From assembly GCA_028705775.1 (NCBI GenBank), contig JAQWCW010000004.1:62001-126000 (forward strand): a DNA stretch of 64,000 bases, written 5' to 3'. The translations under genes and the position numbers were made by a program. Under the pieces are notes generated by a model that worked only from the letters and a program-made list of their open reading frames with translations, made no database searches and had not been told where the DNA came from. The stretch is from Eubacteriales bacterium. Lineage in GTDB: Bacteria; Bacillota; Clostridia; Christensenellales; Aristaeellaceae. Positions 1 through 64,000 of the stretch are shown in pieces. Within the stretch, counting starts at the first letter, position 1, and each line of letters begins with the position of its first letter.

Positions 1-33
1 GTTTAATATTATTTTAAAAAGGATGTCTCTGAA

Positions 34-1380
34 TTGACTGAAGGCAGCATATCAAAGAAGATAGTACTGTTCGCGTTGCCAATCTTTCTCGGGAATCTGT
101 TCCAGCAGCTTTACAATGTGGCGGATTCGCTCATCGTCGGCAATTATCTCGGCGAAACGGCGCTTGCCGCAGTTTCGTCATCCGGAAGCCTAATCTTTAT
201 GATGATAGGCTTTATTCAGGGCGTTTTCATCGGCGCGGGCGTTATCATTTCCCGCCATTTCGGGGCTAAGGAAATGGATAAGGTGCATACCGCAGTGCAT
301 ACCACGCTCGCCTTCGGGCTTGCGGCGGGCGCTCTGCTTACCGTAATCGGGATTCTCGTTACCCCGTCGCTCCTGCGGCTCATGCGCACCCCTGAAAACG
401 TGCTTCCAAGCTCTATTCAGTATTTCCGCATTTATTTCGCAGGCTCAATGGGGCTGATGGTTTATAACACATCAAGCGGAATATTCCAGTCGATGGGCGA
501 TTCGCGCCATCCGCTTTATTACCTTATAATCTCGTCCGTCGTCAATGTTCTTCTGGATTTTCTCTTTGTTGCGGGCTTCGGAATGGGCGTTGACGGAGCG
601 GCGCTTGCGACTATTATTTCGCATTTTCTTTCGGGCGGGCTTGCCTTTACAAAGCTTACGCGCCTTACGGGGCCGCACAGGGTTACGGTTTCGCATATCC
701 GCTTTGATAAAAATATGCTCGGAAAAATTCTGCGGCTTGGGCTTCCGACGGGCGTTCAGAACTCCGTTATCGCCTTTGCGAACGTTATCGTCCAGAGCAA
801 CATAAACCTGTTCGGCTCGGTTGCCATGGCAGGCAGCGGCAGCTATTTCAAGCTGGAGGGCTTCGCCTTCCTGCCGATATCCAGCTTCTGCATGGCGCTG
901 ACAACCTTCATCGGGCAGAACCTCGGCGCCAAAAAGTATGACAGGGCAAAGCGCGGCGCACGGTTCGGCATTATTTCCGGCGTTCTGCTTGCGGAGCTTG
1001 TCGGGCTTGTTCTCTATCTTTTCGCGCCCGCGCTCGTAAGCCTTTTCAATCAGAATCCGGATGTCGTGGCTGTCGGAGTCAAGCAGGCGCGGACGGAAAC
1101 GCTTTTTTATTTCCTTCTCGCGCTTTCGCACTGCTTTGCCGGAATCCTGCGCGGCGCGGGGAAAACAAGCATACCGATGTACATAATGCTCGTCTGCTGG
1201 TGCGTGATTCGCATTATTTATATTTCCGTAATTGTAACAATCGTTCCGGACATCGTTGTTATCTTCTGGGCGTATCCGATTACGTGGAGCCTGAGTACAA
1301 TCCTTTTCGCGATTTACTATTTCCGCGCGGACTGGCTTCACAATTTCGACAGGCAGGCGGCAAGGGAGCTTGCCCGCTGA
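34..1380 (+). CDS. MATE family efflux transporter
   Basis: A 448-residue polytopic membrane protein of the multidrug and toxic compound extrusion family, which exports cationic drugs or metabolites by Na+ or H+ antiport across the cytoplasmic membrane. The N-terminal motif around GNLFQQLYNVADSLIVG and the two-fold repeat of six hydrophobic segments (about residues 10-200 and 230-440) are typical, and the length matches the family norm of about 450. The start is TTG at 34: AAAAAGGA lies just upstream, the ATG at 23 runs into a stop after four codons, and an in-frame stop sits at position 4. It stands alone, 137 bases before the ABC-F gene. The substrate cannot be read from the sequence. Confidence 0.92.
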   Translation: MTEGSISKKIVLFALPIFLGNLFQQLYNVADSLIVGNYLGETALAAVSSSGSLIFMMIGFIQGVFIGAGVIISRHFGAKEMDKVHTAVHTTLAFGLAAGALLTVIGILVTPSLLRLMRTPENVLPSSIQYFRIYFAGSMGLMVYNTSSGIFQSMGDSRHPLYYLIISSVVNVLLDFLFVAGFGMGVDGAALATIISHFLSGGLAFTKLTRLTGPHRVTVSHIRFDKNMLGKILRLGLPTGVQNSVIAFANVIVQSNINLFGSVAMAGSGSYFKLEGFAFLPISSFCMALTTFIGQNLGAKKYDRAKRGARFGIISGVLLAELVGLVLYLFAPALVSLFNQNPDVVAVGVKQARTETLFYFLLALSHCFAGILRGAGKTSIPMYIMLVCWCVIRIIYISVIVTIVPDIVVIFWAYPITWSLSTILFAIYYFRADWLHNFDRQAARELAR

Positions 1381-1517
1381 CGGTCTTGCCTGCTTTTGAT
1401 TAATGATTTTCCCGATATATGTTTTCAAACGGCTCGGTTTGTGGTATGCTGATACTGTATGCGGCTTGATTTGGCGAGCCGCAGGCATCGACAGCTTGAA
1501 AGGGTTTGGGAAGGCAA

Positions 1518-3131
1518 ATGATAGAAGCTCAGGGCGTAACTTTAAGATTCGGCGGAAGGCCGCTTTACCAGAATGTAAATATCAAATTCACGGCGGGCAA
1601 CTGTTACGGGCTTATAGGCGCGAACGGAACGGGCAAGTCCACGTTTTTGCGCATACTCTCCGGCGAGCTTGAGCCGAATAAGGGCGAGGTGATTATCAGC
1701 CCCGGCGAGCGCCTCGGCGTACTGCGTCAGGACCATTTCGCTTTTGACGAGTATTCCGTTCTGGATACCGTTTTCATGGGCTATAAGCGCCTTTATCAGG
1801 TGATGAAGGAAAAGGAAGAGCTGTACAACAAGGCGGATTTTACCGACGCGGACGGCGTTCGCCTTGGCGACCTTGAGGCAGAATTTGCCGAAATGGACGG
1901 CTGGAACGCGGAGAGCGACGCGCAGATTATGCTGAGCGGTCTCGGCGTTGAGGAAGAATTCCAGCAGATGCAGATGTCGCAGCTCGATTCGACCCGCAAG
2001 GTCAAGGTGCTTCTTGCGCAGGCGCTTTTCGGAAAGCCTGATATCCTGCTGCTTGACGAGCCTACCAACCACCTTGATTTGAAGGCGACCGAGTGGCTCG
2101 AAAACTTCCTTCTGGAGTTTGACAATACGGTTATCGTAGTCAGCCATGACCGTTATTTCCTTAATAAGGTCTGCACGCACATCGTTGATATCGACTTCTC
2201 GAAGATTACGATGTATGTCGGCAACTATGATTTCTGGTATCAGTACACTCAGATGGCGGCGCGCCAGATGAAGGAGCAGAACAAAAAGACAGAGCAGAAG
2301 ATTAAGGAGCTTCAGGAGTTTATACAGCGCTTCTCCGCGAACGCTTCCAAATCCAAGCAGGCGACGAGCCGTAAAAAGCTGCTAGACAACCTGCAGATGG
2401 AGAACTTCACTCCCTCCTCCCGCCGCTATCCGTTCATCAGCTTCCAGCCCGCGCGCGAGGCGGGGAACGATATTCTGACCGTTTCGCACCTGAGCAAGAC
2501 TATTGACGGCAAAAAGGTGCTGAGCGACGTTTCGTTCACCCTGACGCGCGACGATAAGGTTGCGCTGCTTTCCGACAGCGAGGCGTCAAAGACCGCGCTT
2601 GTCGAAATTCTTACCGGCAATATGGAGCCTGACGAGGGCACTTTCAAGTGGGGAATCACGATTACGACGGACTATTTCCCCAAGGATAACTCCAAGTTCT
2701 TTGATGGGCTTTCGATGAACCTGATTGAGTGGCTCAGGCAGTACTCCGCAGACCCCTATGAAACCACCATCAGAGGCTGGCTCGGGCGTATGCTTTTCTC
2801 CGGCGAGGAGGCGCTCAAGGAGGTCAAGGTTCTCTCCGGCGGCGAACGCGTTCGCTGTATGCTTTGCAAAATGATGCTTTCCGGCGCGAACTTCCTTCTC
2901 TTTGACGAGCCGACGAACCATCTTGACCTTGAAAGCATAACCTCTCTTGACGAGGGGCTTACATCCTTCAAGGGCGGAATGCTGCTCGTCAGCCATGACC
3001 ATCAGATAATGCAGAACGCCTGTAACCGCATAATCGAGCTGCTTCCGAACGGCATTATCGACCGCAGGGACAGCTTTGACGAGTATCTGAACTCGGAATC
3101 CGTTATCGAGCAGAGGGCGAGCCTCAAGTAA
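1518..3131 (+). CDS. ABC-F family ATPase, YbiT/YkpA-type
   Basis: A soluble 537-residue protein with two ABC ATPase domains and no membrane segment. ABC-F proteins act on ribosomes (translation control or antibiotic protection) rather than in transport. Domain 1 has Walker A GANGTGKST and Walker B LLLDEPTNHLDL, then a charged linker with FSANASKSKQATSR, the YbiT/YkpA hallmark. Domain 2 has LSGGERVR and LLFDEPTNHLDL. Two elements are degenerate: the domain 1 signature reads LDSTRK instead of LSGGE, and the domain 2 Walker A reads SDSEASKT instead of GxNGxGKT. These would face each other in one ATP site. An upstream TTG at 1506 is in frame, but ATG 1518 gives the usual MIEAQ-type start. Confidence 0.9.
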   Translation: MIEAQGVTLRFGGRPLYQNVNIKFTAGNCYGLIGANGTGKSTFLRILSGELEPNKGEVIISPGERLGVLRQDHFAFDEYSVLDTVFMGYKRLYQVMKEKEELYNKADFTDADGVRLGDLEAEFAEMDGWNAESDAQIMLSGLGVEEEFQQMQMSQLDSTRKVKVLLAQALFGKPDILLLDEPTNHLDLKATEWLENFLLEFDNTVIVVSHDRYFLNKVCTHIVDIDFSKITMYVGNYDFWYQYTQMAARQMKEQNKKTEQKIKELQEFIQRFSANASKSKQATSRKKLLDNLQMENFTPSSRRYPFISFQPAREAGNDILTVSHLSKTIDGKKVLSDVSFTLTRDDKVALLSDSEASKTALVEILTGNMEPDEGTFKWGITITTDYFPKDNSKFFDGLSMNLIEWLRQYSADPYETTIRGWLGRMLFSGEEALKEVKVLSGGERVRCMLCKMMLSGANFLLFDEPTNHLDLESITSLDEGLTSFKGGMLLVSHDHQIMQNACNRIIELLPNGIIDRRDSFDEYLNSESVIEQRASLK

Positions 3132-3137
3132 TCTATG

Positions 3138-4226
3138 CTATCTGAGCGCGTCCGCGGGCGAAAGCGAGCAGGCTTTAAGCGCGGGCAGCAGGCTGAAAAG
3201 CAGACCGAGAGCGCTTGACGCAAGAATAATTATAGGAAACAGCCGTGTGGGTATTTTGGCAGATATGCCTATTGCCCATCCGGCTGTTTTTGTGAGCAGA
3301 ATTCCGATTACCGCGCCGAAAAGACCGCCCATTGCCGAATACGCGCAGCCTTCGGAAAGAAATATGCTCATAACGGACGCCTTGCCCGCCCCGAGCGCTA
3401 TGTAAAGCCCGATTTCGCGCCTTCTCTGGCTGACGGAAAGAAGCATTACGGACATGATTCCGACAAGCCCGAGCAGAATGCACGCCGCGCTGACCCATAT
3501 TAAAACCTTTGAGAAAACCCGCAGAACCTCCTGCGCCGCCGCCGTTTCCCTTATAGCGCTCTGCGCCGTAACGCCGCTTCCGTACTTTAGCGCAAGCGCG
3601 TTTTTCATGTCCTCCGCCTTTCCGCGCGCGTCGGCGTTGATTCCGGCGTTGACTGTTATTCCCAAGATACCGCTCAAGCCTTCAAACAGCGCAAGGGGAA
3701 CGAACACGTCCGTTCCGCGCGCGCTTGACGCTTCAAATATGCCGATTATGTCAAGGGTCATTCCCATCGTTTCCGCGCTTTCGCCCAATATAAAACCGCT
3801 GCTGTCGCTCGCAATGCATACCCGCGCGCCCCTTTCCTGCTCAAGGCGCGTGAAGAAGCGACCGGAGGCAAGCCTTATTCCCGCCGCGCTTTCAAGCTCG
3901 CTTTCGCAGGCGGTTATAATTCTTTTGTCCGTTTCGCCGCCAAAACGCGCAGGAAATGAAAAATGCCGCGCCGCGCTTTCGCCCGCGATTTCCTCCGCGC
4001 TAAGTGCGTCCGACGAGCAAAACGCGCTTCCGGAAAGCTCGATTCGGCTTATTCCCATCCGCCAAAGCTCCTCCCGAACCGCGTCCTCGCCCGTTTTTGA
4101 TATTGCCCATACGCACATCACCGCGCCGACGCCGATTGAAAGCGTCAGCGTGCAGAGCAGCATACGCAGGGGATAAAGCGCCGCGTTTTTTATGCCGATT
4201 ACAAGCATATCGCTTCGTCTGCTCAT
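3138..4226 (-). CDS. ABC transporter permease, FtsX/MacB type
   Basis: A 362-residue membrane protein: one N-terminal transmembrane helix (about residues 18-40), an extracytoplasmic domain (about 45-230), then three transmembrane helices and a C-terminal LSPADALR, which resembles the terminal motif of MacB-type permeases. Such permeases work as dimers with a LolD/MacB-like ATPase to move peptides or lipids, or to power an adaptor by mechanotransmission. It is the second gene of a minus-strand pair; its start overlaps the adaptor stop by four bases (ATGA), implying translational coupling. No ATPase gene is next to it. It ends 6 bases from the stop of the convergent ABC-F gene, which is not a plausible partner because ABC-F proteins do not bind permeases. 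Confidence 0.85.
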   Translation of the reverse strand: MSRRSDMLVIGIKNAALYPLRMLLCTLTLSIGVGAVMCVWAISKTGEDAVREELWRMGISRIELSGSAFCSSDALSAEEIAGESAARHFSFPARFGGETDKRIITACESELESAAGIRLASGRFFTRLEQERGARVCIASDSSGFILGESAETMGMTLDIIGIFEASSARGTDVFVPLALFEGLSGILGITVNAGINADARGKAEDMKNALALKYGSGVTAQSAIRETAAAQEVLRVFSKVLIWVSAACILLGLVGIMSVMLLSVSQRRREIGLYIALGAGKASVMSIFLSEGCAYSAMGGLFGAVIGILLTKTAGWAIGISAKIPTRLFPIIILASSALGLLFSLLPALKACSLSPADALR

Positions 4227-5026
4227 CTTTCCGCCTCCGCAATTTCCATTCCGTCATACAGCCCCGACGTGTCGGAAACTATCAGCCTGTCGCCGTCGCA
4301 CAGCCCGAATACAGCCGCATACCCGCCGCCGATAAGCCCGTACTCAACGCTTGCCTTCCGCGCCCTTCCCGCGCGAGAAACCCATATTTCCTCGCCCGTC
4401 GCCGCCGAAAGCGGCAGCATAAGCACGTTTTCCTGCATTCTTATCAGCGCCTCGCCCCGCGTTTTTTCGCCTGTTCTGGGGCTTGAGCCGTAGGGCGGCT
4501 CAGCCGTTATCCGCGCAAAGCCGCCGCCGAGCTGCGTTATCTCTGTTATACGCGCCTCCCCGCCCGTAAGGGCAATCGGAGCGCCGATATTCAGCTTTGC
4601 CGCGTCCTCCGCAGGTATTTCGGCAATGTAACGTATTTCGCCGCCCGAGAGCGTAAACAGCGTCGCCGCCTGCCCGATTGCGGCGCCCTTTATAACGCTG
4701 ACGGCGCTTACAACTCCGTCCTCGCCGGCTCTTACCATAAGCCCCTCAGTCCCGCCGCCCGTAAATGAAAACCGCATAAGCGCATCGCCCTTTTTGACTC
4801 TCTCGCCCTCGCTTACGTATACTTCCTTTACAATTCCGGCTGTGCCTGCCGAAACCGCGGATACATCCGCATACTGCGCCGTCAGCGTTATCGGCAGCGT
4901 TTCCGTAATAATCCCGCGCTTTATCGGAGCGGTTACGGCGCTTGCTTTTCCCGCGCCGCCCGCGGAAATGTATACGCATACCGCCGCCGTCATCAGCAGC
5001 ATTACGATTGCCGCGAGCTTCTTCAC
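4223..5026 (-). CDS. HlyD/MacA-like efflux adaptor subunit
   Basis: A membrane-anchored adaptor of 267 residues from the chosen start. It has one N-terminal hydrophobic anchor (AAIVMLLMTAAVCVYISAG), lipoyl-like half motifs (VYVSEGERVKKGDALMRF) and a beta-barrel region, with C-terminal VFGLCDGDRLIVSD as in RND/MacA adaptors. It should link the FtsX-like permease encoded just downstream to the cell exterior. The start is set at GTG 5026 because GGAGGG at 5035-5040 is correctly spaced for it; the longer frame from TTG 5053 has no ribosome site. Lengths in Gram-positive MacA-like adaptors vary. The central coiled-coil hairpin seems very short, so contact with an outer partner is unlikely. Confidence 0.8.
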   Translation of the reverse strand: MKKLAAIVMLLMTAAVCVYISAGGAGKASAVTAPIKRGIITETLPITLTAQYADVSAVSAGTAGIVKEVYVSEGERVKKGDALMRFSFTGGGTEGLMVRAGEDGVVSAVSVIKGAAIGQAATLFTLSGGEIRYIAEIPAEDAAKLNIGAPIALTGGEARITEITQLGGGFARITAEPPYGSSPRTGEKTRGEALIRMQENVLMLPLSAATGEEIWVSRAGRARKASVEYGLIGGGYAAVFGLCDGDRLIVSDTSGLYDGMEIAEAER

Positions 5027-5117
5027 TTCCGCGCCCTCCATAAATGAACTCAAAATTGCTCTACTAGCTTTTCTCCCGCCGCCGTTTTTAGTCTGGCAAA
5101 AAGTAATAACCGCCAGA

Positions 5118-5158
5118 TGAATAAAGAATATTATTCAAAAGGCTTGCATTTATATTCA
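5118..5158 (+). promoter_or_regulatory. tandem ARG boxes (ArgR operator)
   Basis: TGCATTTATATTCA at 5145-5158 matches the ArgR consensus TGNATWWWWATNCA at every fixed position. A second, weaker box (5124-5137, perfect right half ATTATTCA) lies seven bases upstream, so the box centres are 21 bp apart, the usual spacing of tandem ARG boxes. The weak box is part of a larger inverted repeat TGAATAA-6-TTATTCA (5118-5137). The strong box overlaps the -35 element and spacer of the argB promoter. Repression by arginine through ArgR is inferred. Confidence 0.75.
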
Positions 5159-5172
5159 CTTTCATGTATAAT
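5144..5172 (+). promoter_or_regulatory. sigma-A promoter of the arg operon
   Basis: TTGCAT (5144-5149), a 17-base spacer and TATAAT (5167-5172) lie 67 bases before the argB start codon. No competing promoter was seen between this site and the GNAT gene. Confidence 0.8.
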
Positions 5173-5238
5173 CCTCTATTATCAGGCGGGGAAGATGTAT
5201 TTTGTGCCGCTTGAAGGCTGAAAAGGAGGGCTTTGCCG

Positions 5239-6132
5239 ATGTCACAGCTCAGGGAATGCGGAGAGGAATACAAATCCTATTTGAATAAAGCAAATATTCT
5301 CATGGAGGCGCTTCCTTATATCCAGCGCCTTCACGGTAAAACCGTTGTTATAAAGTACGGCGGGAACGCGATGATTGACGCGTCCCTCACAACCTCAATC
5401 CTTCAGGACATCGCGCTTTTGAAGGCTGTCGGCGTTAATCCCGTTGTTGTTCACGGCGGCGGGCCGGAAATCAACAAAATGCTCAAGGCGATGGATATCA
5501 AATCCGAGTTCCATAACGGGCTTCGCGTAACCGACAAGGCTACGATGGAGGTTGTGCAGATGGCGCTTGTCGGCAAGCTCAACAAGGATATCGTAAGCCA
5601 GCTCAACTGCCTCGGCGCAAAGGCTGTCGGGCTTTCCGGAAAGGACGGACTGCTTCTGGAAACAATCAAGAAGCCGTCCGCGGACGGAGTTGACCTCGGC
5701 TATGTGGGGCAGATAATCCATGTGAATACCTCGCTTATAAACACTCTTTCGCAGGACGAGTACATTCCCGTCATCGCGCCCGTCGGAATCGGCGCGGACG
5801 GAGAGAGCTACAATATCAACGCCGATACGGTCGCGGGCGAGATTGCCGTCGCGCTTCAGGCTGAAAAGCTGATGTTCCTTACGGATATTGACGGCGTTTA
5901 CCTTGACAAAAACGATAAATCGACGCTTCTTCCCGCAATTACCGTTGACGAAATCAACCGATATATAGACGACGGGATTATCGACGGGGGAATGATTCCC
6001 AAGGTTCAGGGCTGCGTTCGAGCCGTGCTGCACGGAGTCAGGCGGACTCATATAGTAAACGGAACGATTCCCCACCCAATCGTGCTTGAAATCTTCACGG
6101 ACAGAGGTATCGGAACGATGGTTTCCGAGTAA
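5239..6132 (+). CDS. argB: acetylglutamate kinase
   Basis: Phosphorylates N-acetyl-L-glutamate with ATP, the second step of arginine biosynthesis, in the cytoplasm. The 297-residue amino acid kinase fold shows the lysine motif KYGGNAM, the nucleotide/substrate loop [36 protein letters not shown] and GGMIPKV. Length is normal. The start is ATG 5239, ten bases after AAGGAGG; a TTG six bases earlier is too close to the ribosome site. It is the first gene of argB-argD-argF-GNAT, with gaps of 9, 10 and 20 bases. argC and argJ, which often precede argB in Clostridia, are absent here. Confidence 0.97.
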
Positions 6133-6141
6133 GGAGGCGGC

Positions 6142-7335
6142 ATGGAGCTTCAAAGCATAATGGCGCTCGACGAGCGCTACTATATGAATACCTTCGGGAA
6201 ACGCGTTCCCGTCGCGTTTTCGGAGGGCAAGGGCGCAATTCTCACATCAACGGACGGGCAGGAGTATCTTGATTTTATGGCAGGCATTGCCGTCTGTTCG
6301 CTCGGGCATTGCAACGAAAGGGTCACGGAGGCGATTGTTGCGCAGGCGCAGAAGCTTGTCCACACCTCGTGCGTTTACTATATCGAGAATCAGGCGGTTT
6401 TGGCTAAAATGCTCTGCGAGGCGGTGAAGATGGACAGGGTTTTCTTCACCAGCAGCGGCAGCGAGGCGAACGAGGGAATGTATAAGCTCGCCAGATGTTG
6501 TTTCAGCAGGCGCGGCGAGGACAAGTGGGAGGTCATATCGGCAAAGCACAGCTTCCACGGCAGAACGCTTGCCAATACCGCCGCAACGGGGCAGGAAAAA
6601 TATCAGGAGCCGTACAAGCCCTTGCCGCAGGGCTTTGTAAACGTTGAGTACAACAGCCTTGAGGCGATTGAAAAGGCGATAACCCCGCATACCGCCGCCG
6701 TCATATTGGAAACGATTCAGGCGGAGGGCGGAGTAATCGAGGGCGGCAGCGACTATCTTGCCGGAGTTCAGCGCCTTTGCCGCGATAAGGGGCTTCTGTT
6801 TATGCTTGACGAGGTTCAGGTCGGGCTGGGAAGAACGGGCGAAATGACCTCCTATGCGTCAATGGGGCTTTCGCCGGACATTATTTCCGTTGCCAAAACC
6901 CTCGGAAACGGCTTCCCAATCGGCGCGTTCCTTGCAAAGGAAAGCGTAGCCTCAGCGTTCAAGCCCGGCGACCACGGCGGAACGTATGTCGGCAATCCGC
7001 TTGCCTGCGCCGCCGGAATCGCCGTTATGAAGGAGCTTACCGAAACGAACGTGCTTTCAAACGTCAAGGTTGTCGGCGCGTACATGAAGCATTGCCTTCA
7101 GGAGCTTATGCAGAAGCATTCCGTAATCGCGGATGTGCGCGGCAGGGGGCTGATTATCGGCATTGAGCTTAAAAAGGAGCTTTCCGCAAAGGAAGTGCAG
7201 AAGGGGCTTTTTGACAGGCATATCCTTGCGGGTCTGGCGGAGGGGAATGTGCTAAGGTTCATTCCGCCGTATATAATCACGGTTGAGCAGGTTCAGACAG
7301 TAATCGCGGCGCTTGACGAAATATTGACGAAATGA
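6142..7335 (+). CDS. argD: acetylornithine aminotransferase
   Basis: A PLP-dependent class III aminotransferase converting N-acetylglutamate semialdehyde and glutamate to N-acetylornithine. The 397 residues show the SSGSEANEGMYKLAR cofactor loop, HSFHGRT, the LDEVQVGLGRTGE aspartate motif, the PLP lysine in VAKTLGNGFPIGAF and GTYVGNPLACAAG, all canonical for ArgD. The start ATG follows AAGGAGG and lies 9 bases after the argB stop, so it is co-transcribed. Class III enzymes of this kind sometimes also serve succinyldiaminopimelate, but the operon context supports arginine synthesis. Confidence 0.96.
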   Translation: MELQSIMALDERYYMNTFGKRVPVAFSEGKGAILTSTDGQEYLDFMAGIAVCSLGHCNERVTEAIVAQAQKLVHTSCVYYIENQAVLAKMLCEAVKMDRVFFTSSGSEANEGMYKLARCCFSRRGEDKWEVISAKHSFHGRTLANTAATGQEKYQEPYKPLPQGFVNVEYNSLEAIEKAITPHTAAVILETIQAEGGVIEGGSDYLAGVQRLCRDKGLLFMLDEVQVGLGRTGEMTSYASMGLSPDIISVAKTLGNGFPIGAFLAKESVASAFKPGDHGGTYVGNPLACAAGIAVMKELTETNVLSNVKVVGAYMKHCLQELMQKHSVIADVRGRGLIIGIELKKELSAKEVQKGLFDRHILAGLAEGNVLRFIPPYIITVEQVQTVIAALDEILTK

Positions 7336-7345
7336 GGCAGAAATA

Positions 7346-8302
7346 ATGGCTGTTATGCAGTATAAGGCTGAAAAGCCCTTCGCTCAGAAGCATCTTCTAA
7401 CTTTGCAGGACTGGACTCCGGACGAAATCATGCAGTGCCTTGCGCTCGCCTCCGAGCTGAAGGACAAGCAGAAAAACGGCGTTCCGCACGAAATCCTGAA
7501 GGGCAAGCATCTTGCGATGATATTCACAAAGTCCTCCACCCGCACCCGCGTTTCCTTTGAGGTGGGCATTTCCCAGCTCGGCGGCAAGGGGCTTTTCCTT
7601 TCTGACCGCGATATTCAGATTGGGCGCGGGGAAAGCATTCATGATACTGCCGAGGTGCTTTCGCGCTTTGTGGACGGAATCATGATTCGCACCTATAAGC
7701 ATTCGGATGTCGAGGGGCTTGCCAAGTACGGCTCAATCCCCGTCATCAACGGGCTTACGGACGAATTCCATCCCTGCCAGATTCTTGCTGATTTGCTCAC
7801 GGTTTACGAGCATCTCGGAAAGCTCAAGGGGCTGAAGCTCGCGTTCGTCGGGGACGGCTTCAACATGGCGCACAGCCTTATGATTGGCTGCTCAAAGCTC
7901 GGAATTGACTGCGCCGTTGCCTGCCCTGAGGACTATCAGCCGAAAAACGAGTATGTTAAATGGGCTGAAAAGAACGCCGAGGCTGCCGGAAGCAAAGTCG
8001 TTGTCACCCGCTCCGTCGAGGAAGCGATGACGGGCGCGGACGTTCTTTATACGGACGTATGGGCGAGCATGGGTCAGGAGGAGGAGAGCCGCAAGCGCGC
8101 GCTCGCGTTCAGGGATTATCAGGTTAACGCCGAAAACTGGAAGCTGACAAACGACGGCGCAATCTTCCTGCACTGCCTGCCCGCGCACCGCGGCGAGGAG
8201 GTCACTGCCGATATCATCGACGGCAGGATGTCCGTTGTGTTTGACGAGGCGGAGAACCGCCTGCACGCACAGAAAGCGGTTATGGCGCTCTTGATGAAAT
8301 AA
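7346..8302 (+). CDS. argF: ornithine carbamoyltransferase
   Basis: Makes citrulline from ornithine and carbamoyl phosphate in the cytoplasm. The 318-residue protein has the carbamoyl phosphate motif SSTRTRVSFEVG, RGESIHDTAEVLSR, HPCQILADL and the ornithine/catalytic motif HCLPAHRGEE. Size is standard. It is placed third in the arg operon, starting 10 bases after argD. The biosynthetic direction (argF rather than catabolic arcB) follows from the neighbours argB and argD; no arcA or arcC is in the window. Confidence 0.95.
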   Translation: MAVMQYKAEKPFAQKHLLTLQDWTPDEIMQCLALASELKDKQKNGVPHEILKGKHLAMIFTKSSTRTRVSFEVGISQLGGKGLFLSDRDIQIGRGESIHDTAEVLSRFVDGIMIRTYKHSDVEGLAKYGSIPVINGLTDEFHPCQILADLLTVYEHLGKLKGLKLAFVGDGFNMAHSLMIGCSKLGIDCAVACPEDYQPKNEYVKWAEKNAEAAGSKVVVTRSVEEAMTGADVLYTDVWASMGQEEESRKRALAFRDYQVNAENWKLTNDGAIFLHCLPAHRGEEVTADIIDGRMSVVFDEAENRLHAQKAVMALLMK

Positions 8303-8322
8303 GTCTTTGGAGGTGCGCTTTT

Positions 8323-8838
8323 ATGGCAAGAGAGGTTGTTGTTCGCCGCGCTACGGCGGACGATATGCTTTCCGTTTATGAAATAACCCATATCGCTTTC
8401 GCAAAATATGCCTACGATTTGGGCGTTCCCTCGCACGTTGAGGCGCTTGACGAAACGCAGGAGGACATTCTGCGCGAAATCAACACCAAGTATGTGCTTG
8501 TCGCGGAAATCGAGGGCAGAATCGTCGCCTGCGTAAGGTATTTCAAGATTAACGATGATATTGCCTATCTCTGCCGCTTTGCCGTCCGCCCCGAATTCCA
8601 GCGCTCAGGGGTTGGCAAGGTGCTTGTTTCCAACGTTGAGGCGGGCTGCAGGGGGCTTGGGGTAAAGGCAATCGCGCTGCATACCTGCGCTAAAATGCGC
8701 GCCAACATCCGTTTCTACTACGCCGCCGGCTTCTATATTTACGATGTAAGCCGCGACAGGGGATATATCCGCGCCCTTCTGCTCAAAGACCTTGAGGACA
8801 GACCCAGCTACGACGTTTCGGCGGCGATGGAAATGTAA
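8323..8838 (+). CDS. GNAT N-acetyltransferase, candidate N-acetylglutamate synthase
   Basis: A 171-residue GNAT-fold acetyltransferase. The acetyl-CoA loop is RFAVRPEFQRSGVGKVL (about residues 85-101), and the C-terminal part has NIRFYYAAGFYIYDV, typical of motif B. Starting 20 bases after argF behind GGAGGTG and ending just before a fresh promoter, it is the last gene of the arg operon. That position makes a short ArgA-like role (acetylating glutamate to start the pathway) the best guess, but the fold alone does not fix the substrate. Side-chain acetylation of another amine is possible. Confidence 0.75.
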   Translation: MAREVVVRRATADDMLSVYEITHIAFAKYAYDLGVPSHVEALDETQEDILREINTKYVLVAEIEGRIVACVRYFKINDDIAYLCRFAVRPEFQRSGVGKVLVSNVEAGCRGLGVKAIALHTCAKMRANIRFYYAAGFYIYDVSRDRGYIRALLLKDLEDRPSYDVSAAMEM

Positions 8839-8854
8839 TAACCGCCGACATATG

Positions 8855-8883
8855 TTGACATGATTCGGTATTTGATATATAAT
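8855..8883 (+). promoter_or_regulatory. consensus sigma-A promoter
   Basis: TTGACA (8855-8860), a 17-base spacer, TATAAT (8878-8883): a perfect consensus promoter upstream of the 83-residue membrane protein, suggesting strong, constitutive expression. Confidence 0.88.
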
Positions 8884-8933
8884 CAGTTCATCCAGAAAAA
8901 CTGCACAACAAAAGAAGGAGAGGTGTTCTGCTC

Positions 8934-9185
8934 ATGTTTGATAACATCGGTGGAAAGATTAAGAGCTTGGCAAAGATTGTCGCGTGGATTGGCATCATCT
9001 GCAGCGTGATTGTCGGTGTAATCGGTATGTTCCAGCCCGTTGCCGCGTTCGGCACCAACATTAACGGGATTCTGCCCGGAGTCATCGTAATCGTTATCGG
9101 CGCGCTTTCCTCGTGGATTGGCTCGTGGGTAATGTACGGCTTCGGTCAGCTCATTGAGAATACCGACAAGCTCGCCGGAAAGTAA
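8934..9185 (+). CDS. small two-helix membrane protein, unknown function
   Basis: An 83-residue protein with two predicted transmembrane helices (about residues 15-35 and 47-70, WIGIICSVIVGVIGMF and VIVIVIGALSSWIGSWVMYG), a short lysine-rich cytoplasmic head and a charged tail. Small proteins of this layout are common in Clostridia, but I know no function. It is a single-gene unit: perfect consensus promoter 51 bases upstream, long AAGGAGAGG ribosome site and a strong intrinsic terminator 14 bases after the stop. The clean unit structure suggests abundant expression. A holin or toxin-like role is possible but unsupported. Confidence 0.8.
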   Translation: MFDNIGGKIKSLAKIVAWIGIICSVIVGVIGMFQPVAAFGTNINGILPGVIVIVIGALSSWIGSWVMYGFGQLIENTDKLAGK

Positions 9186-9198
9186 TCAAAAGCTCAAT

Positions 9199-9234
9199 GC
9201 CGCTGCGAAGAATCTTCGCGGCGGCGATTTTTTT
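9199..9234 (+). terminator. intrinsic terminator
   Basis: A 12-bp stem (9199-9210 with 9214-9225, one U-G pair), AAT loop, then seven T. It isolates the small membrane gene from the sigma factor unit. Confidence 0.92.
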
Positions 9235-9245
9235 ATATGAATTCT

Positions 9246-9273
9246 TGTAACGAACAGCTTGTTTATCCGTCTA
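9246..9273 (+). promoter_or_regulatory. ECF-type promoter, probable autoregulation site
   Basis: TGTAAC (9246-9251), a 16-base spacer and CGTCTA (9268-9273) match the form of promoters read by ECF sigma factors, with the AAC in -35 and CGTC in -10. It lies 36 bases upstream of the sigma factor start, as expected if the sigma factor activates its own operon. No sigma-A type promoter was seen there. Confidence 0.7.
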
Positions 9274-9309
9274 ACCTGTGTAAGAGAGCGATGGAAGGGG
9301 GAATGAGGC

Positions 9310-9801
9310 GTGACGAACTCCGAGGAAACCTATGTAAAGTACTTTGGTCATGTTTACGCCTTCCTTGTTTCCCTGTGCCGTGACGACAGACTGGCGGAGG
9401 AGCTTACGCAGGAAACGTTTGCGCGCGCAATTAAAAACAGCCGTGAGTTTTCCGAGCGCTGTCTGCCCGAAACGTGGCTTTGCAGCATTGCAAAGAACTG
9501 CTATTTCGATTACTGCCGAAAGGAAAAGCGGATTGTTCTGGGCGATGTTCCGGAAAGCGCAGGCGAGCCGCTCGAAAAGCTCATTACGGAGCGGGAGGGG
9601 CTTATGCGGGTTCATTCGGCGCTGCATTCCCTCCAGGAGCCGTATAAGGAGGTCTTTACCCTTCGGGTGTTCGGCGGGCTTGATTACGGCGAAATCGCCG
9701 CTCTCTTTGAAAAAAGCGAAACGTGGGGCAGGGTAACCTTCTACCGCGCGAAGCAAAAGCTTCAGGAGACTCTCGGAAAGGATGGTTATGATGGAGAATA
9801 A
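9310..9801 (+). CDS. ECF RNA polymerase sigma factor
   Basis: A 163-residue sigma-70 family protein with only regions 2 and 4, the ECF layout. Region 2 (about residues 8-75) includes the AEELTQETFARAIKN helix and a tryptophan/cysteine stretch near TWLCSIAKNCYFDYCR. Region 4 (about 100-160) carries the helix-turn-helix LDYGEIAALFEKSETWGRVTFYRAKQKL. GTG 9310 is the start, nine bases after AGGGGG. It overlaps the anti-sigma gene, so the two are coupled. The sensed signal is not evident. Confidence 0.9.
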   Translation: MTNSEETYVKYFGHVYAFLVSLCRDDRLAEELTQETFARAIKNSREFSERCLPETWLCSIAKNCYFDYCRKEKRIVLGDVPESAGEPLEKLITEREGLMRVHSALHSLQEPYKEVFTLRVFGGLDYGEIAALFEKSETWGRVTFYRAKQKLQETLGKDGYDGE

Positions 9802-10699
9802 GGAATCTGCTGTCGAAAGCAGGGAATGCGCAATCGCGAAGGATTTAATGCCTATGCGCATTGATAAGCTCTGCTCTGAGGAAAGCGAAAGGTTCGTTGA
9901 CGAACACGTCGCCAAATGCCCTGAGTGCGCACAAGTTTACGGCTATATGCGGGCGACCGTTCCTCAGCAGAAAAAGACGGAGGAAGCGGAGAGCTTCAAA
10001 ACCGCGCTTTCAATCATGAAAAAGTCGGCGGCGTATAAGCGCATTAAGTATGTCCTGCTCGGCATAATCGGTGCAGCAGCGCTGCTGATTGCTCTCTTTT
10101 TAGGCTTTCGGGCGCTGTGCAAGACGTATATATATCCGCTTGACAAATCCCTGTACAGCGTCAACGTCTACAAATCGGAAAGCGGCGCGCTTGTGCTGGA
10201 CTATGACTTCGGCGATGGCGCGGCTTACGAGGGCACGATTAGCTTTTCCGATTCTCCTTTGGAAGGCGACGATACAAAGTGCGTTGTTTCCTCCGTGTAC
10301 GAAGCGGCGCGGCTTCCTTTGCGCAATAACGGATATTGGGCTAACGAAGAACCGAGGGAATTCAGAAGCTATGTTTTCATTGACGATAAGCTGTATTGGA
10401 TAAGCTATGATGAAAATTCCACCGGTAAGCTTACCGAGGTTTCCGAAATACGAATCGGCAGCGAGGATAACTATACCGTCATATACCACGGCGGCGATGC
10501 CGTTCCCGTTATTTCGGATGAGAAACTGTATTATCTTGGCTCGCGTGATTCCGGCTATGCTCCTTTTGCCACTCCGCAGCCAACTATGCCTACGGGCTAT
10601 GCTTCTCCGCTTTCGCCGCCCTCGCCGGCGATAACGGAAGAAGCCGCCGCAAGCCCGCTTCCCGCAAGCGGATTTTCAACCAAACCGCCTGAAAACTGA
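9791..10699 (+). CDS. membrane anti-sigma factor with zinc-finger (ZAS) motif
   Basis: The partner that holds the adjacent ECF sigma factor inactive at the membrane. The N-terminal cytoplasmic part has the HVAKCPECA motif (H-x3-C-x2-C), the ZAS signature. One transmembrane helix follows (YVLLGIIGAAALLIALFLGF), then an extracytoplasmic domain of about 200 residues ending in a Pro/Thr/Ser-rich tail. That domain presumably senses the signal and is cut by regulated proteolysis. Candidate starts are ATG 9782, 9788 and 9791; 9791 has the best spacing from AAAGGA, giving 302 residues. The reading frame begins inside the sigma gene. Confidence 0.85.
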   Translation: MENKESAVESRECAIAKDLMPMRIDKLCSEESERFVDEHVAKCPECAQVYGYMRATVPQQKKTEEAESFKTALSIMKKSAAYKRIKYVLLGIIGAAALLIALFLGFRALCKTYIYPLDKSLYSVNVYKSESGALVLDYDFGDGAAYEGTISFSDSPLEGDDTKCVVSSVYEAARLPLRNNGYWANEEPREFRSYVFIDDKLYWISYDENSTGKLTEVSEIRIGSEDNYTVIYHGGDAVPVISDEKLYYLGSRDSGYAPFATPQPTMPTGYASPLSPPSPAITEEAAASPLPASGFSTKPPEN

Positions 10700-10781
10700 A
10701 ACGGAGGATAACCAAACGGCAGGCGAGCTGATAAGCCTTGTGTGCAGCGCTGCCCTTTCGTAAATAAACCGCTACGGAAAA

Positions 10782-10820
10782 CCGCCAGAGCCGTCATCGG
10801 CTTTTGGCGGCTTTTTCTTT
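10782..10820 (+). terminator. intrinsic terminator after anti-sigma gene
   Basis: Stem CCGCCA-GAGCCG with CGGCTT-TTGGCGG (10782-10810, one bulged T), loop TCAT, followed by a T-rich tail. Confidence 0.88.
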
Positions 10821-11170
10821 TCGCGGCTTCTCTGCGCCGGTTATGCTGTTCCTCTGCGCATACAGGCTTGGGCGCATAGCCCCGCGCTTTGCTTTCTCCT
10901 GCCTTTCGCAGCGGCGGATTGTGCGGCTTTGCGGCTGTATTCTCCGCCTTTCCCGCTCTGCCGAAAATAATAATTAAAAATTTCACGAATGCGAGAGGAA
11001 AAAGGAATTAAAGCTAGAACAGTAATAAACGGGATAGATTGGTACTCTTTTATTTTCCCGCCTGTTCAACTGCGCAGGAGAACGATGAAAGCCCGCACTC
11101 AGCGGCTCTCACCGCAGGAAAAACGCTGAAAGGCGCTTTCCGGAAATAATGCAGGACGAGGAGGAACGGT
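10821..11170. other. intergenic region before the decarboxylase operon
   Basis: About 350 bases without a credible gene on either strand. It must hold the promoter of the decarboxylase operon, but no clear -35/-10 pair was found. The ribosome site GACGAGGAGGAACGG precedes the ATG at 11171. Confidence 0.5.
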
Positions 11171-12643
11171 ATGGATAACCAGTTGGTTGATGTCATGTCC
11201 CAGAGAGCCGCGATTCTTTCTGGCGACGCGGAAAAGACACAGAAGCAGCGCGACGCCGGCAAAAAGACCGCGCGCGAGCGTGCCATTCAGCTTCTGGACG
11301 AGGGCAGCTTCGTCGAGATGGATACGCTGATGGCGAAAAAGGGCATGGGCGACGGCGTTGTTACGGGCTACGGCACCGTTGGCGAGCGCCCCGTGTACCT
11401 GTTTTCTCAGGACTTCACCGTCCGCGGCGGCGCTATGAGCGAGCTTCAGGCGGCTAAGGTCATGAAGATGCTCCGCTTGGCGCAAAAGACCGGAGCGCCC
11501 GTCGTTATGATGTGCGACAGCGCCGGAGCGGCGATTGACGAGGGCGCGCTTTCCATTAACGCCTATGCCGATGTTTTCGCCCAGCTTTCGCTGATGAGCG
11601 GCGTTTGCCCGCTTATCGCGCTTGTGCTCGGCCCTTGCGTCGGAGGCGCTTCGCTTATCGCACAGCTTGCCGACATTTCGATTATTGCCTCAAGCGTAGG
11701 CTCTCTCATGGCGGCAGGCCCGCAGGTTTACGCCTCAACGCTCGGCAAGGAGCTTTCGCCCAAGGAAATCGGCGGCGGCGAGGTAATGGCTGCTCAGGGC
11801 GGCGTTACCTTCTGCGCGCAGGATGAGAACGCGGCTTTCGCGCTCTGCTCCTCCATGCTTGACCTGCTGCCCTCCTGCAATATGGAGGACGCTCCCGAAA
11901 CGGACGCTGATTTGCAGCGCGAAATGACCGTTTCCGACGCCGCTGATTTGGACGGCATTTTTGCCGAGCTGTTTGACGGCGAATATTTTGAGTTTTATAA
12001 GGACAGCGCGAAGGGAATCCGCGTTTGCCTCGGACGCATCGGCGGCCATACCGCCGGAGTTGTCGCCAACAACGGCGCGCGCGAGGGCGGAAAGCTCTGC
12101 GCCTGCTGCGCAAAGAAGGCGGCGCGCTTTGTCCGCTTCTGCGACTGCTATTCGATTCCTGTAGTAAGCCTTGTCAATACCACCGGTCTTAAGCTTCCGG
12201 AGCTTGACGGTCAGGCGAACCTGATGAAGGGGCTTTCTCAGCTTCTTTACGCTTACGCCGAGGCGACCTGCGCCAAGATTTCCATTGTAACCGGCTATGC
12301 AATCGGCCCCGCTTATTCCGCTATGGGCGGCAAGGCGAACGCCGATATTTCATACGCTTGGCAAAACGCCGTAATCGCGCCCCTCATGCCGGAAGCGGCT
12401 GTGCAGGTGCTGATGAAGGATGAGCTGAAGGCGTCTGAGGGCGAGCCTGCCGACGCGCGCGCCGCGCTTGCAAAGAAGTACTGCGATGAAACCGCCTGCG
12501 CCCTCAAGGCTGCCGAAAGCGGAATCGTTGACGACGTTATCCCCGAAAAGGATACCCGCAAGTACGTTATCGCCGCTATTGAAATGCTCGCCTCCAAGCG
12601 CGATTCAAATCCGCCTAAGAAGCACGGCAATCAGCCGATGTAA
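11171..12643 (+). CDS. acyl-CoA carboxylase-type carboxyltransferase subunit (12S/MmdA-like)
   Basis: A 490-residue carboxyltransferase with two crotonase-like halves, as in propionyl-CoA carboxylase beta, methylmalonyl-CoA decarboxylase alpha (MmdA) and transcarboxylase 12S. It moves CO2 between an acyl-CoA and biotin. KKTARERAIQLLDEGSF, the FSQDFTVRGGAMSE stretch, the oxyanion-hole region CDSAGAAIDEG and the second-half GGKANADISYAW are recognisable. It is slightly shorter than MmdA (about 510). As first gene of the operon with gamma, BCCP, beta and a 5S-like subunit, it probably decarboxylates (S)-methylmalonyl-CoA, but malonyl-CoA or glutaconyl-CoA cannot be excluded. Confidence 0.88.
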   Translation: MDNQLVDVMSQRAAILSGDAEKTQKQRDAGKKTARERAIQLLDEGSFVEMDTLMAKKGMGDGVVTGYGTVGERPVYLFSQDFTVRGGAMSELQAAKVMKMLRLAQKTGAPVVMMCDSAGAAIDEGALSINAYADVFAQLSLMSGVCPLIALVLGPCVGGASLIAQLADISIIASSVGSLMAAGPQVYASTLGKELSPKEIGGGEVMAAQGGVTFCAQDENAAFALCSSMLDLLPSCNMEDAPETDADLQREMTVSDAADLDGIFAELFDGEYFEFYKDSAKGIRVCLGRIGGHTAGVVANNGAREGGKLCACCAKKAARFVRFCDCYSIPVVSLVNTTGLKLPELDGQANLMKGLSQLLYAYAEATCAKISIVTGYAIGPAYSAMGGKANADISYAWQNAVIAPLMPEAAVQVLMKDELKASEGEPADARAALAKKYCDETACALKAAESGIVDDVIPEKDTRKYVIAAIEMLASKRDSNPPKKHGNQPM

Positions 12644-12658
12644 CGGGGGAATGACGAA

Positions 12659-13015
12659 ATGGATAAATTGGTATACAGCCTGAGCGTTATGCTCGTCGGA
12701 ATCGCCATCGTGTTTGTCGGGCTGGTGATTCTGATTGGCTGCATAAAGCTCATCTCCGCCTTTGCAGGCGGAAAGAAAAAGGAAGCGCCCACAGTCAAGG
12801 CGGATATTCCCGCCGCGCCTGCCGCTCCCGCTCCCGCCGCGCAGGCTGCGGAAGTTCAGAATGACGACGCGCTGATTGCGGTTATCACCGCGGCTATAAG
12901 CGCCGTTTGGGAAAACAAGAGCAGCGGCTTTACCGTCCGCCATATAAAGAGGATTAACAACGCCTCCGCATGGCAGAAGGCAGGCCGCGAGGACCAGACT
13001 TACAGCCGAATCTGA
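12659..13015 (+). CDS. sodium-pump decarboxylase gamma subunit (OadG family)
   Basis: A 118-residue single-span membrane protein: N-terminal helix VMLVGIAIVFVGLVILIGCI, then an Ala/Pro-rich flexible linker and a C-terminal conserved stretch AVITAAISAVWENKS. Gamma subunits tie the soluble carboxyltransferase and biotin protein to the membrane beta pump. It begins 15 bases after the carboxyltransferase gene. The C-terminal stretch, seen in Clostridia and Negativicutes versions, is longer than in the Klebsiella protein. Confidence 0.85.
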   Translation: MDKLVYSLSVMLVGIAIVFVGLVILIGCIKLISAFAGGKKKEAPTVKADIPAAPAAPAPAAQAAEVQNDDALIAVITAAISAVWENKSSGFTVRHIKRINNASAWQKAGREDQTYSRI

Positions 13016-13054
13016 CGGCGGTAATTTCCTGATATTGATAGGAGGATTTTAATT

Positions 13055-13453
13055 ATGCGTAAGTTCATGATAACCGTAAACGGTGCGTCCTATGAAGTCG
13101 AAGTTGAGGAAGTCGCCGCCGGCGCCGCCTCTGTTGCCGCAGCTCCCGCAGCCGCTCCCGCGCCTGTAAAGGCAGCCGCCCCCGTTTCAGCTCCTGCCGC
13201 GAAGCCCGCAGCTCCCGCTGCGCCCGCTCCTGTAGCCGGCGGAACCAAGGTCAACGCTCCTATGCCCGGAACGATTCTTGACGTAAAGGTCAAGGCGGGC
13301 GATGCCGTAAAGAAGGGCGACGTACTGCTCATTCTTGAGGCTATGAAGATGGAAAACGAAATTATGGCGGCGCAGGACGGCACTGTCGCTCAGGTAATCG
13401 TATCGAAGGGCGCTACCGTAAACAGCGGCGACCCGATGCTGGTTCTGAACTGA
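13055..13453 (+). CDS. biotin carboxyl carrier protein
   Basis: A 132-residue biotinyl carrier. Residues 1-22 are a short beta-rich head, 22-62 an Ala/Pro linker that lets the arm swing, and 65-132 the biotinyl domain with biotin attached to the lysine of EAMKMEN (residue 98). APMPGTI and [15 protein letters not shown] are canonical. It shuttles the carboxyl group from the carboxyltransferases to the beta subunit. The AGGAGG ribosome site is strong. Similar carriers serve methylmalonyl-CoA decarboxylase (MmdC) and transcarboxylase (1.3S). Confidence 0.92.
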
Positions 13454-13481
13454 CAGTATCCCATGAAAGTGAGTTGATACC

Positions 13482-14939
13482 ATGCAGATTGATATACTTC
13501 AAACCTTCAGCGATTTGGCAAATTCCTCCGGAATCGCGATGTTTATCCGCAATCCGCTGGCTCTCGTCATGGTCGCCGTCGCGTGCCTTCTTCTCTATCT
13601 TGCGATAGTAAAGAAATTCGAGCCGCTTCTGCTCGTGCCTATCGCTTTCGGTATGCTGCTTACGAACCTGCTCGGCTCGGAAGTGTACCATGAGGAGCTT
13701 TTCGCGGGCGGTCATGCGAACTGGAGCCTTTTCGGCGGCGCTGTGCTTTCAAGCACGGACAGCCTGATTGGCGCGGTTAACCTGACCATCAATGCGGCGG
13801 GCGCGATTCTCAACCAGTCCGGCAATATTGTCGGTCAGCTTATCACCGCCGTTGAGGGCGCTGTCGGCTTCAACGAAGTTGGCGCTATCGTGAACTCCGC
13901 CGGAGAGATTATATCCGAGGGCGGCAAGATTATCATGAACGGCGCGTATCTGAGCGCCGGACAGGTGTTCACGTCGGCGGGCGAGCTTATCGCAAGCGCG
14001 GGAACAACGATAACCCCGGGTCTTTTGGATTATCTGTATCTTGGCGTAAAGCTCGGAATTTACCCCTGCCTTATATTCATGGGCGTAGGCGCTATGACCG
14101 ACTTCGGGCCGCTTATCGCGAACCCGAAATCCCTCCTGCTCGGCGCTGCCGCTCAGCTGGGAATATTCTTCACGTTTATCGGCGCGTACTGGCTCTTTGG
14201 CTTTACTCCCGCCGAATCGGGCGCAATCGGAATCATCGGCGGCGCGGACGGCCCTACCGCCATCTGGCTTACCAGTAAGCTCGCGCCCTCCCTGCTCGGC
14301 CCTATCGCCGTTGCGGCCTACAGCTATATGGCGCTCGTGCCGGTAATCCAGCCGCCTATCATGCGCGCGCTCACCACCAAGAAGGAGCGCAATATCGTGA
14401 TGGAGCAGCTGCGTCCCGTCAGCAAAACGCAGAAGATTCTTTTCCCTATCATCGTTACAATGCTTGTTGCCCTGCTTCTGCCCTCCGCGACCTCGCTCGT
14501 CGGAATGCTGATGCTCGGCAACCTGTTCAAGGAAAGCGGAGTTGTGGAGCGCCTCGGAAAGACTGTTCAGAACGAGCTGATGAACATAGTCACCATTTTC
14601 CTCGGCGTTACCGTCGGCGCTACCGCTACTGCCGAAACCTTCCTGAAGCTGCAAACGCTTGAGATTATCGCTCTGGGCGTTGTCGCGTTCGGCGTCGGCA
14701 CTGCGGGCGGCGTTCTGCTTGCCAAGCTGATGAACAAGATTTCCGGCGGTAAGATTAACCCGCTCATCGGCTCTGCCGGCGTATCCGCCGTTCCTATGGC
14801 GGCGCGCGTCAGCCAGAAGGTCGGTCAGGAGGAGAACCCCGGAAACTTCCTGCTCATGCACGCTATGGGCCCCAATGTTGCCGGCGTTATCGGCTCGGCA
14901 ATAGCCGCGGGAGTTCTGCTCTCCATGTTCGGCGGCTGA
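13482..14939 (+). CDS. sodium ion-translocating decarboxylase beta subunit
   Basis: The integral membrane pump of the OadB/MmdB/GcdB family. It decarboxylates carboxybiotin and couples this to export of Na+. Recognisable parts are the first helices (residues 22-62), [20 protein letters not shown], the catalytic [10 protein letters not shown] loop and a C-terminal helix bundle ending [13 protein letters not shown]. At 485 residues it exceeds the usual 375-435. The excess lies at about residues 70-178, between the first helices and GLLDYLYLG, and holds repeated AGxI-type turns, for example [25 protein letters not shown] and [10 protein letters not shown]. The insert should sit on the outside of the membrane. 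Confidence 0.93.
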
Positions 14940-14964
14940 TAATTTTTTGAAGGAGGTCGAAATT

Positions 14965-16365
14965 ATGGCGAAGGTCGGAATTACAGATACTATTCTGCGC
15001 GACGCCCATCAGTCGCAGGCGGCTACCCGTATGCGTCTTGATGAGATGCTTCCCGCTTGCGAAAAACTTGACAAGGTTGGCTATTATTCTCTGGAGTGCT
15101 GGGGCGGAGCTACCTTTGACGCCTGCCTGCGCTTCCTTAACGAGGACCCTTGGGAGCGCCTTCGCGCCCTGCGCAAGGCTCTGCCGAATACCAAGCTGCA
15201 AATGCTCCTGCGCGGTCAGAACATTCTGGGCTATAAGCATTACGCCGACGACGTTGTTGACTTCTTCGTAAAGAAGTCCGTCGAAAACGGAATCGACATC
15301 ATCCGCTGCTTTGACGCGCTCAACGATTTGCGCAATATGCAGACCGCTGTAAAGGCGACGAAGAAGTACGGCGGAATTGCCGAGGTTGCCGTCAGCTACA
15401 CCACCTCGCCCGTGCATACCGAGGATTACTTCGTTAAGCTTGCCGGCGAAATCGAGGAAATGGGCGCGGACATTATCTGCATTAAGGATATGGCAAACCT
15501 GCTCCTGCCCTATGACGCTTACAGCCTTGTAAAGCGCCTCAAGGCTTCGACCAAGCTGCCCATCGTCCTGCACACCCATAACACCGCCGGAACGGGCGCT
15601 ATGACGCTCCTCAAGGCGATTGAAGCGGGCGTTGACGTTGTCGATACCGCGCTTTCGCCTCTCGGAAGCGGAACCTCTCAGCCTGCCACCGAGTCCATCG
15701 TTGCCACCCTCAAGGGCACCGAGTATGATACCGGTCTTGATTTGGGGCTGCTCTCCGACCTTGCCGCCTATTTCCGCACCGTTGCGGAGAGACTCACCAA
15801 GGACGGCTTCCGCGACCCCGCCCGCGTGCTTCCCGTTGACGGAAACACCCTGCTCTATCAGGTTCCCGGCGGAATGCTCTCGAACCTTATCGGGCAGCTC
15901 AAGCAGGCTAACGCGATTGATAAGCTTTACGACGTGCTTGCCGAAGTGCCGCGCGTCCGCAAGGATTGCGGCTACCCGCCTCTCGTTACCCCGACCAGCC
16001 AGATTGTCGGAACCCAGGCGGTTATGAACGTCCTCGGCGGCGAGCGCTATAAACTCTGCTCCAAGGAAACCAAGGGTCTGCTCAAGGGCGAATATGGCAA
16101 GCTGCCCGGAGAGGTTGATCCCGATGTGCGCAAGAAGGTCATCGGCGACGATAAGGTTATCACCCATCGTCCCGCCGACGATATCCCGCCGGAACTTGAA
16201 AAGTACCGCAAGGAAATGCGCGAGTACTACGAGCAGGAGGAGGACGTTCTTTCCTACGCCCTGTTCCCGCAGGTTGCCACCAAGTTCTTCCAAGCCCGTC
16301 AGGCGAAGAAGCTCGGCATTGACTCCACCATGCTTAACGAAAAAGACAAGACAATGCCCGTTTGA
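14965..16365 (+). CDS. oxaloacetate decarboxylase/pyruvate carboxylase-type carboxyltransferase (5S/PycB-like)
   Basis: A 466-residue TIM-barrel carboxyltransferase acting on oxaloacetate/pyruvate. It has the metal and substrate residues of the family: TDTILRDAHQSQAATRMR, the carboxylated lysine region CIKDMANLL and the HTH metal ligands in LHTHNTAGTGAMT, followed by the conserved C-terminal helical region. The biotinyl domain of full-length OadA (about 590 residues) is absent and is supplied by the separate BCCP gene upstream. The start is ATG 14965 after AAGGAGG; TTG 14947 is only an upstream in-frame codon. Together with the 12S-like subunit the operon could run as a transcarboxylase or as two decarboxylases sharing one pump. 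Confidence 0.92.
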   Translation: MAKVGITDTILRDAHQSQAATRMRLDEMLPACEKLDKVGYYSLECWGGATFDACLRFLNEDPWERLRALRKALPNTKLQMLLRGQNILGYKHYADDVVDFFVKKSVENGIDIIRCFDALNDLRNMQTAVKATKKYGGIAEVAVSYTTSPVHTEDYFVKLAGEIEEMGADIICIKDMANLLLPYDAYSLVKRLKASTKLPIVLHTHNTAGTGAMTLLKAIEAGVDVVDTALSPLGSGTSQPATESIVATLKGTEYDTGLDLGLLSDLAAYFRTVAERLTKDGFRDPARVLPVDGNTLLYQVPGGMLSNLIGQLKQANAIDKLYDVLAEVPRVRKDCGYPPLVTPTSQIVGTQAVMNVLGGERYKLCSKETKGLLKGEYGKLPGEVDPDVRKKVIGDDKVITHRPADDIPPELEKYRKEMREYYEQEEDVLSYALFPQVATKFFQARQAKKLGIDSTMLNEKDKTMPV

Positions 16366-16390
16366 CGAAGTAGGGTTATAAATGAAAATG

Positions 16391-16433
16391 GGGCTGCCGC
16401 AGAGCTTTTCTGCGGCAGCCCTTCTTTTTTTCC
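16391..16433 (+). terminator. strong intrinsic terminator
   Basis: A perfect 13-bp stem (16391-16403 with 16409-16421), five-base loop, then a T-rich tail. It ends the decarboxylase operon directly before the stop codon of the split, convergent cysteine-rich gene. Confidence 0.95.
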
Positions 16434-16523
16434 TTACCTCTGGCAGCGGCAGCAGGAGCCGGTATTGCCCAGAACCGTATCGTCGGAGCAGAGCGGCGGG
16501 AACAAGGGCAAGGAAAAAAATTC
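16434..16523 (-). pseudogene. detached 3' end of the cysteine-rich host gene (see 32765-33598)
   Basis: On the minus strand, 16523 to 16434 reads one Glu codon followed by 28 codons (FFSLPLFPP near the start, SCCRCQR at the end) and a TAA stop. It has no start of its own. The frame, the cysteine content and the shared Glu codon fit it exactly onto residue 234 of the gene broken at 32899, 16.4 kb away. It is the original C-terminus, cut off by prophage insertion. The reconstructed protein would be 262 residues with 21 cysteines. Confidence 0.8.
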
Positions 16524-16546
16524 GTTCCACCTAACGACATACCCGC
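16521..16546. other. attL of the prophage
   Basis: Host DNA up to the shared TTC (16521-16523), then phage DNA with the arm CCTAACGACATACCCGC (16530-16546). This arm is the reverse complement, at 15 of 17 positions, of the attR arm GCGGGTATGACGTCAGG, and the two would face each other in a 48-bp attP whose centre falls inside the TTC. It lies 12 bases from the integrase stop codon. Confidence 0.78.
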
Positions 16547-16557
16547 AAACCGCATAA

Positions 16558-17445
16558 TTATAGAGCCGGAAAGACCTGCAACGTCAAAAGCTTTGAGAGG
16601 TCGCTGTTTCGATAGCCGCGTTCGGTTTTGATGTAGATAATTTTGCTAATCACAGTTCGGAGCAGAGCGCTTTGCTCCTCCGCGCTGGTGGTGCGCTCCC
16701 AGACGTCGAGGACGTGTTTTATTTCGTCGGTAAGACCGCGAATTCGTTCTTCGGGGGGCGCGGGCTGGCTGTCAAGTGCGGCAAGCTCGTTTTTTATATC
16801 CGCTTCACGCTGTTCAAGCTCTGCGTTTCGCGCTAAGTAGGTTTCGGTCGAGTATACGCCCTGTTCGAGCAAGTCGCAGATTTTATTGCGCTGTTCGGCA
16901 ACGCGCCGCAGCTGTATATTGTAAGCGCTTTTTTTCTGCTCGTTGCGGTTGTCCGTGGCGGTTTCGCTGTTGACGGGCGCGAGGCAGATATTATTTAGCC
17001 ATGAGTGCAGGGTATTTATCAGCGCTTCAAAAACATAGTCCGCGATGATTCCTGACGTCGGGCAGTCCTGAGTCAGGCATTTGTAAAAAAAGCGGTTGCG
17101 GTGGATGTCGGGCGACAAAATCATTACGTTTCCGCATTTCGAGCAGTACATAAGCCCTGCAAGGGGGTTGACGTGCTTACGGTTGTCGCTTACGAGGCGC
17201 GGGTTGCTTTTCAGCCGCGCTTGCACGGCGTCGAATAGCTCCTGAGATATTATCGCAGGGTGGATGCCTTTTGCGATAATCGGTTCATCCGACCTTTGGC
17301 GCGATTCGACGGTTGCTCCGTTCACGACTTCGATATGTTTCAGGCGCTTGCCCCATCTGATATATCCTGCGTAAAGCGGGTTTGACAGTATACTCCATAC
17401 TGCCGACGGCGTGAACTTCGCGCCGCTGCCGGTGCGAAAGCCCAT
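16558..17445 (-). CDS. large serine recombinase/integrase, 5'-truncated
   Basis: The C-terminal 295 residues of a large serine integrase. Present are most of the recombinase domain (FTPSAVWSILSNPLYAGYIRWG), a zinc ribbon (CSKCGNVM, then C-x5-C at YKCLTQDCP), a coiled coil rich in Glu/Arg (about 170-260) and a hydrophobic tail. The whole N-terminal resolvase domain with its catalytic serine is missing; normal members have about 480-550 residues. Recognisable homology stops at GFRT, just before the first ATG, where the DNA passes into the MuF gene of the opposite strand. It is a fragment and almost certainly inactive for strand exchange. Its position next to attL is normal for an integrase gene. 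Confidence 0.88.
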   Translation of the reverse strand: MGFRTGSGAKFTPSAVWSILSNPLYAGYIRWGKRLKHIEVVNGATVESRQRSDEPIIAKGIHPAIISQELFDAVQARLKSNPRLVSDNRKHVNPLAGLMYCSKCGNVMILSPDIHRNRFFYKCLTQDCPTSGIIADYVFEALINTLHSWLNNICLAPVNSETATDNRNEQKKSAYNIQLRRVAEQRNKICDLLEQGVYSTETYLARNAELEQREADIKNELAALDSQPAPPEERIRGLTDEIKHVLDVWERTTSAEEQSALLRTVISKIIYIKTERGYRNSDLSKLLTLQVFPAL

Positions 17446-17499
17446 TCTTCCCGAATTTGGGGCGGCGCGGGCAGCCTTGCCGCAAGCCTTCGGGGCGCA

Positions 17500-18498
17500 A
17501 TGTTCGAAAACCTGATGATGGGCAGAACGAGCGATGAAACGTATCGCGAGCTGTACAAGCTCAGTCAGTCAGACGAGCTTGCCACAAACCGCCTTATCCG
17601 CACGGAAAGCGCATATGCCGCCAATCAGGCAATCGCGCAGGCATACGAGGACGCAGGCTTTGAGCGCTACGTTTTTGTTTCGGCGTTTGAGGCAAGAACC
17701 TGCCCTAAATGCGGCGCTATGGACGGCGAAAGCTTCCCGCTTTCCGAAAAGAAGGTGGGCAAAAATTACCCGCCCGTTCATCCTTGGTGCAGATGTACAA
17801 CAAAGCCCGACGACGAGGACTTGAAAGCGCTCGAAAAGGATTCCTCCCGCTGGGCGCGCGACCCCGAAACCGGCGAGTTCGTGAAGGCTCGGGGCGATAT
17901 GACGTATAAGGAGTGGAAGGCGGAGCAGGAGCGCATTCACGGCGAGAAGTCATTCAGCGCAATGCAGAAGAAGGTCTGGAATCTGAAAAGAGACAAGAAG
18001 CAGCTCGAAAAGTATCAAAAACTTATCGGGCTGAACAGGTTCACGCAAGATATTAAGGCTTTTCAGAATATGAAATACGGCGATAAGGAAGTCTATAGTC
18101 TTGTGAAGCTTGATTATCGCCGTCAGCTTACATTGAAAAAATGCCCTAATCTTGCGCTTCCGAATGCAGGACAGGCGACTATTGCCGATACGAAGTTTAC
18201 AGGGTATCTGTTTAATCCTGAGAACAAGAAAGGATGGGTAAAAGGCGTTGCTTTTACAAGCCGTTTAGGGTATGATATAAGTAACTGGCAGGAGCTTCAA
18301 AAGGAGCTGCTCGCCTGTGCGACAAAATATCCGGCTATACGCGGAGAAACAAATGAGCATGGCACTAAGCACACCCAAAAAGCGGTGTTATACGGGAAAA
18401 AAGATAAGCCTGCAAATGTTGTTATCGGGTGGAAATGCAAAGACGAAAAGTCTTGGATGACAACCACGTACATTAGGGAGGTAAGCAAGGATGATTAA
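17500..18498 (+). CDS. MuF-type minor head protein fused to a DUF6883-like toxin domain (5'-truncated)
   Basis: The N-terminal part (about residues 25-103) is the phage Mu F / SPP1 gp7 minor head domain, with RTESAYAANQA, two CxxC-like pairs (TCPKCGAMDG, HPWCRCT) and no N-terminal half. A charged helical linker follows (135-200). Residues about 215-330 form a separate domain with LPNAGQATIADTKFTGYLFNPE and HGTKHTQKAV that resembles DUF6883, a C-terminal domain seen in polymorphic toxin systems. MuF fusions to toxin domains are a known class of phage-borne effectors, carried into a cell with phage DNA. The toxin part is visibly AT-richer than the head genes, a sign of separate acquisition. The next gene overlaps by eight bases and looks like its immunity gene. 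Confidence 0.72.
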   Translation: MFENLMMGRTSDETYRELYKLSQSDELATNRLIRTESAYAANQAIAQAYEDAGFERYVFVSAFEARTCPKCGAMDGESFPLSEKKVGKNYPPVHPWCRCTTKPDDEDLKALEKDSSRWARDPETGEFVKARGDMTYKEWKAEQERIHGEKSFSAMQKKVWNLKRDKKQLEKYQKLIGLNRFTQDIKAFQNMKYGDKEVYSLVKLDYRRQLTLKKCPNLALPNAGQATIADTKFTGYLFNPENKKGWVKGVAFTSRLGYDISNWQELQKELLACATKYPAIRGETNEHGTKHTQKAVLYGKKDKPANVVIGWKCKDEKSWMTTTYIREVSKDD

Positions 18499-18685
18499 GC
18501 AGTTTAGTGAGGTTAAGCTAAAGGACGGGGCGATTGGCTCTGTTATGGACGTGTACACTACTCCTTATGAAGCCTATGACGTTGATATTGGGTCGCCTGA
18601 CCCATCTGTTCCGCTTCCTAAGGATTTTGTGAGAACGGTCACTCCTGATGAGATTGATTCTGTTCTTTGGGAGCCAAAAGACTGA
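18491..18685 (+). CDS. DUF4926-like immunity protein
   Basis: A 64-residue protein starting MIKQFSEVKLKDGAIGSV, with the short SH3-like beta pattern of DUF4926, a family often found directly downstream of DUF6883 domains. Its ATG overlaps the toxin stop by eight bases behind GGGAGG, so the two are made together. A cytoplasmic antidote that binds the toxin domain is inferred. Base composition is as AT-rich as the toxin domain and unlike the flanking phage genes. The call rests on context and a short sequence, so family membership should be regarded as probable only. Confidence 0.62.
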   Translation: MIKQFSEVKLKDGAIGSVMDVYTTPYEAYDVDIGSPDPSVPLPKDFVRTVTPDEIDSVLWEPKD

Positions 18686-18864
18686 CAGCGCGAACCACGG
18701 CGGGACTTTTATTTCAGGCAACTTTTAGAGAGTATCTGAGAGTTAATCAAACAATCGGGCATTACGCCGCTTTCTCCGTTTCGGGGAGGGCGGCTTTTGC
18801 ATATAAAAATTGAACGCGGCGGGGCTTTTTTGGCAACGGCGCGGGCAAAGGAGAGAAAAAAACT

Positions 18865-19524
18865 ATGAGGATTTGGGATTACCGACTTGGAAGGTTCGCA
18901 TTCTGCTTTCCCGCTACGGACGGAGCAGGCGCAGGCGCAGAAACGCCGCCTGAAACGCCGCCTGAGGGCGATGACAAGGGACCGACTGAAACGCCGTCGA
19001 GCTTTGACGACTGGCTCAAGAAAAACCCTTCGTTCCAGTCTGAATTCGACCGCCGCGTGACGAAAGGGCTTGAAACAGCCCGCGCAAAGTGGGAAAGCGA
19101 AACCGCTGAAAAGGTCAGCGAGGCAGAGCGCCTTGCGAAGATGACCGCAGAGCAGAAGGCGCAGCATGAGCGCGAAAAGAAGGAAAAGGAACTGACTGAC
19201 CGCGAGCGCGCGCTGTCGCTCAAAGAGCTCAGGGCGACGGCTTCCGAAACGCTCACTCAGAAGGGACTTCCGCTCGCTCTGCTTGATTCGCTGTCGCTCG
19301 AAAACGCCGAAAAATGCAACGCCTCCATCGAAGCGGTTGAAAAGGCGTATCGCGCAGCCGTACAGGCAGGCGTTGAGGAGCGCATGAAAGGCAAGCCTCC
19401 GGTTGGGGGCGGTAAAGCGCCTGAGGCGGACTACGACAAGCTGATTGACGCCGCGAACGCGAGCGGTAATCTCGCCGAAGCCGCTTATTACACCAGACTA
19501 AAAGCAATGAAATCGAAAGGATGA
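18865..19524 (+). CDS. phage capsid scaffolding protein (DUF4355-like)
   Basis: A 219-residue acidic and strongly helical protein: a Pro/Glu-rich N-terminus, a long charged coiled coil (about residues 50-125, AEKVSEAERLAKMTAEQKAQ) and a glycine/lysine C-terminus. Position directly before the major capsid gene, together with this composition, marks it as the scaffold that templates procapsid assembly. The first 15 residues are unusually hydrophobic and the true start might be later. Its stop is 8 bases before the chosen capsid start. Confidence 0.8.
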   Translation: MRIWDYRLGRFAFCFPATDGAGAGAETPPETPPEGDDKGPTETPSSFDDWLKKNPSFQSEFDRRVTKGLETARAKWESETAEKVSEAERLAKMTAEQKAQHEREKKEKELTDRERALSLKELRATASETLTQKGLPLALLDSLSLENAEKCNASIEAVEKAYRAAVQAGVEERMKGKPPVGGGKAPEADYDKLIDAANASGNLAEAAYYTRLKAMKSKG

Positions 19525-19532
19525 TTAACACA

Positions 19533-20861
19533 ATGGCAGATGTTTTTGCTACGAGCTTTGAAGTGCTCAACTACTCCGGTATGCTCTTTAACAAGGGCAA
19601 CGTCCGCACTCCGCTTTCCTCCGCAATCGGTGGAAGGCAGAAAACCACGAACTCCGTTGAGTTTGTGACGGGGCAGGAATACGACGGCGGCGCTGCAGGC
19701 ACTCAGCCTGCAATTTCCGAAAGCGCCTCCCTTACCGCGCCTGAGGCGACCGTAATCACGCGCGCTCAGAAAACCAACGTAACTCAGATTTTTCAGGAGA
19801 CTGTGGGCGTTTCCTACGCCAAGCAGTCCAACTTCGGCACTCTTTCCGGCGTAAACGCCGCCGCTCAGCAGGCAAACCCGATTGCCGAGCTTGATTTTCA
19901 AGTTGCCGCGAAGATGCAGAAAATCAACCGCAACATCGAGTACACCTTCATCAACGGCGTATACCGGAAAGCGGCAAACGACGCAACTCCCAACCAGACT
20001 CGCGGGCTTGTAAGCGCGATTCAAAGCTCCGCAATCGACATGAACGGAAAGCCGCTCTCCCTCTGGGGCGTGGCTGACGCGCTCAAGTCCGTTTACGAGC
20101 AGAACGCGCCCATCGACGGCATGACGCTCTGGCTCGACGCGGTTTCCCTCTATCAGCTCAACGCCGACGCGCAGCAGAACGACTTGACCATCGTTCCCAA
20201 CGCCCGCGAGGTAAACGGCATTCAGCTGTCCTCGCTCATCACGCCTCTGGGCGTTGTTTACGTCCGTCTGGGCGAGTGCCTGCCTGCCGGTACTGCGCTC
20301 CTGCTCAACCTCGGCGCTATTTCGCCCGTCATTCAGCCCGTTCCGGGCAAGGGCAATTTCTTCCTTGAGGAGCTTGCCAAGACCGGCGCAGGCACGAAGT
20401 ATCAGCTTTTCGGGCAGATTGGTCTTGACCACGGCATGGAATGGTATCACGCCAAGATGACTGGCTTGAGCACCGGCTTCACCAAGCCCGAATATTCCAA
20501 GAAGGTTTACATCTCCGGCGCGGTTCCCACCGTTACCGTCGACGCGACCCTGACCGGCGCAACGCTTGACAAGCAGACCGTTGAGGCGAGCGACAGCGCG
20601 AAGGTTGCCGTTTCCGCGCAGTATGACATCACTCCCGGAACTGACGCGACTCTTACCTATCTCTGGCAGATTCGCGCAAAGACCGGTACTAACTGGACTG
20701 ACTTGACCAGCGCCTACACCGGCTACAACACCAGCGAGCTTACCGTCAAGGCAGCCGACGCTGAAAAGCATTACCGCTGCAAGGTTACGGCAACCGGCTC
20801 CGCAACCGGCACGGTATACTCCGGCGAATGCACCGTAAACGCGGCGGCTGAGGAGGAATAA
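19533..20861 (+). CDS. major capsid protein with C-terminal Ig-like domain
   Basis: About 442 residues. The first 340 resemble the SU10/DUF5309 group of HK97-fold capsid proteins (NKGNVRTPLSSAIGGR, NRNIEYTFINGVY, WLDAVSLYQLNADAQ, IGLDHGMEWYHAKMTGL). The last 90 or so form an immunoglobulin-like beta domain (TYLWQIRAKTGTNWT, YRCKVTATGS) that would project from the capsid surface. Ig domains on capsids are thought to bind glycans such as mucin. ATG 19533 is chosen because AAAGGA is ten bases upstream; ATG 19521 overlaps the scaffold stop and has no separate ribosome site. Confidence 0.85.
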   Translation: MADVFATSFEVLNYSGMLFNKGNVRTPLSSAIGGRQKTTNSVEFVTGQEYDGGAAGTQPAISESASLTAPEATVITRAQKTNVTQIFQETVGVSYAKQSNFGTLSGVNAAAQQANPIAELDFQVAAKMQKINRNIEYTFINGVYRKAANDATPNQTRGLVSAIQSSAIDMNGKPLSLWGVADALKSVYEQNAPIDGMTLWLDAVSLYQLNADAQQNDLTIVPNAREVNGIQLSSLITPLGVVYVRLGECLPAGTALLLNLGAISPVIQPVPGKGNFFLEELAKTGAGTKYQLFGQIGLDHGMEWYHAKMTGLSTGFTKPEYSKKVYISGAVPTVTVDATLTGATLDKQTVEASDSAKVAVSAQYDITPGTDATLTYLWQIRAKTGTNWTDLTSAYTGYNTSELTVKAADAEKHYRCKVTATGSATGTVYSGECTVNAAAEEE

Positions 20862-20864
20862 CGT

Positions 20865-21182
20865 ATGTCTGAGCTGCTTAACGCCTCCGAATTGCTTGAC
20901 AGGCTCAAAAGCCGCATAGACGGAGCAGACGGAAAGGACGAACTGCTTAGTGAGCTTTTAACGGACGCAGGCGACGCTATCAAAGCGTACACGTGCCGTG
21001 ATTACGTCCCCGATTGTCTCGTTTCTGCGCAGGTCAGGCTTGCCGCAATCCTTTTTAATAGGCAAGGCATGGAGGGCGAAAGCAGCCATTCCGAGGGCGG
21101 CGTCAGCGTTGCGTCTGACGCCCTCCCCGAGGAAATAAAGGCGCAGATCAGACCCTACCGCCTAGCTAGGACGATGAGGTGA
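20865..21182 (+). CDS. phage head-tail connector protein (gp6-like)
   Basis: A 105-residue, mostly helical protein of the gp6/connector type. It has an LLSELLTDAGDAIKAYTCRDYVPDCLV helix pair, then the conserved ARL/AAILFNRQGMEGESSHSEGGV loop and a basic end. Such proteins form the ring below the portal that links head and tail. It starts three bases after the capsid gene behind GAGGAGG. Confidence 0.72.
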   Translation: MSELLNASELLDRLKSRIDGADGKDELLSELLTDAGDAIKAYTCRDYVPDCLVSAQVRLAAILFNRQGMEGESSHSEGGVSVASDALPEEIKAQIRPYRLARTMR

Positions 21183-21185
21183 AAA

Positions 21186-21509
21186 ATGCGCGCAAGACAG
21201 AAAATACAGGTTTGGTATAAACCTCCCGCCGAGCTGACGGGCGCTTTCGGCGGAGTTTCCGACGATTGGAGCGCAGGGCAGATGAAAACCGCTTTCGCCG
21301 TCCTCTCGCCCGTTCTGGGGCAGGCGCTTATTTCCGCGTATGGCGAAAACGCGGTAAAGACCGTAACGCTCAATCTGCCGATTGACTGCGAAATCGCTCT
21401 GGGTGATGGCGTATGGCTCGATACGGCGCATGAGCTTCCCTTCGGCAAGGTCGTTTCGCCGCCGAGAAAATATCTGCGCCACGTAGAAGCGGACGTGAGA
21501 AGCCTGTGA
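21186..21509 (+). CDS. putative head-tail joining (head closure) protein
   Basis: A 107-residue beta-rich protein with no strong signature. Its size and place between the connector and the gp10-like gene are those of head closure proteins (SPP1 gp16 type). The QKIQVWYKP start and DCEIALGDGVWLD fit a small beta barrel. Assigned mainly by synteny. Confidence 0.55.
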   Translation: MRARQKIQVWYKPPAELTGAFGGVSDDWSAGQMKTAFAVLSPVLGQALISAYGENAVKTVTLNLPIDCEIALGDGVWLDTAHELPFGKVVSPPRKYLRHVEADVRSL

Positions 21510-22030
21510 GCATGAATAGTGAGGGGCTTGAAACCGTTGCGGAAAACCTTGAAGGGCTTTCCTCCGCTCTTGCTGGCGCGATTGCGCGCGCGGTTCAGCA
21601 GGCGGGCGAGGACGCAGCGGGCAAGGCAAGGCAGGACGCGCCGACGCGGGGCGCGGGCGAGGGAGGCGGAGCAGGCGTTTCGCTCAAAAACTCCATCACC
21701 GCAAAAACGGAGGCTTCGGGCGGGCTGATTTCAACCGTTGTAAGAGCCGCCGCTCCGCACGCTCAATATGTCGAATTCGGCACCGGCTGGGCTGTCGGGC
21801 ATAACTGTTATACCGTTGTGCAACGCAAAGGGCTTAACAAAAAAGGCGAGCCTTACAAGCCTTACACAATCAAGGGCTGGATTTACCCGATAAAGTCGCA
21901 GGGCGGCGAAAAAACGTCCTTCCGCGTAACGCAGGGCATGGCGCCGCGCCCGTTCATGCGCCCTGCGATGGAAATGGCGCGCCCGATTCTGCGTGCAAAG
22001 CTTCAGCGCCTCATCAAAAGGGGGGAATAG
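21506..22030 (+). CDS. HK97 gp10-like tail component
   Basis: A 174-residue protein of the HK97-gp10 family, a tail completion or neck component. The recognisable motifs are HAQYVEFGTGW and the C-terminal GMAPRPFMRPAMEMA. The start is GTG 21506 overlapping the previous stop, or ATG 21512. A glycine/alanine-rich insert (about residues 45-60) separates the N-terminal helix from the core. Confidence 0.78.
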   Translation: MSMNSEGLETVAENLEGLSSALAGAIARAVQQAGEDAAGKARQDAPTRGAGEGGGAGVSLKNSITAKTEASGGLISTVVRAAAPHAQYVEFGTGWAVGHNCYTVVQRKGLNKKGEPYKPYTIKGWIYPIKSQGGEKTSFRVTQGMAPRPFMRPAMEMARPILRAKLQRLIKRGE

Positions 22031-22033
22031 ACC

Positions 22034-22381
22034 GTGACCGACGATTCCGCGCGCGTTAGCGTCGCGCTGACCGGCGCTCTTGCGCCAGTCAAAGTTTACT
22101 ACGCTTACCCGCTCAGCTGGACGGCGCTTCCTGTCGTGTCCTTTTACGAGCTGTCAAACTCCGTGGCGGCAACCGCCGACGATGACGAGGTTCTGTCGCG
22201 CGTTTCGTACTCCGTTGACGTATGGGCAAATACGCCCGATGAAACGCATATGCAGGGCGGGGAAATCGACGCGGCTATGCGCGCTCTGGGCTATCACCGG
22301 CAAGGCGCATATGACCTTTTTGAGCAGAGCGGCTCAAGCGGCATTCACCACCGAAACATGACCTACACAACGACAATCTGA
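22034..22381 (+). CDS. putative tail terminator protein (DUF3168-like)
   Basis: A 115-residue protein with the small alpha/beta look of tail terminator proteins: PVVSFYELSNS, SYSVDVWANTPDE and a C-terminal FEQSGSSGIHHRNMTYTTTI strand. Tail terminators cap the tail tube, and the order connector, closure, gp10, terminator, tail tube is standard. Start is GTG 22034. Confidence 0.65.
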   Translation: MTDDSARVSVALTGALAPVKVYYAYPLSWTALPVVSFYELSNSVAATADDDEVLSRVSYSVDVWANTPDETHMQGGEIDAAMRALGYHRQGAYDLFEQSGSSGIHHRNMTYTTTI

Positions 22382-22394
22382 AAGGGGTTTATTT

Positions 22395-22982
22395 ATGGCT
22401 AAGAAGATTCTCAAGGGCTTCAAGTCGCTGCATTATCTGCCCATCGCAACGACAAACGGCAACGATGAAACGCATTACGCAGTATCGACCGCAGTCGCGC
22501 TTCCCGGCGCGATGAACTGCACCCGCGCCGATACGCGCAACGACGTCAAAATCAACGCAGACGACACCGTTTACCTCACCGATTCGGACTTTACCGAGGC
22601 AAAGCTCGATATTGAGGTAGCGGGCATCTCGCTTGCAGACCTTGCCGCGCTCACGGGCGCGACCTACGACACCGAAGCGGAAACGCTGACCGAAAAGATT
22701 ACCGACGCAGCGCCTTACGTAGCGCTTACCTTTGCCGCAGCGCTTGCCGATGGCGAGGGCTCGCGCCTTTTCCAGTATTTCTGCTGCAAGTGTACCGGCG
22801 TCAAGTCGGACGTAAAGACCGCCGGTCAGAGCACCGAGGCAAGCACGGTAACGCTGACCTTCTCCTGCGTCGGTCGCCTCTGCGACGGCGCTGTCCGCGC
22901 AACGAAGGATTTTGACATGAGCGCGAGCGATTCCGACCGCAGCGCTTTCCTGACTTCGATTACTGCCGTAACGCCCGCCTGA
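22395..22982 (+). CDS. phage major tail (tube) protein
   Basis: A 195-residue beta-rich protein of the phi13-type tail tube family: LKGFKSLHYLPI start, KINADDTVYLTDSDFTEAKLDIEV strand set and the end YFCCKCTG/VTLTFSCVGRLCDG. It polymerises around the tape measure to form the tail. It is followed directly by a terminator hairpin, as is common for highly expressed tail tube genes. Confidence 0.8.
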   Translation: MAKKILKGFKSLHYLPIATTNGNDETHYAVSTAVALPGAMNCTRADTRNDVKINADDTVYLTDSDFTEAKLDIEVAGISLADLAALTGATYDTEAETLTEKITDAAPYVALTFAAALADGEGSRLFQYFCCKCTGVKSDVKTAGQSTEASTVTLTFSCVGRLCDGAVRATKDFDMSASDSDRSAFLTSITAVTPA

Positions 22983-22999
22983 TAAGGGCTATTTTCCCG

Positions 23000-23037
23000 C
23001 TGAGCCGTTCCGTTTGTGGGGCGGCTCAGTTTTCTTT
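23000..23037 (+). terminator. terminator/attenuator after tail tube gene
   Basis: CTGAGCCG (23000-23007) pairs with CGGCTCAG (23022-23029), followed by TTTTCTTT. It probably lowers expression of the tail chaperones and tape measure relative to capsid and tube. Confidence 0.8.
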
Positions 23038-23059
23038 ATGACGCGAGGAGGATTTCAAA

Positions 23060-23608
23060 ATGAAAATTATGACTAAAGCCGCCGCGTTTATCTGCGCCGC
23101 AAAAGCAAAGCGCGCAAACGTTTCGGGGCGCGACAGCGTATCAATATCAAGGGGTCAAAGCATAGTCGTCCACGGTATAACCGTAAAAAAGGCGGCAATC
23201 GGGCGCTATCTGGATATACAAAAGCGCCTGCCCGGAATCGTCATGGAGGTTATCGACGCGGCGTTCCCCGGCGAAAAGCCTGCCGAGGCGCTCGAATCGC
23301 TCATGAAAGCCGGACGTGATGACGGCGCGCTCCGGGAGCTTATAACGCGCCTTATAGCGGTAGTCCCCGAAAAGGCGGTTCAGCTTCTCTGCGAGCTTAT
23401 CGGGGCAAATTATAAATTTGTCTGCGAAAATCTCTCCCCGAACGAGCTTCTCGACGTCCTCAAGGCGTTTTGGAAGCTCAACGATTATACAGATTTTTTC
23501 GAGGGCGTCCGAAAAGCGGGACAGGCGCTTCGGACGAAGGAAACGAGTTCTATGTTCAGCACTGGCTCGCCTGCGCCCTCTCAGTCGGCATCTCAAAGCG
23601 AGAGCTGA
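23060..23608 (+). CDS. tail assembly chaperone, short form (gpG-like)
   Basis: A 182-residue protein placed between tail tube and tape measure genes, the position of lambda G. The core (about residues 35-150) is helical, with LIRLITRLIAVVPEKAV-like stretches and an NELLDVLKAFWKLNDY motif just before the slippery site. Past the slippery site the zero-frame tail is Ser/Pro-rich and looks like filler. It guides tail tube assembly along the tape measure and is not in the finished virion in known phages. Confidence 0.75.
   Translation: MKIMTKAAAFICAAKAKRANVSGRDSVSISRGQSIVVHGITVKKAAIGRYLDIQKRLPGIVMEVIDAAFPGEKPAEALESLMKAGRDDGALRELITRLIAVVPEKAVQLLCELIGANYKFVCENLSPNELLDVLKAFWKLNDYTDFFEGVRKAGQALRTKETSSMFSTGSPAPSQSASQSES
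23494..23500 (+). promoter_or_regulatory. -1 programmed frameshift slippery site
   Basis: The heptamer T-TTT-TTC lies in frame (GAT TTT TTC) within the chaperone gene. Slipping back one base moves ribosomes into the frame that stays open to 23712. This is the canonical X-XXY-YYZ form. A secondary A-rich slip sequence (CGAAAAG) lies eight bases downstream. Confidence 0.72.
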
Positions 23609-23712
23609 TGGAGGATTACGCGCCGGACGAGTTTATGCTTGTGATGGACGCTTACGCGCAGATTCATCAGGTTTCCGAAAAGGCGGAGGAAGTCAGCGCG
23701 GAGGATTTTTAA
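23500..23712 (+). CDS. frameshifted C-terminal extension of the tail chaperone (gpT-like part)
   Basis: The -1 frame adds 70 residues (RGRPKSGTGA, then EFYVQHWLACALSVGISKRE and EDYAPDEFMLVMDAYAQIHQV). This has real helical protein character and would give a G-T fusion of about 217 residues. It has no convincing start codon or ribosome site of its own, so frameshifting is the natural route. It ends 17 bases before the tape measure gene. In lambda the T part contacts the tape measure protein. Confidence 0.72.
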   Translation, partial: RGRPKSGTGASDEGNEFYVQHWLACALSVGISKRELMEDYAPDEFMLVMDAYAQIHQVSEKAEEVSAEDF

Positions 23713-23729
23713 GGGGCGGTGAAAACTAA

Positions 23730-26700
23730 ATGGATTTAGGAGATATTCAGTTTACGCTGTCGGTTCAGACCGGCGCGCTGATGGAGGGCTTGAGTCAGGC
23801 GTCCGAAGCGCTTGCGGAGTTTGCCGAGGCGCAAAGGAACGGGGGCAACGGTGCAGAGGCAGCCGCTCAGAAGATGGACGCGGCAATGCGCAGGATGGGC
23901 GAAACCGCCTCGCAGAGCGGAAAAGTAGCCGCCGGAGCAGCCGACCAGACCGCCGTTGCAATGACTGCGCTTGCAGCCGCTTGCGCAAAAGCGTTTTCAA
24001 TGATTGTCGGCGCTGTGAATTCCGGCATTGAGGCAAGCAATAAATACAAGGCGGCGATTCAAGGCTTGCAGAGCGTTGCAACCGCAAAGGGTATCGGCTC
24101 AGACGCGATTCAGCGGGAGCTTGACGGGCTTGTCGACCAGTTTTTCTCCGCCGCCTCCGCTTCAACGGCGCTCAAAAATCTGCTTTCGCGCGGCTACAGC
24201 CTTGAGCAGGCGGTTAATTCAATCAATCGCCTCAAGGACGCCGCCGCGTTCGGTCGTCAGGCAAGCTACAGCTTGGGCGACGCGGTTGTTTCCGCAACCG
24301 AGGGCTTGAAAAACGAGAATTCTATCCTCGTAGATAACGCGGGCGTAACCAAAAATGTGTCGAAAATGTGGGACGATTACGCGCGCTCGATTGGCACGAC
24401 AGCAGGCAGCCTCACGCAGGCGCAGAAGATTGAAGCTGAGTATCAGGGCATTATGAGCGAAACCTCCGCTCAGGTGGGCGACCTAGCAAAGCTTTCAGAC
24501 ACGCTCGCAGGCTCGCAAGCCGAATCGCAGGCTAAAACGGTCGAGCTGTCGCAGGCTTTGGGCGAGAGCATGACGCCCTCCGTTATGCTCGCTACCGAGG
24601 CGTGGAATTCGCTTCTGGGCTTGATGTCGCAGTTTGTCGCGCAGAATCCGTCTGTTGTCGCGGGAGTAACAACTACGATTGGCGTTGTTACGGGGCTTGG
24701 CGCTTGCGTTTCCGGCATAAGGGCGCTTACAAAGGCGTTTGAATACCTTAAAATCGCAGGCTCTACAATCGGCTGGCTTGCCGCAATCGGCGCGGCTATC
24801 GGGCTTTTCGTAGGCATTATTGACAGCATAAATAGAGCAAGTCAAGCCGCCGCAAAGGCGCAGCAGGAAGCGCTCGAAGCATCCAAAAGCAAGGCTGACG
24901 AGCTGGCAAAAGAGAACTCGGCGCTTGAGAAGCTTGCAGCGCGCTACGAAACGCTTTCGGGGCTGACCGACCGCTCGCGCGCCGAAACCGCCGAAATGCG
25001 CTCGATTGAGCAGCAGCTGCAATCAACCTACGGGCTTACCGGCGCGGCGCTTTCGGGGCTTGCTGGGAGCTACGACGAAGTAATCAAAAAAATCCGCGAG
25101 AAAATAACCGCGCAAAAGGAAGAACAGCTGCAAGAATCAAAAACGCAGATGCGCATTATGCAAAGCCAGCTTGAGGACAATCCATATTATGAGGAAATGC
25201 AAAATCTTGAGCGGTATAAGCGCGATTTGCAAACTTACGCCGATACAATAAATAATAATCAGCTGTTTAATAACCTTGATTTTTCGGCGCAGGAGGAAAT
25301 CAAGGCTAAATACAATGAAATCAATGATGAAATCGCGGTTGCAACGGACAATCTTGAAAAAATGGACGCTAAATACCGCGAGGAGTATATGAGCCTGTCG
25401 GGGGAAATGGCAGACCTTTCCGTGCAGATTCCAGTACTTGAATTTGAAATTGCCAACGGCTCGGCAAGCGAAATGACAAGCGCGATTGTTGGCGCGTTTT
25501 CAGGCGCGATTAACGCCGCAGCGCCGGGGCTGTCGGGGGCTTACTCGGACGCAATCAATTCGATTTTGTCCGACGCGGACCTGTCAAAAACAGCAGAAAA
25601 CGCCGACGCGCTTTTCGATACGCTTACGGGCGGGGGAGTGCTTACAGCAGACGAGCAAGGTCAACTGGCAGATTATATATATTCGATTTGGGCAACGCTT
25701 TACAAAAACATCCCGAAAGAATTTTCGGGGGACAAAGACGGGCTTATGAGTCAGATGTTTTCGCAGCTTTTCAGCGTTACGCCTGAGATGGACAACCTTG
25801 CGAGTTGGATTGCAAGCTTTTCAGAGGGCAACACGCAGCGCCTTTTTGAAACAGACCAGCTTGAAAGCTACACGTCTAAGGTAAACGACGCGGCGAAAGC
25901 CTACGAAACGGCGGCAAAAGGCTCGCTTGAATTGCAGGAGGCAATGAAACAAGCACAAGCCGCGCAGGAAGAAGCCGGTCAAGGCACTCAGGAGTACGAT
26001 GACGCCTTGGCTGAGTACAACGCTTTGTCAGCCGAGCTTAACGCAAAAAACCTTGAAAGCGAGGCGGCTTTTGAAGCGCTTTCGGAGATTATTGCAACGG
26101 TAAGCGAGCTTTATCCTGATTTGACAAGCGGGAGCGAGGCTGAAAATCAGGCGCAGGCAAGTCTTGTTGCCGCGTACAGGCGGGGCGACGCCGCCCTCCA
26201 GCTGCGCGGCAGGACGCTCAAAAGCACCACAAAGGCAGTAGCAAGCAGCACAAAGGAATTCAACAAATACACCGCGAGTCAGAAAGACCTGCAAAAATGG
26301 ATTGACGACCAGACGGACAGCCTTGCTTGGATGAACCGCGAGATTGCCAACAGCAGCGAGCTTTTCAGCGATGTAAGCGGCATAAAGGCTCAGATTGACG
26401 CGGGCGCTCAGCTCGACGCGACTCAAACGGGCTTGATTGCTTCCCTCGGTCTTATGGGTTCAACCGCGCAGGAAACCTCCGATAATTGCGCGGCTTGGCT
26501 TGCGCGCATGGCAGATACGCTTCAAGGCGAGATAGGCAAAGCGGAGAGCGCGTCAAACGATTTGAGCGATTCGCTTTCCTTCATTTCCGCAATGCACCCC
26601 GACATAAAAATTGGCACGTCCTCCGCAATCGCCGCGATGAAAGCGGTTGTCGCTCAGGCAATCATCACAATCGGCTACCTTAACAAGGCGGGCATTCCGA

Positions 26701-27044
26701 CCGGCGGCGGCGGCGGCGGCGGGGGCGGCAACAGCAAGTACCAGAAGGACATAACCGCGCTTGAGCACCTGAAAAAGCTTGAGCAGGTGGATAACGAGCA
26801 GGAGCTTGAGCGCCTGCTTGAATTGCAGCAGAAGTACACGAACCGGCGCGGCAAGAGTACGCTCAAGAAAGCCGACCAGCGCGACCTTGAGGAGCGGCTA
26901 TTTGAGGTTCGCGAAAAGATTCGCGAGGAAGCCTTTAACGCCGACATGGACGAGTACGAGCACCGAAAGCGCATGGGCGAAATGACCGTAGAGCAGGAAA
27001 TCGAAAGCCCGAAATCACCGTCAAGGTTTCGCTTCTCCCGCTGA
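23730..27044 (+). CDS. tail tape measure protein, 3'-truncated
   Basis: 1,104 residues of a tape measure protein: an N-terminal helical region with a TMP core domain (about residues 80-300), two hydrophobic helices (about 310-380), long coiled coils rich in Ala/Glu/Gln and a run of ten glycines (GGC repeats, 26702-26731). Its length sets tail length. The natural C-terminal repeat appears to begin at HRKRMGEMTVEQEIE and then breaks. From about 27000 the frame runs only 14 further residues (SPKSPSRF and so on) while another frame continues with tail-lysin sequence. The end is therefore a deletion junction, not a genuine C-terminus. Confidence 0.85.
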   Translation: MDLGDIQFTLSVQTGALMEGLSQASEALAEFAEAQRNGGNGAEAAAQKMDAAMRRMGETASQSGKVAAGAADQTAVAMTALAAACAKAFSMIVGAVNSGIEASNKYKAAIQGLQSVATAKGIGSDAIQRELDGLVDQFFSAASASTALKNLLSRGYSLEQAVNSINRLKDAAAFGRQASYSLGDAVVSATEGLKNENSILVDNAGVTKNVSKMWDDYARSIGTTAGSLTQAQKIEAEYQGIMSETSAQVGDLAKLSDTLAGSQAESQAKTVELSQALGESMTPSVMLATEAWNSLLGLMSQFVAQNPSVVAGVTTTIGVVTGLGACVSGIRALTKAFEYLKIAGSTIGWLAAIGAAIGLFVGIIDSINRASQAAAKAQQEALEASKSKADELAKENSALEKLAARYETLSGLTDRSRAETAEMRSIEQQLQSTYGLTGAALSGLAGSYDEVIKKIREKITAQKEEQLQESKTQMRIMQSQLEDNPYYEEMQNLERYKRDLQTYADTINNNQLFNNLDFSAQEEIKAKYNEINDEIAVATDNLEKMDAKYREEYMSLSGEMADLSVQIPVLEFEIANGSASEMTSAIVGAFSGAINAAAPGLSGAYSDAINSILSDADLSKTAENADALFDTLTGGGVLTADEQGQLADYIYSIWATLYKNIPKEFSGDKDGLMSQMFSQLFSVTPEMDNLASWIASFSEGNTQRLFETDQLESYTSKVNDAAKAYETAAKGSLELQEAMKQAQAAQEEAGQGTQEYDDALAEYNALSAELNAKNLESEAAFEALSEIIATVSELYPDLTSGSEAENQAQASLVAAYRRGDAALQLRGRTLKSTTKAVASSTKEFNKYTASQKDLQKWIDDQTDSLAWMNREIANSSELFSDVSGIKAQIDAGAQLDATQTGLIASLGLMGSTAQETSDNCAAWLARMADTLQGEIGKAESASNDLSDSLSFISAMHPDIKIGTSSAIAAMKAVVAQAIITIGYLNKAGIPTGGGGGGGGGNSKYQKDITALEHLKKLEQVDNEQELERLLELQQKYTNRRGKSTLKKADQRDLEERLFEVREKIREEAFNADMDEYEHRKRMGEMTVEQEIESPKSPSRFRFSR

Positions 27045-27091
27045 AAGGCTCGCCGCTCTGGAAATGGTACGGAGAGCTTGAGCGCTTCGCC

Positions 27092-27973
27092 TTGGGCGAC
27101 GGCGTTCTTTTCCATCACTCCGCAATCAATGCGGATATAGCGCTTCGTATGGAGGAGCGCACCTATGACGTTCTTCGGGGCGAAAACACGCAGGTAACGC
27201 TCGGCAGCGCAAAACAGACGCTTGCGTTCACGCTGGCAGGCATAAGCGGGGCGGTTGCGACCGTTAAACGCGTGACCAACGAGAAGGGCAACCTCCGCTC
27301 AGAGCGCCTTGAGGGGGCAATAAACGCCCTTAAAAATCAGCTTCTCGCCTCCGCAGGCTACGCAAGCCCGACGGTAAACAGCAAGAAGGGCTTGCTTTTT
27401 GAAAACACAATGGCAGGCTCGGGCTTCGGCGCGCTGTATCTGGGTCCGGGCATATTTTCAATCGCGAACGAAAAGAACGCGGACGGTTCGTGGTCTTGGC
27501 GCACCTTCGGCACTGGCGGCGGCTTTACCGCAGATGAAATCACGGCAGGGCTTATTTCCGCAGACAGAATCAACGCAAGCGAGCTGGCAGCCGATTCGGG
27601 CTTTGTCGGCGAGCTTGTGACCTCGCTTATCGCCTCGCCGCTCGGCAAAAGCCTCAACCTTGCCTCCAACACCGCGATAACCGCAATCGTCGGGGACATA
27701 TCAAGCCTCAGCTTCCGCGTTGTCGTAACTCCGTCAAAAACCATCCTGTCAAGCGACGCGGACGAAATAACGCTTACCGCAACCGTGTTTGACGTTGGCG
27801 GCGACATAACCGCTGACCTTGACGCGGAAAGCTTTACTTGGACAAGGCTTAGCGGCGATACGGCAAGCGATGAAACGTGGAACGCGGAAAATCACACGGG
27901 CAAAACGCTCACAATCGGCGCAAGCGCGGTTGAGAGGTATGCCACATACACCTGCACCGTGGAAACGGCATAA
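27092..27973 (+). CDS. tail-associated (Tal/prophage endopeptidase-type) protein, 5'-truncated
   Basis: The C-terminal part of a siphovirus tail-tip protein. Homology begins upstream of any start codon: from about 27005 this frame reads PEITVKVSLLPLKGS, and it continues through ALGDGVLFHH, TYDVLRGENTQVTLG, LFENT, LYLGPGIFSIA and WRTFGTGGGFTADEI, the typical end of the tail endopeptidase family. A BIG/Ig-like domain fills the last 100 residues or so. The N-terminal half and the preceding distal tail (Dit) gene are missing, removed by the deletion that also cut the tape measure gene. The TTG at 27092 is only the first possible codon and has no ribosome site. Confidence 0.72.
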   Translation: MGDGVLFHHSAINADIALRMEERTYDVLRGENTQVTLGSAKQTLAFTLAGISGAVATVKRVTNEKGNLRSERLEGAINALKNQLLASAGYASPTVNSKKGLLFENTMAGSGFGALYLGPGIFSIANEKNADGSWSWRTFGTGGGFTADEITAGLISADRINASELAADSGFVGELVTSLIASPLGKSLNLASNTAITAIVGDISSLSFRVVVTPSKTILSSDADEITLTATVFDVGGDITADLDAESFTWTRLSGDTASDETWNAENHTGKTLTIGASAVERYATYTCTVETA

Positions 27974-27989
27974 CGAAAGGATGAAATGA

Positions 27990-28349
27990 ATGCGCGAAAT
28001 CACAATAACGGTAAACAGCGCAGGGAAACTGACTGCGAGCAATACAACCCTCGGCTATGCGGGGGAACACCTCGCAGTCAAGGTAAACTTCGACGTTTCC
28101 GCGTGGGCAGAGGTTTTCCCCGGCGCGGAAATTGATAACGTATCAGTTCTGGCGACAATCAACAACGCGCGCGGCTATGCGCTTGTAGAGTCGAAGCCGC
28201 AGGACGGCATTGTGACATGGCTGCCCTCCGCTGCCGATATGGTTGCCTCAAGGAATGGGGCGCGCAGCGGAAATACTGCCTCAAGGCGAATTGGATTGAC
28301 CCTACGCAATCATGCAATGTCGTTTCCGCGCGTCTGGCGCGTCAGATGA
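27990..28349 (+). CDS. baseplate/tail-fibre N-terminal domain, 3'-truncated
   Basis: From 27990 the frame encodes about 87 residues like the N-terminal domain of BppU-type baseplate/fibre proteins (REITITVNSAGKLTASNTTL, GYALVESKPQDGIVTWLPSA). At about 28250 it becomes a nonsense tail (RNGARSGNTASRRIG) that overlaps the CotH gene in another frame. The rest of the original protein is lost at a deletion junction. It starts 17 bases after the tail-lysin remnant with a good GAAAGGATGAAATG ribosome region. Confidence 0.6.
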   Translation: MREITITVNSAGKLTASNTTLGYAGEHLAVKVNFDVSAWAEVFPGAEIDNVSVLATINNARGYALVESKPQDGIVTWLPSAADMVASRNGARSGNTASRRIGLTLRNHAMSFPRVWRVR

Positions 28350-29776
28350 TGGATGATTACGCCGCTGTTGCCGCCGCGCCGTGTCATGGGCTTATAGACG
28401 GCTTCCCCGCGCTGGTCTGGCTCAACGACGACTGCACGGGACTTTATACGCTCAACATCCCCAAAGACGAGTGGATGTTTAACATGGACCCCGAAAGCAA
28501 TTTTAACCACATCGTCCTTTGTGCAGAGGAGCAGAGCGGTTCGTGCGCGTTCACGGAGGCAGCAGACGCGCAGGCTTGGTCGATTGAGGTCGGCGAGGAC
28601 ACCGAAGAAAACATCATAGCGAAGTTCAACCGCCTTGTAAGCTTTATCAAGGACACAGACGATAAGACGACCTTCAAAAACAACGCGAACGCTTACTTTA
28701 ACGTAGACGCGGCACTCAACTATTACCTTTTCTGCTACGTTGCTTGCGCCGTTGACAATCTCGGAAAAAATATGCTCATGGTGACCTATGACGGCTCGCA
28801 TTGGATACCGTCGCTCTACGACCTTGACGGGCTTTGGGGCGTTGGCTATGACGGTAAAACAAAATACCCCGCAACCGCTCCATGCCCCGGCGCTTATCAA
28901 TGCACAACGTCCCTCTTGTGGCAGAAGCTTGAATCATTTTATGCCGCAGAACTTAAAGAACGCTATGCGCTCCTCCGTCAGAGCGCGCTTTCGCAGGATA
29001 ACATCCTCAAGGCGTTCAGGGAGTTCATCGGCTCGATTCCTCCGCAGCTCTATGAGTACAATACGCGCCGTTGGCTAGGAATGCGCGAAATGCGCCGAAC
29101 GCTTGAGCAGATGGAGGAATGGATTCCTCTGCGCCTCGCTTACGTTGATACCGCTATACAGCAAATCGGCGGCGGCGCGGTCATCGACCCTGAAATATGG
29201 GACGGCTCAAAGCTGACCGACACGTTCAGCTCATCGGGCGGAGCTGCCGAGTATATCAACACGGAGTTTATACCGTTTTCGGACGATAATACAGCGTGGA
29301 CGATTCTGGCGCGTGTGAGCAAATCGGCGGTAAACGATACCATTTACTTCTCGTCTTTCTGCGAGGCTTCAACGCCCGGAAACATGGGTATGATTGCTCG
29401 CGTTGTTCCGGCAAGCTGGCTTGGTCAGATAGGCGACGCGCCGACCTTACATATCCAGGTTATACAGCCCTCTACTGGCACTATTTCGCATACTTGGGCT
29501 GTAGCTGATTTGACGGGCGATTATCTCGATATAGCCATCACACGCGCCGAAGACGCCTATAAAATCTACTTTAATAATGCGCTCGTTGAGCAGGGCAACG
29601 CGCCTACGCTCTCCGCAGTAACAGAGACGCTGCTCATCGGCGCGCAATGGGATTCGACCCGCGAGGCGGTTATGCGCACAGGGACGATGACAATACCCTA
29701 TTTTGAGGTTGTCAATTCAACCTTGGACGCGGCAGCAATCGCCGCGAAGTTCGCGACAGCGCCCACCGCCGAGTAA
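28217..29776 (+). CDS. CotH-kinase-domain tail protein with LamG-like domain, 5'-truncated
   Basis: A 519-residue frame. About residues 13-230 resemble the CotH kinase family: QRKYCLKANWIDPTQ, DGFPALVWLNDDCTGLYTLN, PKDEWMF, NYYLFCYVACAVDNLGKNM and VTYDGSHWIPSLYDLDG. Bacillus CotH is a protein kinase that phosphorylates spore coat proteins; phage tail proteins carrying this domain occur in gut Clostridia. The last 180 residues look like a LamG/concanavalin-type sugar-binding domain. Homology begins at KEWGAQRKYC, right at the junction with the fibre gene, and the first dozen residues are read from fibre DNA out of frame. The N-terminal part is missing, so activity is doubtful. Confidence 0.75.
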   Translation: MAALRCRYGCLKEWGAQRKYCLKANWIDPTQSCNVVSARLARQMMDDYAAVAAAPCHGLIDGFPALVWLNDDCTGLYTLNIPKDEWMFNMDPESNFNHIVLCAEEQSGSCAFTEAADAQAWSIEVGEDTEENIIAKFNRLVSFIKDTDDKTTFKNNANAYFNVDAALNYYLFCYVACAVDNLGKNMLMVTYDGSHWIPSLYDLDGLWGVGYDGKTKYPATAPCPGAYQCTTSLLWQKLESFYAAELKERYALLRQSALSQDNILKAFREFIGSIPPQLYEYNTRRWLGMREMRRTLEQMEEWIPLRLAYVDTAIQQIGGGAVIDPEIWDGSKLTDTFSSSGGAAEYINTEFIPFSDDNTAWTILARVSKSAVNDTIYFSSFCEASTPGNMGMIARVVPASWLGQIGDAPTLHIQVIQPSTGTISHTWAVADLTGDYLDIAITRAEDAYKIYFNNALVEQGNAPTLSAVTETLLIGAQWDSTREAVMRTGTMTIPYFEVVNSTLDAAAIAAKFATAPTAE

Positions 29777-29788
29777 GGGGGCGAAACG

Positions 29789-31183
29789 ATGAAAGCAAGC
29801 GGCAGTACGACCGTATACAACACAATCAAGGACTTAATCCCGTCCGCAACCGCGCCTCCCGTCAAAGCGACAGGTCAGCTCTGGCTCGACACGACCAACA
29901 ACACGCTTTACAAGTGGAGCGGGTCAGAGTGGGTCAGGGTTATTGCGCAGGCGCTGCACACAAGCAAAGTCGCAGTTACTGATGAGGGTATCGACCTTGA
30001 AACGGACGGCGCGCTCAATATCAAATCGGGCGCGAGGATGAATCTCAAGTCGGGCGGCGCGCTTAACGTGGAGGGCGGCACGGTTGACATAAACGCCGAA
30101 AGCACGTTCAAGGTCGCGGCGGGCGCAGAATCCGGCGAATTCATGAAGATTCAGAATGATTCTGAAACAGTCATGTTCGGAGGCGCAGACGACGCGGAGG
30201 GGACAAACGCAGGGTTTGCCCTCTCCCGCAACGGGCGTTTTGACTGCAATGACGCGCATATCAAAGGCTCGGTCGAGCTGACGGACGGCGCAGACTTCAA
30301 GCTTGAGGACGGCGCAACCGCTTCGTTCGGCGAAATCGCGCGGCAGACGTTCATAACCGCGCTGTTTGGCGGTTCAAGCGTAAGCGTTGTCCCGTGCGGT
30401 TCTGGCATTGCAACGCGCGGCGAGCTTCGGGCGCTTCTGGGCATTTATTCCGGTCAGGGCGCTCCGTCCGATACGGTCACAAGCCCGCTGTACGGCGATA
30501 TTTATCTCAAGCTTGCGAGCGCGACCGAAACGCCGTCATCCTCCGCGAGCTTCACGCTTTCGGGCTATCAGCGCGAGGTCATAAGGCACAAAAAAACCGT
30601 TGTCAAAAGGCTCAACGGCGTAACGCAATCCTCCTCCACGTCCACAACCAACACGATTACGGGCGCGACAGAGACTTCTTCCTCCGTTTGGAGCTATAAC
30701 AGCGGCACTTACGAGTACGACAGTTCGAGCTCCTCCTCCACTTCGGGCGGCGTGGTGACGACCACTACGACCTTTAAGCAGAGACAGACATATTATTGGG
30801 CGGTCTGCCCTGCTCCGACCTCCGCGCAGCTTGCCGCGTCGCCCGTCGAAAGCTCAACGATTACGTTCACACTCGGCTCAAACCCTAACACAAACTATAA
30901 TTTGTACCTCTCGACAGGCTCGCAGGGCAAGGACGGCACGAGAACGCTCATCGCGCAGAAAAAGATTGAAGCGACAACGGTTGAGTTCGACCTTTCAAAC
31001 GTGATTGAAACGCTCAAGGGCGCGGGAACGACCGCTTATTATTTCAGCCTTGAGCCTGCCACATCGGGCGCAATGAACACCGCGCGCACAGTCACAACCG
31101 CCTCGATGGGCGTTGACTACATCGGCGGCACGGCGACAAACGAGCTGTACGCGTATAACGGTTCTGCATGGAATCTGATTTAA
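29789..31183 (+). CDS. phage tail fibre/baseplate protein, beta-helical
   Basis: A 464-residue virion protein. After a capping segment (GQLWLDTTNNTLYKWSGSEWV, a motif of fibre proteins) comes a repeat of IxxxGAxNxxxGG type (about residues 70-110, DGALNIKSGARMNLKSGG) typical of beta-helices or beta-prisms, then Ser/Thr-rich strands. The end, ELYAYNGSAWNLI, repeats the same W-containing cap motif. Receptor binding is likely. It is intact, between the CotH-type gene and the lysis cassette. Confidence 0.65.
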   Translation: MKASGSTTVYNTIKDLIPSATAPPVKATGQLWLDTTNNTLYKWSGSEWVRVIAQALHTSKVAVTDEGIDLETDGALNIKSGARMNLKSGGALNVEGGTVDINAESTFKVAAGAESGEFMKIQNDSETVMFGGADDAEGTNAGFALSRNGRFDCNDAHIKGSVELTDGADFKLEDGATASFGEIARQTFITALFGGSSVSVVPCGSGIATRGELRALLGIYSGQGAPSDTVTSPLYGDIYLKLASATETPSSSASFTLSGYQREVIRHKKTVVKRLNGVTQSSSTSTTNTITGATETSSSVWSYNSGTYEYDSSSSSSTSGGVVTTTTTFKQRQTYYWAVCPAPTSAQLAASPVESSTITFTLGSNPNTNYNLYLSTGSQGKDGTRTLIAQKKIEATTVEFDLSNVIETLKGAGTTAYYFSLEPATSGAMNTARTVTTASMGVDYIGGTATNELYAYNGSAWNLI

Positions 31184-31195
31184 GGAGGCGGTGAA

Positions 31196-32089
31196 ATGAT
31201 TAATGCGGCTGACTTGGTAGAAAAGTTTGAATACGTCCTCTCTCTCGGCGCGGGGTACATCTACGGCGCGTCAGGGCAGACTTGGACGCAAGCAAAGCAA
31301 AATGCCGCTACTCGCTCAATGACAGTCAAGCACGGCGCAAAATGGATAGGCAAGCGCGTATGGGACTGCTCGGGGATGTTCTCGTGGACGTTTCGCGAGC
31401 TTGGCGGCTACTGCTATCACGGCTCTAACACAATATGGGAAAGCTTTGTACTGAAAAGCGCGAGGGGGAAGCTGATAGACGGGCGCAGAGAAGATAGCAA
31501 ACCGCTTAAGGCGGGAACAGCCGTATTCCTTGTTGATAGCGCCGGTTGCAGACATCATGTAGGGCTGTACATCGGTAACGGGTACTGCATTGAGGCTAAA
31601 GGCACGGCTTACGGCGTTGTAAAAAGCAAAATCACACATTGGCACGAGTACGGGGAATTAATCGGCGTTGACTACGCAAACGCCGCAGTAACCGAAGAAA
31701 GCGGGGCGGCATACATGGAAACTTTGAAGGCAGGGTCAAGGGGCGAAAACGTGCGCACGGCGCAGGCGCTTCTCAACGTATGGGCGCAGGACGTAGGCGG
31801 CGTTGCGATTACTGAGGACGGCGCTTTCGGGACTGCGACAAAGGCGGCAGTAATGGCGTTTCAGAGCGCAAAGGCGCTTATGGTTGACGGCATTATCGGC
31901 ACGCAGACTTGGGCGGCATTGCAGGGCTTGCCTGACGCAGAGCCTGACAATACGGACGAGGGCGAAGCAGAGCCTGACGGAGAGGCAGAAACGGACAAGT
32001 TTGATAGAGTTAAGGAAGCAATAAAAGCCGCTCAGGACGCCCTAAAAACGGCGCAGAGCGTGATTGCGGCAATGGAGGCGAAAAGCTGA
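31196..32089 (+). CDS. endolysin: NlpC/P60-type peptidase with peptidoglycan-binding domain
   Basis: A 297-residue lysin. The N-terminal peptidase (about 1-165) shows the catalytic cysteine in WDCSGMFSWTFRELG and the histidine in RHHVGLYIGNGY. A PG_binding_1 domain follows (about 175-245, LKAGSRGENVRTAQALLN, DGAFGTATKAAVMAFQ, DGIIGTQTWAALQ), then an acidic linker and a C-terminal helix. It cleaves the peptide part of peptidoglycan to release phage. It has a strong AAGGAGG ribosome site, and its stop overlaps the next start by one base. Confidence 0.88.
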   Translation: MINAADLVEKFEYVLSLGAGYIYGASGQTWTQAKQNAATRSMTVKHGAKWIGKRVWDCSGMFSWTFRELGGYCYHGSNTIWESFVLKSARGKLIDGRREDSKPLKAGTAVFLVDSAGCRHHVGLYIGNGYCIEAKGTAYGVVKSKITHWHEYGELIGVDYANAAVTEESGAAYMETLKAGSRGENVRTAQALLNVWAQDVGGVAITEDGAFGTATKAAVMAFQSAKALMVDGIIGTQTWAALQGLPDAEPDNTDEGEAEPDGEAETDKFDRVKEAIKAAQDALKTAQSVIAAMEAKS

Positions 32090-32448
32090 TGGAGTGGCTT
32101 ACATCGCTCACGGGCTCAAATTTGCTTATCGCGCTTGTCGTACTCTGCGCCCTACTCTGGCTTTACAACCTCATCGCCGAGGCGGTAAGAAATCACCGCG
32201 AGCTGAAAAAACCGCTCGACGCGCGCGCGCAGAACATCACCGCAAGGCTCGACGAGTACGATACTTATTTTGCCAACGACAAACGCCGTATCGAACAGCA
32301 CGACAAGGAAATCGCAACGCTGAGGGACGGCTTGAAGGTCAACTGCTTTGGGGTCAAGGCGTTGCTTAATCACGAGCTGCACAACGGCAACGCGCAGGAA
32401 ATGCAAAAAGCCGCGTCCGACATGGACGCATGGCTTATAAATAAATGA
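32089..32448 (+). CDS. phage membrane protein of the lysis cassette
   Basis: 119 residues: an N-terminal transmembrane helix (NLLIALVVLCALLWLYNLI), then a charged coiled-coil region and a C-terminal helical hairpin. Position between lysin and holin suggests a lysis accessory (XhlA- or spanin-like role), but no family was recognised. Confidence 0.6.
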   Translation: MEWLTSLTGSNLLIALVVLCALLWLYNLIAEAVRNHRELKKPLDARAQNITARLDEYDTYFANDKRRIEQHDKEIATLRDGLKVNCFGVKALLNHELHNGNAQEMQKAASDMDAWLINK

Positions 32449-32462
32449 AAGGAATGATTTAC

Positions 32463-32699
32463 ATGACTGAAATCAAGAATGAAATCGTTAAAACCGAAAC
32501 CGAAACGCAGCCGAGGTATAAGAGCTGGGCGCTCTGGCTGAGCGTTTTCGGCGCAATCTGGACAATCCTGAGCCTTTTCGGGCTGACCGAAAAGATAGGC
32601 ATAACCGACGAAACCGCAAAAGCCGTCGTTGACGCGGTGGGCGTTATTCTCGTGTCTTTCGGTATCGTCAACAACCCGACCAACAAATCACATCTGTAA
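32463..32699 (+). CDS. phage holin
   Basis: A 78-residue holin of the phi-LC3 type: charged N-terminus, two transmembrane helices (SWALWLSVFGAIWTILSLFGL and AKAVVDAVGVILVSFGIV) and the signature ending NNPTNKSHL. It forms pores that release the endolysin. ATG 32463 is preferred to ATG 32445 because AAAGGA is nine bases upstream. Confidence 0.82.
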   Translation: MTEIKNEIVKTETETQPRYKSWALWLSVFGAIWTILSLFGLTEKIGITDETAKAVVDAVGVILVSFGIVNNPTNKSHL

Positions 32700-32714
32700 A
32701 CGTAACATCTTAAA

Positions 32715-32741
32715 GGGAGGGCTTGCGCCCTCTCTTTTTTT
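32715..32741 (+). terminator. terminator of the phage late operon
   Basis: GAGGGC-TTGC-GCCCTC stem with weaker outer pairs, followed by CTTTTTTT. Confidence 0.85.
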
Positions 32742-32764
32742 GTGCAAAAAATCAAAAAAAGCTT

Positions 32765-33598
32765 TTAGGTGAAGCCTTGGAAGAACGCCGCAAGAATCGC
32801 TAATCGAAGAATTCCAATCAGCCGCCGAAAGGCGGCTTTTCTTATTCCCGTCTCCGAACTTGTAGTATTTATTCGCGGGTATGACGTCAGGCGCGGTTCA
32901 TCACAAACATTTTCTGCAAATTCCTCGCAGGGAGGAACGGTACAGAAGCCGTAGGAGGGAATCAGAACCTCAACCTTTGCGAGAACCTTCAGCACAACCG
33001 TTACGCAAACCGTCATGCGGAAGCGGTTGTTGCCCTCATAAACGCCGGAAACGCAGATGGCGCTTACCATGCTCTCAATCTTGTAGGGAACGATGGATTC
33101 GTCGGGCAGGGAGAGAAGAACATCCTTGTGTACCTGAATGACAGCTTTGCCGATATACTGAACGCAGCGGCTGTCCGTGAACAGTATGTCGATTGGCACG
33201 TCTACGGTCAGCCTGACGCGCGCAAAGCAGGGGCGGTCGCACAGCCTGTCGATTTGAAGGTTTGAAATCACTCCGTCCGTTGTGGTCGAGCGGCAGGAAT
33301 CAAAGGTTATGGGCGGCACGGGCGGCGATGTCGGCGGAACTGTGTCGGGGGTGTTGTTGCGGCATGAGCCGATGCTTTCCTGGCATGAGCAGCCGCATTG
33401 ACTGCCGCAGGAATCCACTACCTGAGCGTAGCTTGTTATTGTGACGCGCACATCGTCAAGCTGCTCCTGCTGCAGGCAGGAATCATAGACGCGCTCAAGC
33501 TGCACGCAGATGCGTTCGGTCAGCCCGTCGGTGGCGTTTCCGGAAATCGTGCCGGGACAGGCAAGCGTATCCGCGTTCTTATAGCTGTAAAACGACAT
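32765..33598 (-). CDS. cysteine-rich conserved protein, C-terminus replaced by prophage DNA
   Basis: Residues 1-234 are host-encoded: 17 cysteines, a Cys cluster DSCGSQCGCSC, a Pro-rich linker (DTVPPTSPPVPP) and a beta-rich second half (VRLTVDVPIDILFTDSRC, AVIQVHKDVLLSLPDES). It resembles a family of uncharacterised Clostridia proteins; I know no function, and a spore-surface or envelope role is only a guess. After Glu234 the frame runs through attR into phage DNA for 43 foreign residues (PRLTSYPRIN to FFQGFT) before a stop. The true 28-residue tail lies at 16434-16520. Start ATG 33598 follows AAGGAGGG. Confidence 0.75.
   Translation of the reverse strand: MSFYSYKNADTLACPGTISGNATDGLTERICVQLERVYDSCLQQEQLDDVRVTITSYAQVVDSCGSQCGCSCQESIGSCRNNTPDTVPPTSPPVPPITFDSCRSTTTDGVISNLQIDRLCDRPCFARVRLTVDVPIDILFTDSRCVQYIGKAVIQVHKDVLLSLPDESIVPYKIESMVSAICVSGVYEGNNRFRMTVCVTVVLKVLAKVEVLIPSYGFCTVPPCEEFAENVCDEPRLTSYPRINTTSSETGIRKAAFRRLIGILRLAILAAFFQGFT
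32821..32840 (+). terminator. second terminator near the prophage right end
   Basis: GCCGCC-GAAA-GGCGGC with a stable GNRA-like loop, followed by TTTT. It protects the host side of attR from phage transcription. Confidence 0.75.
32875..32899. other. attR of the prophage
   Basis: Phage arm GCGGGTATGACGTCAGG (32875-32891) followed by CGCGG and the shared TTC (32897-32899), after which host DNA continues. Joining host left (to 16520), TTC and host right (from 32900) restores an uninterrupted reading frame across attB, with TTC serving as a Glu codon on the minus strand. Confidence 0.78.
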
Positions 33599-33831
33599 GG
33601 TATCCCTCCTTCCGATGGTTGGGACGGCGGCGCGAGCGTTTATTACCGCCTTACACTTTCATGCTATGCCGCGCGGCGGAAGGTGTGAGAATATTAATGC
33701 AAATTCTGCTTTATACGGAATAATGCGGCAGGCTGAGTCGTTATTATTAGCAGAACCGGTTCTTGGCGCGATGGCGCGCGGTTCTGCGGTTTGGGCATAT
33801 ATGCTTACCGACTGCCCGAAAGGAGCAAAAA

Positions 33832-36216
33832 ATGAAACGCTTTATTCCGGTGCTGCTTGCTCTTGTGCTTGTGCTTCTTCTTCCCGTGTGCGCTTTTGCC
33901 GCGGAGGAGGAAACTGATTATGTGCGCGTTATGCGCCTGCGGCTTTATGAGGATGGAATTGACGGCGCATTAATGCCCGTTTCAAGCGATTCCGTCAATC
34001 TTGCCGTGCGCCCCTGCTCGCTGCTTGACGCTGAGCTGCCCGCGCTTGAGCGGCTTGAGGATGTAGGCAGCGACGCTCTCGGCGAGGTGAAGCTTATCCC
34101 GCTCGGAAGCGTTACAGCCACGGCGGAGGACGGAAGGCTTTATATCAAGGGGATTCAGCTTGACGCGGGCACATATGCCTGCCAGCTTGTTTTCTCGCCG
34201 TCCCTGCGCTCAAATATCATGATTGCCTCAACCTCGCCGTCCGGCATTCCCGCAAACGCCGAGATTGTTCCCGCAACGGCAATTTCGATTGATAAAAAGC
34301 TTGAAATGTATGCGGGCGACAAGCTTATGCTTCCGCTTACCTATGAGCCGACCGACGCCAACAGCTTCAATATCAAGGCGAGCTACGGCGCGAAAAACGT
34401 GCTTGATTTTTCGAGCGGAATTCTTACCGCGCTCAAAAAGGGCGAGAGCTATCTCTATCTTTCGCCCGAGGGCGGACGCAGGTCTACTCTTTATGTAAAC
34501 GTTCGCCAGCGCGCCGAGAGCGTCAGCGTCAACAAGACCGCTTTCACGATTGCCGAAGGCAAGAGCGAAAGGATTACCGCGAGCGTTCTTCCTGCCAACG
34601 CGAATAACAAAAAGCTCGTTTACACCTCGTCCAACGAGGAGGTTGCGACCGTTAACGCCAACGGAACAGTCAAGGCGGTTTCGCTCGGCGAATGCGTCAT
34701 CACCGTTGCCAGCGCGGATAACCCCGCGGCTTCTGCCGAGTGCGACGTCAGCGTAACCGTGCTTGTCTCGAAGGTTAAAATGCAAGAGCCGGAGGTAATG
34801 TATGTCGGCGAAACTCAGCAGCTTGTATTCTCCGTTGAGCCGGATAACGCGAGCGCCAAGTCCCTTACCTTCAAATCCGGCAACACCAAAGCCGCAACCG
34901 TTGACGAAAACGGCGTTATAACCGCCGTAGGGCGCGGCAAGGCGACAATCACCGCCACCTCAACGGACGGCGGAAGGCGCAGCACCTATGTCACCGTAAC
35001 CGTAAAGCAGCAGCCCACCGGAATATCGCTTGCCAAAACGGAGCTGAGCCTGAATACGGGCATAAAGTCAACCCTGAGCGCAAAGGTATTGCCCAGCACG
35101 GCTAACGAGACGGATTTGGTCTGGTCGTCGAGTGATACGTCAATCGCAACCGTGACCGAAAGGGGAACCGTTGCGGGCGTATACCCCGGCACTTGCGTCG
35201 TTACCGTTCGCAGCAAGGCGTTCCCTGAAATCTTCGCGGAGTGCAACGTGACGGTCAGCCAGCCCGTAACCAAAATCAACTTCGAGCTTTCCTCCCTCAG
35301 CCTCAACGTAGGCGAGAAGGAGCGGCTCAGCTGGGCTGTTCAGCCCGCTTACGCTACGAATCAGGCTGTAACCTTCACGAGCGCCGACACGTCGGTTGCA
35401 ACCGTTGAAGCGGACGGAACTGTTCATGCAATAAAGCGCGGCAAAACCACGATTACCGTAAAGGCTACCGACGGAAGCCGCGTAACCTCCAGAATAACCG
35501 TGAATGTAATTCAGCCGCTTTTCGGAATATCCATGCGGAATACCCAAAAGACGGTCGGCGTCAACAAAGCGGCTTATGTGTATGTTGACCTTAATCCGTC
35601 AAACGCTTCCAACTCCCATATCACATGGTCGAGCGCCGATACCTCCATTGCAAAGGTTTCCGGCTCGTCCGTCAAGGGGCGCGTTGTCGGCGTGGCTTGG
35701 GGCGATACGACGCTCACGGCTGTCAGCGAGGAAGGCGGCTACACCGACGTTATGACCATCCATGTGGGCGATTATAACGAGGCGGTAAGCATTTACGAGC
35801 TGGATATGTACTTTGACGACGCGGGAGTCAAGATTCCATATATCCGCTTCCGCAACGAATCCAACTTTGAAATTACGCGCGTTAATTTCTACATCTACGG
35901 TCAGGATGAGTACGGCAACGAGGTTCCGCTCTGGCGCGATTATACGCAGGGCGAGGGCAGATATTCCCGCGCCCTTATGCCCGGGAATAGGAGCGACAGC
36001 CGATACTTCCGCTATGATAAGGATTACGATTTCGAGCATTGCGAATACCTGCGCGTGTGCATCGTAAGCTACGAAATGGCGGACGGAACGCTGTACCGCA
36101 TATCTCCGAACCATTACCCCACAAAGGAATGGGAATCCGATATTTATCTGTCCGAAATCGAAAACCCGCAGCCGCAGATAACCCTTGAGCCGCCGACAGA
36201 CCCGTCTATAGGCTGA
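33832..36216 (+). CDS. secreted protein with six BIG2 (Ig-like) repeats
   Basis: About 794 residues with a signal peptide (KRFIPVLLALVLVLLLPVCAFA, cleavage near AFA-AEE). After an N-terminal beta domain of about 130 residues there are six BIG2 repeats of about 80 residues, each with a SxxxSxATVxxxGTVxAxxxG-like core. A C-terminal beta domain ends in a Pro-rich tail. No LPxTG or SLH anchor was seen, so it is secreted or held by other contacts. BIG2 domains serve as stalks for adhesion or scaffolds. The start is ATG 33832 behind GAAAGGAG; the longer upstream frame lacks a signal peptide and ribosome site. Confidence 0.85.
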   Translation: MKRFIPVLLALVLVLLLPVCAFAAEEETDYVRVMRLRLYEDGIDGALMPVSSDSVNLAVRPCSLLDAELPALERLEDVGSDALGEVKLIPLGSVTATAEDGRLYIKGIQLDAGTYACQLVFSPSLRSNIMIASTSPSGIPANAEIVPATAISIDKKLEMYAGDKLMLPLTYEPTDANSFNIKASYGAKNVLDFSSGILTALKKGESYLYLSPEGGRRSTLYVNVRQRAESVSVNKTAFTIAEGKSERITASVLPANANNKKLVYTSSNEEVATVNANGTVKAVSLGECVITVASADNPAASAECDVSVTVLVSKVKMQEPEVMYVGETQQLVFSVEPDNASAKSLTFKSGNTKAATVDENGVITAVGRGKATITATSTDGGRRSTYVTVTVKQQPTGISLAKTELSLNTGIKSTLSAKVLPSTANETDLVWSSSDTSIATVTERGTVAGVYPGTCVVTVRSKAFPEIFAECNVTVSQPVTKINFELSSLSLNVGEKERLSWAVQPAYATNQAVTFTSADTSVATVEADGTVHAIKRGKTTITVKATDGSRVTSRITVNVIQPLFGISMRNTQKTVGVNKAAYVYVDLNPSNASNSHITWSSADTSIAKVSGSSVKGRVVGVAWGDTTLTAVSEEGGYTDVMTIHVGDYNEAVSIYELDMYFDDAGVKIPYIRFRNESNFEITRVNFYIYGQDEYGNEVPLWRDYTQGEGRYSRALMPGNRSDSRYFRYDKDYDFEHCEYLRVCIVSYEMADGTLYRISPNHYPTKEWESDIYLSEIENPQPQITLEPPTDPSIG

Positions 36217-36336
36217 TGATTTCCTGAATTCACGCCGCGCCGAAGGCTTTATGAAAGAGCCGACGGCGCGGCTGTTTGGTATATCGGGCAGGATTATTAC
36301 ACACAATAGCCATATATGTATCGGAGGTAGCGCCTT

Positions 36337-37482
36337 TTGGATATTGTGGTGATTGTGCCGGGGCTGGGCGTCGGGGACGCCGCCCTCATGCCATCCGGCG
36401 GGGAGCTTGGGGCGTTCCTTTCGGGGTGCGCGCGGGTTTCGGGTGTCAGCGCGCCTTTTCCGTGCCTCGCTCATGTTACAGTCGTCAGCGCGCTTACCGG
36501 CAAAAGTGCGGCGGCTCACGGGCTTATTCATCCCTTTGCGGCTACGCGCGGCGCTCCGCCGTATCTCAGAAGGGCGTATGACGGTGAGCGCTGCCTGCTT
36601 GAACCGATGGTTTTCGAGCGCCTCCGCCGCCATGGAATCGACTCCGCTGCATTTCTCTGCCCCTCAAGCGCCGAAAGCAGAAGCGCTTTGGTTTGCTGTC
36701 CGTATCTTGCGGGAGGCGGCGGCGCGGGCGCTATGCTCCGCGCGGGCAGAAAGGCGTATCGGCAGCGCAGGCTTGTAATGGCAAGCGGGCATGAGGAGAA
36801 GGATTCGGAGGCGGTTGCGGCGGTATGCCGCCTTTCTGGAGCGAAAAAGCGCCCGCAGCTTGCTTTCCTTACGCTCTGGAATCTGTATTTTTCAAGGCGC
36901 GAGCTTGGCGAAAACGATGACAGGGCGACAGCCGCACTGATGAAGATTTTTTCGTATTTCGTCCTTTTGCGTGGCGCGGCGCAAAGGCTTTTCATATACG
37001 GAACGGGCAGCCTTTTCTCGGTTGTAAACGCTTATCCGCTGCCGCAGCTTCTTAAAAAGGCGGGGCTTACCACAAGCGTATACGCGCAGGCGGCGGACAG
37101 CGGAGCGTATCTGTATTCATACGCTGGCAAGGAAAGGGAAAGCGAACGCGGCTTTGAAATGCTTGAGCAGAATCCGAAAATATTCGACGCCGAATCCGTT
37201 ATACGGCTTTGCGGAAGATGTGCGGGAATGAGTGAGCGCCCCTCGCGCGTTGTCCGCGCCGGCGCGGGCGATGTTTTTCTTGACAGCGCAGGAAACGCTC
37301 CACTGATGGCTTGCGAGCTTTTTTCCCAGTCGCGCGGGCTTTATCTGTTCTCGGGCGGGGGCTTTGTGGCAGGCAAGAAGGATATAAACGCCTCCTGCCT
37401 TGACTTGCTTCCGACGCTTTTCTACACCTTGGGCATAGAGGAGGGCGAGATGAGCGGAAAGGTGCTGCACGGGTGCTTTTGA
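36337..37482 (+). CDS. alkaline phosphatase-fold-like protein, possibly non-catalytic
   Basis: A 381-residue protein whose ends recall nucleotide pyrophosphatase/phosphoglyceromutase-type AlkP folds: DIVVIVPGLGVGDAAL at the start and LDLLPTLFYTLGIEEGEMSGKVL at the end, as in the C-terminal helix of that superfamily. The aspartate that normally ends the first strand (VxxDGxG) is replaced by PGLG, and the usual D-x3-H metal set was not found, so it may have lost catalysis. It starts with TTG 36337, nine bases after GGAGG. Identification is tentative. Confidence 0.5.
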   Translation: MDIVVIVPGLGVGDAALMPSGGELGAFLSGCARVSGVSAPFPCLAHVTVVSALTGKSAAAHGLIHPFAATRGAPPYLRRAYDGERCLLEPMVFERLRRHGIDSAAFLCPSSAESRSALVCCPYLAGGGGAGAMLRAGRKAYRQRRLVMASGHEEKDSEAVAAVCRLSGAKKRPQLAFLTLWNLYFSRRELGENDDRATAALMKIFSYFVLLRGAAQRLFIYGTGSLFSVVNAYPLPQLLKKAGLTTSVYAQAADSGAYLYSYAGKERESERGFEMLEQNPKIFDAESVIRLCGRCAGMSERPSRVVRAGAGDVFLDSAGNAPLMACELFSQSRGLYLFSGGGFVAGKKDINASCLDLLPTLFYTLGIEEGEMSGKVLHGCF

Positions 37483-37608
37483 GCGCCTTGGGGAGCGCGA
37501 GCGCTTTCGCACCGGCTGCCGGTGCGCCTTTGGGGAGCATAAACGCCTAAAATGGCGTATAAATGGCGGTGCAATCCCATATTACGCGCCTGTAAAGCCC
37601 CGTAATGC

Positions 37609-37637
37609 TTGACAAGTGGCGCGCAAAGTGCAATAAT
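37609..37637 (+). promoter_or_regulatory. sigma-A promoter of the MBL-fold gene
   Basis: TTGACA (37609-37614), 17-base spacer, AATAAT (37632-37637), 58 bases before the start codon. Confidence 0.78.
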
Positions 37638-37695
37638 GAATATCTACTTCGGATGCTTATTCCCTAAAAATTGCCTATTAACCAAAGGAGGAAAT

Positions 37696-38661
37696 ATGAG
37701 CCGTATTTGCGATATAACTTATTATTTTCATAGCGGATTCTCCGTCGCCATTGACGATACTTTTCTTCTTTTCGATTACTGGCTCGGCGAGGAAGGGGAT
37801 TTACCGCAGGAGGTAAGGCTTACCGAAAGCCGCCTTGCGAAGTACAAAAATGTAATTATTTTCGTTTCGCACTGTCATCCCGACCATTATGACGAGGCGA
37901 TTTACGATTTCCGCGCGCTTCCGAACGTAACCTATATCATATCCGCCGACGCGCCCGTCGGCAGCAGGGGAAAGCGCATGGCGCGGGGCGATAAGCTAAC
38001 GATTGGTAACGTCAACATAACCGCCTACGGCTCTACCGACCCCGGCGTCAGCTATCTTGCCGAAATTGACGGAATGCGCTTTTTCCATGCGGGGGATTTG
38101 AATTTCTGGCATTGGCGCAAGGAAAGCACGCTAAAGGAAATTGAAAAGGCGGAGGCGGATTTCGGGGAATGTCTCAAGGAGCTTGACGGCGTAAAGATGG
38201 ACGTTGCTTTCTTCCCCGTTGACCCGCGCATGGGCGAAATGTATGACGCGGGAGCGACAACCTTTATTTATCAGATTAAGCCGCGCCTGCTTTTTCCGAT
38301 GCATTGGCAGCGGCGCGCGGAGGTTGCGGTTGACTTTGCCAGACGGCAGACGAATCGCAATACCGAGATTGTCGCGCTTACCAAGGCGGGGCAGAACTGC
38401 CGCTGCGACTTCACGGAAACGGAAATCAGCTTGCGCATAAGCTCCTTCAAGCGCCGTGAGGAGGAGGACGAAGCCGAAAAGGCGGCAATCCTTTTTGAGC
38501 ATGACGAAATGATAACCGAGGAGGAGCGCAAGCCGAGCCGCATTGCCGAGGCTGTCGCCAAAGCCAAGGAAAAGGCGTCCCGACAGCCGAGCGATGAAGC
38601 CTCAACCGAATTCGACCCCGACGACCCCTTCCATAACACAGACTTGCCGGTGAAGCTGTAA
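37696..38661 (+). CDS. metallo-beta-lactamase-fold hydrolase (UlaG/RNase-like group)
   Basis: A 321-residue MBL-fold enzyme. The metal motif is SHCHPDHYD (H-x-H-x-D-H), followed by FHAGDLNFW for the bridging aspartate and LLFPMHW near the third histidine. The C-terminus is long, charged and probably disordered (about residues 255-321). The layout is that of the beta-lactamase-like L-ascorbate-lactonase/UlaG group; the substrate is unknown. ATG 37696 is set by AAAGGAGG; the frame upstream overlaps the promoter and cannot be translated. Confidence 0.82.
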   Translation: MSRICDITYYFHSGFSVAIDDTFLLFDYWLGEEGDLPQEVRLTESRLAKYKNVIIFVSHCHPDHYDEAIYDFRALPNVTYIISADAPVGSRGKRMARGDKLTIGNVNITAYGSTDPGVSYLAEIDGMRFFHAGDLNFWHWRKESTLKEIEKAEADFGECLKELDGVKMDVAFFPVDPRMGEMYDAGATTFIYQIKPRLLFPMHWQRRAEVAVDFARRQTNRNTEIVALTKAGQNCRCDFTETEISLRISSFKRREEEDEAEKAAILFEHDEMITEEERKPSRIAEAVAKAKEKASRQPSDEASTEFDPDDPFHNTDLPVKL

Positions 38662-38684
38662 ATTCGGTTTTTTATTCTTATTTG

Positions 38685-38721
38685 AAAAAACATCAGCCGT
38701 ATAAATGCGGCTGATGTTTTT
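38685..38721. terminator. bidirectional terminator
   Basis: CATCAGCCG (38691-38699) pairs with CGGCTGATG (38708-38716), with A-run before and T-run after, so it can end both the MBL-fold gene and the convergent peptidase gene. Confidence 0.88.
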
Positions 38722-38727
38722 AATTCA

Positions 38728-39378
38728 TTATTCCTCGGCGGTTTCTTCTCCCGTTTCGGGCAATTCGCAAATCATAATCGCCCTTGCGTCATGCAGAATC
38801 GATTCGCTTGAAAACGCAAGAGTGCTGAAATACTCGCTGTTCGGGTCGTTGACGGAAATCATTCCGTCCCTGCTCCAGCCGGTCAGCACGATATAATGCC
38901 CGCCGTCGGTAAAGAGTCCTGCGCCCATCCACGCGATTACGGGCTTTCCTGCCCTCAGCGCCTTTTTAATCCTGTATTTTGCAGGCGAGAGCCATTCGCC
39001 GGTAAAGCCGCAATACTCCGCCATTGCGAGCATATCCTGATACGAGAAGCCGTTGCCGCGATAATAGCCGTTATCTGCCGCCCAGACGAACAAATCCCGC
39101 GGCGAATACGACGAGCCGGAAAGATAGCGCCCGACCATTGCTATGCTGACAGCGCCGCAGCCCGACGTTGCAATCGACTTGCCGTTTTTGCCTGAGCCGT
39201 AAAGGATTTCTGTTTCGTCAATCTGATAAAGCTTCGGGATTGGCAGCCCGCCCGTGGATTTATCCCATATATACTCAAACGGCTTTTCCGCCTCGGAAGG
39301 CGTTTCCGTACCCGCAAGCGCGGGCAGAGCGCCGAAAGACAGAAGCAGCACGAGAAGCAGCAGGATAATTTTTCTCAT
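38728..39378 (-). CDS. secreted C39-family-like cysteine peptidase
   Basis: A 216-residue secreted protein: signal peptide to about LPALAG, then a papain-like C39_2 domain with the catalytic cysteine in TSGCGAVSIAMV, the histidine in DGGHYIVLTGW and VNDPNSEYFST supplying the third residue. Peptidases of this group are common extracellular proteins of Firmicutes; the substrate is unknown and there is no linked bacteriocin transporter. ATG 39378 has GGAG nine bases upstream; the TTG before it is less likely. Confidence 0.82.
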   Translation of the reverse strand: MRKIILLLLVLLLSFGALPALAGTETPSEAEKPFEYIWDKSTGGLPIPKLYQIDETEILYGSGKNGKSIATSGCGAVSIAMVGRYLSGSSYSPRDLFVWAADNGYYRGNGFSYQDMLAMAEYCGFTGEWLSPAKYRIKKALRAGKPVIAWMGAGLFTDGGHYIVLTGWSRDGMISVNDPNSEYFSTLAFSSESILHDARAIMICELPETGEETAEE

Positions 39379-39460
39379 CAATCAGCGCTCCTTTCACTGT
39401 ATTTAACTCCTGAGCAGGCAGTTTTCTTCCATGCCCGCCACGCGGAATGTAGAAAACAAT

Positions 39461-39913
39461 CTATTGCAGAACGGTCTGCCGCTCGTTCCACGCGAATTTG
39501 TCGGCGTCGATTACCGGCATGATGATAGGTCTTTGGCAGCCAAGTACGGAGGAAAGATTGACAATCTGCGAGCGAAGGGTTGAAAGAAGAAAAAGCGTTC
39601 CTTTTTTTCGCAGAAGCTCGGTGAATTCCGCCTTGCTTTCGGGTGTGTCCGCGCCCTGCATTGTGCATACGGCGTGCGCGGATACCTTCAGCGAGAGAGG
39701 ATTCTGCATAAGCGGATTTTCATCCCTGCTTTTTACAGTGTAAACAAGGTTGATTCTACCGGCAAAAACGCTTTTTTCAGAGTTGTACGCGATATTTGCG
39801 CTGAGCTGAAAGCCGTTTTCAACAGATTTGGGCCACTCGCGCGCGGCGCATGAGTATTCAAGTGAGTCGACGCGGAACTCCGCTATCTGAAAGCCCGCCT
39901 GTACTTGAGCCAT
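39461..39913 (-). CDS. SecB-like chaperone-family protein
   Basis: A 150-residue protein resembling the SecB fold: FQIAEFRVDSLEYSC at the start, alternating strands with AFAGRINLVYTV, and the end LRSQIVNLSSVLGCQRPIIMPVIDADKFAW, which matches the helix and P-x-x-NFDAL-like tail of SecB proteins. SecB itself is proteobacterial; SecB-like proteins in Gram-positives occur singly or with toxin-antitoxin pairs. No TA pair is nearby. ATG 39913 has GGAGGT upstream. It follows the helicase by 13 bases and is probably co-transcribed. Confidence 0.62.
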   Translation of the reverse strand: MAQVQAGFQIAEFRVDSLEYSCAAREWPKSVENGFQLSANIAYNSEKSVFAGRINLVYTVKSRDENPLMQNPLSLKVSAHAVCTMQGADTPESKAEFTELLRKKGTLFLLSTLRSQIVNLSSVLGCQRPIIMPVIDADKFAWNERQTVLQ

Positions 39914-39926
39914 AATATACCTCCAG

Positions 39927-42116
39927 TCACATTCCCGTATCAGAAAGGCGCTGCGCAAGGCGCGAATAGCGCTGCGTTATATGGTCGTTTTTAACCATTG
40001 ACGCTATCACATCCTCGCGCCCGACAAGCACAACGAAGGATTTGGCGCGGGTGAGCGCCGTATAGAAAAGATTGCGGCAGAGCAGCATCGGCGGGCCGCC
40101 TGTTACCGGCAGAACGACGACGGGAAACTCGCTTCCCTGACTCTTGTGGACGGATATGCAGTAAGCGATTTCGAGCGCCTCGCGGCTCTGGTCCTCATAG
40201 ATTACCTCGCGGTCGTCGTCAAACCTCACGGTAACAATCCTGTCCTCGGTATCAATATCCGTTATAAAGCCCATATCGCCGTTGAAAACGCCCAGACCTT
40301 CCTCGCCGCCGCGCTTCCATGCAAGCTGATAATCGTTCTTCGTCTGCATAACCTTGTCCCCGACCCTGAGGACAGTTTCGCCGCTGATAAGCTGCTTTTT
40401 GCCGAAGGTGTAGGGATTGAGCGCCTCCTGCAGCAGGCTGTTGAGGGCATAAACGCCGCAGTCGCCCTTCTTTGCGGGCGCAAGCACCTGAATCGAGCGT
40501 ACCGAATCGCTCAGCCCAAGATATTTGGGCAGGCGCGAGCGGCAAAGCTCCACGATTGTCTGCGCCGCCTGCGACGGGGCGGCAACCCGCTCAAAGAAAA
40601 AGTCGCTGTGCGGGCGGTTAAGCTCGGGCATTTCGCCGCTGTTTATTCTGTGCGCGTTAAGAACAATCATGCTGTTTTCGTCCTGCCTGAATATTTCCGT
40701 CAGCCTTACGGACGGAACAGCGCCCGAGTCGAGCAAATCGCGCAGAACGTTGCCCGCGCCGACGCTCGGCAGCTGGTCGGCGTCGCCGACAAGGATTAGC
40801 CTCGTGCCCGGCTCTATCGCCCGAAGGAGGGAGCGCATAAGGAAAATATCGACCATGCTGGTTTCGTCAACGATTACGCAGACGGCTTTCAGCGGGTTAT
40901 CAGTCGTTTTTGAAAACGCGCCGTCCTCGCCCGTGTATTCGAGCAGGCGGTGAATGGTTTTCGCCTCCGCGCCCGTGCTTTCCGTCATACGCTTCGCGGC
41001 TCTGCCTGTCGGCGCGCACAAAAGCACGTCTCCGTCGCGGCTGAGCAGGGTCAGCAGGCATTTTATAAGCGTAGTTTTTCCGGTTCCGGGGCCGCCGGTT
41101 ATAATCGCGGCGCTGTTCTCAGCCCCGTGAAGAACCGCGGCGCGCTGAGTCGGCGAAAAGTTTATTCCCGAAGCCGTTTCAAACGCGCGAACGTCGCGCT
41201 CGTCAAAGCCGCGCGTTGCAACACGCGTGTTAAGAAGCTCGCGCATTCTGCGCGCAACCTCGGTTTCGGCGCTGTAATACTGCGGAAGGTAGACGAGCAT
41301 TCCCTCGCCCGTCCTCTCGCCAATCATCGTTTTGTTTATCATCGCGTCCTGCAGGCAGGGAATAAGCATTTCCACATCCTGCAGCAAAAGCCGCGCAGCC
41401 TGCCTCAAAAGCTCGTCCATCGGCAGATAGGTATGCCCCGACGAGTTGCCCGCCTCGGAAAGCGCGTAGCTCAAGCCTGCCATCAGGCGATAGGAGCTGT
41501 CAGGCGCAAGCCCCAATGAAAAAGCGATTCTGTCCGCCGTCCTGAAGCCGACGCCGTCAATATCCGTAACAAGGCGGTAGGGATTTTCGCGCACAAAGCG
41601 CTGCGTATTGTCGCCGTAAATCTTGCTTATCTTTACCGCGAGCGAGGACGGAACGCCGTAGGACTGCAAAAATACCATCGCCTGCCGCGCAGAAAGCTGC
41701 TCATGATAGCTTGCGGCGATGACGGCGGCGCGCTTTGCCCCGATTTTCGGAATTTCGGCAAGCCTGTCGGGATACATTGAGAGTATGTCAAGCGTATCCA
41801 TGCCGAATTTCTTGACGATAAGCTTTGCGGTTGCGGGCCCGACGCCCTTTATAAGCCCTGAGGCGAGATACCTTTCAACGCCGAGCAGGGTTGAGGGCTT
41901 CAGCACCTCGCAGGAGGCGACCTTGAGCTGCCGCCCGTACTGCGGATGCTCGATATATTCGCCCTCCATCACAACCTGCTCGCCTGCAAACAGCGGCGGA
42001 AGCGAGCCGACGCAGGTAAGGCGCTCGCGCCCCGCGCGAACAGTCAGAACAGTATAGCCGTTTTCCTCATTGCGGAAAATGGTATCGTCCACAGTACACT
42101 CGACCCTGTCAGGCAT
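39927..42116 (-). CDS. recD2: RecD2-type ATP-dependent 5'-3' DNA helicase
   Basis: A 729-residue SF1B helicase. N-terminal OB-like region, helix-hairpin-helix region (GVGPATAKLIVKKFG, IPKIGAKRAA, VDTDIDGVGFRTAD-like), then Walker A GGPGTGKTT (about 341-349), APTGRAAKRM, Walker B VDETSMVD, LILVGDADQLPSVG, CISVHKSQGSEFP and LFYTALTRAK. The layout is RecD2, which acts without RecBC in replication fork repair. Length is normal. It is first of a two-gene unit with the SecB-like gene. Confidence 0.93.
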   Translation of the reverse strand: MPDRVECTVDDTIFRNEENGYTVLTVRAGRERLTCVGSLPPLFAGEQVVMEGEYIEHPQYGRQLKVASCEVLKPSTLLGVERYLASGLIKGVGPATAKLIVKKFGMDTLDILSMYPDRLAEIPKIGAKRAAVIAASYHEQLSARQAMVFLQSYGVPSSLAVKISKIYGDNTQRFVRENPYRLVTDIDGVGFRTADRIAFSLGLAPDSSYRLMAGLSYALSEAGNSSGHTYLPMDELLRQAARLLLQDVEMLIPCLQDAMINKTMIGERTGEGMLVYLPQYYSAETEVARRMRELLNTRVATRGFDERDVRAFETASGINFSPTQRAAVLHGAENSAAIITGGPGTGKTTLIKCLLTLLSRDGDVLLCAPTGRAAKRMTESTGAEAKTIHRLLEYTGEDGAFSKTTDNPLKAVCVIVDETSMVDIFLMRSLLRAIEPGTRLILVGDADQLPSVGAGNVLRDLLDSGAVPSVRLTEIFRQDENSMIVLNAHRINSGEMPELNRPHSDFFFERVAAPSQAAQTIVELCRSRLPKYLGLSDSVRSIQVLAPAKKGDCGVYALNSLLQEALNPYTFGKKQLISGETVLRVGDKVMQTKNDYQLAWKRGGEEGLGVFNGDMGFITDIDTEDRIVTVRFDDDREVIYEDQSREALEIAYCISVHKSQGSEFPVVVLPVTGGPPMLLCRNLFYTALTRAKSFVVLVGREDVIASMVKNDHITQRYSRLAQRLSDTGM

Positions 42117-42348
42117 CTTCGGCTTCTCCCGTCCGGCGTGGTCTTACGCCGCGTCGTTATCAATAAGTATACCATACAAGAGCGCCGCGCGGCAACAAAT
42201 CGGAGGCAGCCGCCGTGATTTTGCCGCCGCCGCAAAGCACGGAATAAGCCCCGTATTTCTTGCAATCCGAAACGAAATGCTGTAAGATTAATCGACTCAA
42301 TATGCTTCAATTCGCCGCTTTTCGCGGCTTTTCAGAGGAGGCTGCGCA

Positions 42349-43077
42349 ATGGTTGTAATGCTGACCGGCGCGTCCGGCGGAATAGGCGGCGCCTGCGCGC
42401 GGCTGCTGGCGCGGCGCGGCTGCGATTTGGTTCTCCAATACAGAAACGGCAGGGACAATGCGGAGGCGCTTGCGCGGGAGCTGAGCGAAATCGGCGTAAA
42501 AGCCCTGCCGATTTGCGCGGATGTCGGGGATGAAGAAAGCGTAAAAAATATGTTTGCAAAGGCGCGCGCAGAGCTTGGCAGAATCGAAACGCTGATTAAC
42601 TGCGCAGGAACGGCGCTTGAGCAGAAGGTGCTTCAGGACGTAACCGCGGCGGAATGGGATGGGCTGATGAAAACCAACCTGCGCGGAGCTTTTTTATGCT
42701 CGCGCGAGGCGCTTTCCGATATGGTATCGGCAAAGAAAGGCTCAATCGTTTCCGTTTCGTCAATCTGGGGCGCTGTCGGCGGCTCATGCGAGGTGAGCTA
42801 TGCCGCGTCAAAGGCTGGGCTTATCGGCTTTACGCGCTCTCTCGCGCGGGAGGTCGGCCCCTCAGGAATACGCGTCAACGCCGTAGCGCCCGGCTTTATT
42901 GACACAAAAATGAACGCGCACCTTTCACCTGATGAAAGGAATGCGTTCTCGCTCGAAACGCCGCTTGAGCGCGTCGGCACGCCTGAGGAAGCGGCAAAGG
43001 CTATTGTATATCTTGCGCTTGACGCTGATTTCATAACAGGTCAGACGCTCTGCGTAGACGGCGGATACACGGCTTAA
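42349..43077 (+). CDS. SDR family oxidoreductase (FabG-like)
   Basis: A 242-residue short-chain dehydrogenase. Cofactor motif TGASGGIGG near the N-terminus, NCAGT, catalytic Ser in VSVSSIWG, YAASK as the active-site YxxxK, and PGFIDTKM. The closest type is 3-oxoacyl-[ACP] reductase, but no fatty acid gene is adjacent, so substrate is open. It is followed after 13 bases by a lipid kinase, which hints at lipid metabolism. Confidence 0.88.
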   Translation: MVVMLTGASGGIGGACARLLARRGCDLVLQYRNGRDNAEALARELSEIGVKALPICADVGDEESVKNMFAKARAELGRIETLINCAGTALEQKVLQDVTAAEWDGLMKTNLRGAFLCSREALSDMVSAKKGSIVSVSSIWGAVGGSCEVSYAASKAGLIGFTRSLAREVGPSGIRVNAVAPGFIDTKMNAHLSPDERNAFSLETPLERVGTPEEAAKAIVYLALDADFITGQTLCVDGGYTA

Positions 43078-43090
43078 GGGGGATGTTCCG

Positions 43091-43966
43091 ATGATAACGC
43101 TACTGATAAACCCGATTGCGGGAAGCGGCTTTGCCAAAAAAACCGGAGAAGCAATAGATAAAATTCTTACGGAGCGGGGAATCGAGCATGAAACCGTATG
43201 GTCGAAGCACCCCGGGCACGCGACGGAGCTGGCAAGGGACGCGGCGCAGAGGGGCGTGGAAACCGTGTTCTCCGTCGGCGGCGACGGAACCGCGCTTGAA
43301 ACCGCGCGCGGGCTAATCCACACCGCAACGGCGCTTGCGATTGTTCCCGCCGGAACGGGCGATGATTTCATAAAAACCCTCGGCGTTCCCCGCAAGCCAA
43401 TGCAGGCAATGGAATACTATCTTGCAAAGGCGGAGCGCAAGCCGGTCGATACGGGGCTAATCAACGGTCAGGCGTTTCTTAACGTTGTCGGAACGGGTTT
43501 TGACGTATCCGTGCTTGATTACGCTTTGAAGGCGAAAAAATATGTAAGGGGTCTGCTCCCCTATCTGTACGGAGTCATATGCACGATACTGCACTTCAAA
43601 GCGCCCGTCATGGAAATCGAAGTGGACGGAAAACCGCTGAAGGAGCAGAAGCTGCTCATCTGCGCGGCGGGCAACGGGCGCTTTATCGGCGGCGGAATGA
43701 AGGTTGTTCCTAAGGCTGAAGCGGACGACGGCTTGCTTGATTTGACGCTGATGAACATGATTCCCAACTGGCAGATGCCCGTATACGCCGTCAGAATGCT
43801 GATGGGCAAAATACTGAATTTCAAGGTTACAACGCGCCTGACCTGCTCGATGCTCACAATCCGCGTCAAAAACGCCGCCCTGAGAATGAACGTGGACGGC
43901 GAAATAATCCCGATGGACGAAGCGCATATCCGCCTTGAGCCGTCCTCCCTCGTAATGCTGAGGTAA
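43091..43966 (+). CDS. diacylglycerol kinase family lipid kinase
   Basis: A 291-residue DagK/YegS-type kinase: NPIAGSG at the start, phosphate-binding SVGGDGTALETARGL, PAGTGDDF and a C-terminal beta domain with AAGNGRFIGGGMKVVP and NVDGE-like DGEIIPM. Such kinases phosphorylate diacylglycerol or related lipids at the membrane, recycling lipid headgroups. It is probably the second gene of an operon with the SDR gene and ends at a terminator. Confidence 0.9.
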   Translation: MITLLINPIAGSGFAKKTGEAIDKILTERGIEHETVWSKHPGHATELARDAAQRGVETVFSVGGDGTALETARGLIHTATALAIVPAGTGDDFIKTLGVPRKPMQAMEYYLAKAERKPVDTGLINGQAFLNVVGTGFDVSVLDYALKAKKYVRGLLPYLYGVICTILHFKAPVMEIEVDGKPLKEQKLLICAAGNGRFIGGGMKVVPKAEADDGLLDLTLMNMIPNWQMPVYAVRMLMGKILNFKVTTRLTCSMLTIRVKNAALRMNVDGEIIPMDEAHIRLEPSSLVMLR

Positions 43967-43982
43967 TGCGGCAGGGCGATAA

Positions 43983-44024
43983 AAAGAAAGACTGTTACAG
44001 AATTATCTGCGACAGTCTTTCTTT
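43983..44024. terminator. bidirectional terminator
   Basis: A 13-bp stem (43983-43995 with 44012-44024), 16-base loop, A-rich and T-rich flanks, between convergent lipid kinase and GH112 genes. Confidence 0.85.
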
Positions 44025-44040
44025 ATATCCGCTTTGTTTG

Positions 44041-46215
44041 TCAGCAGTCCGTTACGCTGATTCCGTAGGGGGCGATTTCGACAGTCAGCCCGCCCGATTC
44101 GGTTTGGATTGACGCGCGCTTATGTTCGCCGGAATTGTTGATTGCGACAAGGCTCTTTGCGACGGGGAAATACGCGCACTCAACGGCGCAGTCGTCGGGC
44201 AGGTAAAGCGGCAGGGAGCCGTCCTTCTTTGCGAGCCAGAGCAGCGCCATATAGAGCAGGCGCGCGTTTTCGGAGCTGTGCGTATAGCCGCAGAGGTATA
44301 CCGAGCGCCCGTTTCCGAACTCGCGCGCTGAAAGGGAAACGTCGCGCCCGTTTGAAAACAGCACCTTTGTTTTGCCGTCCAAGGCATAAACGCCCGCAAC
44401 GGCGTTTCCGAACGCCGGAGCTTCCTTCATCCCTTTGGTTATAAAATGCCCGTCCGTCTTTTCAAAATCGTATTTTTCAAGGCATATGCCCTGCCCGCGC
44501 TCCTCGTCAACCCCAAGGATTCCGGAAAGAGCGAAGCGGTTTGCGCCCGATGTGACAGCCGACGGCTCGCCGACGCCGAGAAGCGCTCCGCCGCGCACTA
44601 CAAAGGCGTTGATTGCGCTTTGCAGCTTCGGGCTTTGCCACATATCGCCGCCCGACCATGCGTCGCCCGCGCGTCCGGTGTTGATTATCACGTCGATATC
44701 GTCCGGCACTCCGCTTTCCGCCACATCCGAAAGCGAAAGCGCGCTAAGTGAGAAGGGCATTCCGGCAAGCGATTCGTACAGATGGTTCAGGTAAAGCTCC
44801 GGATGCTCGTGCATATGACCTGAGCAGTTCCATGTGCGTTTTTTGCCCCAAGAGTGCAGAACGCCTATGCGTATGCCCGTTTCCCACGGCGCTCCCGCTT
44901 CATGGAGGCTTTTCAGCATACGGAATTCGTCCGCCGTTTTTTCGATTTCGTCCTGGAATTCCTTGAAAGGCTCTACAAGGTGCAGATAGCCGCCAAGCCC
45001 GATTCTGTCAACCTTGACCCTCATGAGCGCGCGCCTTACGCACGTCCAGTAGCGTTTCGCGTCCCTTTCGGGATGCCCGCCCTCCGCAAATGTCGGCTCG
45101 CCCGTAAGCCCCGTCGGGAAAAGATACGGGTGCAGCCTTAGCTCATGCACAGGCACTTCCTTAACGCCCGCGCAAAGCCGCGCCTCAAACGCGTTGAACA
45201 CGCATTTGATAAGCCCGTCAAACCCGAACTCGCCGAAATGCCCGCTCCACGGCTCTATGCCAATCCACGAATCGTCATAGAATACATACGCCTTCTTGCC
45301 GTAGGAATGCACCAAATCAACGCACTTTTTGCCGAACTCGCGCACGAATCTGCCCGTGAATTCCATCCAGTCCAGCTGCTTTTGGCAGGGCGGGGTATGG
45401 GTCGGGCGATACAGACCGCCGTTTACAAAGTCCTCGGCTGTCATTTTATAGCCGTACTCCTGCTCAAATTCCCTCAGCGATACGGGATTTGCGGTGAAGT
45501 CATAGCTTCCCCAGTCGGAAAAGATTGTCCTGCGCCGCTTTTCGCTTCCCCATATCCAGCAAAAATTGTAGAAAAGCGAGGTGAAGCGAACGACGCTTGT
45601 TGCCGGATGCTCGTCAAGCCACTTTTTCAGGAAGCTTAAAAGCGCCTCCTGCGCCTCGGGATAGCGCGGCTCGACTGCCATAAGATGCTCCCTGTCGCCC
45701 CAGTCGTTCGTTATATGGTTGTACATGGATATTTCTTCCCAAATTCGCGTTGCGAGGAAGCTTACTGTGTACATATGCCCGAAAACCGTGTTCCTGATAA
45801 GCACGGTTTTTGATTCAGCGTCGTATTCCCAGTTCTCTTTCGGAATTTCCGAGCTTTCCGTTCTGTCGAAAACCTGCCAGTATTCCTTCGGCTCATCTTC
45901 AGGGCAGAGCGTGAACTGACCGTCAAAAAAGCCTTTCAGCGGCTGGATTTCAAGGCTTTCGCCCGTTGCAAGCTCCGGCGCTGTTATGAGAAAATTGCGC
46001 TGCAGCTTGTCCATATTCCGCTTTGCCCATTCGTTCACGGAGCGCACAAGGCAAATTGTCGAGTAAATAGGCACGCCGCTTTTAAGTATTTCATCCGAAA
46101 GCTGCGTTCCGTCGCTGTCCCTTATGCAGTCTGCGCCCCATTTTTTGCATAGCTCCAGCGTGAGTTTTTCCTGACCCGCTTCGCCCGGCAGGGTGAATCC
46201 GCCTTTTCCGCTCAT
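44041..46215 (-). CDS. 1,3-beta-galactosyl-N-acetylhexosamine phosphorylase (GH112)
   Basis: A 724-residue cytoplasmic enzyme that splits galacto-N-biose/lacto-N-biose with phosphate into galactose-1-phosphate and N-acetylhexosamine. GH112 signs are the N-terminal FTLPGEAGQEKLTLELCKKW, GADCIRDSDGT, NHITNDW, the FYDDSWIGIEPW stretch with the likely acid residue and the C-terminal glutamine-amidotransferase-like domain. Length is normal (about 720). It gives growth on mucin core 1 or human-milk-type disaccharides. The gene lies 11 bases after the LacI gene, last in the minus-strand sugar locus. Galactokinase-bypass genes (lnpBCD) are not present here. Confidence 0.93.
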   Translation of the reverse strand: MSGKGGFTLPGEAGQEKLTLELCKKWGADCIRDSDGTQLSDEILKSGVPIYSTICLVRSVNEWAKRNMDKLQRNFLITAPELATGESLEIQPLKGFFDGQFTLCPEDEPKEYWQVFDRTESSEIPKENWEYDAESKTVLIRNTVFGHMYTVSFLATRIWEEISMYNHITNDWGDREHLMAVEPRYPEAQEALLSFLKKWLDEHPATSVVRFTSLFYNFCWIWGSEKRRRTIFSDWGSYDFTANPVSLREFEQEYGYKMTAEDFVNGGLYRPTHTPPCQKQLDWMEFTGRFVREFGKKCVDLVHSYGKKAYVFYDDSWIGIEPWSGHFGEFGFDGLIKCVFNAFEARLCAGVKEVPVHELRLHPYLFPTGLTGEPTFAEGGHPERDAKRYWTCVRRALMRVKVDRIGLGGYLHLVEPFKEFQDEIEKTADEFRMLKSLHEAGAPWETGIRIGVLHSWGKKRTWNCSGHMHEHPELYLNHLYESLAGMPFSLSALSLSDVAESGVPDDIDVIINTGRAGDAWSGGDMWQSPKLQSAINAFVVRGGALLGVGEPSAVTSGANRFALSGILGVDEERGQGICLEKYDFEKTDGHFITKGMKEAPAFGNAVAGVYALDGKTKVLFSNGRDVSLSAREFGNGRSVYLCGYTHSSENARLLYMALLWLAKKDGSLPLYLPDDCAVECAYFPVAKSLVAINNSGEHKRASIQTESGGLTVEIAPYGISVTDC

Positions 46216-46226
46216 TAGCCTTCCTC

Positions 46227-47252
46227 CTAATCTCTTGCTGCGCTGACCGACGCCCGTAAAACGAGCTTAGCGCCGATTGTTATGTGTTCATCGCTGTTTT
46301 TAAGCAGCATATCTATCGCGGTGCTTCCCGTTTTCTGCGGCTGCGTATCGAGGCTCGACAGCGCGGGCTTTGCGTATGCCGTATAGAACTGGTCGTCGCA
46401 CCCGATAACCGATACGTCCGAGGGAACGCCGAGCGCGTGGCTTTCAAGCGCCTTCATTGCGCCCAATGCGACAGGGTCGTTGATTGCAAGCACCGCGGTC
46501 GGGTAATCGGCAAAGGTGAGCGAGCGCAGAAGCTCGTGCATTGCCGTTTCGCCGCTTTTTACATCCGGCTCGCATTTTACGCAGTAGTTTGCCTTGTATG
46601 GTATTCCGCATTTGCCGAGCGCCTCGCGGTAGCCGCGCTCGCGGCTGTTCGGAACGTCCGTTTCTATTGCGCCCAGGAAGGCTATGCGGCTGTGACCGAG
46701 GGCATGAAGCGCCTCCACAGCCTGATATGCGCAGCCGTACAAATCGGTAACGACCGAGCCGTAGGGGTAATCGGACGGAGCTGAGCCGAGCATTATTACG
46801 GGCATGAACTCCTTGAGCTGCTTTATCAGCGCAAGCTGCCTGTCCGTGTTTCTGTGCGTCATATATTCGCCGTTCAGGATTGCGCCGTCGATTCGCCGCT
46901 CAATCAGCAATTCAAGCAGCGTTTCGTCAATCGTGTTCCCGCTCGGCATAGGGAAAAGCATAAGCACATAGCCCGCGGCTGCCGCTCTTTCATGCGCCGC
47001 GGAATAAATCTGAGCGTAGTATGGGTTTGTCAATTCAGGAAGAACCATTGCGAGCGTGTGCGAAACCTTCCGGTTGAAATCGCGGGCTATCGCGCTTGGG
47101 CGGTAATTGCATTTCTGTATAGCTGCCCGAACCTTTTCGAGCGTTGGCGGGTTCACCCGCGTTTTGCCGCCGATAACGCGCGAAACCGTTGCTATTGATA
47201 CTCCGGCTTCCTTTGCCACATCGTAAATTGTCGCGTTTCGTCCCGCTGCCAT
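46227..47252 (-). CDS. LacI family transcriptional regulator
   Basis: A 341-residue repressor: DNA-binding N-terminus (ATIYDVAKEAGVSIATVSRV with hinge RPSAIARDF), then a periplasmic-binding-like effector domain with NDPVALGAMKAL and GCDDQFYTAY. It likely represses the upstream transporter genes through the TGTAANCGNTTACA palindromes and is released by a sugar linked to the GH112 substrate. It shares a transcription direction with both the transporter and the phosphorylase. The gap to the binding protein gene (47253-47497) holds a hairpin. Confidence 0.92.
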   Translation of the reverse strand: MAAGRNATIYDVAKEAGVSIATVSRVIGGKTRVNPPTLEKVRAAIQKCNYRPSAIARDFNRKVSHTLAMVLPELTNPYYAQIYSAAHERAAAAGYVLMLFPMPSGNTIDETLLELLIERRIDGAILNGEYMTHRNTDRQLALIKQLKEFMPVIMLGSAPSDYPYGSVVTDLYGCAYQAVEALHALGHSRIAFLGAIETDVPNSRERGYREALGKCGIPYKANYCVKCEPDVKSGETAMHELLRSLTFADYPTAVLAINDPVALGAMKALESHALGVPSDVSVIGCDDQFYTAYAKPALSSLDTQPQKTGSTAIDMLLKNSDEHITIGAKLVLRASVSAARD

Positions 47253-47418
47253 TTTTTTGCGCGCCTCCCGATATATTTATCCGCATAACGCGGAATTGCT
47301 TGCGTATTTACTGCTTGTCGTTCTGCCGCTTTGCGGCTTATACTCCCGATAACGGCGCGACGGCTTCGCGCCCATGAAAAATGATACGTTATGCTATCGC
47401 TCTGATTACAGAAAACGG

Positions 47419-47453
47419 GCGGGGCGGCACGGGCAAAACTCGTTCCGCCCCGC
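47419..47453 (-). terminator. GC-rich hairpin between binding protein and LacI genes
   Basis: GCGGGGCGG (47419-47427) pairs with CCGCCCCGC (47445-47453), 17-base loop. On the minus strand it is followed by CCGTTTTC, a weak T-run, so it could partly terminate or stabilise the binding protein mRNA. Confidence 0.55.
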
Positions 47454-47497
47454 GATGAAGAAACTGTTTTCCGCATTCCTGCGGACGAACGGATTAA

Positions 47498-49141
47498 TTA
47501 CTTGACCGCGTTCTTGATGTTTTCGGGCAGCTTGGTGGTGTTTCCTGCGTTGAACGCCTCAAGGCGCTCGTCAAGAATATCCTGATAGCCTGCCGCGAGA
47601 TACTTTTCGCAGAATTCGGTGTAGAGAGCGTCAAACTGACCTTCCTCCGCCTTGATGAGCTTGGTGGAGTATTCCTTCCACAGCGACAGCAGGGTTCCGT
47701 TGTTCTCGGATTCCGCTTCAATCGCCACTGCGAAGATGGGGTCGGTGTACGCCTTGCCCGCCTCGGAAAGCCCCTTCAGGGCGTAGAAATTGTCGATGAT
47801 AGCCTGAGTGAAGTCCTGAGGAACGCCCTTGGGTGTGATAGCGGCGATGGTCTGCTCAATCGTTCCGCGCTTTTTGGAGGCGTGAATTATGCAGGTCATG
47901 TCGATATTGTTGTTGTGGTTGAGCATTTCCTCGCCGGAGTAATCGAGCATTACGGGCAGTCCGTCCGCGTCAAGCTCGTAGGTAACGCCCTGAATTCCGT
48001 TCTCCATTACGAACAGGTTTTCGGGCTGCATGAGCCATTCCATGTACATCCATGCTGCCTTGAGCTGGTCGGGGGTTGCGAGGGAGGAGAAACCGACTAT
48101 CATTCCGAAGGGGTTGTCGGCGCGAATCTGAGCCTCGAAAACGCCCTCCTCGTCGCCCTGATAGTTGCTTACAATCGCAAGCTCCGCGTTCGGGTTCTTT
48201 TCATAGAACGCCTTGAGCCAGTCGACGTCGGCGCTCATGTAGTTGCCGTAGGAGAAGGTTACGCCGTTGATGAAGTCGGTCTTTTCCTGACTTCCGTCAG
48301 CGTCAAGCTCGAACTCGGTGGAGTACCAGCCCTTGAGGTATTCGTCGTTCGCGCGCTTGAGCATCCTGCGGGTAGGCTCCCATGAGAGGGACGCCGTGCC
48401 GAGGCTTGAGTAGATTGCCCATTCGGTTTCGTCAACGGGAATATCGCGGTACGCGAAATTCTGAGCGTAGGCGGAGTCGAAAAGGCGGCGGCCGAGAGGC
48501 TGCTTCGTAAGCCCTGCGTCCACTATCTTCTGGATGGCTTCGCAGAATTCGGCGTAGTTGGCGGGAACATGGTCGTAGCCGACCTGCCTGAGCCAATCCA
48601 TGCGGCAGAAGGTTACGTAGGTGTAGGTCGTGTCGTAGTAGGGGCGCTCGGACAGAACGAAGTAGGTTTTTCCGTTGATGTCCGTGTAGGCGAGCTGATT
48701 GTGCTCAACCATAGCCTGATAATAGGTGGGCGCGACAGCCTTGAACTCGTCAAGGCTGATTTCTGCCATAGCGCCGTCGTTTGCCCACTGCGCTACCTTC
48801 GGGTAGTCGTATTCCATCAGGATGGTGGGGGTATCGTCGCCGGAAATCAGCATTGAGTACTTGGTCATAACGTCGCCGCGGGGAATGGCGATATACTTGA
48901 CCGTGATGTTGTACTTGTCGCCGAAATTCTGCTGAACCCACTTCGTCCAGTAGTTGTCGTCAACGGCGGGATAGCCCTGCTTGGAGCGGTCGTAAACCGG
49001 AACGGTGATGGTAACGTTCTCCGCAAAGGGAGCTACGTCGTAGATGGCGGCTTTCTGCGCTTCGCCATCCTCGGCGGCGGCAAAGCTCATTGCCGTAAGG
49101 CAAAGAACGATGCACAGCAGCAAGGATACCAATTTCTTCAT
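47498..49141 (-). CDS. carbohydrate ABC transporter substrate-binding protein (LplA-type)
   Basis: A 547-residue secreted solute-binding protein of the large LplA-like family 1 type, with a signal peptide (KKLVSLLLCIVLCLTAMSFAAA, cleavage near AAA-EDG). The mature part has YPAVDDNYWTKWVQQNFG and repeated aromatic residues typical of sugar binding. It lies 57 bases after the LplC-like permease gene, so the three form one importer. The sugar is inferred from the adjacent GH112 enzyme: galacto-N-biose, lacto-N-biose or a longer glycan. Confidence 0.85.
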   Translation of the reverse strand: MKKLVSLLLCIVLCLTAMSFAAAEDGEAQKAAIYDVAPFAENVTITVPVYDRSKQGYPAVDDNYWTKWVQQNFGDKYNITVKYIAIPRGDVMTKYSMLISGDDTPTILMEYDYPKVAQWANDGAMAEISLDEFKAVAPTYYQAMVEHNQLAYTDINGKTYFVLSERPYYDTTYTYVTFCRMDWLRQVGYDHVPANYAEFCEAIQKIVDAGLTKQPLGRRLFDSAYAQNFAYRDIPVDETEWAIYSSLGTASLSWEPTRRMLKRANDEYLKGWYSTEFELDADGSQEKTDFINGVTFSYGNYMSADVDWLKAFYEKNPNAELAIVSNYQGDEEGVFEAQIRADNPFGMIVGFSSLATPDQLKAAWMYMEWLMQPENLFVMENGIQGVTYELDADGLPVMLDYSGEEMLNHNNNIDMTCIIHASKKRGTIEQTIAAITPKGVPQDFTQAIIDNFYALKGLSEAGKAYTDPIFAVAIEAESENNGTLLSLWKEYSTKLIKAEEGQFDALYTEFCEKYLAAGYQDILDERLEAFNAGNTTKLPENIKNAVK

Positions 49142-49198
49142 AGAGTTTTCCTCCTTTATTTTATAACGAACCGCTCGTTGGCGGTCATTATTCGTCCG

Positions 49199-50113
49199 TC
49201 AGCCCTTCACCGCGCCTATCATTACTCCCTTTACGAAGTAGCGCTGAACGAAGGGATAGAGCATTATTATCGGGGCGGTTGAGAATACTATCATCGCCGC
49301 CTGAAGCACCTCCGGATTTGCGGACGCCTCCGCGGATTCGGAGAGGGATATCGCGTCCGAGGTGCTGTTGAGAATCATGTTGCTTAGGATGTATTGCAGC
49401 GGCTGGAGGGCTTTTGTGGTTACGTAGTATTTCGCGTCGCCGTAAGCGTTCCAGCGCCCGACGGCGTAGAAAAGCGAGAGCGTTGCGAGAATCGGCTTTG
49501 AAAGCGGAAGAACTATGCTCCATATAATCCGGAAGTGGTTCGCGCCGTCAAGGAAGGCGCTCTCCTCAAGGCTGTCCGGAATGCTGGACTGGAAAAAGCT
49601 CTTCATTATAAGCATATTGTAGGGCGAGAACATCAATGGCAGAATCAGCACCCACATAGTGTCGAGCAGGTTCAAATCCTTGTAGAGCAGGTAGGTCGGT
49701 ATAAGCCCCGCGCTGAAATACATTGTCAGCATTATAAGGAAGGAAAGGAACACGCGCCCCTTGAGCCTGCGCTTTGAAAGGGGATAGGCGGCGCAGATGG
49801 TGACCACCATGCCGAGTACGGTAAAAATGGCGGTCATGTATACCGTGTAAATCATCGCGTGCGTAAGTTGCCCGTCCGAAAAAACCGTCGAGTATGCCTT
49901 AAAGGTCGTTTCCTTCGGCAGCAGGTAGACGCTTTTTGCAAGCACCGCGCCGTCGCTGGAAAGCGATTTTGCGATAACGTGAATGAAGGGCAGGATGCAG
50001 GTCAGGCACAGCAGCGATATGAAGATGACTATCAGGATTTCGCCTAATTTTACGCTTTTCAGCCCGCGCGCCTTCAGAGGGCGCTTTTGATTTTTTACGT
50101 TTACAGCTTCCAT
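49199..50113 (-). CDS. carbohydrate ABC transporter permease (LplC-type)
   Basis: A 304-residue CUT1 permease with six membrane segments and the cytoplasmic EAA loop (ESAFLDGANHFRIIWSIVLPLSKP). It pairs with the LplB-type permease encoded before it. ATG 50113 is taken as start because AAGGAGGG lies eight bases upstream; a 25-codon longer frame exists but has no ribosome site. No ATPase is encoded in the locus, as usual for CUT1 systems that share one MsmX/MsmK-type ATPase. Confidence 0.9.
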   Translation of the reverse strand: MEAVNVKNQKRPLKARGLKSVKLGEILIVIFISLLCLTCILPFIHVIAKSLSSDGAVLAKSVYLLPKETTFKAYSTVFSDGQLTHAMIYTVYMTAIFTVLGMVVTICAAYPLSKRRLKGRVFLSFLIMLTMYFSAGLIPTYLLYKDLNLLDTMWVLILPLMFSPYNMLIMKSFFQSSIPDSLEESAFLDGANHFRIIWSIVLPLSKPILATLSLFYAVGRWNAYGDAKYYVTTKALQPLQYILSNMILNSTSDAISLSESAEASANPEVLQAAMIVFSTAPIIMLYPFVQRYFVKGVMIGAVKG

Positions 50114-50126
50114 TTTCAAGCCCTCC

Positions 50127-51071
50127 TTACAGCAGTCCGTCTTCGCCGAGCCGCTTTGCGACAAAATCGGCGAGCAGCACAAGCCCAAGCCCTATCAGGG
50201 ACTGGAAAAGCCCGACGGCTGTTGCGCGCGAGAAATTCAGGCTGCCGAGACCTTTTTCGTAAATATACAGGGACAGCTGATAGGAATAGTCCCGCACAAG
50301 CACATTGTCAAAGGCGACAAGCCGCTCGAAGTTTGAACCCATCATGCGCCCGAGGGTCATTATCAAAAGGGTGACAATCGTAGGGCGGATTCCGGGAAGG
50401 GTAACGTGCCACATCCTGCCGAAACGCCCCGCGCCGTCAACGGTCGCAGCCTCGTAAAGCTCCTGGCTGATTCCCGTAATCGCCGCAAGGTAGATGATTG
50501 AGTTCCAGCCCATCGTCTGCCATACGTTGAGAATGAGATACGTCCACGCCCAATGCGTTTTTTCGGAAAGAAAGGGGATGCCATTGCTTATAACTCCCGT
50601 GTTCATCAGCAGTATGTTCACAAGCCCCGTCTGCGGCTTGAACATTGTGAGCGCGAGCGCCGCAACGATAACCCACGAAAGGAAATGCGGTAGGTATAGC
50701 ACGGTCTGCGCAACCTTCTTGAAGCGCTTGAAGGTTATTTCGTTGAGCATAAGCGCAAGGATAATCGGCATGGGGAAGCTCATTATCAAATCCGCAAGGT
50801 TGAAGAAAATCGTGTTCTTCAGCGAGCGGATAAAGTCGGCGTCCCTGAAAATCTTCTCAAAGTTCTGAAAGCCGACCCATGCGCTTCCCGCATAGCCCTT
50901 TGCGGGCTTGTAATTCATGAACGCCATCCGAAGCCCCGGATAGCTCATATACTGGAAGATTACCACGCAGGCGATTGGCAGCAGAAGGAGCAGATACAGC
51001 TGCCAGTCGCGCTTCAGCGCCCTTCCCCAAGTGTTGCCCGTAACGTAAACCTGCTTTGTTTTTGAAGTCAC
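50127..51071 (-). CDS. carbohydrate ABC transporter permease (LplB-type)
   Basis: A 314-residue CUT1 permease, first gene of the sugar locus. Membrane segments from about residue 22 (WQLYLLLLLPIACVVIFQY) and the EAA loop YEAATVDGAGRFGRMWHVTLPG are typical. The start is GTG 51071, with AAGGAAGG seven bases upstream; ATG 51098 would lack a ribosome site. Its stop is 13 bases before the LplC gene. Three LacI-type operators lie 120-320 bases upstream. Confidence 0.9.
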   Translation of the reverse strand: MTSKTKQVYVTGNTWGRALKRDWQLYLLLLLPIACVVIFQYMSYPGLRMAFMNYKPAKGYAGSAWVGFQNFEKIFRDADFIRSLKNTIFFNLADLIMSFPMPIILALMLNEITFKRFKKVAQTVLYLPHFLSWVIVAALALTMFKPQTGLVNILLMNTGVISNGIPFLSEKTHWAWTYLILNVWQTMGWNSIIYLAAITGISQELYEAATVDGAGRFGRMWHVTLPGIRPTIVTLLIMTLGRMMGSNFERLVAFDNVLVRDYSYQLSLYIYEKGLGSLNFSRATAVGLFQSLIGLGLVLLADFVAKRLGEDGLL

Positions 51072-51190
51072 TCGGCAGCCTTCCTTTCGCGCCGGCATTT
51101 GCCTTTCTTTCGCTTTGCGCTTGTGCTTAAAGCGTTGCCGCGCCGCTGTTAGCGTTTGAAATATCCGAATAATGCTTGGTGATATTATCG

Positions 51191-51204
51191 TGTAAACGCT
51201 TACA
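51191..51204. promoter_or_regulatory. LacI-type operator 1
   Basis: TGTAAACGCTTACA, a palindrome with the central CG of LacI-family operators, 120 bases upstream of the permease start. A -10-like GATAAT (minus strand, 51184-51189) lies directly next to it, so binding would block the promoter. Confidence 0.75.
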
Positions 51205-51249
51205 TTTTCAGCAATACTTTTTGCCTAAACCCCGTTTGACGGAGAATTG

Positions 51250-51263
51250 TGTAACCGCTTACA
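51250..51263. promoter_or_regulatory. LacI-type operator 2
   Basis: TGTAACCGCTTACA, same consensus as operator 1 and with the same flanking ATTTT, 59 bp away centre to centre. Confidence 0.75.
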
Positions 51264-51377
51264 TTTTGCCGAATAAATAACCGTTCGCCTATGGTATGTC
51301 TAATATGTATCACTTATTCGCCATCGTGTCAATCTGTTTCGCAAAATTTCGTAGTTTTCGCTTTCTGAGAATCAGGC

Positions 51378-51391
51378 TGTAAGCGGTTACA
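51378..51391. promoter_or_regulatory. LacI-type operator 3
   Basis: TGTAAGCGGTTACA, the reverse complement of operator 2, 128 bp from it. Distant paired sites suggest DNA looping. Confidence 0.7.
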
Positions 51392-51519
51392 GAGCGCAGA
51401 CGCGCAAACGATTATATATACATAATCAATTCGGCGCTTTCTGCAAGTTTTCATATTCCCGTATACCATCAGCGTCTCCTTGCGATAATGAACTTTGTAT
51501 GAACATGGTTTCCAATATA

Positions 51520-51547
51520 TTGACTTGCCGCGGCGTGAGAGTATAAT
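51520..51547 (+). promoter_or_regulatory. sigma-A promoter of the TetR/ABC operon
   Basis: TTGACT (51520-51525), 16-base spacer, TATAAT (51542-51547). The leader to the TetR start is about 150 bases, with no clear hairpin. Confidence 0.75.
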
Positions 51548-51702
51548 CGTTCATTGAATGCGGATTCAACAAACGCCGCTTGCGCGGCATTTGCCTGTCT
51601 TTGCGCTCCGCATTCGTTTGCAGGCGGGCAAAAAGCCCTTTGGGGCTTGAAGCCGCTGATAAACCGGCACTAAAGCTTTGAATCGGGAGGCATATATGCG
51701 CA

Positions 51703-52335
51703 ATGGATAGCGAAGCGAGCGCGCGCAGGCGGCAGGCGGAAAGAACGCGCAGGAAGCTGCTCGATTCCGCGCTGAGGCGCTTTGCGCTGGAGGGCTACGG
51801 CGGCGCAAAGGTCAAGGAAATCTGCGGCGACGCGGGAATGGCGGACGGAATACTCTATCACTATTTTCCGGACGGAAAGCAGGAAATGTTTGAAACCATT
51901 GCCCGCGAGGAGTTTTTCAGAATCAGCGGGGCAATGGAAAGCTGGCTTTCGGAAACGGAAGCCCTGCCGCTGAGGGAGGCGCTTGAGTCGCTTCTCGGCG
52001 GCGTTGCGCGGGGTCTTGAGGAGCATCTCGGCTTTCTGAAGATAATTCTTCGGGACGCGGAAATGCCGCCGATTCCCGAATGCGGCAGCTTCTCGGCGCT
52101 AATGGAGGAAAAGCGGAAATGGCTTCCGCGTATGCTTGAAAAGCGCGCGGCAGGCGGCGAAATCCGGCATATGGATTTTGAATCTGCGGCCGCTTCGGTC
52201 ATCGCCGTAATCGCCGACCATTGCTTCATCCGCGTCAGCGGCTTCGGCGGCGGTGTTCTTACGGATGATGTCAGGCGCGGAAGATACATAGATTATTTAT
52301 GCAGTATATGGTTAAAGGAGAAAGAGAATGCTTGA
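51703..52335 (+). CDS. TetR family transcriptional regulator
   Basis: A 210-residue repressor: N-terminal helix-turn-helix (TRRKLLDSALRRFALEGYGG, then KVKEICGDAGMADGILYHYF) and a helical ligand-binding domain. It is the first gene of an operon with a MacB-type exporter, overlapping it by eight bases, so it probably represses its own operon and is relieved by an exported compound. ATG 51696 upstream meets a stop after four codons, so ATG 51703 is used. Confidence 0.9.
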   Translation: MDSEASARRRQAERTRRKLLDSALRRFALEGYGGAKVKEICGDAGMADGILYHYFPDGKQEMFETIAREEFFRISGAMESWLSETEALPLREALESLLGGVARGLEEHLGFLKIILRDAEMPPIPECGSFSALMEEKRKWLPRMLEKRAAGGEIRHMDFESAAASVIAVIADHCFIRVSGFGGGVLTDDVRRGRYIDYLCSIWLKEKENA

Positions 52336-54949
52336 GCTCAGGAATGTTGTCAAGGAATATGAAGCGGGCGATACGCGCGTAGAGGCGCTCAAGGGCGTTT
52401 CGGTATCGTTCAGGGATAAGGAGTTCGTTTCCGTTTTGGGCCCCTCCGGCTGTGGCAAAACGACGCTTCTTAACATCATCGGCGGTCTTGACCGCTATAC
52501 CTCAGGCGACCTTGTAATCAACGGCCGCTCAACCAAGGAGTATTCGGACGCGGACTGGGACGCTTACCGCAATCACGCAATCGGCTTTGTTTTCCAGAGC
52601 TATAACCTGATACCCCATCAGAGCGTGCTTGCAAACGTCGAGCTTGCGCTCACGCTTTCGGGCGTTGATAAGCAGAAGCGCCGCGAGCGCGCAATAAAGG
52701 CGCTTGAGCAGGTAGGGCTTGGTGACCAGATTCACAAAAAGCCCAATCAGATGTCGGGCGGTCAGATGCAGCGCGTTGCGATTGCCCGCGCGCTTGTCAA
52801 CGACCCCGATATCCTGCTTGCCGACGAGCCGACGGGCGCGCTGGACAGCGTTACGAGCGTTCAGATAATGGAAATATTGAAGGAAGTCGCCCGCGAAAAG
52901 CTCGTTATCATGGTAACGCATAACGGAGAGCTTGCGGAGCAGTATTCCACCAGAACCGTGCGCCTGCTCGACGGGCTTGTCACGGACGATTCCGCGCCGT
53001 TTGAAACGGAAAACGAAAAGCCCCTGCAAAAGAAGGGCGAGGGGCATACCTCGATGTCCTTCTTCACCGCGCTTTCGCTCTCCTTCCATAACCTTCTTAC
53101 GAAGAAAACGCGCACGGTTCTGACCGCCTTTGCCGGCTCAATCGGAATCATCGGAATCGCGCTAATCCTTGCGCTGTCAAACGGGCTTAACGCATATATC
53201 AGGCGCGTTGAAACCGAAACGCTCTCAAGCTATCCTATTATGATAGAGCAGGAGAGCATGGATATGTCCGGAATGATGGGCTCGATGATGTCCATGCGTG
53301 AGGAAAAGCAGACGCATGACGACGACGCCGTTTATTCCTCCGACATAATGGGCAATATGCTTTCCGGAATGATGTCGCAGGCGAGCAGGAACAACCTGAC
53401 CCGCTTCCGCGGGCACATTATCGAGAATCAAGCGGAGCTTGACGCGCTCACAACGGATATAAAGTACGGCTACAAGCTGCCGATGACAATTTATCGCAGC
53501 TTTGATGACGGGAAATCCGTTCAGGTAAGACCCAGCACGCTTTTTGACACGATGGGCTTTTCCGCCGCCATTTCCGCCGCAAGCACGTACAGCGACAGCA
53601 TGACATCGCAGATGATGTCCCGCTACGATGTGTGGGAGGAGCTTATCGGCGATGAAAAGCTGCAAAAGGAGCAGTACAACGTGCTTGCCGGAAAGCTTCC
53701 GACGCAGGCAAATGAGGTCGCGCTCGTCATAAACAGCAATAAGGAAATAAGCGATTATACGCTTTATTCCCTCGGGCTCAAAGACCAGAGCGAGCTGCCC
53801 GATATGCTCAAAAACATCATGAGCGGCACTTCGACGGGCGGCGAAACCGCGCGCTATGCCTTTGACGACATTCTTTCCCTTACCTTCAGGCTCACGGTAA
53901 GCTCCGATATGTACGCAAAGGACGAAAACGGGAATTTCAAGGATATGAGCGGCGACGCGGCTTTCCTTGCAACGGCGATAGGCACGGGGGAGGAGCTACG
54001 CGTTGTCGGAATCCTCACCTCCAAGGAGGAAACTGCGGGAGCCGAGGCGGGCACGATTGTCTACACCTCCAGGCTCGCAAGCCTTGTAATGGACAGGGTT
54101 AACGCGTCAGAAGTTGTCAAGGCGCAGCTTGCCTCCCCTGATACGGATGTGCTGACGGGGCTGCCGTTTTCCGCAGGAGAAGCGCAGCCGCAGACGGAGG
54201 AAAGCGCGGAGATTGATTTGAGCAGCCTCAGCGCCCAGCAGCGCGCCTACTTTGAGTCCCTGTCGGAGGAGCAGAGGGCGGCGCTTCTCAGCCAGTACGC
54301 GCAGAAAACCCCCGCTGTTTCTTCCTCTACATATGAAGGAAATCTTGCGGCGTTCGGCGTTTTGAGCGAGGATAAGCCGGATTACATTTACCTCTATCCC
54401 GAAAACTTCGAGAGCAAGGAAAAACTGACCGCCTTCATCGACGATTACAACGCCTCGCTCACTGCGTCGGGAAGCGATGAGGACGCTATAAAGTACACCG
54501 ATTATGTCGGAATGCTCATGAGCGGCGTAAGCACGATAATCAACGCAATCAGTTATATTCTTATAGCGTTTGTTTCGATTTCGCTCGTTGTTTCTTCTAT
54601 TATGATAGGCATCATCACCTACATCTCCGTGCTTGAGCGCACGAAGGAAATCGGAATCCTGCGCGCAATCGGCGCGTCGAAGCGCGATGTGCGCCGCGTG
54701 TTCAATGCAGAAACGCTTATGATAGGCTTTGTCGCGGGCGCAATCGGAATTGGCGCAACGCTTCTCTTGTGCATACCCGCGAATATAATCATAAAGAACC
54801 TTTCGGGAATTTCGGGCGTCGCGAGTCTGCCGCTTGACGGCGGTCTTATCCTGATAGCAATAAGTATGCTTCTCACCTTGATTGCGGGGCTTATCCCTTC
54901 CGGAATCGCCGCGCGCAAGGACCCTGTGGAAGCCTTGAGAACGGAGTGA
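52328..54949 (+). CDS. MacB-type ABC exporter, fused ATPase and FtsX permease
   Basis: An 873-residue fusion. Residues 1-225 are the ATPase (Walker A GPSGCGKTT, signature MSGGQMQRVAIARAL, Walker B LLADEPTGALD). A transmembrane helix at about 255-280 is followed by a large extracytoplasmic domain (about 285-740, including a Met-rich stretch MDMSGMMGSMMSM) and three C-terminal helices ending DPVEALRTE. Fused forms export peptides, antimicrobials or lipoproteins. The extracytoplasmic domain is larger than in E. coli MacB. It is co-transcribed with TetR, which suggests drug or peptide-induced export. Confidence 0.9.
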   Translation: MLELRNVVKEYEAGDTRVEALKGVSVSFRDKEFVSVLGPSGCGKTTLLNIIGGLDRYTSGDLVINGRSTKEYSDADWDAYRNHAIGFVFQSYNLIPHQSVLANVELALTLSGVDKQKRRERAIKALEQVGLGDQIHKKPNQMSGGQMQRVAIARALVNDPDILLADEPTGALDSVTSVQIMEILKEVAREKLVIMVTHNGELAEQYSTRTVRLLDGLVTDDSAPFETENEKPLQKKGEGHTSMSFFTALSLSFHNLLTKKTRTVLTAFAGSIGIIGIALILALSNGLNAYIRRVETETLSSYPIMIEQESMDMSGMMGSMMSMREEKQTHDDDAVYSSDIMGNMLSGMMSQASRNNLTRFRGHIIENQAELDALTTDIKYGYKLPMTIYRSFDDGKSVQVRPSTLFDTMGFSAAISAASTYSDSMTSQMMSRYDVWEELIGDEKLQKEQYNVLAGKLPTQANEVALVINSNKEISDYTLYSLGLKDQSELPDMLKNIMSGTSTGGETARYAFDDILSLTFRLTVSSDMYAKDENGNFKDMSGDAAFLATAIGTGEELRVVGILTSKEETAGAEAGTIVYTSRLASLVMDRVNASEVVKAQLASPDTDVLTGLPFSAGEAQPQTEESAEIDLSSLSAQQRAYFESLSEEQRAALLSQYAQKTPAVSSSTYEGNLAAFGVLSEDKPDYIYLYPENFESKEKLTAFIDDYNASLTASGSDEDAIKYTDYVGMLMSGVSTIINAISYILIAFVSISLVVSSIMIGIITYISVLERTKEIGILRAIGASKRDVRRVFNAETLMIGFVAGAIGIGATLLLCIPANIIIKNLSGISGVASLPLDGGLILIAISMLLTLIAGLIPSGIAARKDPVEALRTE

Positions 54950-54953
54950 CATC

Positions 54954-55487
54954 ATGAATTTTTACGAGCTTGTTAAAACCCGCGAGAGCTGCCGCGATTA
55001 TTCGCCGCGGCAGGTGGAGCGCGAAAAACTGGATAGGGCGCTCGGCGCAGCGCTTGCAGCCCCTTCCGCCTGCAACGGTCAGCCTTGGCGCTATACCGTC
55101 GTTATCGGCGAGGAAAAACGCGCGGAGCTTTTGCCCCTTATCGGCGGCACGAGCATGAATAAATTCGCGCGCAATGCGCCTGTGCTCATCGTCGTCGAGC
55201 AGACGGCAACCTCCGTCAGCGCTTCCTTGGGCGGCAAGCACGTCGGCGAGGATTTCCGCCCCTTCGATATCGGTATGTCCGTAATGCAGCTCTGCCTTGC
55301 CGCGAGCGCGGAGGGGCTTTCAACCTGCATAATCGGTATGCTCAAAATTGCGGAAATCAAAAAGCTCTACTCTATGAAGGGCGCTCCCTGCCTCGCCGTT
55401 GCGCTCGGCTATGCCGCAGAGGAAGGAAAACCTCCGCGCGGTAAGCAGCGCAAAAGCGCAGAGGATGTCTTGAGCTTTATAGAGTGA
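54954..55487 (+). CDS. nitroreductase family protein
   Basis: A 177-residue FMN-dependent nitroreductase-fold enzyme: TRESCRDYSPRQVEREKL at the start (FMN-binding Arg/Ser), PSACNGQPWRY and a C-terminal GYAAEEGKPPRGKQRKS. It reduces nitro compounds or quinones with NAD(P)H, as a dimer in the cytoplasm. It starts four bases after the exporter stop and ends the operon, next to the repeat region. Confidence 0.9.
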   Translation: MNFYELVKTRESCRDYSPRQVEREKLDRALGAALAAPSACNGQPWRYTVVIGEEKRAELLPLIGGTSMNKFARNAPVLIVVEQTATSVSASLGGKHVGEDFRPFDIGMSVMQLCLAASAEGLSTCIIGMLKIAEIKKLYSMKGAPCLAVALGYAAEEGKPPRGKQRKSAEDVLSFIE

Positions 55488-55494
55488 TTCTTAC

Positions 55495-55621
55495 CTGCTT
55501 GCTGAAAACACTCCGTCTGCGGTGCCTAGAGCGGGTCGGCAATGGGAATCACGTACTACCGTGTACGCTCATCCCCCTGCCGCCCTTGTCTCCTAGCGTC
55601 CGAAGCGTTTTGAGCAAGCAG
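55495..55621. repeat. hairpin repeat unit A
   Basis: A 127-bp unit whose ends form an imperfect 20-bp inverted repeat (CTGCTTGCTGAAAACACTCC against the complement of GAAGCGTTTTGAGCAAGCAG). Inner parts also pair (CGGCA-GGG with CCC-TGCCG). It shares an exact 23-base segment (55502-55524) with unit B. No ORF. Confidence 0.75.
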
Positions 55622-55623
55622 TC

Positions 55624-55747
55624 CTGCTCACTGAAAACACTCCGTCTGCGGTGTCGACTGCGGGACAGATGAGGCAGTTATTTACCCCCGAGTAAACTCC
55701 TGCCCCGTCTGCGCTTGCCGCCTAGCGATAGACGATTTTTGAGCAGG
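55624..55747. repeat. hairpin repeat unit B
   Basis: A 124-bp degenerate tandem copy of unit A, two bases away. Its left end matches unit A exactly over 55631-55653. Its right end holds GCCTAGCGATAGACGATT, which recurs at 56041-56058. Confidence 0.75.
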
Positions 55748-55766
55748 CTTGCGTGGAGCGCCTGAG

Positions 55767-55870
55767 GGATTGTCGGAAACGCCTGTGATATAAGGGCTTG
55801 CGGCTATTACTCAATAAACATTTTCTTGCGAGCAACCCTACGACAATCCTTCCGTCACGGCTTCGCCGTG
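55767..55870. repeat. palindromic intergenic repeat
   Basis: GGATTGTCG (55767-55775) is inverted at 55841-55849. Next to it CACGGC-TTC-GCCGTG (55856-55870) and an ACCT/AGG flank have the look of a dispersed palindrome frequent between genes of gut Clostridia. Confidence 0.55.
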
Positions 55871-56312
55871 CCACCTGTTCTTGCACAAGGGAGGCTTAGT
55901 CCGGTGGTATTGCCGCCGCGCTGCTCCAATGCTTGTTCTGCAAGCTTCGCTACAATACCGCCAATAAACGGTTTAATAGTAAAGCTGCAATATCATACAC
56001 CCGTAGTGCAAGGGCTCTGCTCTTGCCATCTATTCTTGCTGCCTAGCGATAGACGATTATTTAGGCAACCTTTCGCTCAGCACCTCGGTACAATTCTAAA
56101 CCGCCCGTCATCACCGCTCACCATCTGCCCTATCCCTCGTTTTACGGGCAAATATACATTGAACCTGCATAAACATTATCGGAATCCCTACATTTTTATT
56201 GTATTTTTGATGTATTTTTATGTTTCGCCTGAAGTCCGCTCATCGGCTTGAGCAAACGATTGCCTTGAATTCTAACAATATGTGGGGAATGTTCGGATTT
56301 TTGCAAATTTAC
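55871..56312. other. gene-free intergenic tract
   Basis: No credible gene. A third fragment of the hairpin repeat family is at 56041-56058. From about 56160 the DNA is AT-rich and leads into the Opp promoter. Confidence 0.5.
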
Positions 56313-56341
56313 TTGAATAAAGCTTGATAACCTAGTATAAT
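56313..56341 (+). promoter_or_regulatory. sigma-A promoter of the Opp operon
   Basis: TTGAAT (56313-56318), 17-base spacer, TATAAT (56336-56341), 72 bases before the start of the binding protein gene. Confidence 0.8.
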
Positions 56342-56413
56342 ATCAGCATTCGGGCAGAGAATTCTCAAAAATGAAGAATTACCTTTCCCGTAATTCAAAA
56401 AGGAGGAAACCAA

Positions 56414-58777
56414 ATGAAGAAGCTTCTGGCAATCCTGCTCGCCGCCGCAATGCTGCTCGGGATGTGCTCCTTCGCCTCTGCGGAGGACGAACCTTCCTAT
56501 ACGCTGCATGAATACATGGGCGCGAGTCCTCTCAACTGGAACCCCCATGCTTGGGAAATGAACAATGAGAGCGACCTGATGGTCTACACCCTTCCCGGCT
56601 TGGTTGATACCACCATTGCCGCCGATGGCGTAAACTTTGAGTGGGTATACGAGATGGCAGACGCCATCACCGATATCACCGCTACTTTTGCCGACAAGGA
56701 AAAGTACGGCATTCCCGCTGACGCCACCGAGGGCTGGGTGTTCCAGCTCGACCTCAACAAGGACGCCAAGTGGAATGACGGAACCCCCATCAACGCGGAT
56801 TCCTATGTTTATTCCATGAAGGCTCTGCTTGACCCGCAGATGAAGAACTACCGCGCGAACACCTACATCTCCGGCGACAGCGCTATCGCGAACGGCTACA
56901 ACTATTTCTACAATGATAAGGTTGGCCAGCCCATCCTCAAGACCCTCGGCTCCCTTGGCTACACCAAGGCTGGCGATGCAATTGCCGATGGCAAGACCGA
57001 GCTTTATGTAGATATGGCTGGTTTCTGGAATGTAACCGATGCCAACGGCAACGGCGTGCTTCCTGTAACCGACGATACCATGATTCGTGACGCCGCTGTT
57101 GCGGACGAAAACGATGCAGAAGCGTTTGTATCGGCTAAGTACCTGTATGAAACCTATCTGCAGGACGGCGCTTCCTACGAGTCTATGGCTCCTGATTATC
57201 TCCAGTGCGTAGACGGCGTTTTCGAAGAGACTCCCTTTGAGGATGTCGGACTTATCAAGACCGGCGACTATCAGCTGGTTTGGGTAAACGAAGACCCCAC
57301 CCAGATGTTCTACTTCCTCACCAGCCTTACCTCCTCTTGGCTTGTTAAGGAAGACCTCTACGAAGCCAACAAGAAGACTGTTGAAAACCTCGTAGCTACC
57401 GATTACTGCACCAGCCTTGAAACTACCGCCAGCTACGGCCCCTACCAGATGGTTTCCTTCGAGACCGACAAGCAGATTGTTCTCGAGCGCGACCCCAACT
57501 GGTTCGGTTGGACTGATGGAAAGCATGAAGGTCAGTTCGCTCCTACCCGCATCGTAATCGACATCATTCCTGACCATAACACCGCTCTGCAGCTCTTCAA
57601 CCAGGGCAACCTGGACAGCATTGAGCTGAACGGCGACGATATGGCTACCTATCGTATGTCCGATTACCTCCTCAAGACCGACCAGACCTACACCTTCCGC
57701 TTTGTTTTCGCCACCGACCTTACGGCGCTTACCGCCCTTGAACAGGAAGCGAACGACGGCGCGAACAAGAAGGTTCTTTCCTACAAGGATTTCCGCAAGG
57801 CTATCTCGCTGTCGATGGATAGAAATATCCTGACCTCTCAGGCGACCAGCGCTTACAAGCCTGCGTACTCCCTGTACAGCAACCTCTACTACTATGATAT
57901 CGCCAATGACCCCACCTCCATCTACCGCAACAGCACCTACGCTAAGGAAGCTGTTCTTGCCCTTTACGGAATTGAGTACGGCGAAGGCACGAACTATGCT
58001 ACCCTTGACGATGCGTATGCCGCTGTAACCGGCTACGATTTGGAGGAGGCTCAGAAGCTCTTCCAGGCAGCTTACGAAGAGGCTATCAAGGACGGCAACT
58101 ACACCGATGGTCAGGAAATCCACATCAACTGCATGGCGAGCGCCGCGACCACTATGGACGCTGACACCACCAAGCAGCAGGATTTGATGAACCAGTTCGT
58201 AGCAGCCGCCACCGTCGGCACCGGCTTCGAAGGCAAGATTACCTTCACCTTCAAGGTTGGCGCGCCGAACCGCTATGACGATGTCGCTCAGGGCCGTATC
58301 GAAATGATTCGCGGCGCTTGGGGCGGAGCTGCCTTCTATCCGTTCTCCTCTATCCGCGTATACTGCGAGCCGGATTACATGGGCGGCCTTGCAAAGATTC
58401 ACGAGTCCTGCGGTTGGGACCCCTCCAAGGCGACCATCGAAGTCACCTGTGACTTCGACAAGGACGGCACTGTTGAAACCAAGACCGACACCTTCCAGAA
58501 CTGGGCTATCCTGCTTAACAGCGCCAGCCTCACCGATATGGACGTTAAGCTTAAGATTCTGTCCACTTTGGAAACCGGCATCATGGCTACCTATCAGTGC
58601 ATCCCGTGGGCTACTGAGACCATGGCTACCATGTACAGCCAGAAGATTTCCTACGCTACCCTTGATTACAACATCATGTATGGCTACGGCGGAACCCGTC
58701 TGATGAAGTTCAACTTCTCCGACGCCGAGTGGGCTGCTTATGTTGCTGACCAGGGTGGAGTTCTGAGCTACGAGTAA
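56414..58777 (+). CDS. oligopeptide ABC transporter substrate-binding protein (family 5), enlarged
   Basis: A 787-residue secreted binding protein, well above the usual 520-620. Signal peptide KKLLAILLAAAMLLGMCSFASA with cleavage near ASA-EDE; the LGMC cysteine does not fit a lipobox well. Family 5 signs are SPLNWNPHAWE, GWVFQLDLNKDAKWNDG and YVYSMKALLDP, and LETTASYGPYQMVSFETDKQIVLERDPNW. Extra length is spread over acidic, aromatic insertions. It is first of SBP-OppB-OppC-OppD-OppF and uses a strongly biased, probably highly expressed codon set. The next gene starts about 480 bases on, after a hairpin. Confidence 0.88.
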   Translation: MKKLLAILLAAAMLLGMCSFASAEDEPSYTLHEYMGASPLNWNPHAWEMNNESDLMVYTLPGLVDTTIAADGVNFEWVYEMADAITDITATFADKEKYGIPADATEGWVFQLDLNKDAKWNDGTPINADSYVYSMKALLDPQMKNYRANTYISGDSAIANGYNYFYNDKVGQPILKTLGSLGYTKAGDAIADGKTELYVDMAGFWNVTDANGNGVLPVTDDTMIRDAAVADENDAEAFVSAKYLYETYLQDGASYESMAPDYLQCVDGVFEETPFEDVGLIKTGDYQLVWVNEDPTQMFYFLTSLTSSWLVKEDLYEANKKTVENLVATDYCTSLETTASYGPYQMVSFETDKQIVLERDPNWFGWTDGKHEGQFAPTRIVIDIIPDHNTALQLFNQGNLDSIELNGDDMATYRMSDYLLKTDQTYTFRFVFATDLTALTALEQEANDGANKKVLSYKDFRKAISLSMDRNILTSQATSAYKPAYSLYSNLYYYDIANDPTSIYRNSTYAKEAVLALYGIEYGEGTNYATLDDAYAAVTGYDLEEAQKLFQAAYEEAIKDGNYTDGQEIHINCMASAATTMDADTTKQQDLMNQFVAAATVGTGFEGKITFTFKVGAPNRYDDVAQGRIEMIRGAWGGAAFYPFSSIRVYCEPDYMGGLAKIHESCGWDPSKATIEVTCDFDKDGTVETKTDTFQNWAILLNSASLTDMDVKLKILSTLETGIMATYQCIPWATETMATMYSQKISYATLDYNIMYGYGGTRLMKFNFSDAEWAAYVADQGGVLSYE

Positions 58778-58810
58778 TCGTATTTCAGCTTAACCCGCGT
58801 TAATGATTGC

Positions 58811-58841
58811 GGGTGACGCGCGGCTTTGCCGCGCGTCACCC
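58811..58841. other. perfect 14-bp hairpin after the binding protein gene
   Basis: GGGTGACGCGCGGC (58811-58824), loop TTT, exact complement (58828-58841). No T-run follows, so it more likely protects the binding protein mRNA from 3' decay or attenuates than terminates. The same type of hairpin often separates binding protein genes from permeases. Confidence 0.7.
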
Positions 58842-59262
58842 CGTCATTCTTGCCGACATAGCCGCCCATTGCCGCGTTCGGAGCAGTCGCCCCGAACGCT
58901 GTTGCGTTATAATAGCGCATTACTTTGATAAAGCGTTGAAGTGTATGCGGCGGACTGATTCGGCAAACGCCTTGTGCCGGCAGAGTACAAAAATCGGGCA
59001 CGGCGGCAAATCGCGCCTCATTTTTGTATCCTGCCCATTGAAAGCTACCCATCGTTACCCGTTAAGGCTTCCCGCCTGCGCTTTGGCTGCCTTTAAGCGC
59101 GTGCGGTTTACCTTGAGGCTTTCCGAGACCCCTTTGATTTTTTACCCCAAAGCACCTTTGCCGGTTTCCCGTGGTTTCCTTTCGGGCTTTCCCCGCGGCG
59201 TATGCCGCCCCCACTCTGCACCGCGCTTATAACGCGGCGAAAAAAGGATGTGCGCACTCCCG
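58842..59262. other. intergenic tract before the OppB-type gene
   Basis: About 420 bases without a credible gene or clear promoter. It ends with AAAAAGGA (59241-59248) as the ribosome site of the permease. Confidence 0.45.
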
Positions 59263-60228
59263 ATGTATATGTTCAAGTACATTATGAAGCGTGTCGGACT
59301 GATGATTCTAACGTTCTTCATCATAATGACGATATGCTTCACACTCATCAAGCTGCTCCAGCCGGAAGCGCCTATGATGGGTTCTCAGGCTCAGCTTGAG
59401 GCGGCGCGCCGTGAGGCTCTCGGCTATAACAAGCCGATAATGGAGCAGTTCGGCATCTACTTACGGAATATCTTTACAAACTGGGACTGGGGCACGTCGT
59501 GGAAGATTGACTACATGGCGAATGTCGGCGACGTTATCACGAGGCGTCTGCCGCCTACCGTGCTTATTAACGTTTATTCCCTTGTTCTTTCAATTCCGCT
59601 CGGAATTCTGCTCGGTATTTTTGCCGCGCTTAAAAAGAACAGGTGGCAGGACCATCTTATATCAACGCTCGTTATGATATTTGTGTCCGTGCCGTCCTAT
59701 GTTTATGCGTTTATAGTGCAGTATTATCTGGGCTTCCGGCTCGGTTGGTTCCCTGTTATCCTCAGCTCGCTTTATGACGCGGGCGGGAGCTGGACGAGCG
59801 CCGCGATGTTCAAGTCGATGATGCTGCCTATGTTTGCGCTATCCTTCGGAACGATTGCGGGACTTGCGCGCTTTACCCGCGCCGAGCTTACCGAGGCGCT
59901 CACGAGCGAGTATATGCTCCTTGCGCGTACCAAGGGCTTGACAAAGGGTCAGGCGACTGTGCGCCATGCCCTCCGCAACGCTATGGTTCCGATTCTGCCG
60001 AGCATTCTGTCGATGATAATCGGCGTGTTCGGCGGCTCGATGATTATAGAAACAATCTTTGCCGTAAACGGAATCGGCAAGCTTTACATAACGTCAATCG
60101 GAATGCTCGACTATGACGTTTTCGTTTCAACCAGTATGTTCTATACGATAATTTCGCTCGCGTCAACGATAATCGTAGACATAAGCTACGGCTTCCTTGA
60201 CCCGCGTATCAGAATGGGGGCGAAATAA
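59263..60228 (+). CDS. oligopeptide ABC transporter permease (OppB/DppB type)
   Basis: A 322-residue permease of normal size: an N-terminal helix (MKRVGLMILTFFIIMTICFTLIK from about residue 7), an extracellular loop, then five helices with the cytoplasmic ARTKGLTKGQATVRHALRN (EAA motif). ATG 59263 is preferred, but ATG 59248 and 59269 are in frame and the ribosome site is oddly far. Its TAA overlaps the ATG of the next gene by one base. Confidence 0.88.
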   Translation: MYMFKYIMKRVGLMILTFFIIMTICFTLIKLLQPEAPMMGSQAQLEAARREALGYNKPIMEQFGIYLRNIFTNWDWGTSWKIDYMANVGDVITRRLPPTVLINVYSLVLSIPLGILLGIFAALKKNRWQDHLISTLVMIFVSVPSYVYAFIVQYYLGFRLGWFPVILSSLYDAGGSWTSAAMFKSMMLPMFALSFGTIAGLARFTRAELTEALTSEYMLLARTKGLTKGQATVRHALRNAMVPILPSILSMIIGVFGGSMIIETIFAVNGIGKLYITSIGMLDYDVFVSTSMFYTIISLASTIIVDISYGFLDPRIRMGAK

Positions 60229-61778
60229 TGAAAAAGATTGATATCAATTCCATACCGAAGGAAAAATTCGAGTTTGCTCAGCTGGACGCGCATCTGCATG
60301 ACGTGAAGTTTGAAACCAAGCCGGTCGGCTATATGCTGGACGCTTGGAGGCGCTTCCGCAAAAACAAGGCGTCCGTTATCGCTGCGGTAATCATTATTCT
60401 CATTGTTGTTTTCGCGGTGGTTACGCCTTTTGTCAGCAAGTATCATATCAATGACGCCGACGGCGTATACGCAAAAATGCGCCCGAAAATCGAGGCGTTC
60501 TATGGTACGGGCTTCCTTGACGGAACGAACACCCGCCCGCTCAATGATAAGTATATCGCTTACCTCGGCGGAATCGGGCAGGGCATAGCCGATAAGGACG
60601 GCTCCGGCGCTACATGGGCGCAGGGGCTTGAGGAAAAGTATCAGCCGATTGCCAAGCTCTCCGACCCTTACAAGAAGCAGGGCAAGGAATACCGCGACGC
60701 TTTGGTTGATACCTACTATTCCGTCGGCTTCAAGTATATCTCCGTTACCCGCGATGAATATGCCAAGATTCAGGCGTGGCAGGAGGAAAACGGAATTCAG
60801 GTTATCTACCCGATGGTTGATACCAGAAGCGAATGGTGCGACGCGAGCTATGCTAACGACGCCAACTATTGGTATCGCCATTCCGCCAACTCGACTCCGC
60901 TTGACGAGAACGGCAAGAAAATGACCCTTGAAAAGTTCACCACCACGGGGCTTGTGGACAATTATCTGCGCGACGCGGACGGCAATATCCTTTACTTCGC
61001 CGCCAAGGATAAGAGCATGATTTCCGTTCGTGTGCTTTACTACAACTATTATATCTATCAGAACGGCTACGAGCCGATTCACACCCTCGGAACCGACGCG
61101 CAGGGCTATGACATTCTTGTCCGCCTTGCCCACGGAACCCGCCTCTCGCTCATACTCGCCCTTTGCGTATCCATTATCAACCTTACGCTCGGCGCGATGT
61201 ACGGCGCAATCGAGGGCTATTACGGCGGCTGGGTCGATATGCTCGGCGAGCGCGTAACCGACGTTCTGAGCGGAATACCGTTCATAGTCGTCGCTACGCT
61301 GTTCCAGCTGCATCTGGTCAATACAGGCAAGGTTTCAACGCTTGTCGGCTTGTTGTTCGCCTTCGTTCTGACGGGCTGGATTGGCACGGCTTACCGCGTC
61401 CGCACCCAGTTCTACCGCTTCAAGAATCAGGAATATGTTCTTGCGGCAAGAACGCTCGGCGCGCATGACGGGCGCATAATGTTCAAGCACATTTTCCCGA
61501 ACGCTCTGGGAACGATAATCACCACATCGGTGCTTGTCATCCCCGGCGTTATCCTTGACGAGTCCGTTCTGAGCTACCTCGGCGTCGTCAACTTCAACGG
61601 GCAGTTCATAACCTCCCTCGGAACAATGCTTTCCAACGGTCAGGGCTATCTGTCCACAGACCCGCACATAATTCTCTTCCCCGCGCTCATCATCTCGCTT
61701 TTGATGATTTCCTTCAACCTGTTCGGAAACGGACTGCGCGACGCATTCAATCCGTCACTGAGAGGAGCTGATGAGTAA
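60228..61778 (+). CDS. oligopeptide ABC transporter permease (OppC type) with large extracytoplasmic insert
   Basis: 516 residues where about 300 is usual. The N-terminal OppC_N motif (FRKNKASVIAAVIIILIVVFAVVTPF, about residues 43-68) is followed by about 220 extra residues (70-290), rich in Tyr/Asp/Lys, before the normal core resumes at LGTDAQGYDILVRLAHGTRLSLIL. The core has the EAA loop (AARTLGAHDGRIMFKHIFPNA). The insert lies between TM1 and TM2, so it should be outside the cell, next to the enlarged binding protein. One-base overlaps (TAATG) join it to both neighbours. Confidence 0.88.
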   Translation: MKKIDINSIPKEKFEFAQLDAHLHDVKFETKPVGYMLDAWRRFRKNKASVIAAVIIILIVVFAVVTPFVSKYHINDADGVYAKMRPKIEAFYGTGFLDGTNTRPLNDKYIAYLGGIGQGIADKDGSGATWAQGLEEKYQPIAKLSDPYKKQGKEYRDALVDTYYSVGFKYISVTRDEYAKIQAWQEENGIQVIYPMVDTRSEWCDASYANDANYWYRHSANSTPLDENGKKMTLEKFTTTGLVDNYLRDADGNILYFAAKDKSMISVRVLYYNYYIYQNGYEPIHTLGTDAQGYDILVRLAHGTRLSLILALCVSIINLTLGAMYGAIEGYYGGWVDMLGERVTDVLSGIPFIVVATLFQLHLVNTGKVSTLVGLLFAFVLTGWIGTAYRVRTQFYRFKNQEYVLAARTLGAHDGRIMFKHIFPNALGTIITTSVLVIPGVILDESVLSYLGVVNFNGQFITSLGTMLSNGQGYLSTDPHIILFPALIISLLMISFNLFGNGLRDAFNPSLRGADE

Positions 61779-63925
61779 TGGAAAAGAAGCTTGAGGTGAA
61801 GGATTTACAGATTTCCTTCAGAACGAATAACGGAACCGTCAAGGCTGTCCGCAATATCAGCTTCGACCTCTACAAGGGCGAAACCCTCGCCGTAGTCGGC
61901 GAGAGCGGCTCGGGAAAATCCGTAACCGCAAGAGCGATTATGGGCATTCTCGCCCCGAACGCCATTGTTGAAAACGGTCAGATAGTCTACGACGGCAAGG
62001 ATTTGCTCAAAATTTCGGAGGAGGAGTATCATACCCTGCGCGGCGATAAGCTCGCAATGATATTCCAGGACCCGCTTTCGTCCCTTAACCCCATCGTCCG
62101 CATCGGCAAGCAGCTTACCGAGGCAATGCTTCTTAATAACAAGGAGCGCCGCCGCAACGCGCGCAAGGAGCTTAACATCATGCTTGCCCGCCTTGAGAAA
62201 AGCATGGTTGCCGCCGGCTGCGACAAGAAAAAAACCTCCGAAAAAATAAAGCTCTTCCGCGATTTCACCGAAAACGGTATCAAAATTGAGGAAAAGTATG
62301 ATTTGGCGCACGATTACGCGCTTGAGGTTATTGCCGATATCGAGGATATCGAGCTGACCCTTCAGCAGACAAGCCCCGAGGAGGTTTCCGCCTCCGTCAA
62401 GGAGCTGCTTACCGGCGCAAATCAGGTTTTCAATGAGTTTGTTGTCGGGAGCGCGGTAAAGCCCAGATATGACGAGCTGTTTTCAGCGCTCACCAATCAG
62501 GGCAAAAACTTCGTGCTTGAGCCGGATAGGGAGCGCATCGGCGCTACGCTTTCCGAAATGAAGAGCATTCTCAAGACCGCGGCTGAGAAGGAAGTACCGA
62601 ATTTCTTCTGCATCGGCTACGCTTCCAAGTATGCGGGTCAGGCGCCGGACGCTGGCGATATTGCCGGAACGAACCTGCGCGCGCGCGAAGCGCTTGATAA
62701 AGGCTTCATGCTCGACTTCCTTGCGGACGTTGAGAAGGGCATTCGCTTCAGCTATGAGAACGCGATTGCTAAGCGCTTAAAGAGCGAAAAAATGCTACGC
62801 GAAAGCCGCGGCATATATGAAAAGGAAACGCTTGACGAGGGCGAGTGCAAGCAGACTGCCCGCGAGCTGATAAAGACGGTAAACGCGGCAATCAACCGCC
62901 TTACCATCAGAAAGAACAGCAGCGCGTATGTTTTCGGCACAACCCTTACCTCCGCGATTGAGCGCTATTTCAAGGGGCTCAGGGTCAATCCGCGTGAGGA
63001 AGACAGATTTGCCCGCGACAAGGCGAAGTTTGACCGCGCCGTTGCCGCCCACAGGGAGGGCATAAAGGCTGTTCCGCCCGTGCTTATCGACACAGACGCC
63101 GCGCGGGATAATATGCTCCGCGCGATTGACGAGGTTCTGCGCTCCTATGAGCTGATAGGCTCGCAGGAGAAGGATATTGATTATTCGGCGCTTTCCGTTG
63201 AAATGATTGATTACTTGAAGCTTCAGGCGTCCTTCAGCGCCAACCAGCTCACCAAGAACGGCGCAAAGCACCGCGCGCTTGAGCTGATGGACGAGGTTGG
63301 AATTCCTGAGCCGCGCAAGCGCTATTCCCAGTATCCCTTCCAGTTCTCCGGCGGTATGCGCCAGCGCATAGTTATCGCAATCGCCCTGAGCGCGAATCCC
63401 GATATTCTCATCTGCGACGAGCCTACCACCGCTCTGGACGTTACGATTCAGGCGCAAATCCTTGAGCTTATCAATAACCTCAAGGAAAAACGCGGGCTGT
63501 CAATTATATTCATTACGCACGACCTCGGCGTTGTCGCGAATATGGCTGACCGCATAGCGGTTATGTACGCGGGCAAGGTTGTCGAGTACGGGCTTGCCGA
63601 CGATATCTTCTATGAGCCGGCGCACCCCTACACTTGGGCGCTGCTCTCGTCAATGCCCGACCTTGACACCAAGGAAAAGCTCACGGCTATACCCGGAACG
63701 CCTCCCAATATGATTATGCCGCCGAAGGGCGACGCGTTTGCCGCGCGCAATCAGTATGCGCTGCAGATTGACTTTGAGGAGCAGCCGCCGATGTTCAAAA
63801 TATCGGATTCGCATTATGCCGCAACATGGCTGCTCCATCCGAGCGCGCCGAAGGTCACGCCGCCTGCGATTGTCACCGACCGCATAGCGCGCATGAAGAA
63901 GCTGGAGGAGCAGAGCCATGAGTGA
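61778..63925 (+). CDS. oligopeptide ABC transporter ATP-binding protein (OppD type) with about 370-residue insert
   Basis: 715 residues; OppD normally has 320-350. The N-terminal half-domain is ordinary: Walker A GESGSGKS (41-48), Q-loop MIFQDPLSSLNP (94-105). At about residue 122 an insert of roughly 370 mainly helical, highly charged residues begins. The ABC fold resumes near 495 with AKHRALELMDEVGIPEP, signature FSGGMRQR (523-530), Walker B ILICDEPTTALD, the H-loop in FITHDLG and the OppD-type C-terminus. The peptide part lacks the usual C-terminal Cys cluster. The insert sits in the helical subdomain that contacts the permeases. It overlaps the next gene by eight bases. Confidence 0.88.
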   Translation: MEKKLEVKDLQISFRTNNGTVKAVRNISFDLYKGETLAVVGESGSGKSVTARAIMGILAPNAIVENGQIVYDGKDLLKISEEEYHTLRGDKLAMIFQDPLSSLNPIVRIGKQLTEAMLLNNKERRRNARKELNIMLARLEKSMVAAGCDKKKTSEKIKLFRDFTENGIKIEEKYDLAHDYALEVIADIEDIELTLQQTSPEEVSASVKELLTGANQVFNEFVVGSAVKPRYDELFSALTNQGKNFVLEPDRERIGATLSEMKSILKTAAEKEVPNFFCIGYASKYAGQAPDAGDIAGTNLRAREALDKGFMLDFLADVEKGIRFSYENAIAKRLKSEKMLRESRGIYEKETLDEGECKQTARELIKTVNAAINRLTIRKNSSAYVFGTTLTSAIERYFKGLRVNPREEDRFARDKAKFDRAVAAHREGIKAVPPVLIDTDAARDNMLRAIDEVLRSYELIGSQEKDIDYSALSVEMIDYLKLQASFSANQLTKNGAKHRALELMDEVGIPEPRKRYSQYPFQFSGGMRQRIVIAIALSANPDILICDEPTTALDVTIQAQILELINNLKEKRGLSIIFITHDLGVVANMADRIAVMYAGKVVEYGLADDIFYEPAHPYTWALLSSMPDLDTKEKLTAIPGTPPNMIMPPKGDAFAARNQYALQIDFEEQPPMFKISDSHYAATWLLHPSAPKVTPPAIVTDRIARMKKLEEQSHE

Positions 63926-64000
63926 ATTGCATAACGACCCTAATATCCTGCTTGAGGTAAGCCATCTGAAGCAGTATTTCAAGATGGGGCACAGCACGGT
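63918..64000 (+). CDS. oligopeptide ABC transporter ATP-binding protein (OppF type), partial
   Basis: The first 27 codons (start SELHNDPNILLEVSHLKQYF) of the second ATPase, cut by the window end. The N-terminus fits OppF. It starts eight bases before the OppD stop (ATGAGTGA). Confidence 0.8.
   Translation, partial: MSELHNDPNILLEVSHLKQYFKMGHST

Follow-up and report, generated by a model that had tools for sequence, protein, structure and literature searches.

The window, that is, the whole 64,000-nucleotide stretch analysed here, contains a prophage of 16.4 kb that splits a gene encoding a cysteine-rich protein. The initial annotation had located both halves of this gene, together with attL and attR, to the base, and all of the coordinates were verified. 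The split gene, its promoter, and the att sites are the following:

32897-33598, minus strand: N-terminal 234 codons (Met to the shared Glu) of the putative Cys-rich sporulation gene; same-family relatives are 56-75% identical over residues 1 to about 234
16434-16523, minus strand: displaced 3' end, consisting of the shared Glu codon, 28 codons (FFSLPLFPPLCSDDTVLGNTGSCCRCQR) and a stop; the tail motif is the same in intact relatives
16521-16523, no strand: attL core TTC; crossover dinucleotide probably TC (GA on the minus strand)
32897-32899, no strand: attR core TTC, placed by the join and by attP symmetry
16530-16546, plus strand: phage arm of attL, CCTAACGACATACCCGC
32875-32891, plus strand: phage arm of attR, GCGGGTATGACGTCAGG, placed by attP symmetry
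33661-33686, minus strand: sigma-K-type promoter of the Cys-rich gene, with AC at 33686-33685, 16 nt, and CATAGCAT at 33668-33661

The next ORF upstream of the split gene, at 33763-36216, is large and encodes several immunoglobulin-like domains of the Big_2 type.

On the minus strand, the 277-codon ORF at 32765-33598 reads CEEFAENVCDE followed by PRLTSYPRIN, and the displaced piece comprises 29 codons plus the stop. One Glu codon, TTC on the plus strand, is common to both edges; joining the pieces at this codon restores a 262-codon gene that matches intact relatives, and the 43 residues that follow the shared Glu in the 277-codon ORF are phage-encoded. The two phage arms are inverted copies at 15 of 17 positions within a 48-bp attP, and the symmetry of the entire attP exceeds that of shuffled sequences (p = 0.003). 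A short common core and an inverted-arm attP of about 50 bp, as expected for serine integrases, are both found here, and the joined flanks reproduce the empty site of the relatives, in agreement with the earlier proposal of insertion by a large serine integrase at exact att sites. A 4-bp core, GTTC (16524-16527 and 32896-32899), was also considered, but joining there shifts the frame and yields 308 codons that match no relative; because the relatives fit only the TTC join, TTC was chosen as the core.

An intact gene without insertion, as had been predicted, is present in most of the 80 relatives. In 11 of the first 12 same-family copies examined, and in L010, the Glu is followed by FF-(S/A)-LP-(L/I)-FP and then by a tail that contains Cys; the intact relatives read VCDE-FFSLPLFPP followed by the Cys-rich tail. 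A scan of the genome collection retrieved 80 loci, all but six of which read through the Glu codon into the motif; all six exceptions break exactly at this codon, with L048, L052, L095, and L103 continuing from VCDE into unrelated sequence and L066 reading VYDV. The initial annotation had named two findings that would speak against an insertion, namely relatives naturally ending like PRLTSYPRIN or intact C-termini unlike the displaced piece. The ending PRLTSYPRIN was found in no relative, and the intact C-terminus is CDEFFSLPLFPP plus a Cys-rich tail, as in the displaced piece. At L107 (G205, contig C81), the contig ends right after GAAT, a few bases from the insertion codon; an assembler might break where integrated and empty sites coexist. 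In two relatives, the pieces of this gene lie on different contigs, with the break near residue 150 (G138, C66/C11; G149, C45/C93; L134, L135, L140, L141), a possible second insertion site.

The promoter and distribution of the gene point to sporulation. The arrangement AC-N15-18-CATANNNT, which we take to be the sigma-K consensus, lies upstream of 81 out of 81 copies (that of the window included) compared with 1.8 expected in shuffles, and the spacing is 16 in 80 of the 81. Across 308 genomes of the family, 136 carry both the gene and SpoIVA, 15 only the gene, 12 only SpoIVA, and 145 neither (Fisher 4e-54, for rows that are not phylogenetically independent); some of the 27 discordant genomes may reflect incomplete assemblies. 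SpoIVA is present in the genome of the window. Because of this co-occurrence and the 81/81 promoters, we assign the Cys-rich gene as a mother-cell (sigma-K-type) sporulation gene, which would make it an interrupted sporulation gene of the skin or SPbeta-spsM type. Its product may have a coat-type function. Searches of Pfam and NCBIfam returned nothing meaningful for this protein, and a sequence search of the PDB gave no match. An AlphaFold model (mean pLDDT 69.8) has a well-predicted β-rich core and a poorly predicted tail, and a PDB fold search with this model gave no match at E ≤ 0.001. A literature search, covering few subscription papers, found no published account of the gene.

The recognizable content of the prophage is as follows:

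16558-17445, minus strand: large serine integrase, C-terminal fragment, with partial Recombinase domain, zinc ribbon, and C-terminal region; catalytic N-terminus missing
17443-17510, no strand: presumed deletion scar, integrase fragment head-on to MuF fragment; homology begins at residue 2 (integrase) and residues 3-5 (MuF)
17500-18498, plus strand: MuF-like minor head protein, short of about 200 residues at the N-terminus, with C-terminal DUF6883 (phrog_2841, PF04233, PF21814)
18865-19524, plus strand: head scaffolding protein (phrog_172, 1e-41)
19521-20861, plus strand: major capsid protein, SU10 type (PF17236, 1.7e-51)
20865-22381, plus strand: head-tail connector and tail completion genes (PF05135, PF11367, phrog_5)
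22395-22982, plus strand: major tail protein (phrog_88, 1.5e-27)
23730-27044, plus strand: tape measure-like protein (phrog_4211, 5e-10)
28217-29776, plus strand: CotH-domain ORF without a start (PF08757 from profile position 34)
31196-32089, plus strand: endolysin, NlpC/P60 and peptidoglycan-binding domain (domain matches)
32445-32699, plus strand: holin (phrog_297, 1.7e-8)

The integrase ORF encodes 295 aa, compared with about 510-550 aa in its siblings, and matches PF07508 (1.5e-15) from profile position 31, phrog_95 (1.1e-50) at positions 290-561 of 651, and PF13408 at 2.8e-4, which is under the curated cut-off of that profile. The fragment is 29-36% identical to the full-length integrases at the same site and only 26-39% to its viral relatives. 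Seven full-length siblings have, beside an att site, an integrase that combines the resolvase N-domain with the recombinase domain and the zinc ribbon; the window copy retains only the C-terminal part, next to attL, and on its domain content we file it as the relic of a large-serine-integrase prophage rather than as an intact member. The MuF ORF matches phrog_2841 (6e-41) only from position 206 of 525. The frame of the CotH ORF starts within another ORF (27990-28349), and the region at 28217 therefore probably marks a second scar, left by a deletion or a frameshift. The CotH domain, which here sits in the tail region of the prophage, is familiar chiefly from a kinase of the spore coat.

The same Glu codon is occupied repeatedly. 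The gene is split there in 11-13 of 151 gene-bearing genomes from at least 6 genera, by different prophages with related integrases. The evidence consists of N-halves cut at the codon with phage DNA beyond, and of C-halves that follow phage DNA and the gene of a serine integrase. Besides the window, ten cases are firm (G032, G143, G147, G200, G201, G202, G261, G268, G276, and G318), and two more (G130 and G205) are cut at the codon on N-half evidence only. Both halves lie on a single contig in G147 (49 kb apart), G276 (39 kb), and G032 (6 kb), and in nine cases the integrase gene ends about 50 nt or less from the C-half (from the N-half in G268). The full-length integrases at this site are 35-61% identical among themselves, and the analysis did not establish their monophyly. 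The centre of attP symmetry falls between the G and the AA of the codon, on the same GA, in the window, G147, G200, G202, G143, and G318, and the best symmetry of the free attP of phages G134 and G266 is centred there too. One contig (G172, C21) has a 55-bp end overlap, as in a circular phage contig. A viral-collection element, L226, is integrated in the same gene in reverse, and in both L226 and L205 (G268) the reversed element places its integrase beside the N-half. The GAATTC attB core is palindromic in many hosts, so that both integration directions could be permitted.

A search for sigma-E/K-type promoters of the integrases gave one unconvincing, weak candidate in seven (G202), and no general enrichment of such promoters was found across the prophages. 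Integrases without a mother-cell promoter agree with SPbeta, but this proves nothing. The scan upstream of the integrases pointed, instead, to a divergent small ORF preceded by CATAGGATG, with homologues in other elements. With start codons assigned by ribosome-binding sites, the mother-cell-type -10 sequence CATANNNT occurs 20-43 nt upstream in 16 of 21 small ORFs, a count not fully independent because the phage copies are partly related. The background at that distance is 14 of 424 ORFs of the same phages (3.3%), five of which belong to the small-ORF family itself. The first ten small ORFs came from exploration; the fairer set is the 11 gathered after the hypothesis, of which seven have the -10 (G201, G224, L225, and L227-L230) and four lack it (G266, G172, G132, and L226, the last with CATANNNT at 143 nt upstream instead). 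It is also absent in G318, which is at the site. Among those lacking it, the free phage G172 has a host with neither SpoIVA nor the target gene, the free phage G266 comes from a genome with an intact gene, and the G132 element adjoins a tRNA-like sequence rather than lying in the spore gene. The -35 elements are poor in most small ORFs.

The small ORF is found in 10 of 308 family genomes, 8 of which carry this integrase group (Fisher 3e-9), in a search that did not recover the divergent versions from G032, from G130, and from the G200 group. Phages that have neighbouring integrases but use different sites (G131, G141, G137, G187, and the second of G200) yielded no member of the family, and there was no match to recognized RDF families. 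By analogy with characterized systems, the small ORF may encode the RDF of these phages.

The insertion, att sites, new C-terminus, and intact relatives of the initial annotation all stand, but it had missed that the element is a relic, that the target is a putative sigma-K-type sporulation gene, that the target codon is recurrent, and that a small ORF of sibling phages is preceded by a -10 of the mother-cell type; its finding is sound, but describes the decayed state of a more extensive arrangement. The split gene, the att sites, the truncated genes, the recurrent codon, the promoter motif of the host gene, and the enriched -10 are established by sequence. We favour, at a probability of about two in three, the reading that the window holds the relic of a spore-gene-intervening prophage whose intact relatives at the same codon excise in the mother cell and thereby rebuild the gene. 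A temperate phage would have used its large serine integrase, recombining attP with attB, to integrate at one Glu codon (GAA), acting on its GA, in a late mother-cell gene for a Cys-rich spore protein. The intact siblings at this codon appear to be spore-gene-intervening prophages: under a sigma-E/K-type promoter, their small protein would turn the integrase towards recombining attL with attR in the mother cell, where the spore gene would be rebuilt, and the spore chromosome would retain the prophage. With less assurance, though still on balance, we favour the broader view of a temperate phage group of uncultured gut Clostridia specialized on one Glu codon in at least 6 genera, with its own mother-cell-timed excision factor from a new small-protein family, in which decay of the switch, as in the window, fixes a truncated protein.

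Alternatively, these could be ordinary temperate phages whose common attB is conserved and lies close to the 3' end of a spore gene that the host can spare. Insertion would be tolerated because the gene matters little, there would be no developmental excision, and the small ORF would be an unrelated phage gene. Such phages would fit the conservation of attB throughout the family, the loss of only a 28-codon tail, the relatedness of the integrases at most sites, and integrase genes without mother-cell promoters. We nevertheless consider this rather unlikely, since the enrichment of the -10 upstream of the small ORF (16/21 against 3.3%) and the way this ORF tracks the integrase group argue against it.

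The window copy appears to have lost the means of excision. Phage gene order places the repressor, replication, terminase, and portal genes between integrase and MuF, and none of these was recognized within the 16.4-kb prophage, nor was a homologue of the small ORF found there; two sibling prophages measure 39 and 49 kb. The best reading is a deletion from the integrase catalytic domain through to mid-MuF, which would include the small gene. With both excision genes gone, the prophage is probably locked in and excision in cis looks impossible; therefore, the spore protein would permanently lack its conserved Cys-rich tail and consist of its first 234 residues plus 43 phage-encoded ones. The deletion could be an assembly error, the integrase/MuF junction being a chimera in a draft of 48 contigs and the true prophage intact. 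We judge this improbable, as no catalytic integrase half occurs elsewhere in the assembly (best 25% identity, E 1e-4), the contig continues into host genes on either side, and the second scar near 28217 suggests real decay. That the relic is kept for a host function, e.g. as a tail-like particle or for the 43-residue C-terminus itself, is highly improbable: the tail, lysis, and capsid genes are mostly still open, as is the fusion ORF across its 43 codons, but packaging genes were not found in the prophage, the integrase, MuF, and CotH ORFs are truncated, and no relative shares the new C-terminus.

Several known systems are comparable. SPbeta interrupts spsM of Bacillus subtilis, with SprA as integrase, expressed in vegetative cells, and SprB as RDF, the latter preceded by a sigma-E/K -10 that is perfect and a -35 that is not (PMC4191935). 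The skin element in sigK of Clostridioides difficile uses the serine recombinase CD1231 and the RDF CD1234, a protein of 72 aa under sigma-E and SpoIIID (PMC5025042); like SprB, CD1234 is a small protein with a mother-cell promoter. Late spore genes also harbour yin, in Clostridium botulinum yabG and described as unique to one strain (PMC10747680), and gin, in Bacillus cereus gerE and devoid of phage genes (PMC5595907). As with SPbeta, we find a serine-integrase prophage in a putative mother-cell spore gene, an integrase without sporulation-specific control, and, in the siblings, a small protein with a good sigma-E/K -10 and a weak -35. In contrast to SPbeta, the target gene and host lineage are different, many phages use one codon, and the window copy is apparently dead; excision of the sibling elements is a proposal drawn from sequence, and the small ORF resembles SprB in size and promoter. 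The skin element likewise lies in a mother-cell gene and relies on a serine recombinase together with a small RDF expressed in the mother cell (a candidate in our case), but the target here is a Cys-rich protein rather than a sigma factor, and only its last 28 codons are lost. Serine recombinases in sigma-K-controlled or late mother-cell genes are common to yin, gin, and the present elements; unlike yin, one codon is hit here in at least 6 genera.

The literature examined describes only a few spore-gene-intervening elements, each a case apart. In the present group, a single codon of one gene serves many phages, some of which still seem to be free, with a circular contig and an intact attP. Empty, occupied, and decayed sites can thus be set beside one another, and why prophages choose mother-cell genes becomes testable by comparison. 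If the proposed excision is true, phages carry the spore-gene switch themselves, repeatedly across at least 6 genera. Further products of the analysis are a candidate new RDF family, sets of integrase, attP, and attB that belong together, and, for an uncultured family, a gene whose presence follows sporulation. In a neighbouring integrase subclade (L194-L196 and L198), a conserved short frame, YG(L/V)(F/Y)IEWML, follows the integrase and possibly belongs to another interrupted host gene.

Follow-up and report, generated by a model that had tools for sequence, protein, structure and literature searches.

The prophage remnant and its gene content

Between approximately positions 16558 and 32699, the window (the whole stretch of 64,000 nucleotides that was analyzed) carries a prophage remnant. 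On its left it is flanked by genes for an oxaloacetate decarboxylase complex, and on its right by an ORF on the reverse strand with no match to a phage family (32765-33598). The leftmost gene of the remnant (16558-17445, reverse strand) is a C-terminal fragment of a serine integrase, in which the Recombinase family matches from position 31 of 102, the zinc ribbon scores below its cut-off, and no resolvase domain was matched. The other genes described here are on the forward strand: a MuF minor head protein without about 200 of its N-terminal residues and with a C-terminal DUF6883 domain (17500-18498); a tape-measure protein (23730-27044) whose C-terminus is replaced at a junction near 27005; a C-terminal fragment of Tal (27005-27973), matching Prophage_tail at positions 194-248 of 250 with a score below the family cut-off; a probable fibre N-terminal (anchor) ORF (27990-28349); an ORF with a truncated CotH kinase domain (28217-29776); a tail-associated protein (29789-31183) with a 26% identical relative in a second remnant of the same genome; and an endolysin with NlpC/P60 and PG_binding_1 domains (31196-32089).

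Two junctions join fragments of different genes. Near 17440, the integrase C-terminus abuts the MuF C-terminus, and near 27005 the tape-measure gene runs into the Tal C-terminus, which is read in another frame. No portal or terminase match was found among the scanned ORFs of the stretch; across the genome, the portal (PF05133) and large terminase (PF04466) families matched on contig C44 only. Of the whole integrase, terminase, portal and Tal expected of a functional prophage, none was found in this element with the families and ORFs scanned.

Two further observations concern the surroundings of these genes. A small ORF after the MuF gene (18491-18685, forward strand) has no Pfam match. Phage-borne polymorphic toxins include MuF proteins whose C-terminal domains vary, and the MuF-DUF6883 protein and the small ORF could be the remnant of a toxin/immunity pair. 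Beyond the right flank, positions 33763-36216 (forward strand) encode a large protein with repeats that by eye resemble bacterial Ig-like (Big_2 type) domains.

A CotH-family domain in the tail module

The ORF at 28217-29776 encodes 519 amino acids, and Pfam CotH (PF08757) matches its residues 17-310 with an E-value of 1.5e-15 and a score of 58 bits, where the family cut-off is 23.8, so the match is not due to chance. PHROG families of unknown function, among them phrog_9391 (E 3.1e-21), cover the same part of the protein. The sequence-only reading had described this gene as a CotH-type kinase on a phage tail protein, beginning at 28250. Its family assignment holds, as does its placing in the tail region, since the ORF sits after the tape-measure and tail genes and before the endolysin; position 28250 is codon 12 of the ORF. 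The motifs on which it relied are present: KYCLKANWIDPTQ at residues 19-31 (28271-28309, forward strand), which the alignment and the model place as the last strand before helix C, DEWMF at residues 84-88 and YDLDG at residues 201-205. The ORF thus encodes a CotH-family domain in a phage tail module.

Structural comparison gave the same family. A profile built from 12 relatives, with the window protein left out, found Bacillus cereus CotH (5jd9/5jda) among PDB sequences with an E-value of 1.4e-7. The protein's AlphaFold model matched both of these entries with a Z-score of 24.9 (for 5jda, with an rmsd of 3.3 over 289 aligned residues, which take in the low-confidence residues 1-18), and the next row of the comparison had a Z-score of only 10.3. 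Foldseek matched the model to 5jd9 (E 1.2e-9) over the present part of the kinase. The model has an average pLDDT of 65.5; between residues about 21 and 310 most values exceed 70, whereas most of residues 319-500 score under 50. Structure prediction had been proposed as a check on the kinase assignment; the fold is that of CotH and not a non-kinase one. The frame is open over 519 codons, with a codon-position GC content similar to that of the neighbouring genes, which would mean that the decay is of recent date or that a fragment may still be produced.

The region after the kinase domain (residues about 319-519) may be a LamG-like domain. The sequence-only reading had proposed a fusion to such a domain; a C-terminal domain is indeed present, but its tie to LamG is weak and indirect. 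The C-terminal ~200 residues have no Pfam or PHROG match of their own and no PDB sequence match. They share 26-27% identity with parts of three proteins from related genomes (L031, L034 and L036), and these parts, scanned alone, fall below the Laminin_G_3 cut-off (E 0.0039 to 0.046). Laminin_G_3 does match the three proteins well in other regions, their best-scoring stretches being different from those that resemble the window C-terminus. No match was found between this C-terminus and the cellular CotH-LamG proteins L044 and L045.

Loss of the first N-lobe strands

The PF08757 match of the window protein covers profile positions 34-322 of 322, positions 1-33 being absent. With the same profile, the match begins at position 1-4 in L048, L047, L008, L146, L148, L147, L151 and L044, and in L049 and L152 the best-matching stretches cover it in part. 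A QG...KN motif was found in 17/17 compared relatives (judged in NatCom_3357 on the full-length sequence) and is absent from the window protein. The lost part comprises the first strands before helix C, together with the QG loop and the most widely shared lysine of the family. In the model of the intact L008 domain, four strands (12-20, 25-37, 45-52 and 73-77) precede helix C, and the window model keeps the counterpart of only the last; Q35-G36 and K44 of L008 fall in the part missing from the window copy. The L008 model matches CotH with a Z-score of 29.6 over 334 residues, compared with 24.9 over 289 for the window. The N-lobe of the window copy is thus incomplete, without the QG loop and the KN/KS lysine. 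Because these are gone, the window copy is unlikely to be an enzyme and most likely represents a kinase-dead fragment.

The residues aligned to the catalytic site of the C-lobe are still present. Residues D180 to N185 (DNLGKN; 28754-28771, forward strand) align to the Asp228 region of CotH, and YDLDG, with D202 and D204 (28817-28831, forward strand), aligns to the Asp251 region. When the solved CotH is aligned, D180 pairs with the Asp in NFDGFVHN, and D202 pairs with the first of the two Asp in WDYD. Counted by hand, the paired positions are residues 224 and 247 of the chain and lie 23 apart, as do Asp228 and Asp251. We infer that D180 and D202 correspond to Asp228 and Asp251, either of which, when replaced, inactivates Bacillus subtilis CotH, as described in PMC7821199. 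In an alignment of the window protein with nine genome or MAG loci and eight phage records, K23, D180, N185, D202 and D204 were invariant (18/18 sequences).

The loss of catalytic aspartates or lysine had been named as evidence against a kinase, and the outcome is divided: the aspartates are kept, the KN lysine is lost, and another lysine, K23, is kept. A lysine before N or S is common to the relatives, B. cereus CotH and the host's own L001, and falls in the segment lost from the window. We considered K23 as the ATP lysine, but the corresponding residue is Asn in B. cereus CotH and Arg in L001, suggesting that K23 may not have this role.

The upstream ORF and the probable junction near 28248

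The upstream ORF (27990-28349) enters the kinase DNA and stops there out of frame, and the first start of the kinase ORF lies inside the DNA of the upstream ORF. The two overlap by 133 bases (28217-28349), with the kinase in the -1 frame relative to the upstream ORF. From the frame change and the missing segment, the junction of a deletion that removed the fibre shaft and the first kinase strands would lie at approximately 28240-28256; the anchor was probably fused to the kinase near 28248, in a different frame.

Assignment of the upstream ORF as the anchor is weak. It has no Pfam or PHROG family; in a single comparison with L048, an intact CotH fibre, residues 21-49 of both proteins aligned in the same register at 34% identity (E 5e-4), and no match was found to the N-termini of L008 and L146. 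This similarity is consistent with the upstream ORF being the anchor of the same fibre protein. BppU_N occurs with a full CotH domain within one protein in the MAG locus L008 and in Lacticaseibacillus phage R3.3, and in the Pfam scan it was absent from both the CotH ORF and the out-of-frame upstream ORF. A BppU anchor was rejected for the upstream ORF, which is unlike the BppU_N-bearing L008 and L146; the N-terminus of L048 itself has no BppU_N match.

Relatives in phages and related genomes

The sequence-only reading had suggested surveying phage tail genes for CotH domains, and such genes were found: 13 records of the phage collection (some duplicates) encode relatives that are 24-31% identical, eight of which were examined. 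In Klebsiella phage phi4.1 the CotH gene comes after that of tail protein I, where P2-like phages have their fibre. In Lactobacillus phage JNU_P11 the Tal position is taken by an M23 peptidase gene, and the CotH gene is the second one behind it. Bacteroides phage BT-TP2 (L153, 30972-43850) encodes a CotH-like protein of 2262 aa whose gene adjoins a reverse transcriptase gene, a pairing as in a diversity-generating retroelement (DGR). The neighbours of the CotH gene in Bacillus phage G give no tail context, and the record of a wine phage is unannotated. Among 300 genomes of the same family, 37 had a match; of the 16 strongest regions, L047, L048 and L049 look phage-like, and most others, judged by eye, resemble cellular proteins that are secreted.

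Close relatives of the whole CotH gene were found neither by DNA in the phage collection nor, with the single protein as query, in viral contigs, and the genome collection searched contained no second genome of the genus. No relative close enough to map the deletions was found in these collections. Relatives of the tape-measure protein are few and too distant to map its deletion. Those of the major capsid protein (MCP) are plentiful and 50-74% identical (the best 80 of 92 were kept). When the prophage genes were compared by tblastn with 82 viral loci and four CotH loci, the MCP-bearing contigs matched head and connector genes only and none had the intact tail order, for which reason the junction positions are approximate.

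A scan of IMG/VR with an alignment yielded 40 loci; 12 were dropped as identical over the centre or contained in another, leaving 28 that form 26 clusters at 90% identity. Q35, G36, K44, K77 and the equivalents of window D180, N185 and D202 are kept in all 28 domains, and 27 of the 28 also keep the second Asp of YDxD; host genes may be present on some of the contigs. The scan patterns lie within DGFP and YTxNIPKD, where conservation results from the way the loci were selected, which is not the case at the sites listed here. Since the residues equivalent to D180, N185 and D202 are conserved, intact phage CotH domains are probably active.

Other prophage elements and CotH genes of the same genome

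Contig C44 (L145, 47500-63301) carries a second deletion-scarred prophage, which keeps terminase and portal genes. The apparent start of its scaffold gene (by eye) runs out of frame into a fragment that has no Pfam match and, by position alone, may be a fibre end; relatives of the window's 29789-31183 gene and lysin follow the junction. We considered whether the window, with head and tail genes, and C44, with terminase and portal, could be one split phage and ruled this out, as C44 has its own lysin, its own 29789-type gene and its own out-of-frame junction. Contig C16 has a lysin and a Tal of its own. A region of this contig (L144, 13500-33000) is a separate prophage tail module that looks intact within the stretch, comprising a long tape-measure gene, an ORF that by eye resembles Dit, a Tal of 1329 aa, a fibre, a lysin and a serine integrase of 524 aa. 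Three more CotH genes of the genome, on C32, C1 and C12 (L001-L003), are apparently cellular; L002 on C1 has an in-frame TAG.

Interpretation

We consider it highly likely that the window gene is a broken, kinase-dead CotH fibre pseudogene within a prophage that has decayed by at least three internal deletions. The ancestral prophage would have had a fibre gene encoding, in order, an anchor, a shaft, a CotH kinase domain and a C-terminal tip. One of the at least three deletions would have taken the shaft and the first N-lobe strands, leaving anchor and kinase in different frames. At most, the leftover product would be a kinase fragment with the C-terminal tip, most likely non-functional. Against this reading, the frame of the kinase ORF is open, D180, N185, D202, D204 and K23 are still present, and the anchor assignment is weak. 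The sequence-only reading had offered two roles for the domain. Modification of a receptor is unsupported for a copy that has lost the segment with the QG loop and the shared lysine. A structural leftover comes closer, in the sense of a broken gene in a decayed prophage, though not of a working structural domain.

The same junctions would arise if the true prophage were intact and three stretches of it had been collapsed during assembly. The assembly is a draft of 48 contigs in which a mis-join is possible, three separate junctions fall within one 16 kb element, and other contigs of the genome carry genes of the missing kinds (C44 a portal and a terminase, C16 a Tal). However, these genes belong to other elements, in which the counterparts of window genes are divergent (on C44, 41% identity for the lysin and 26% for the 29789-type gene; on C16, 35% for the lysin and 31% for Tal), and stepwise deletion is a usual fate of prophages. 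We regard an assembly artefact as unlikely and infer that the cause was genomic deletion and that the window protein is dead.

It is very improbable that the truncated protein works as a pseudokinase, an adhesin or fibre domain that would use the CotH fold as a scaffold. Its frame is open, residues about 21-310 are predicted mostly with pLDDT above 70, and a C-terminal domain is present, but there is no in-frame anchor and the neighbouring structural genes are broken. A -1 ribosomal frameshift joining the upstream ORF to the kinase fragment would suit the 133-base overlap and the relative frame, but is hardly credible, as the overlap contains no slippery heptamer by eye and is explained by the out-of-frame join, and the product would still be without the first strands.

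As what is most likely a broken gene in a dead prophage, the window copy itself is of little weight. The question it raises is why a kinase domain with near-invariant catalytic residues occurs in fibre-type proteins of phages so unlike each other as the siphoviruses of Lactobacillus and the P2-like phages of Klebsiella. ATP is scarce outside cells, which favours action during assembly in the infected cell. By analogy with CotH, which acts on CotB and CotG, the fibre kinase of the intact relatives probably acts there, where ATP is available, and its proposed substrates are its own fibre or neighbouring virion proteins. Tentatively, and with more doubt than confidence, the intact relatives could be a broad class of active, virion-borne kinases, with CotH domains attached to the tail-fibre proteins of phages that are unrelated to one another and infect Gram-positive as well as Gram-negative bacteria. 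Such kinases would phosphorylate proteins of the phage's own tail, or the host surface if another cofactor were used, and would thereby alter receptor binding; the window copy would then be the fossil of one.

Comparison with known systems

The remnant resembles cryptic, deletion-scarred prophages in its truncated integrase, fused fragments and packaging genes that were not found in the stretch, and no unusual difference from them was seen.

CotH domains in phage fibre-type proteins have already been published and are described as unstudied: gut-phage proteins with CotH and hypervariable C-type lectin domains are called "currently unstudied" in PMC8008677, and PMC4159848 lists CotH for six DGR target proteins. 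Among the literature matches listed, none was a functional study of a phage CotH fibre-type protein. The gut-phage CotH-lectin and DGR proteins are similar to the window protein in having CotH in a phage protein of receptor-binding type, but neither a lectin-type target nor a reverse transcriptase was noticed around the window gene, and its C-terminus is at best LamG-like.

CotH itself is placed near the FAM20 kinases in PMC9758233. The window copy shares with CotH kinases (PF08757; 5jd9/5jda; B. subtilis CotH) the fold of the part that is present and the aligned D, N and DxD of the C-lobe; it differs in missing the first N-lobe strands with QG...KN, and in belonging to a phage tail rather than a spore coat. 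Phages R3.3, JNU_P11, Klebsiella Gegevirus phi4.1, BT-TP2 and others likewise have CotH in a large protein, several of them at the tail-fibre position, and this group keeps the QG...KN that the window copy has lost.
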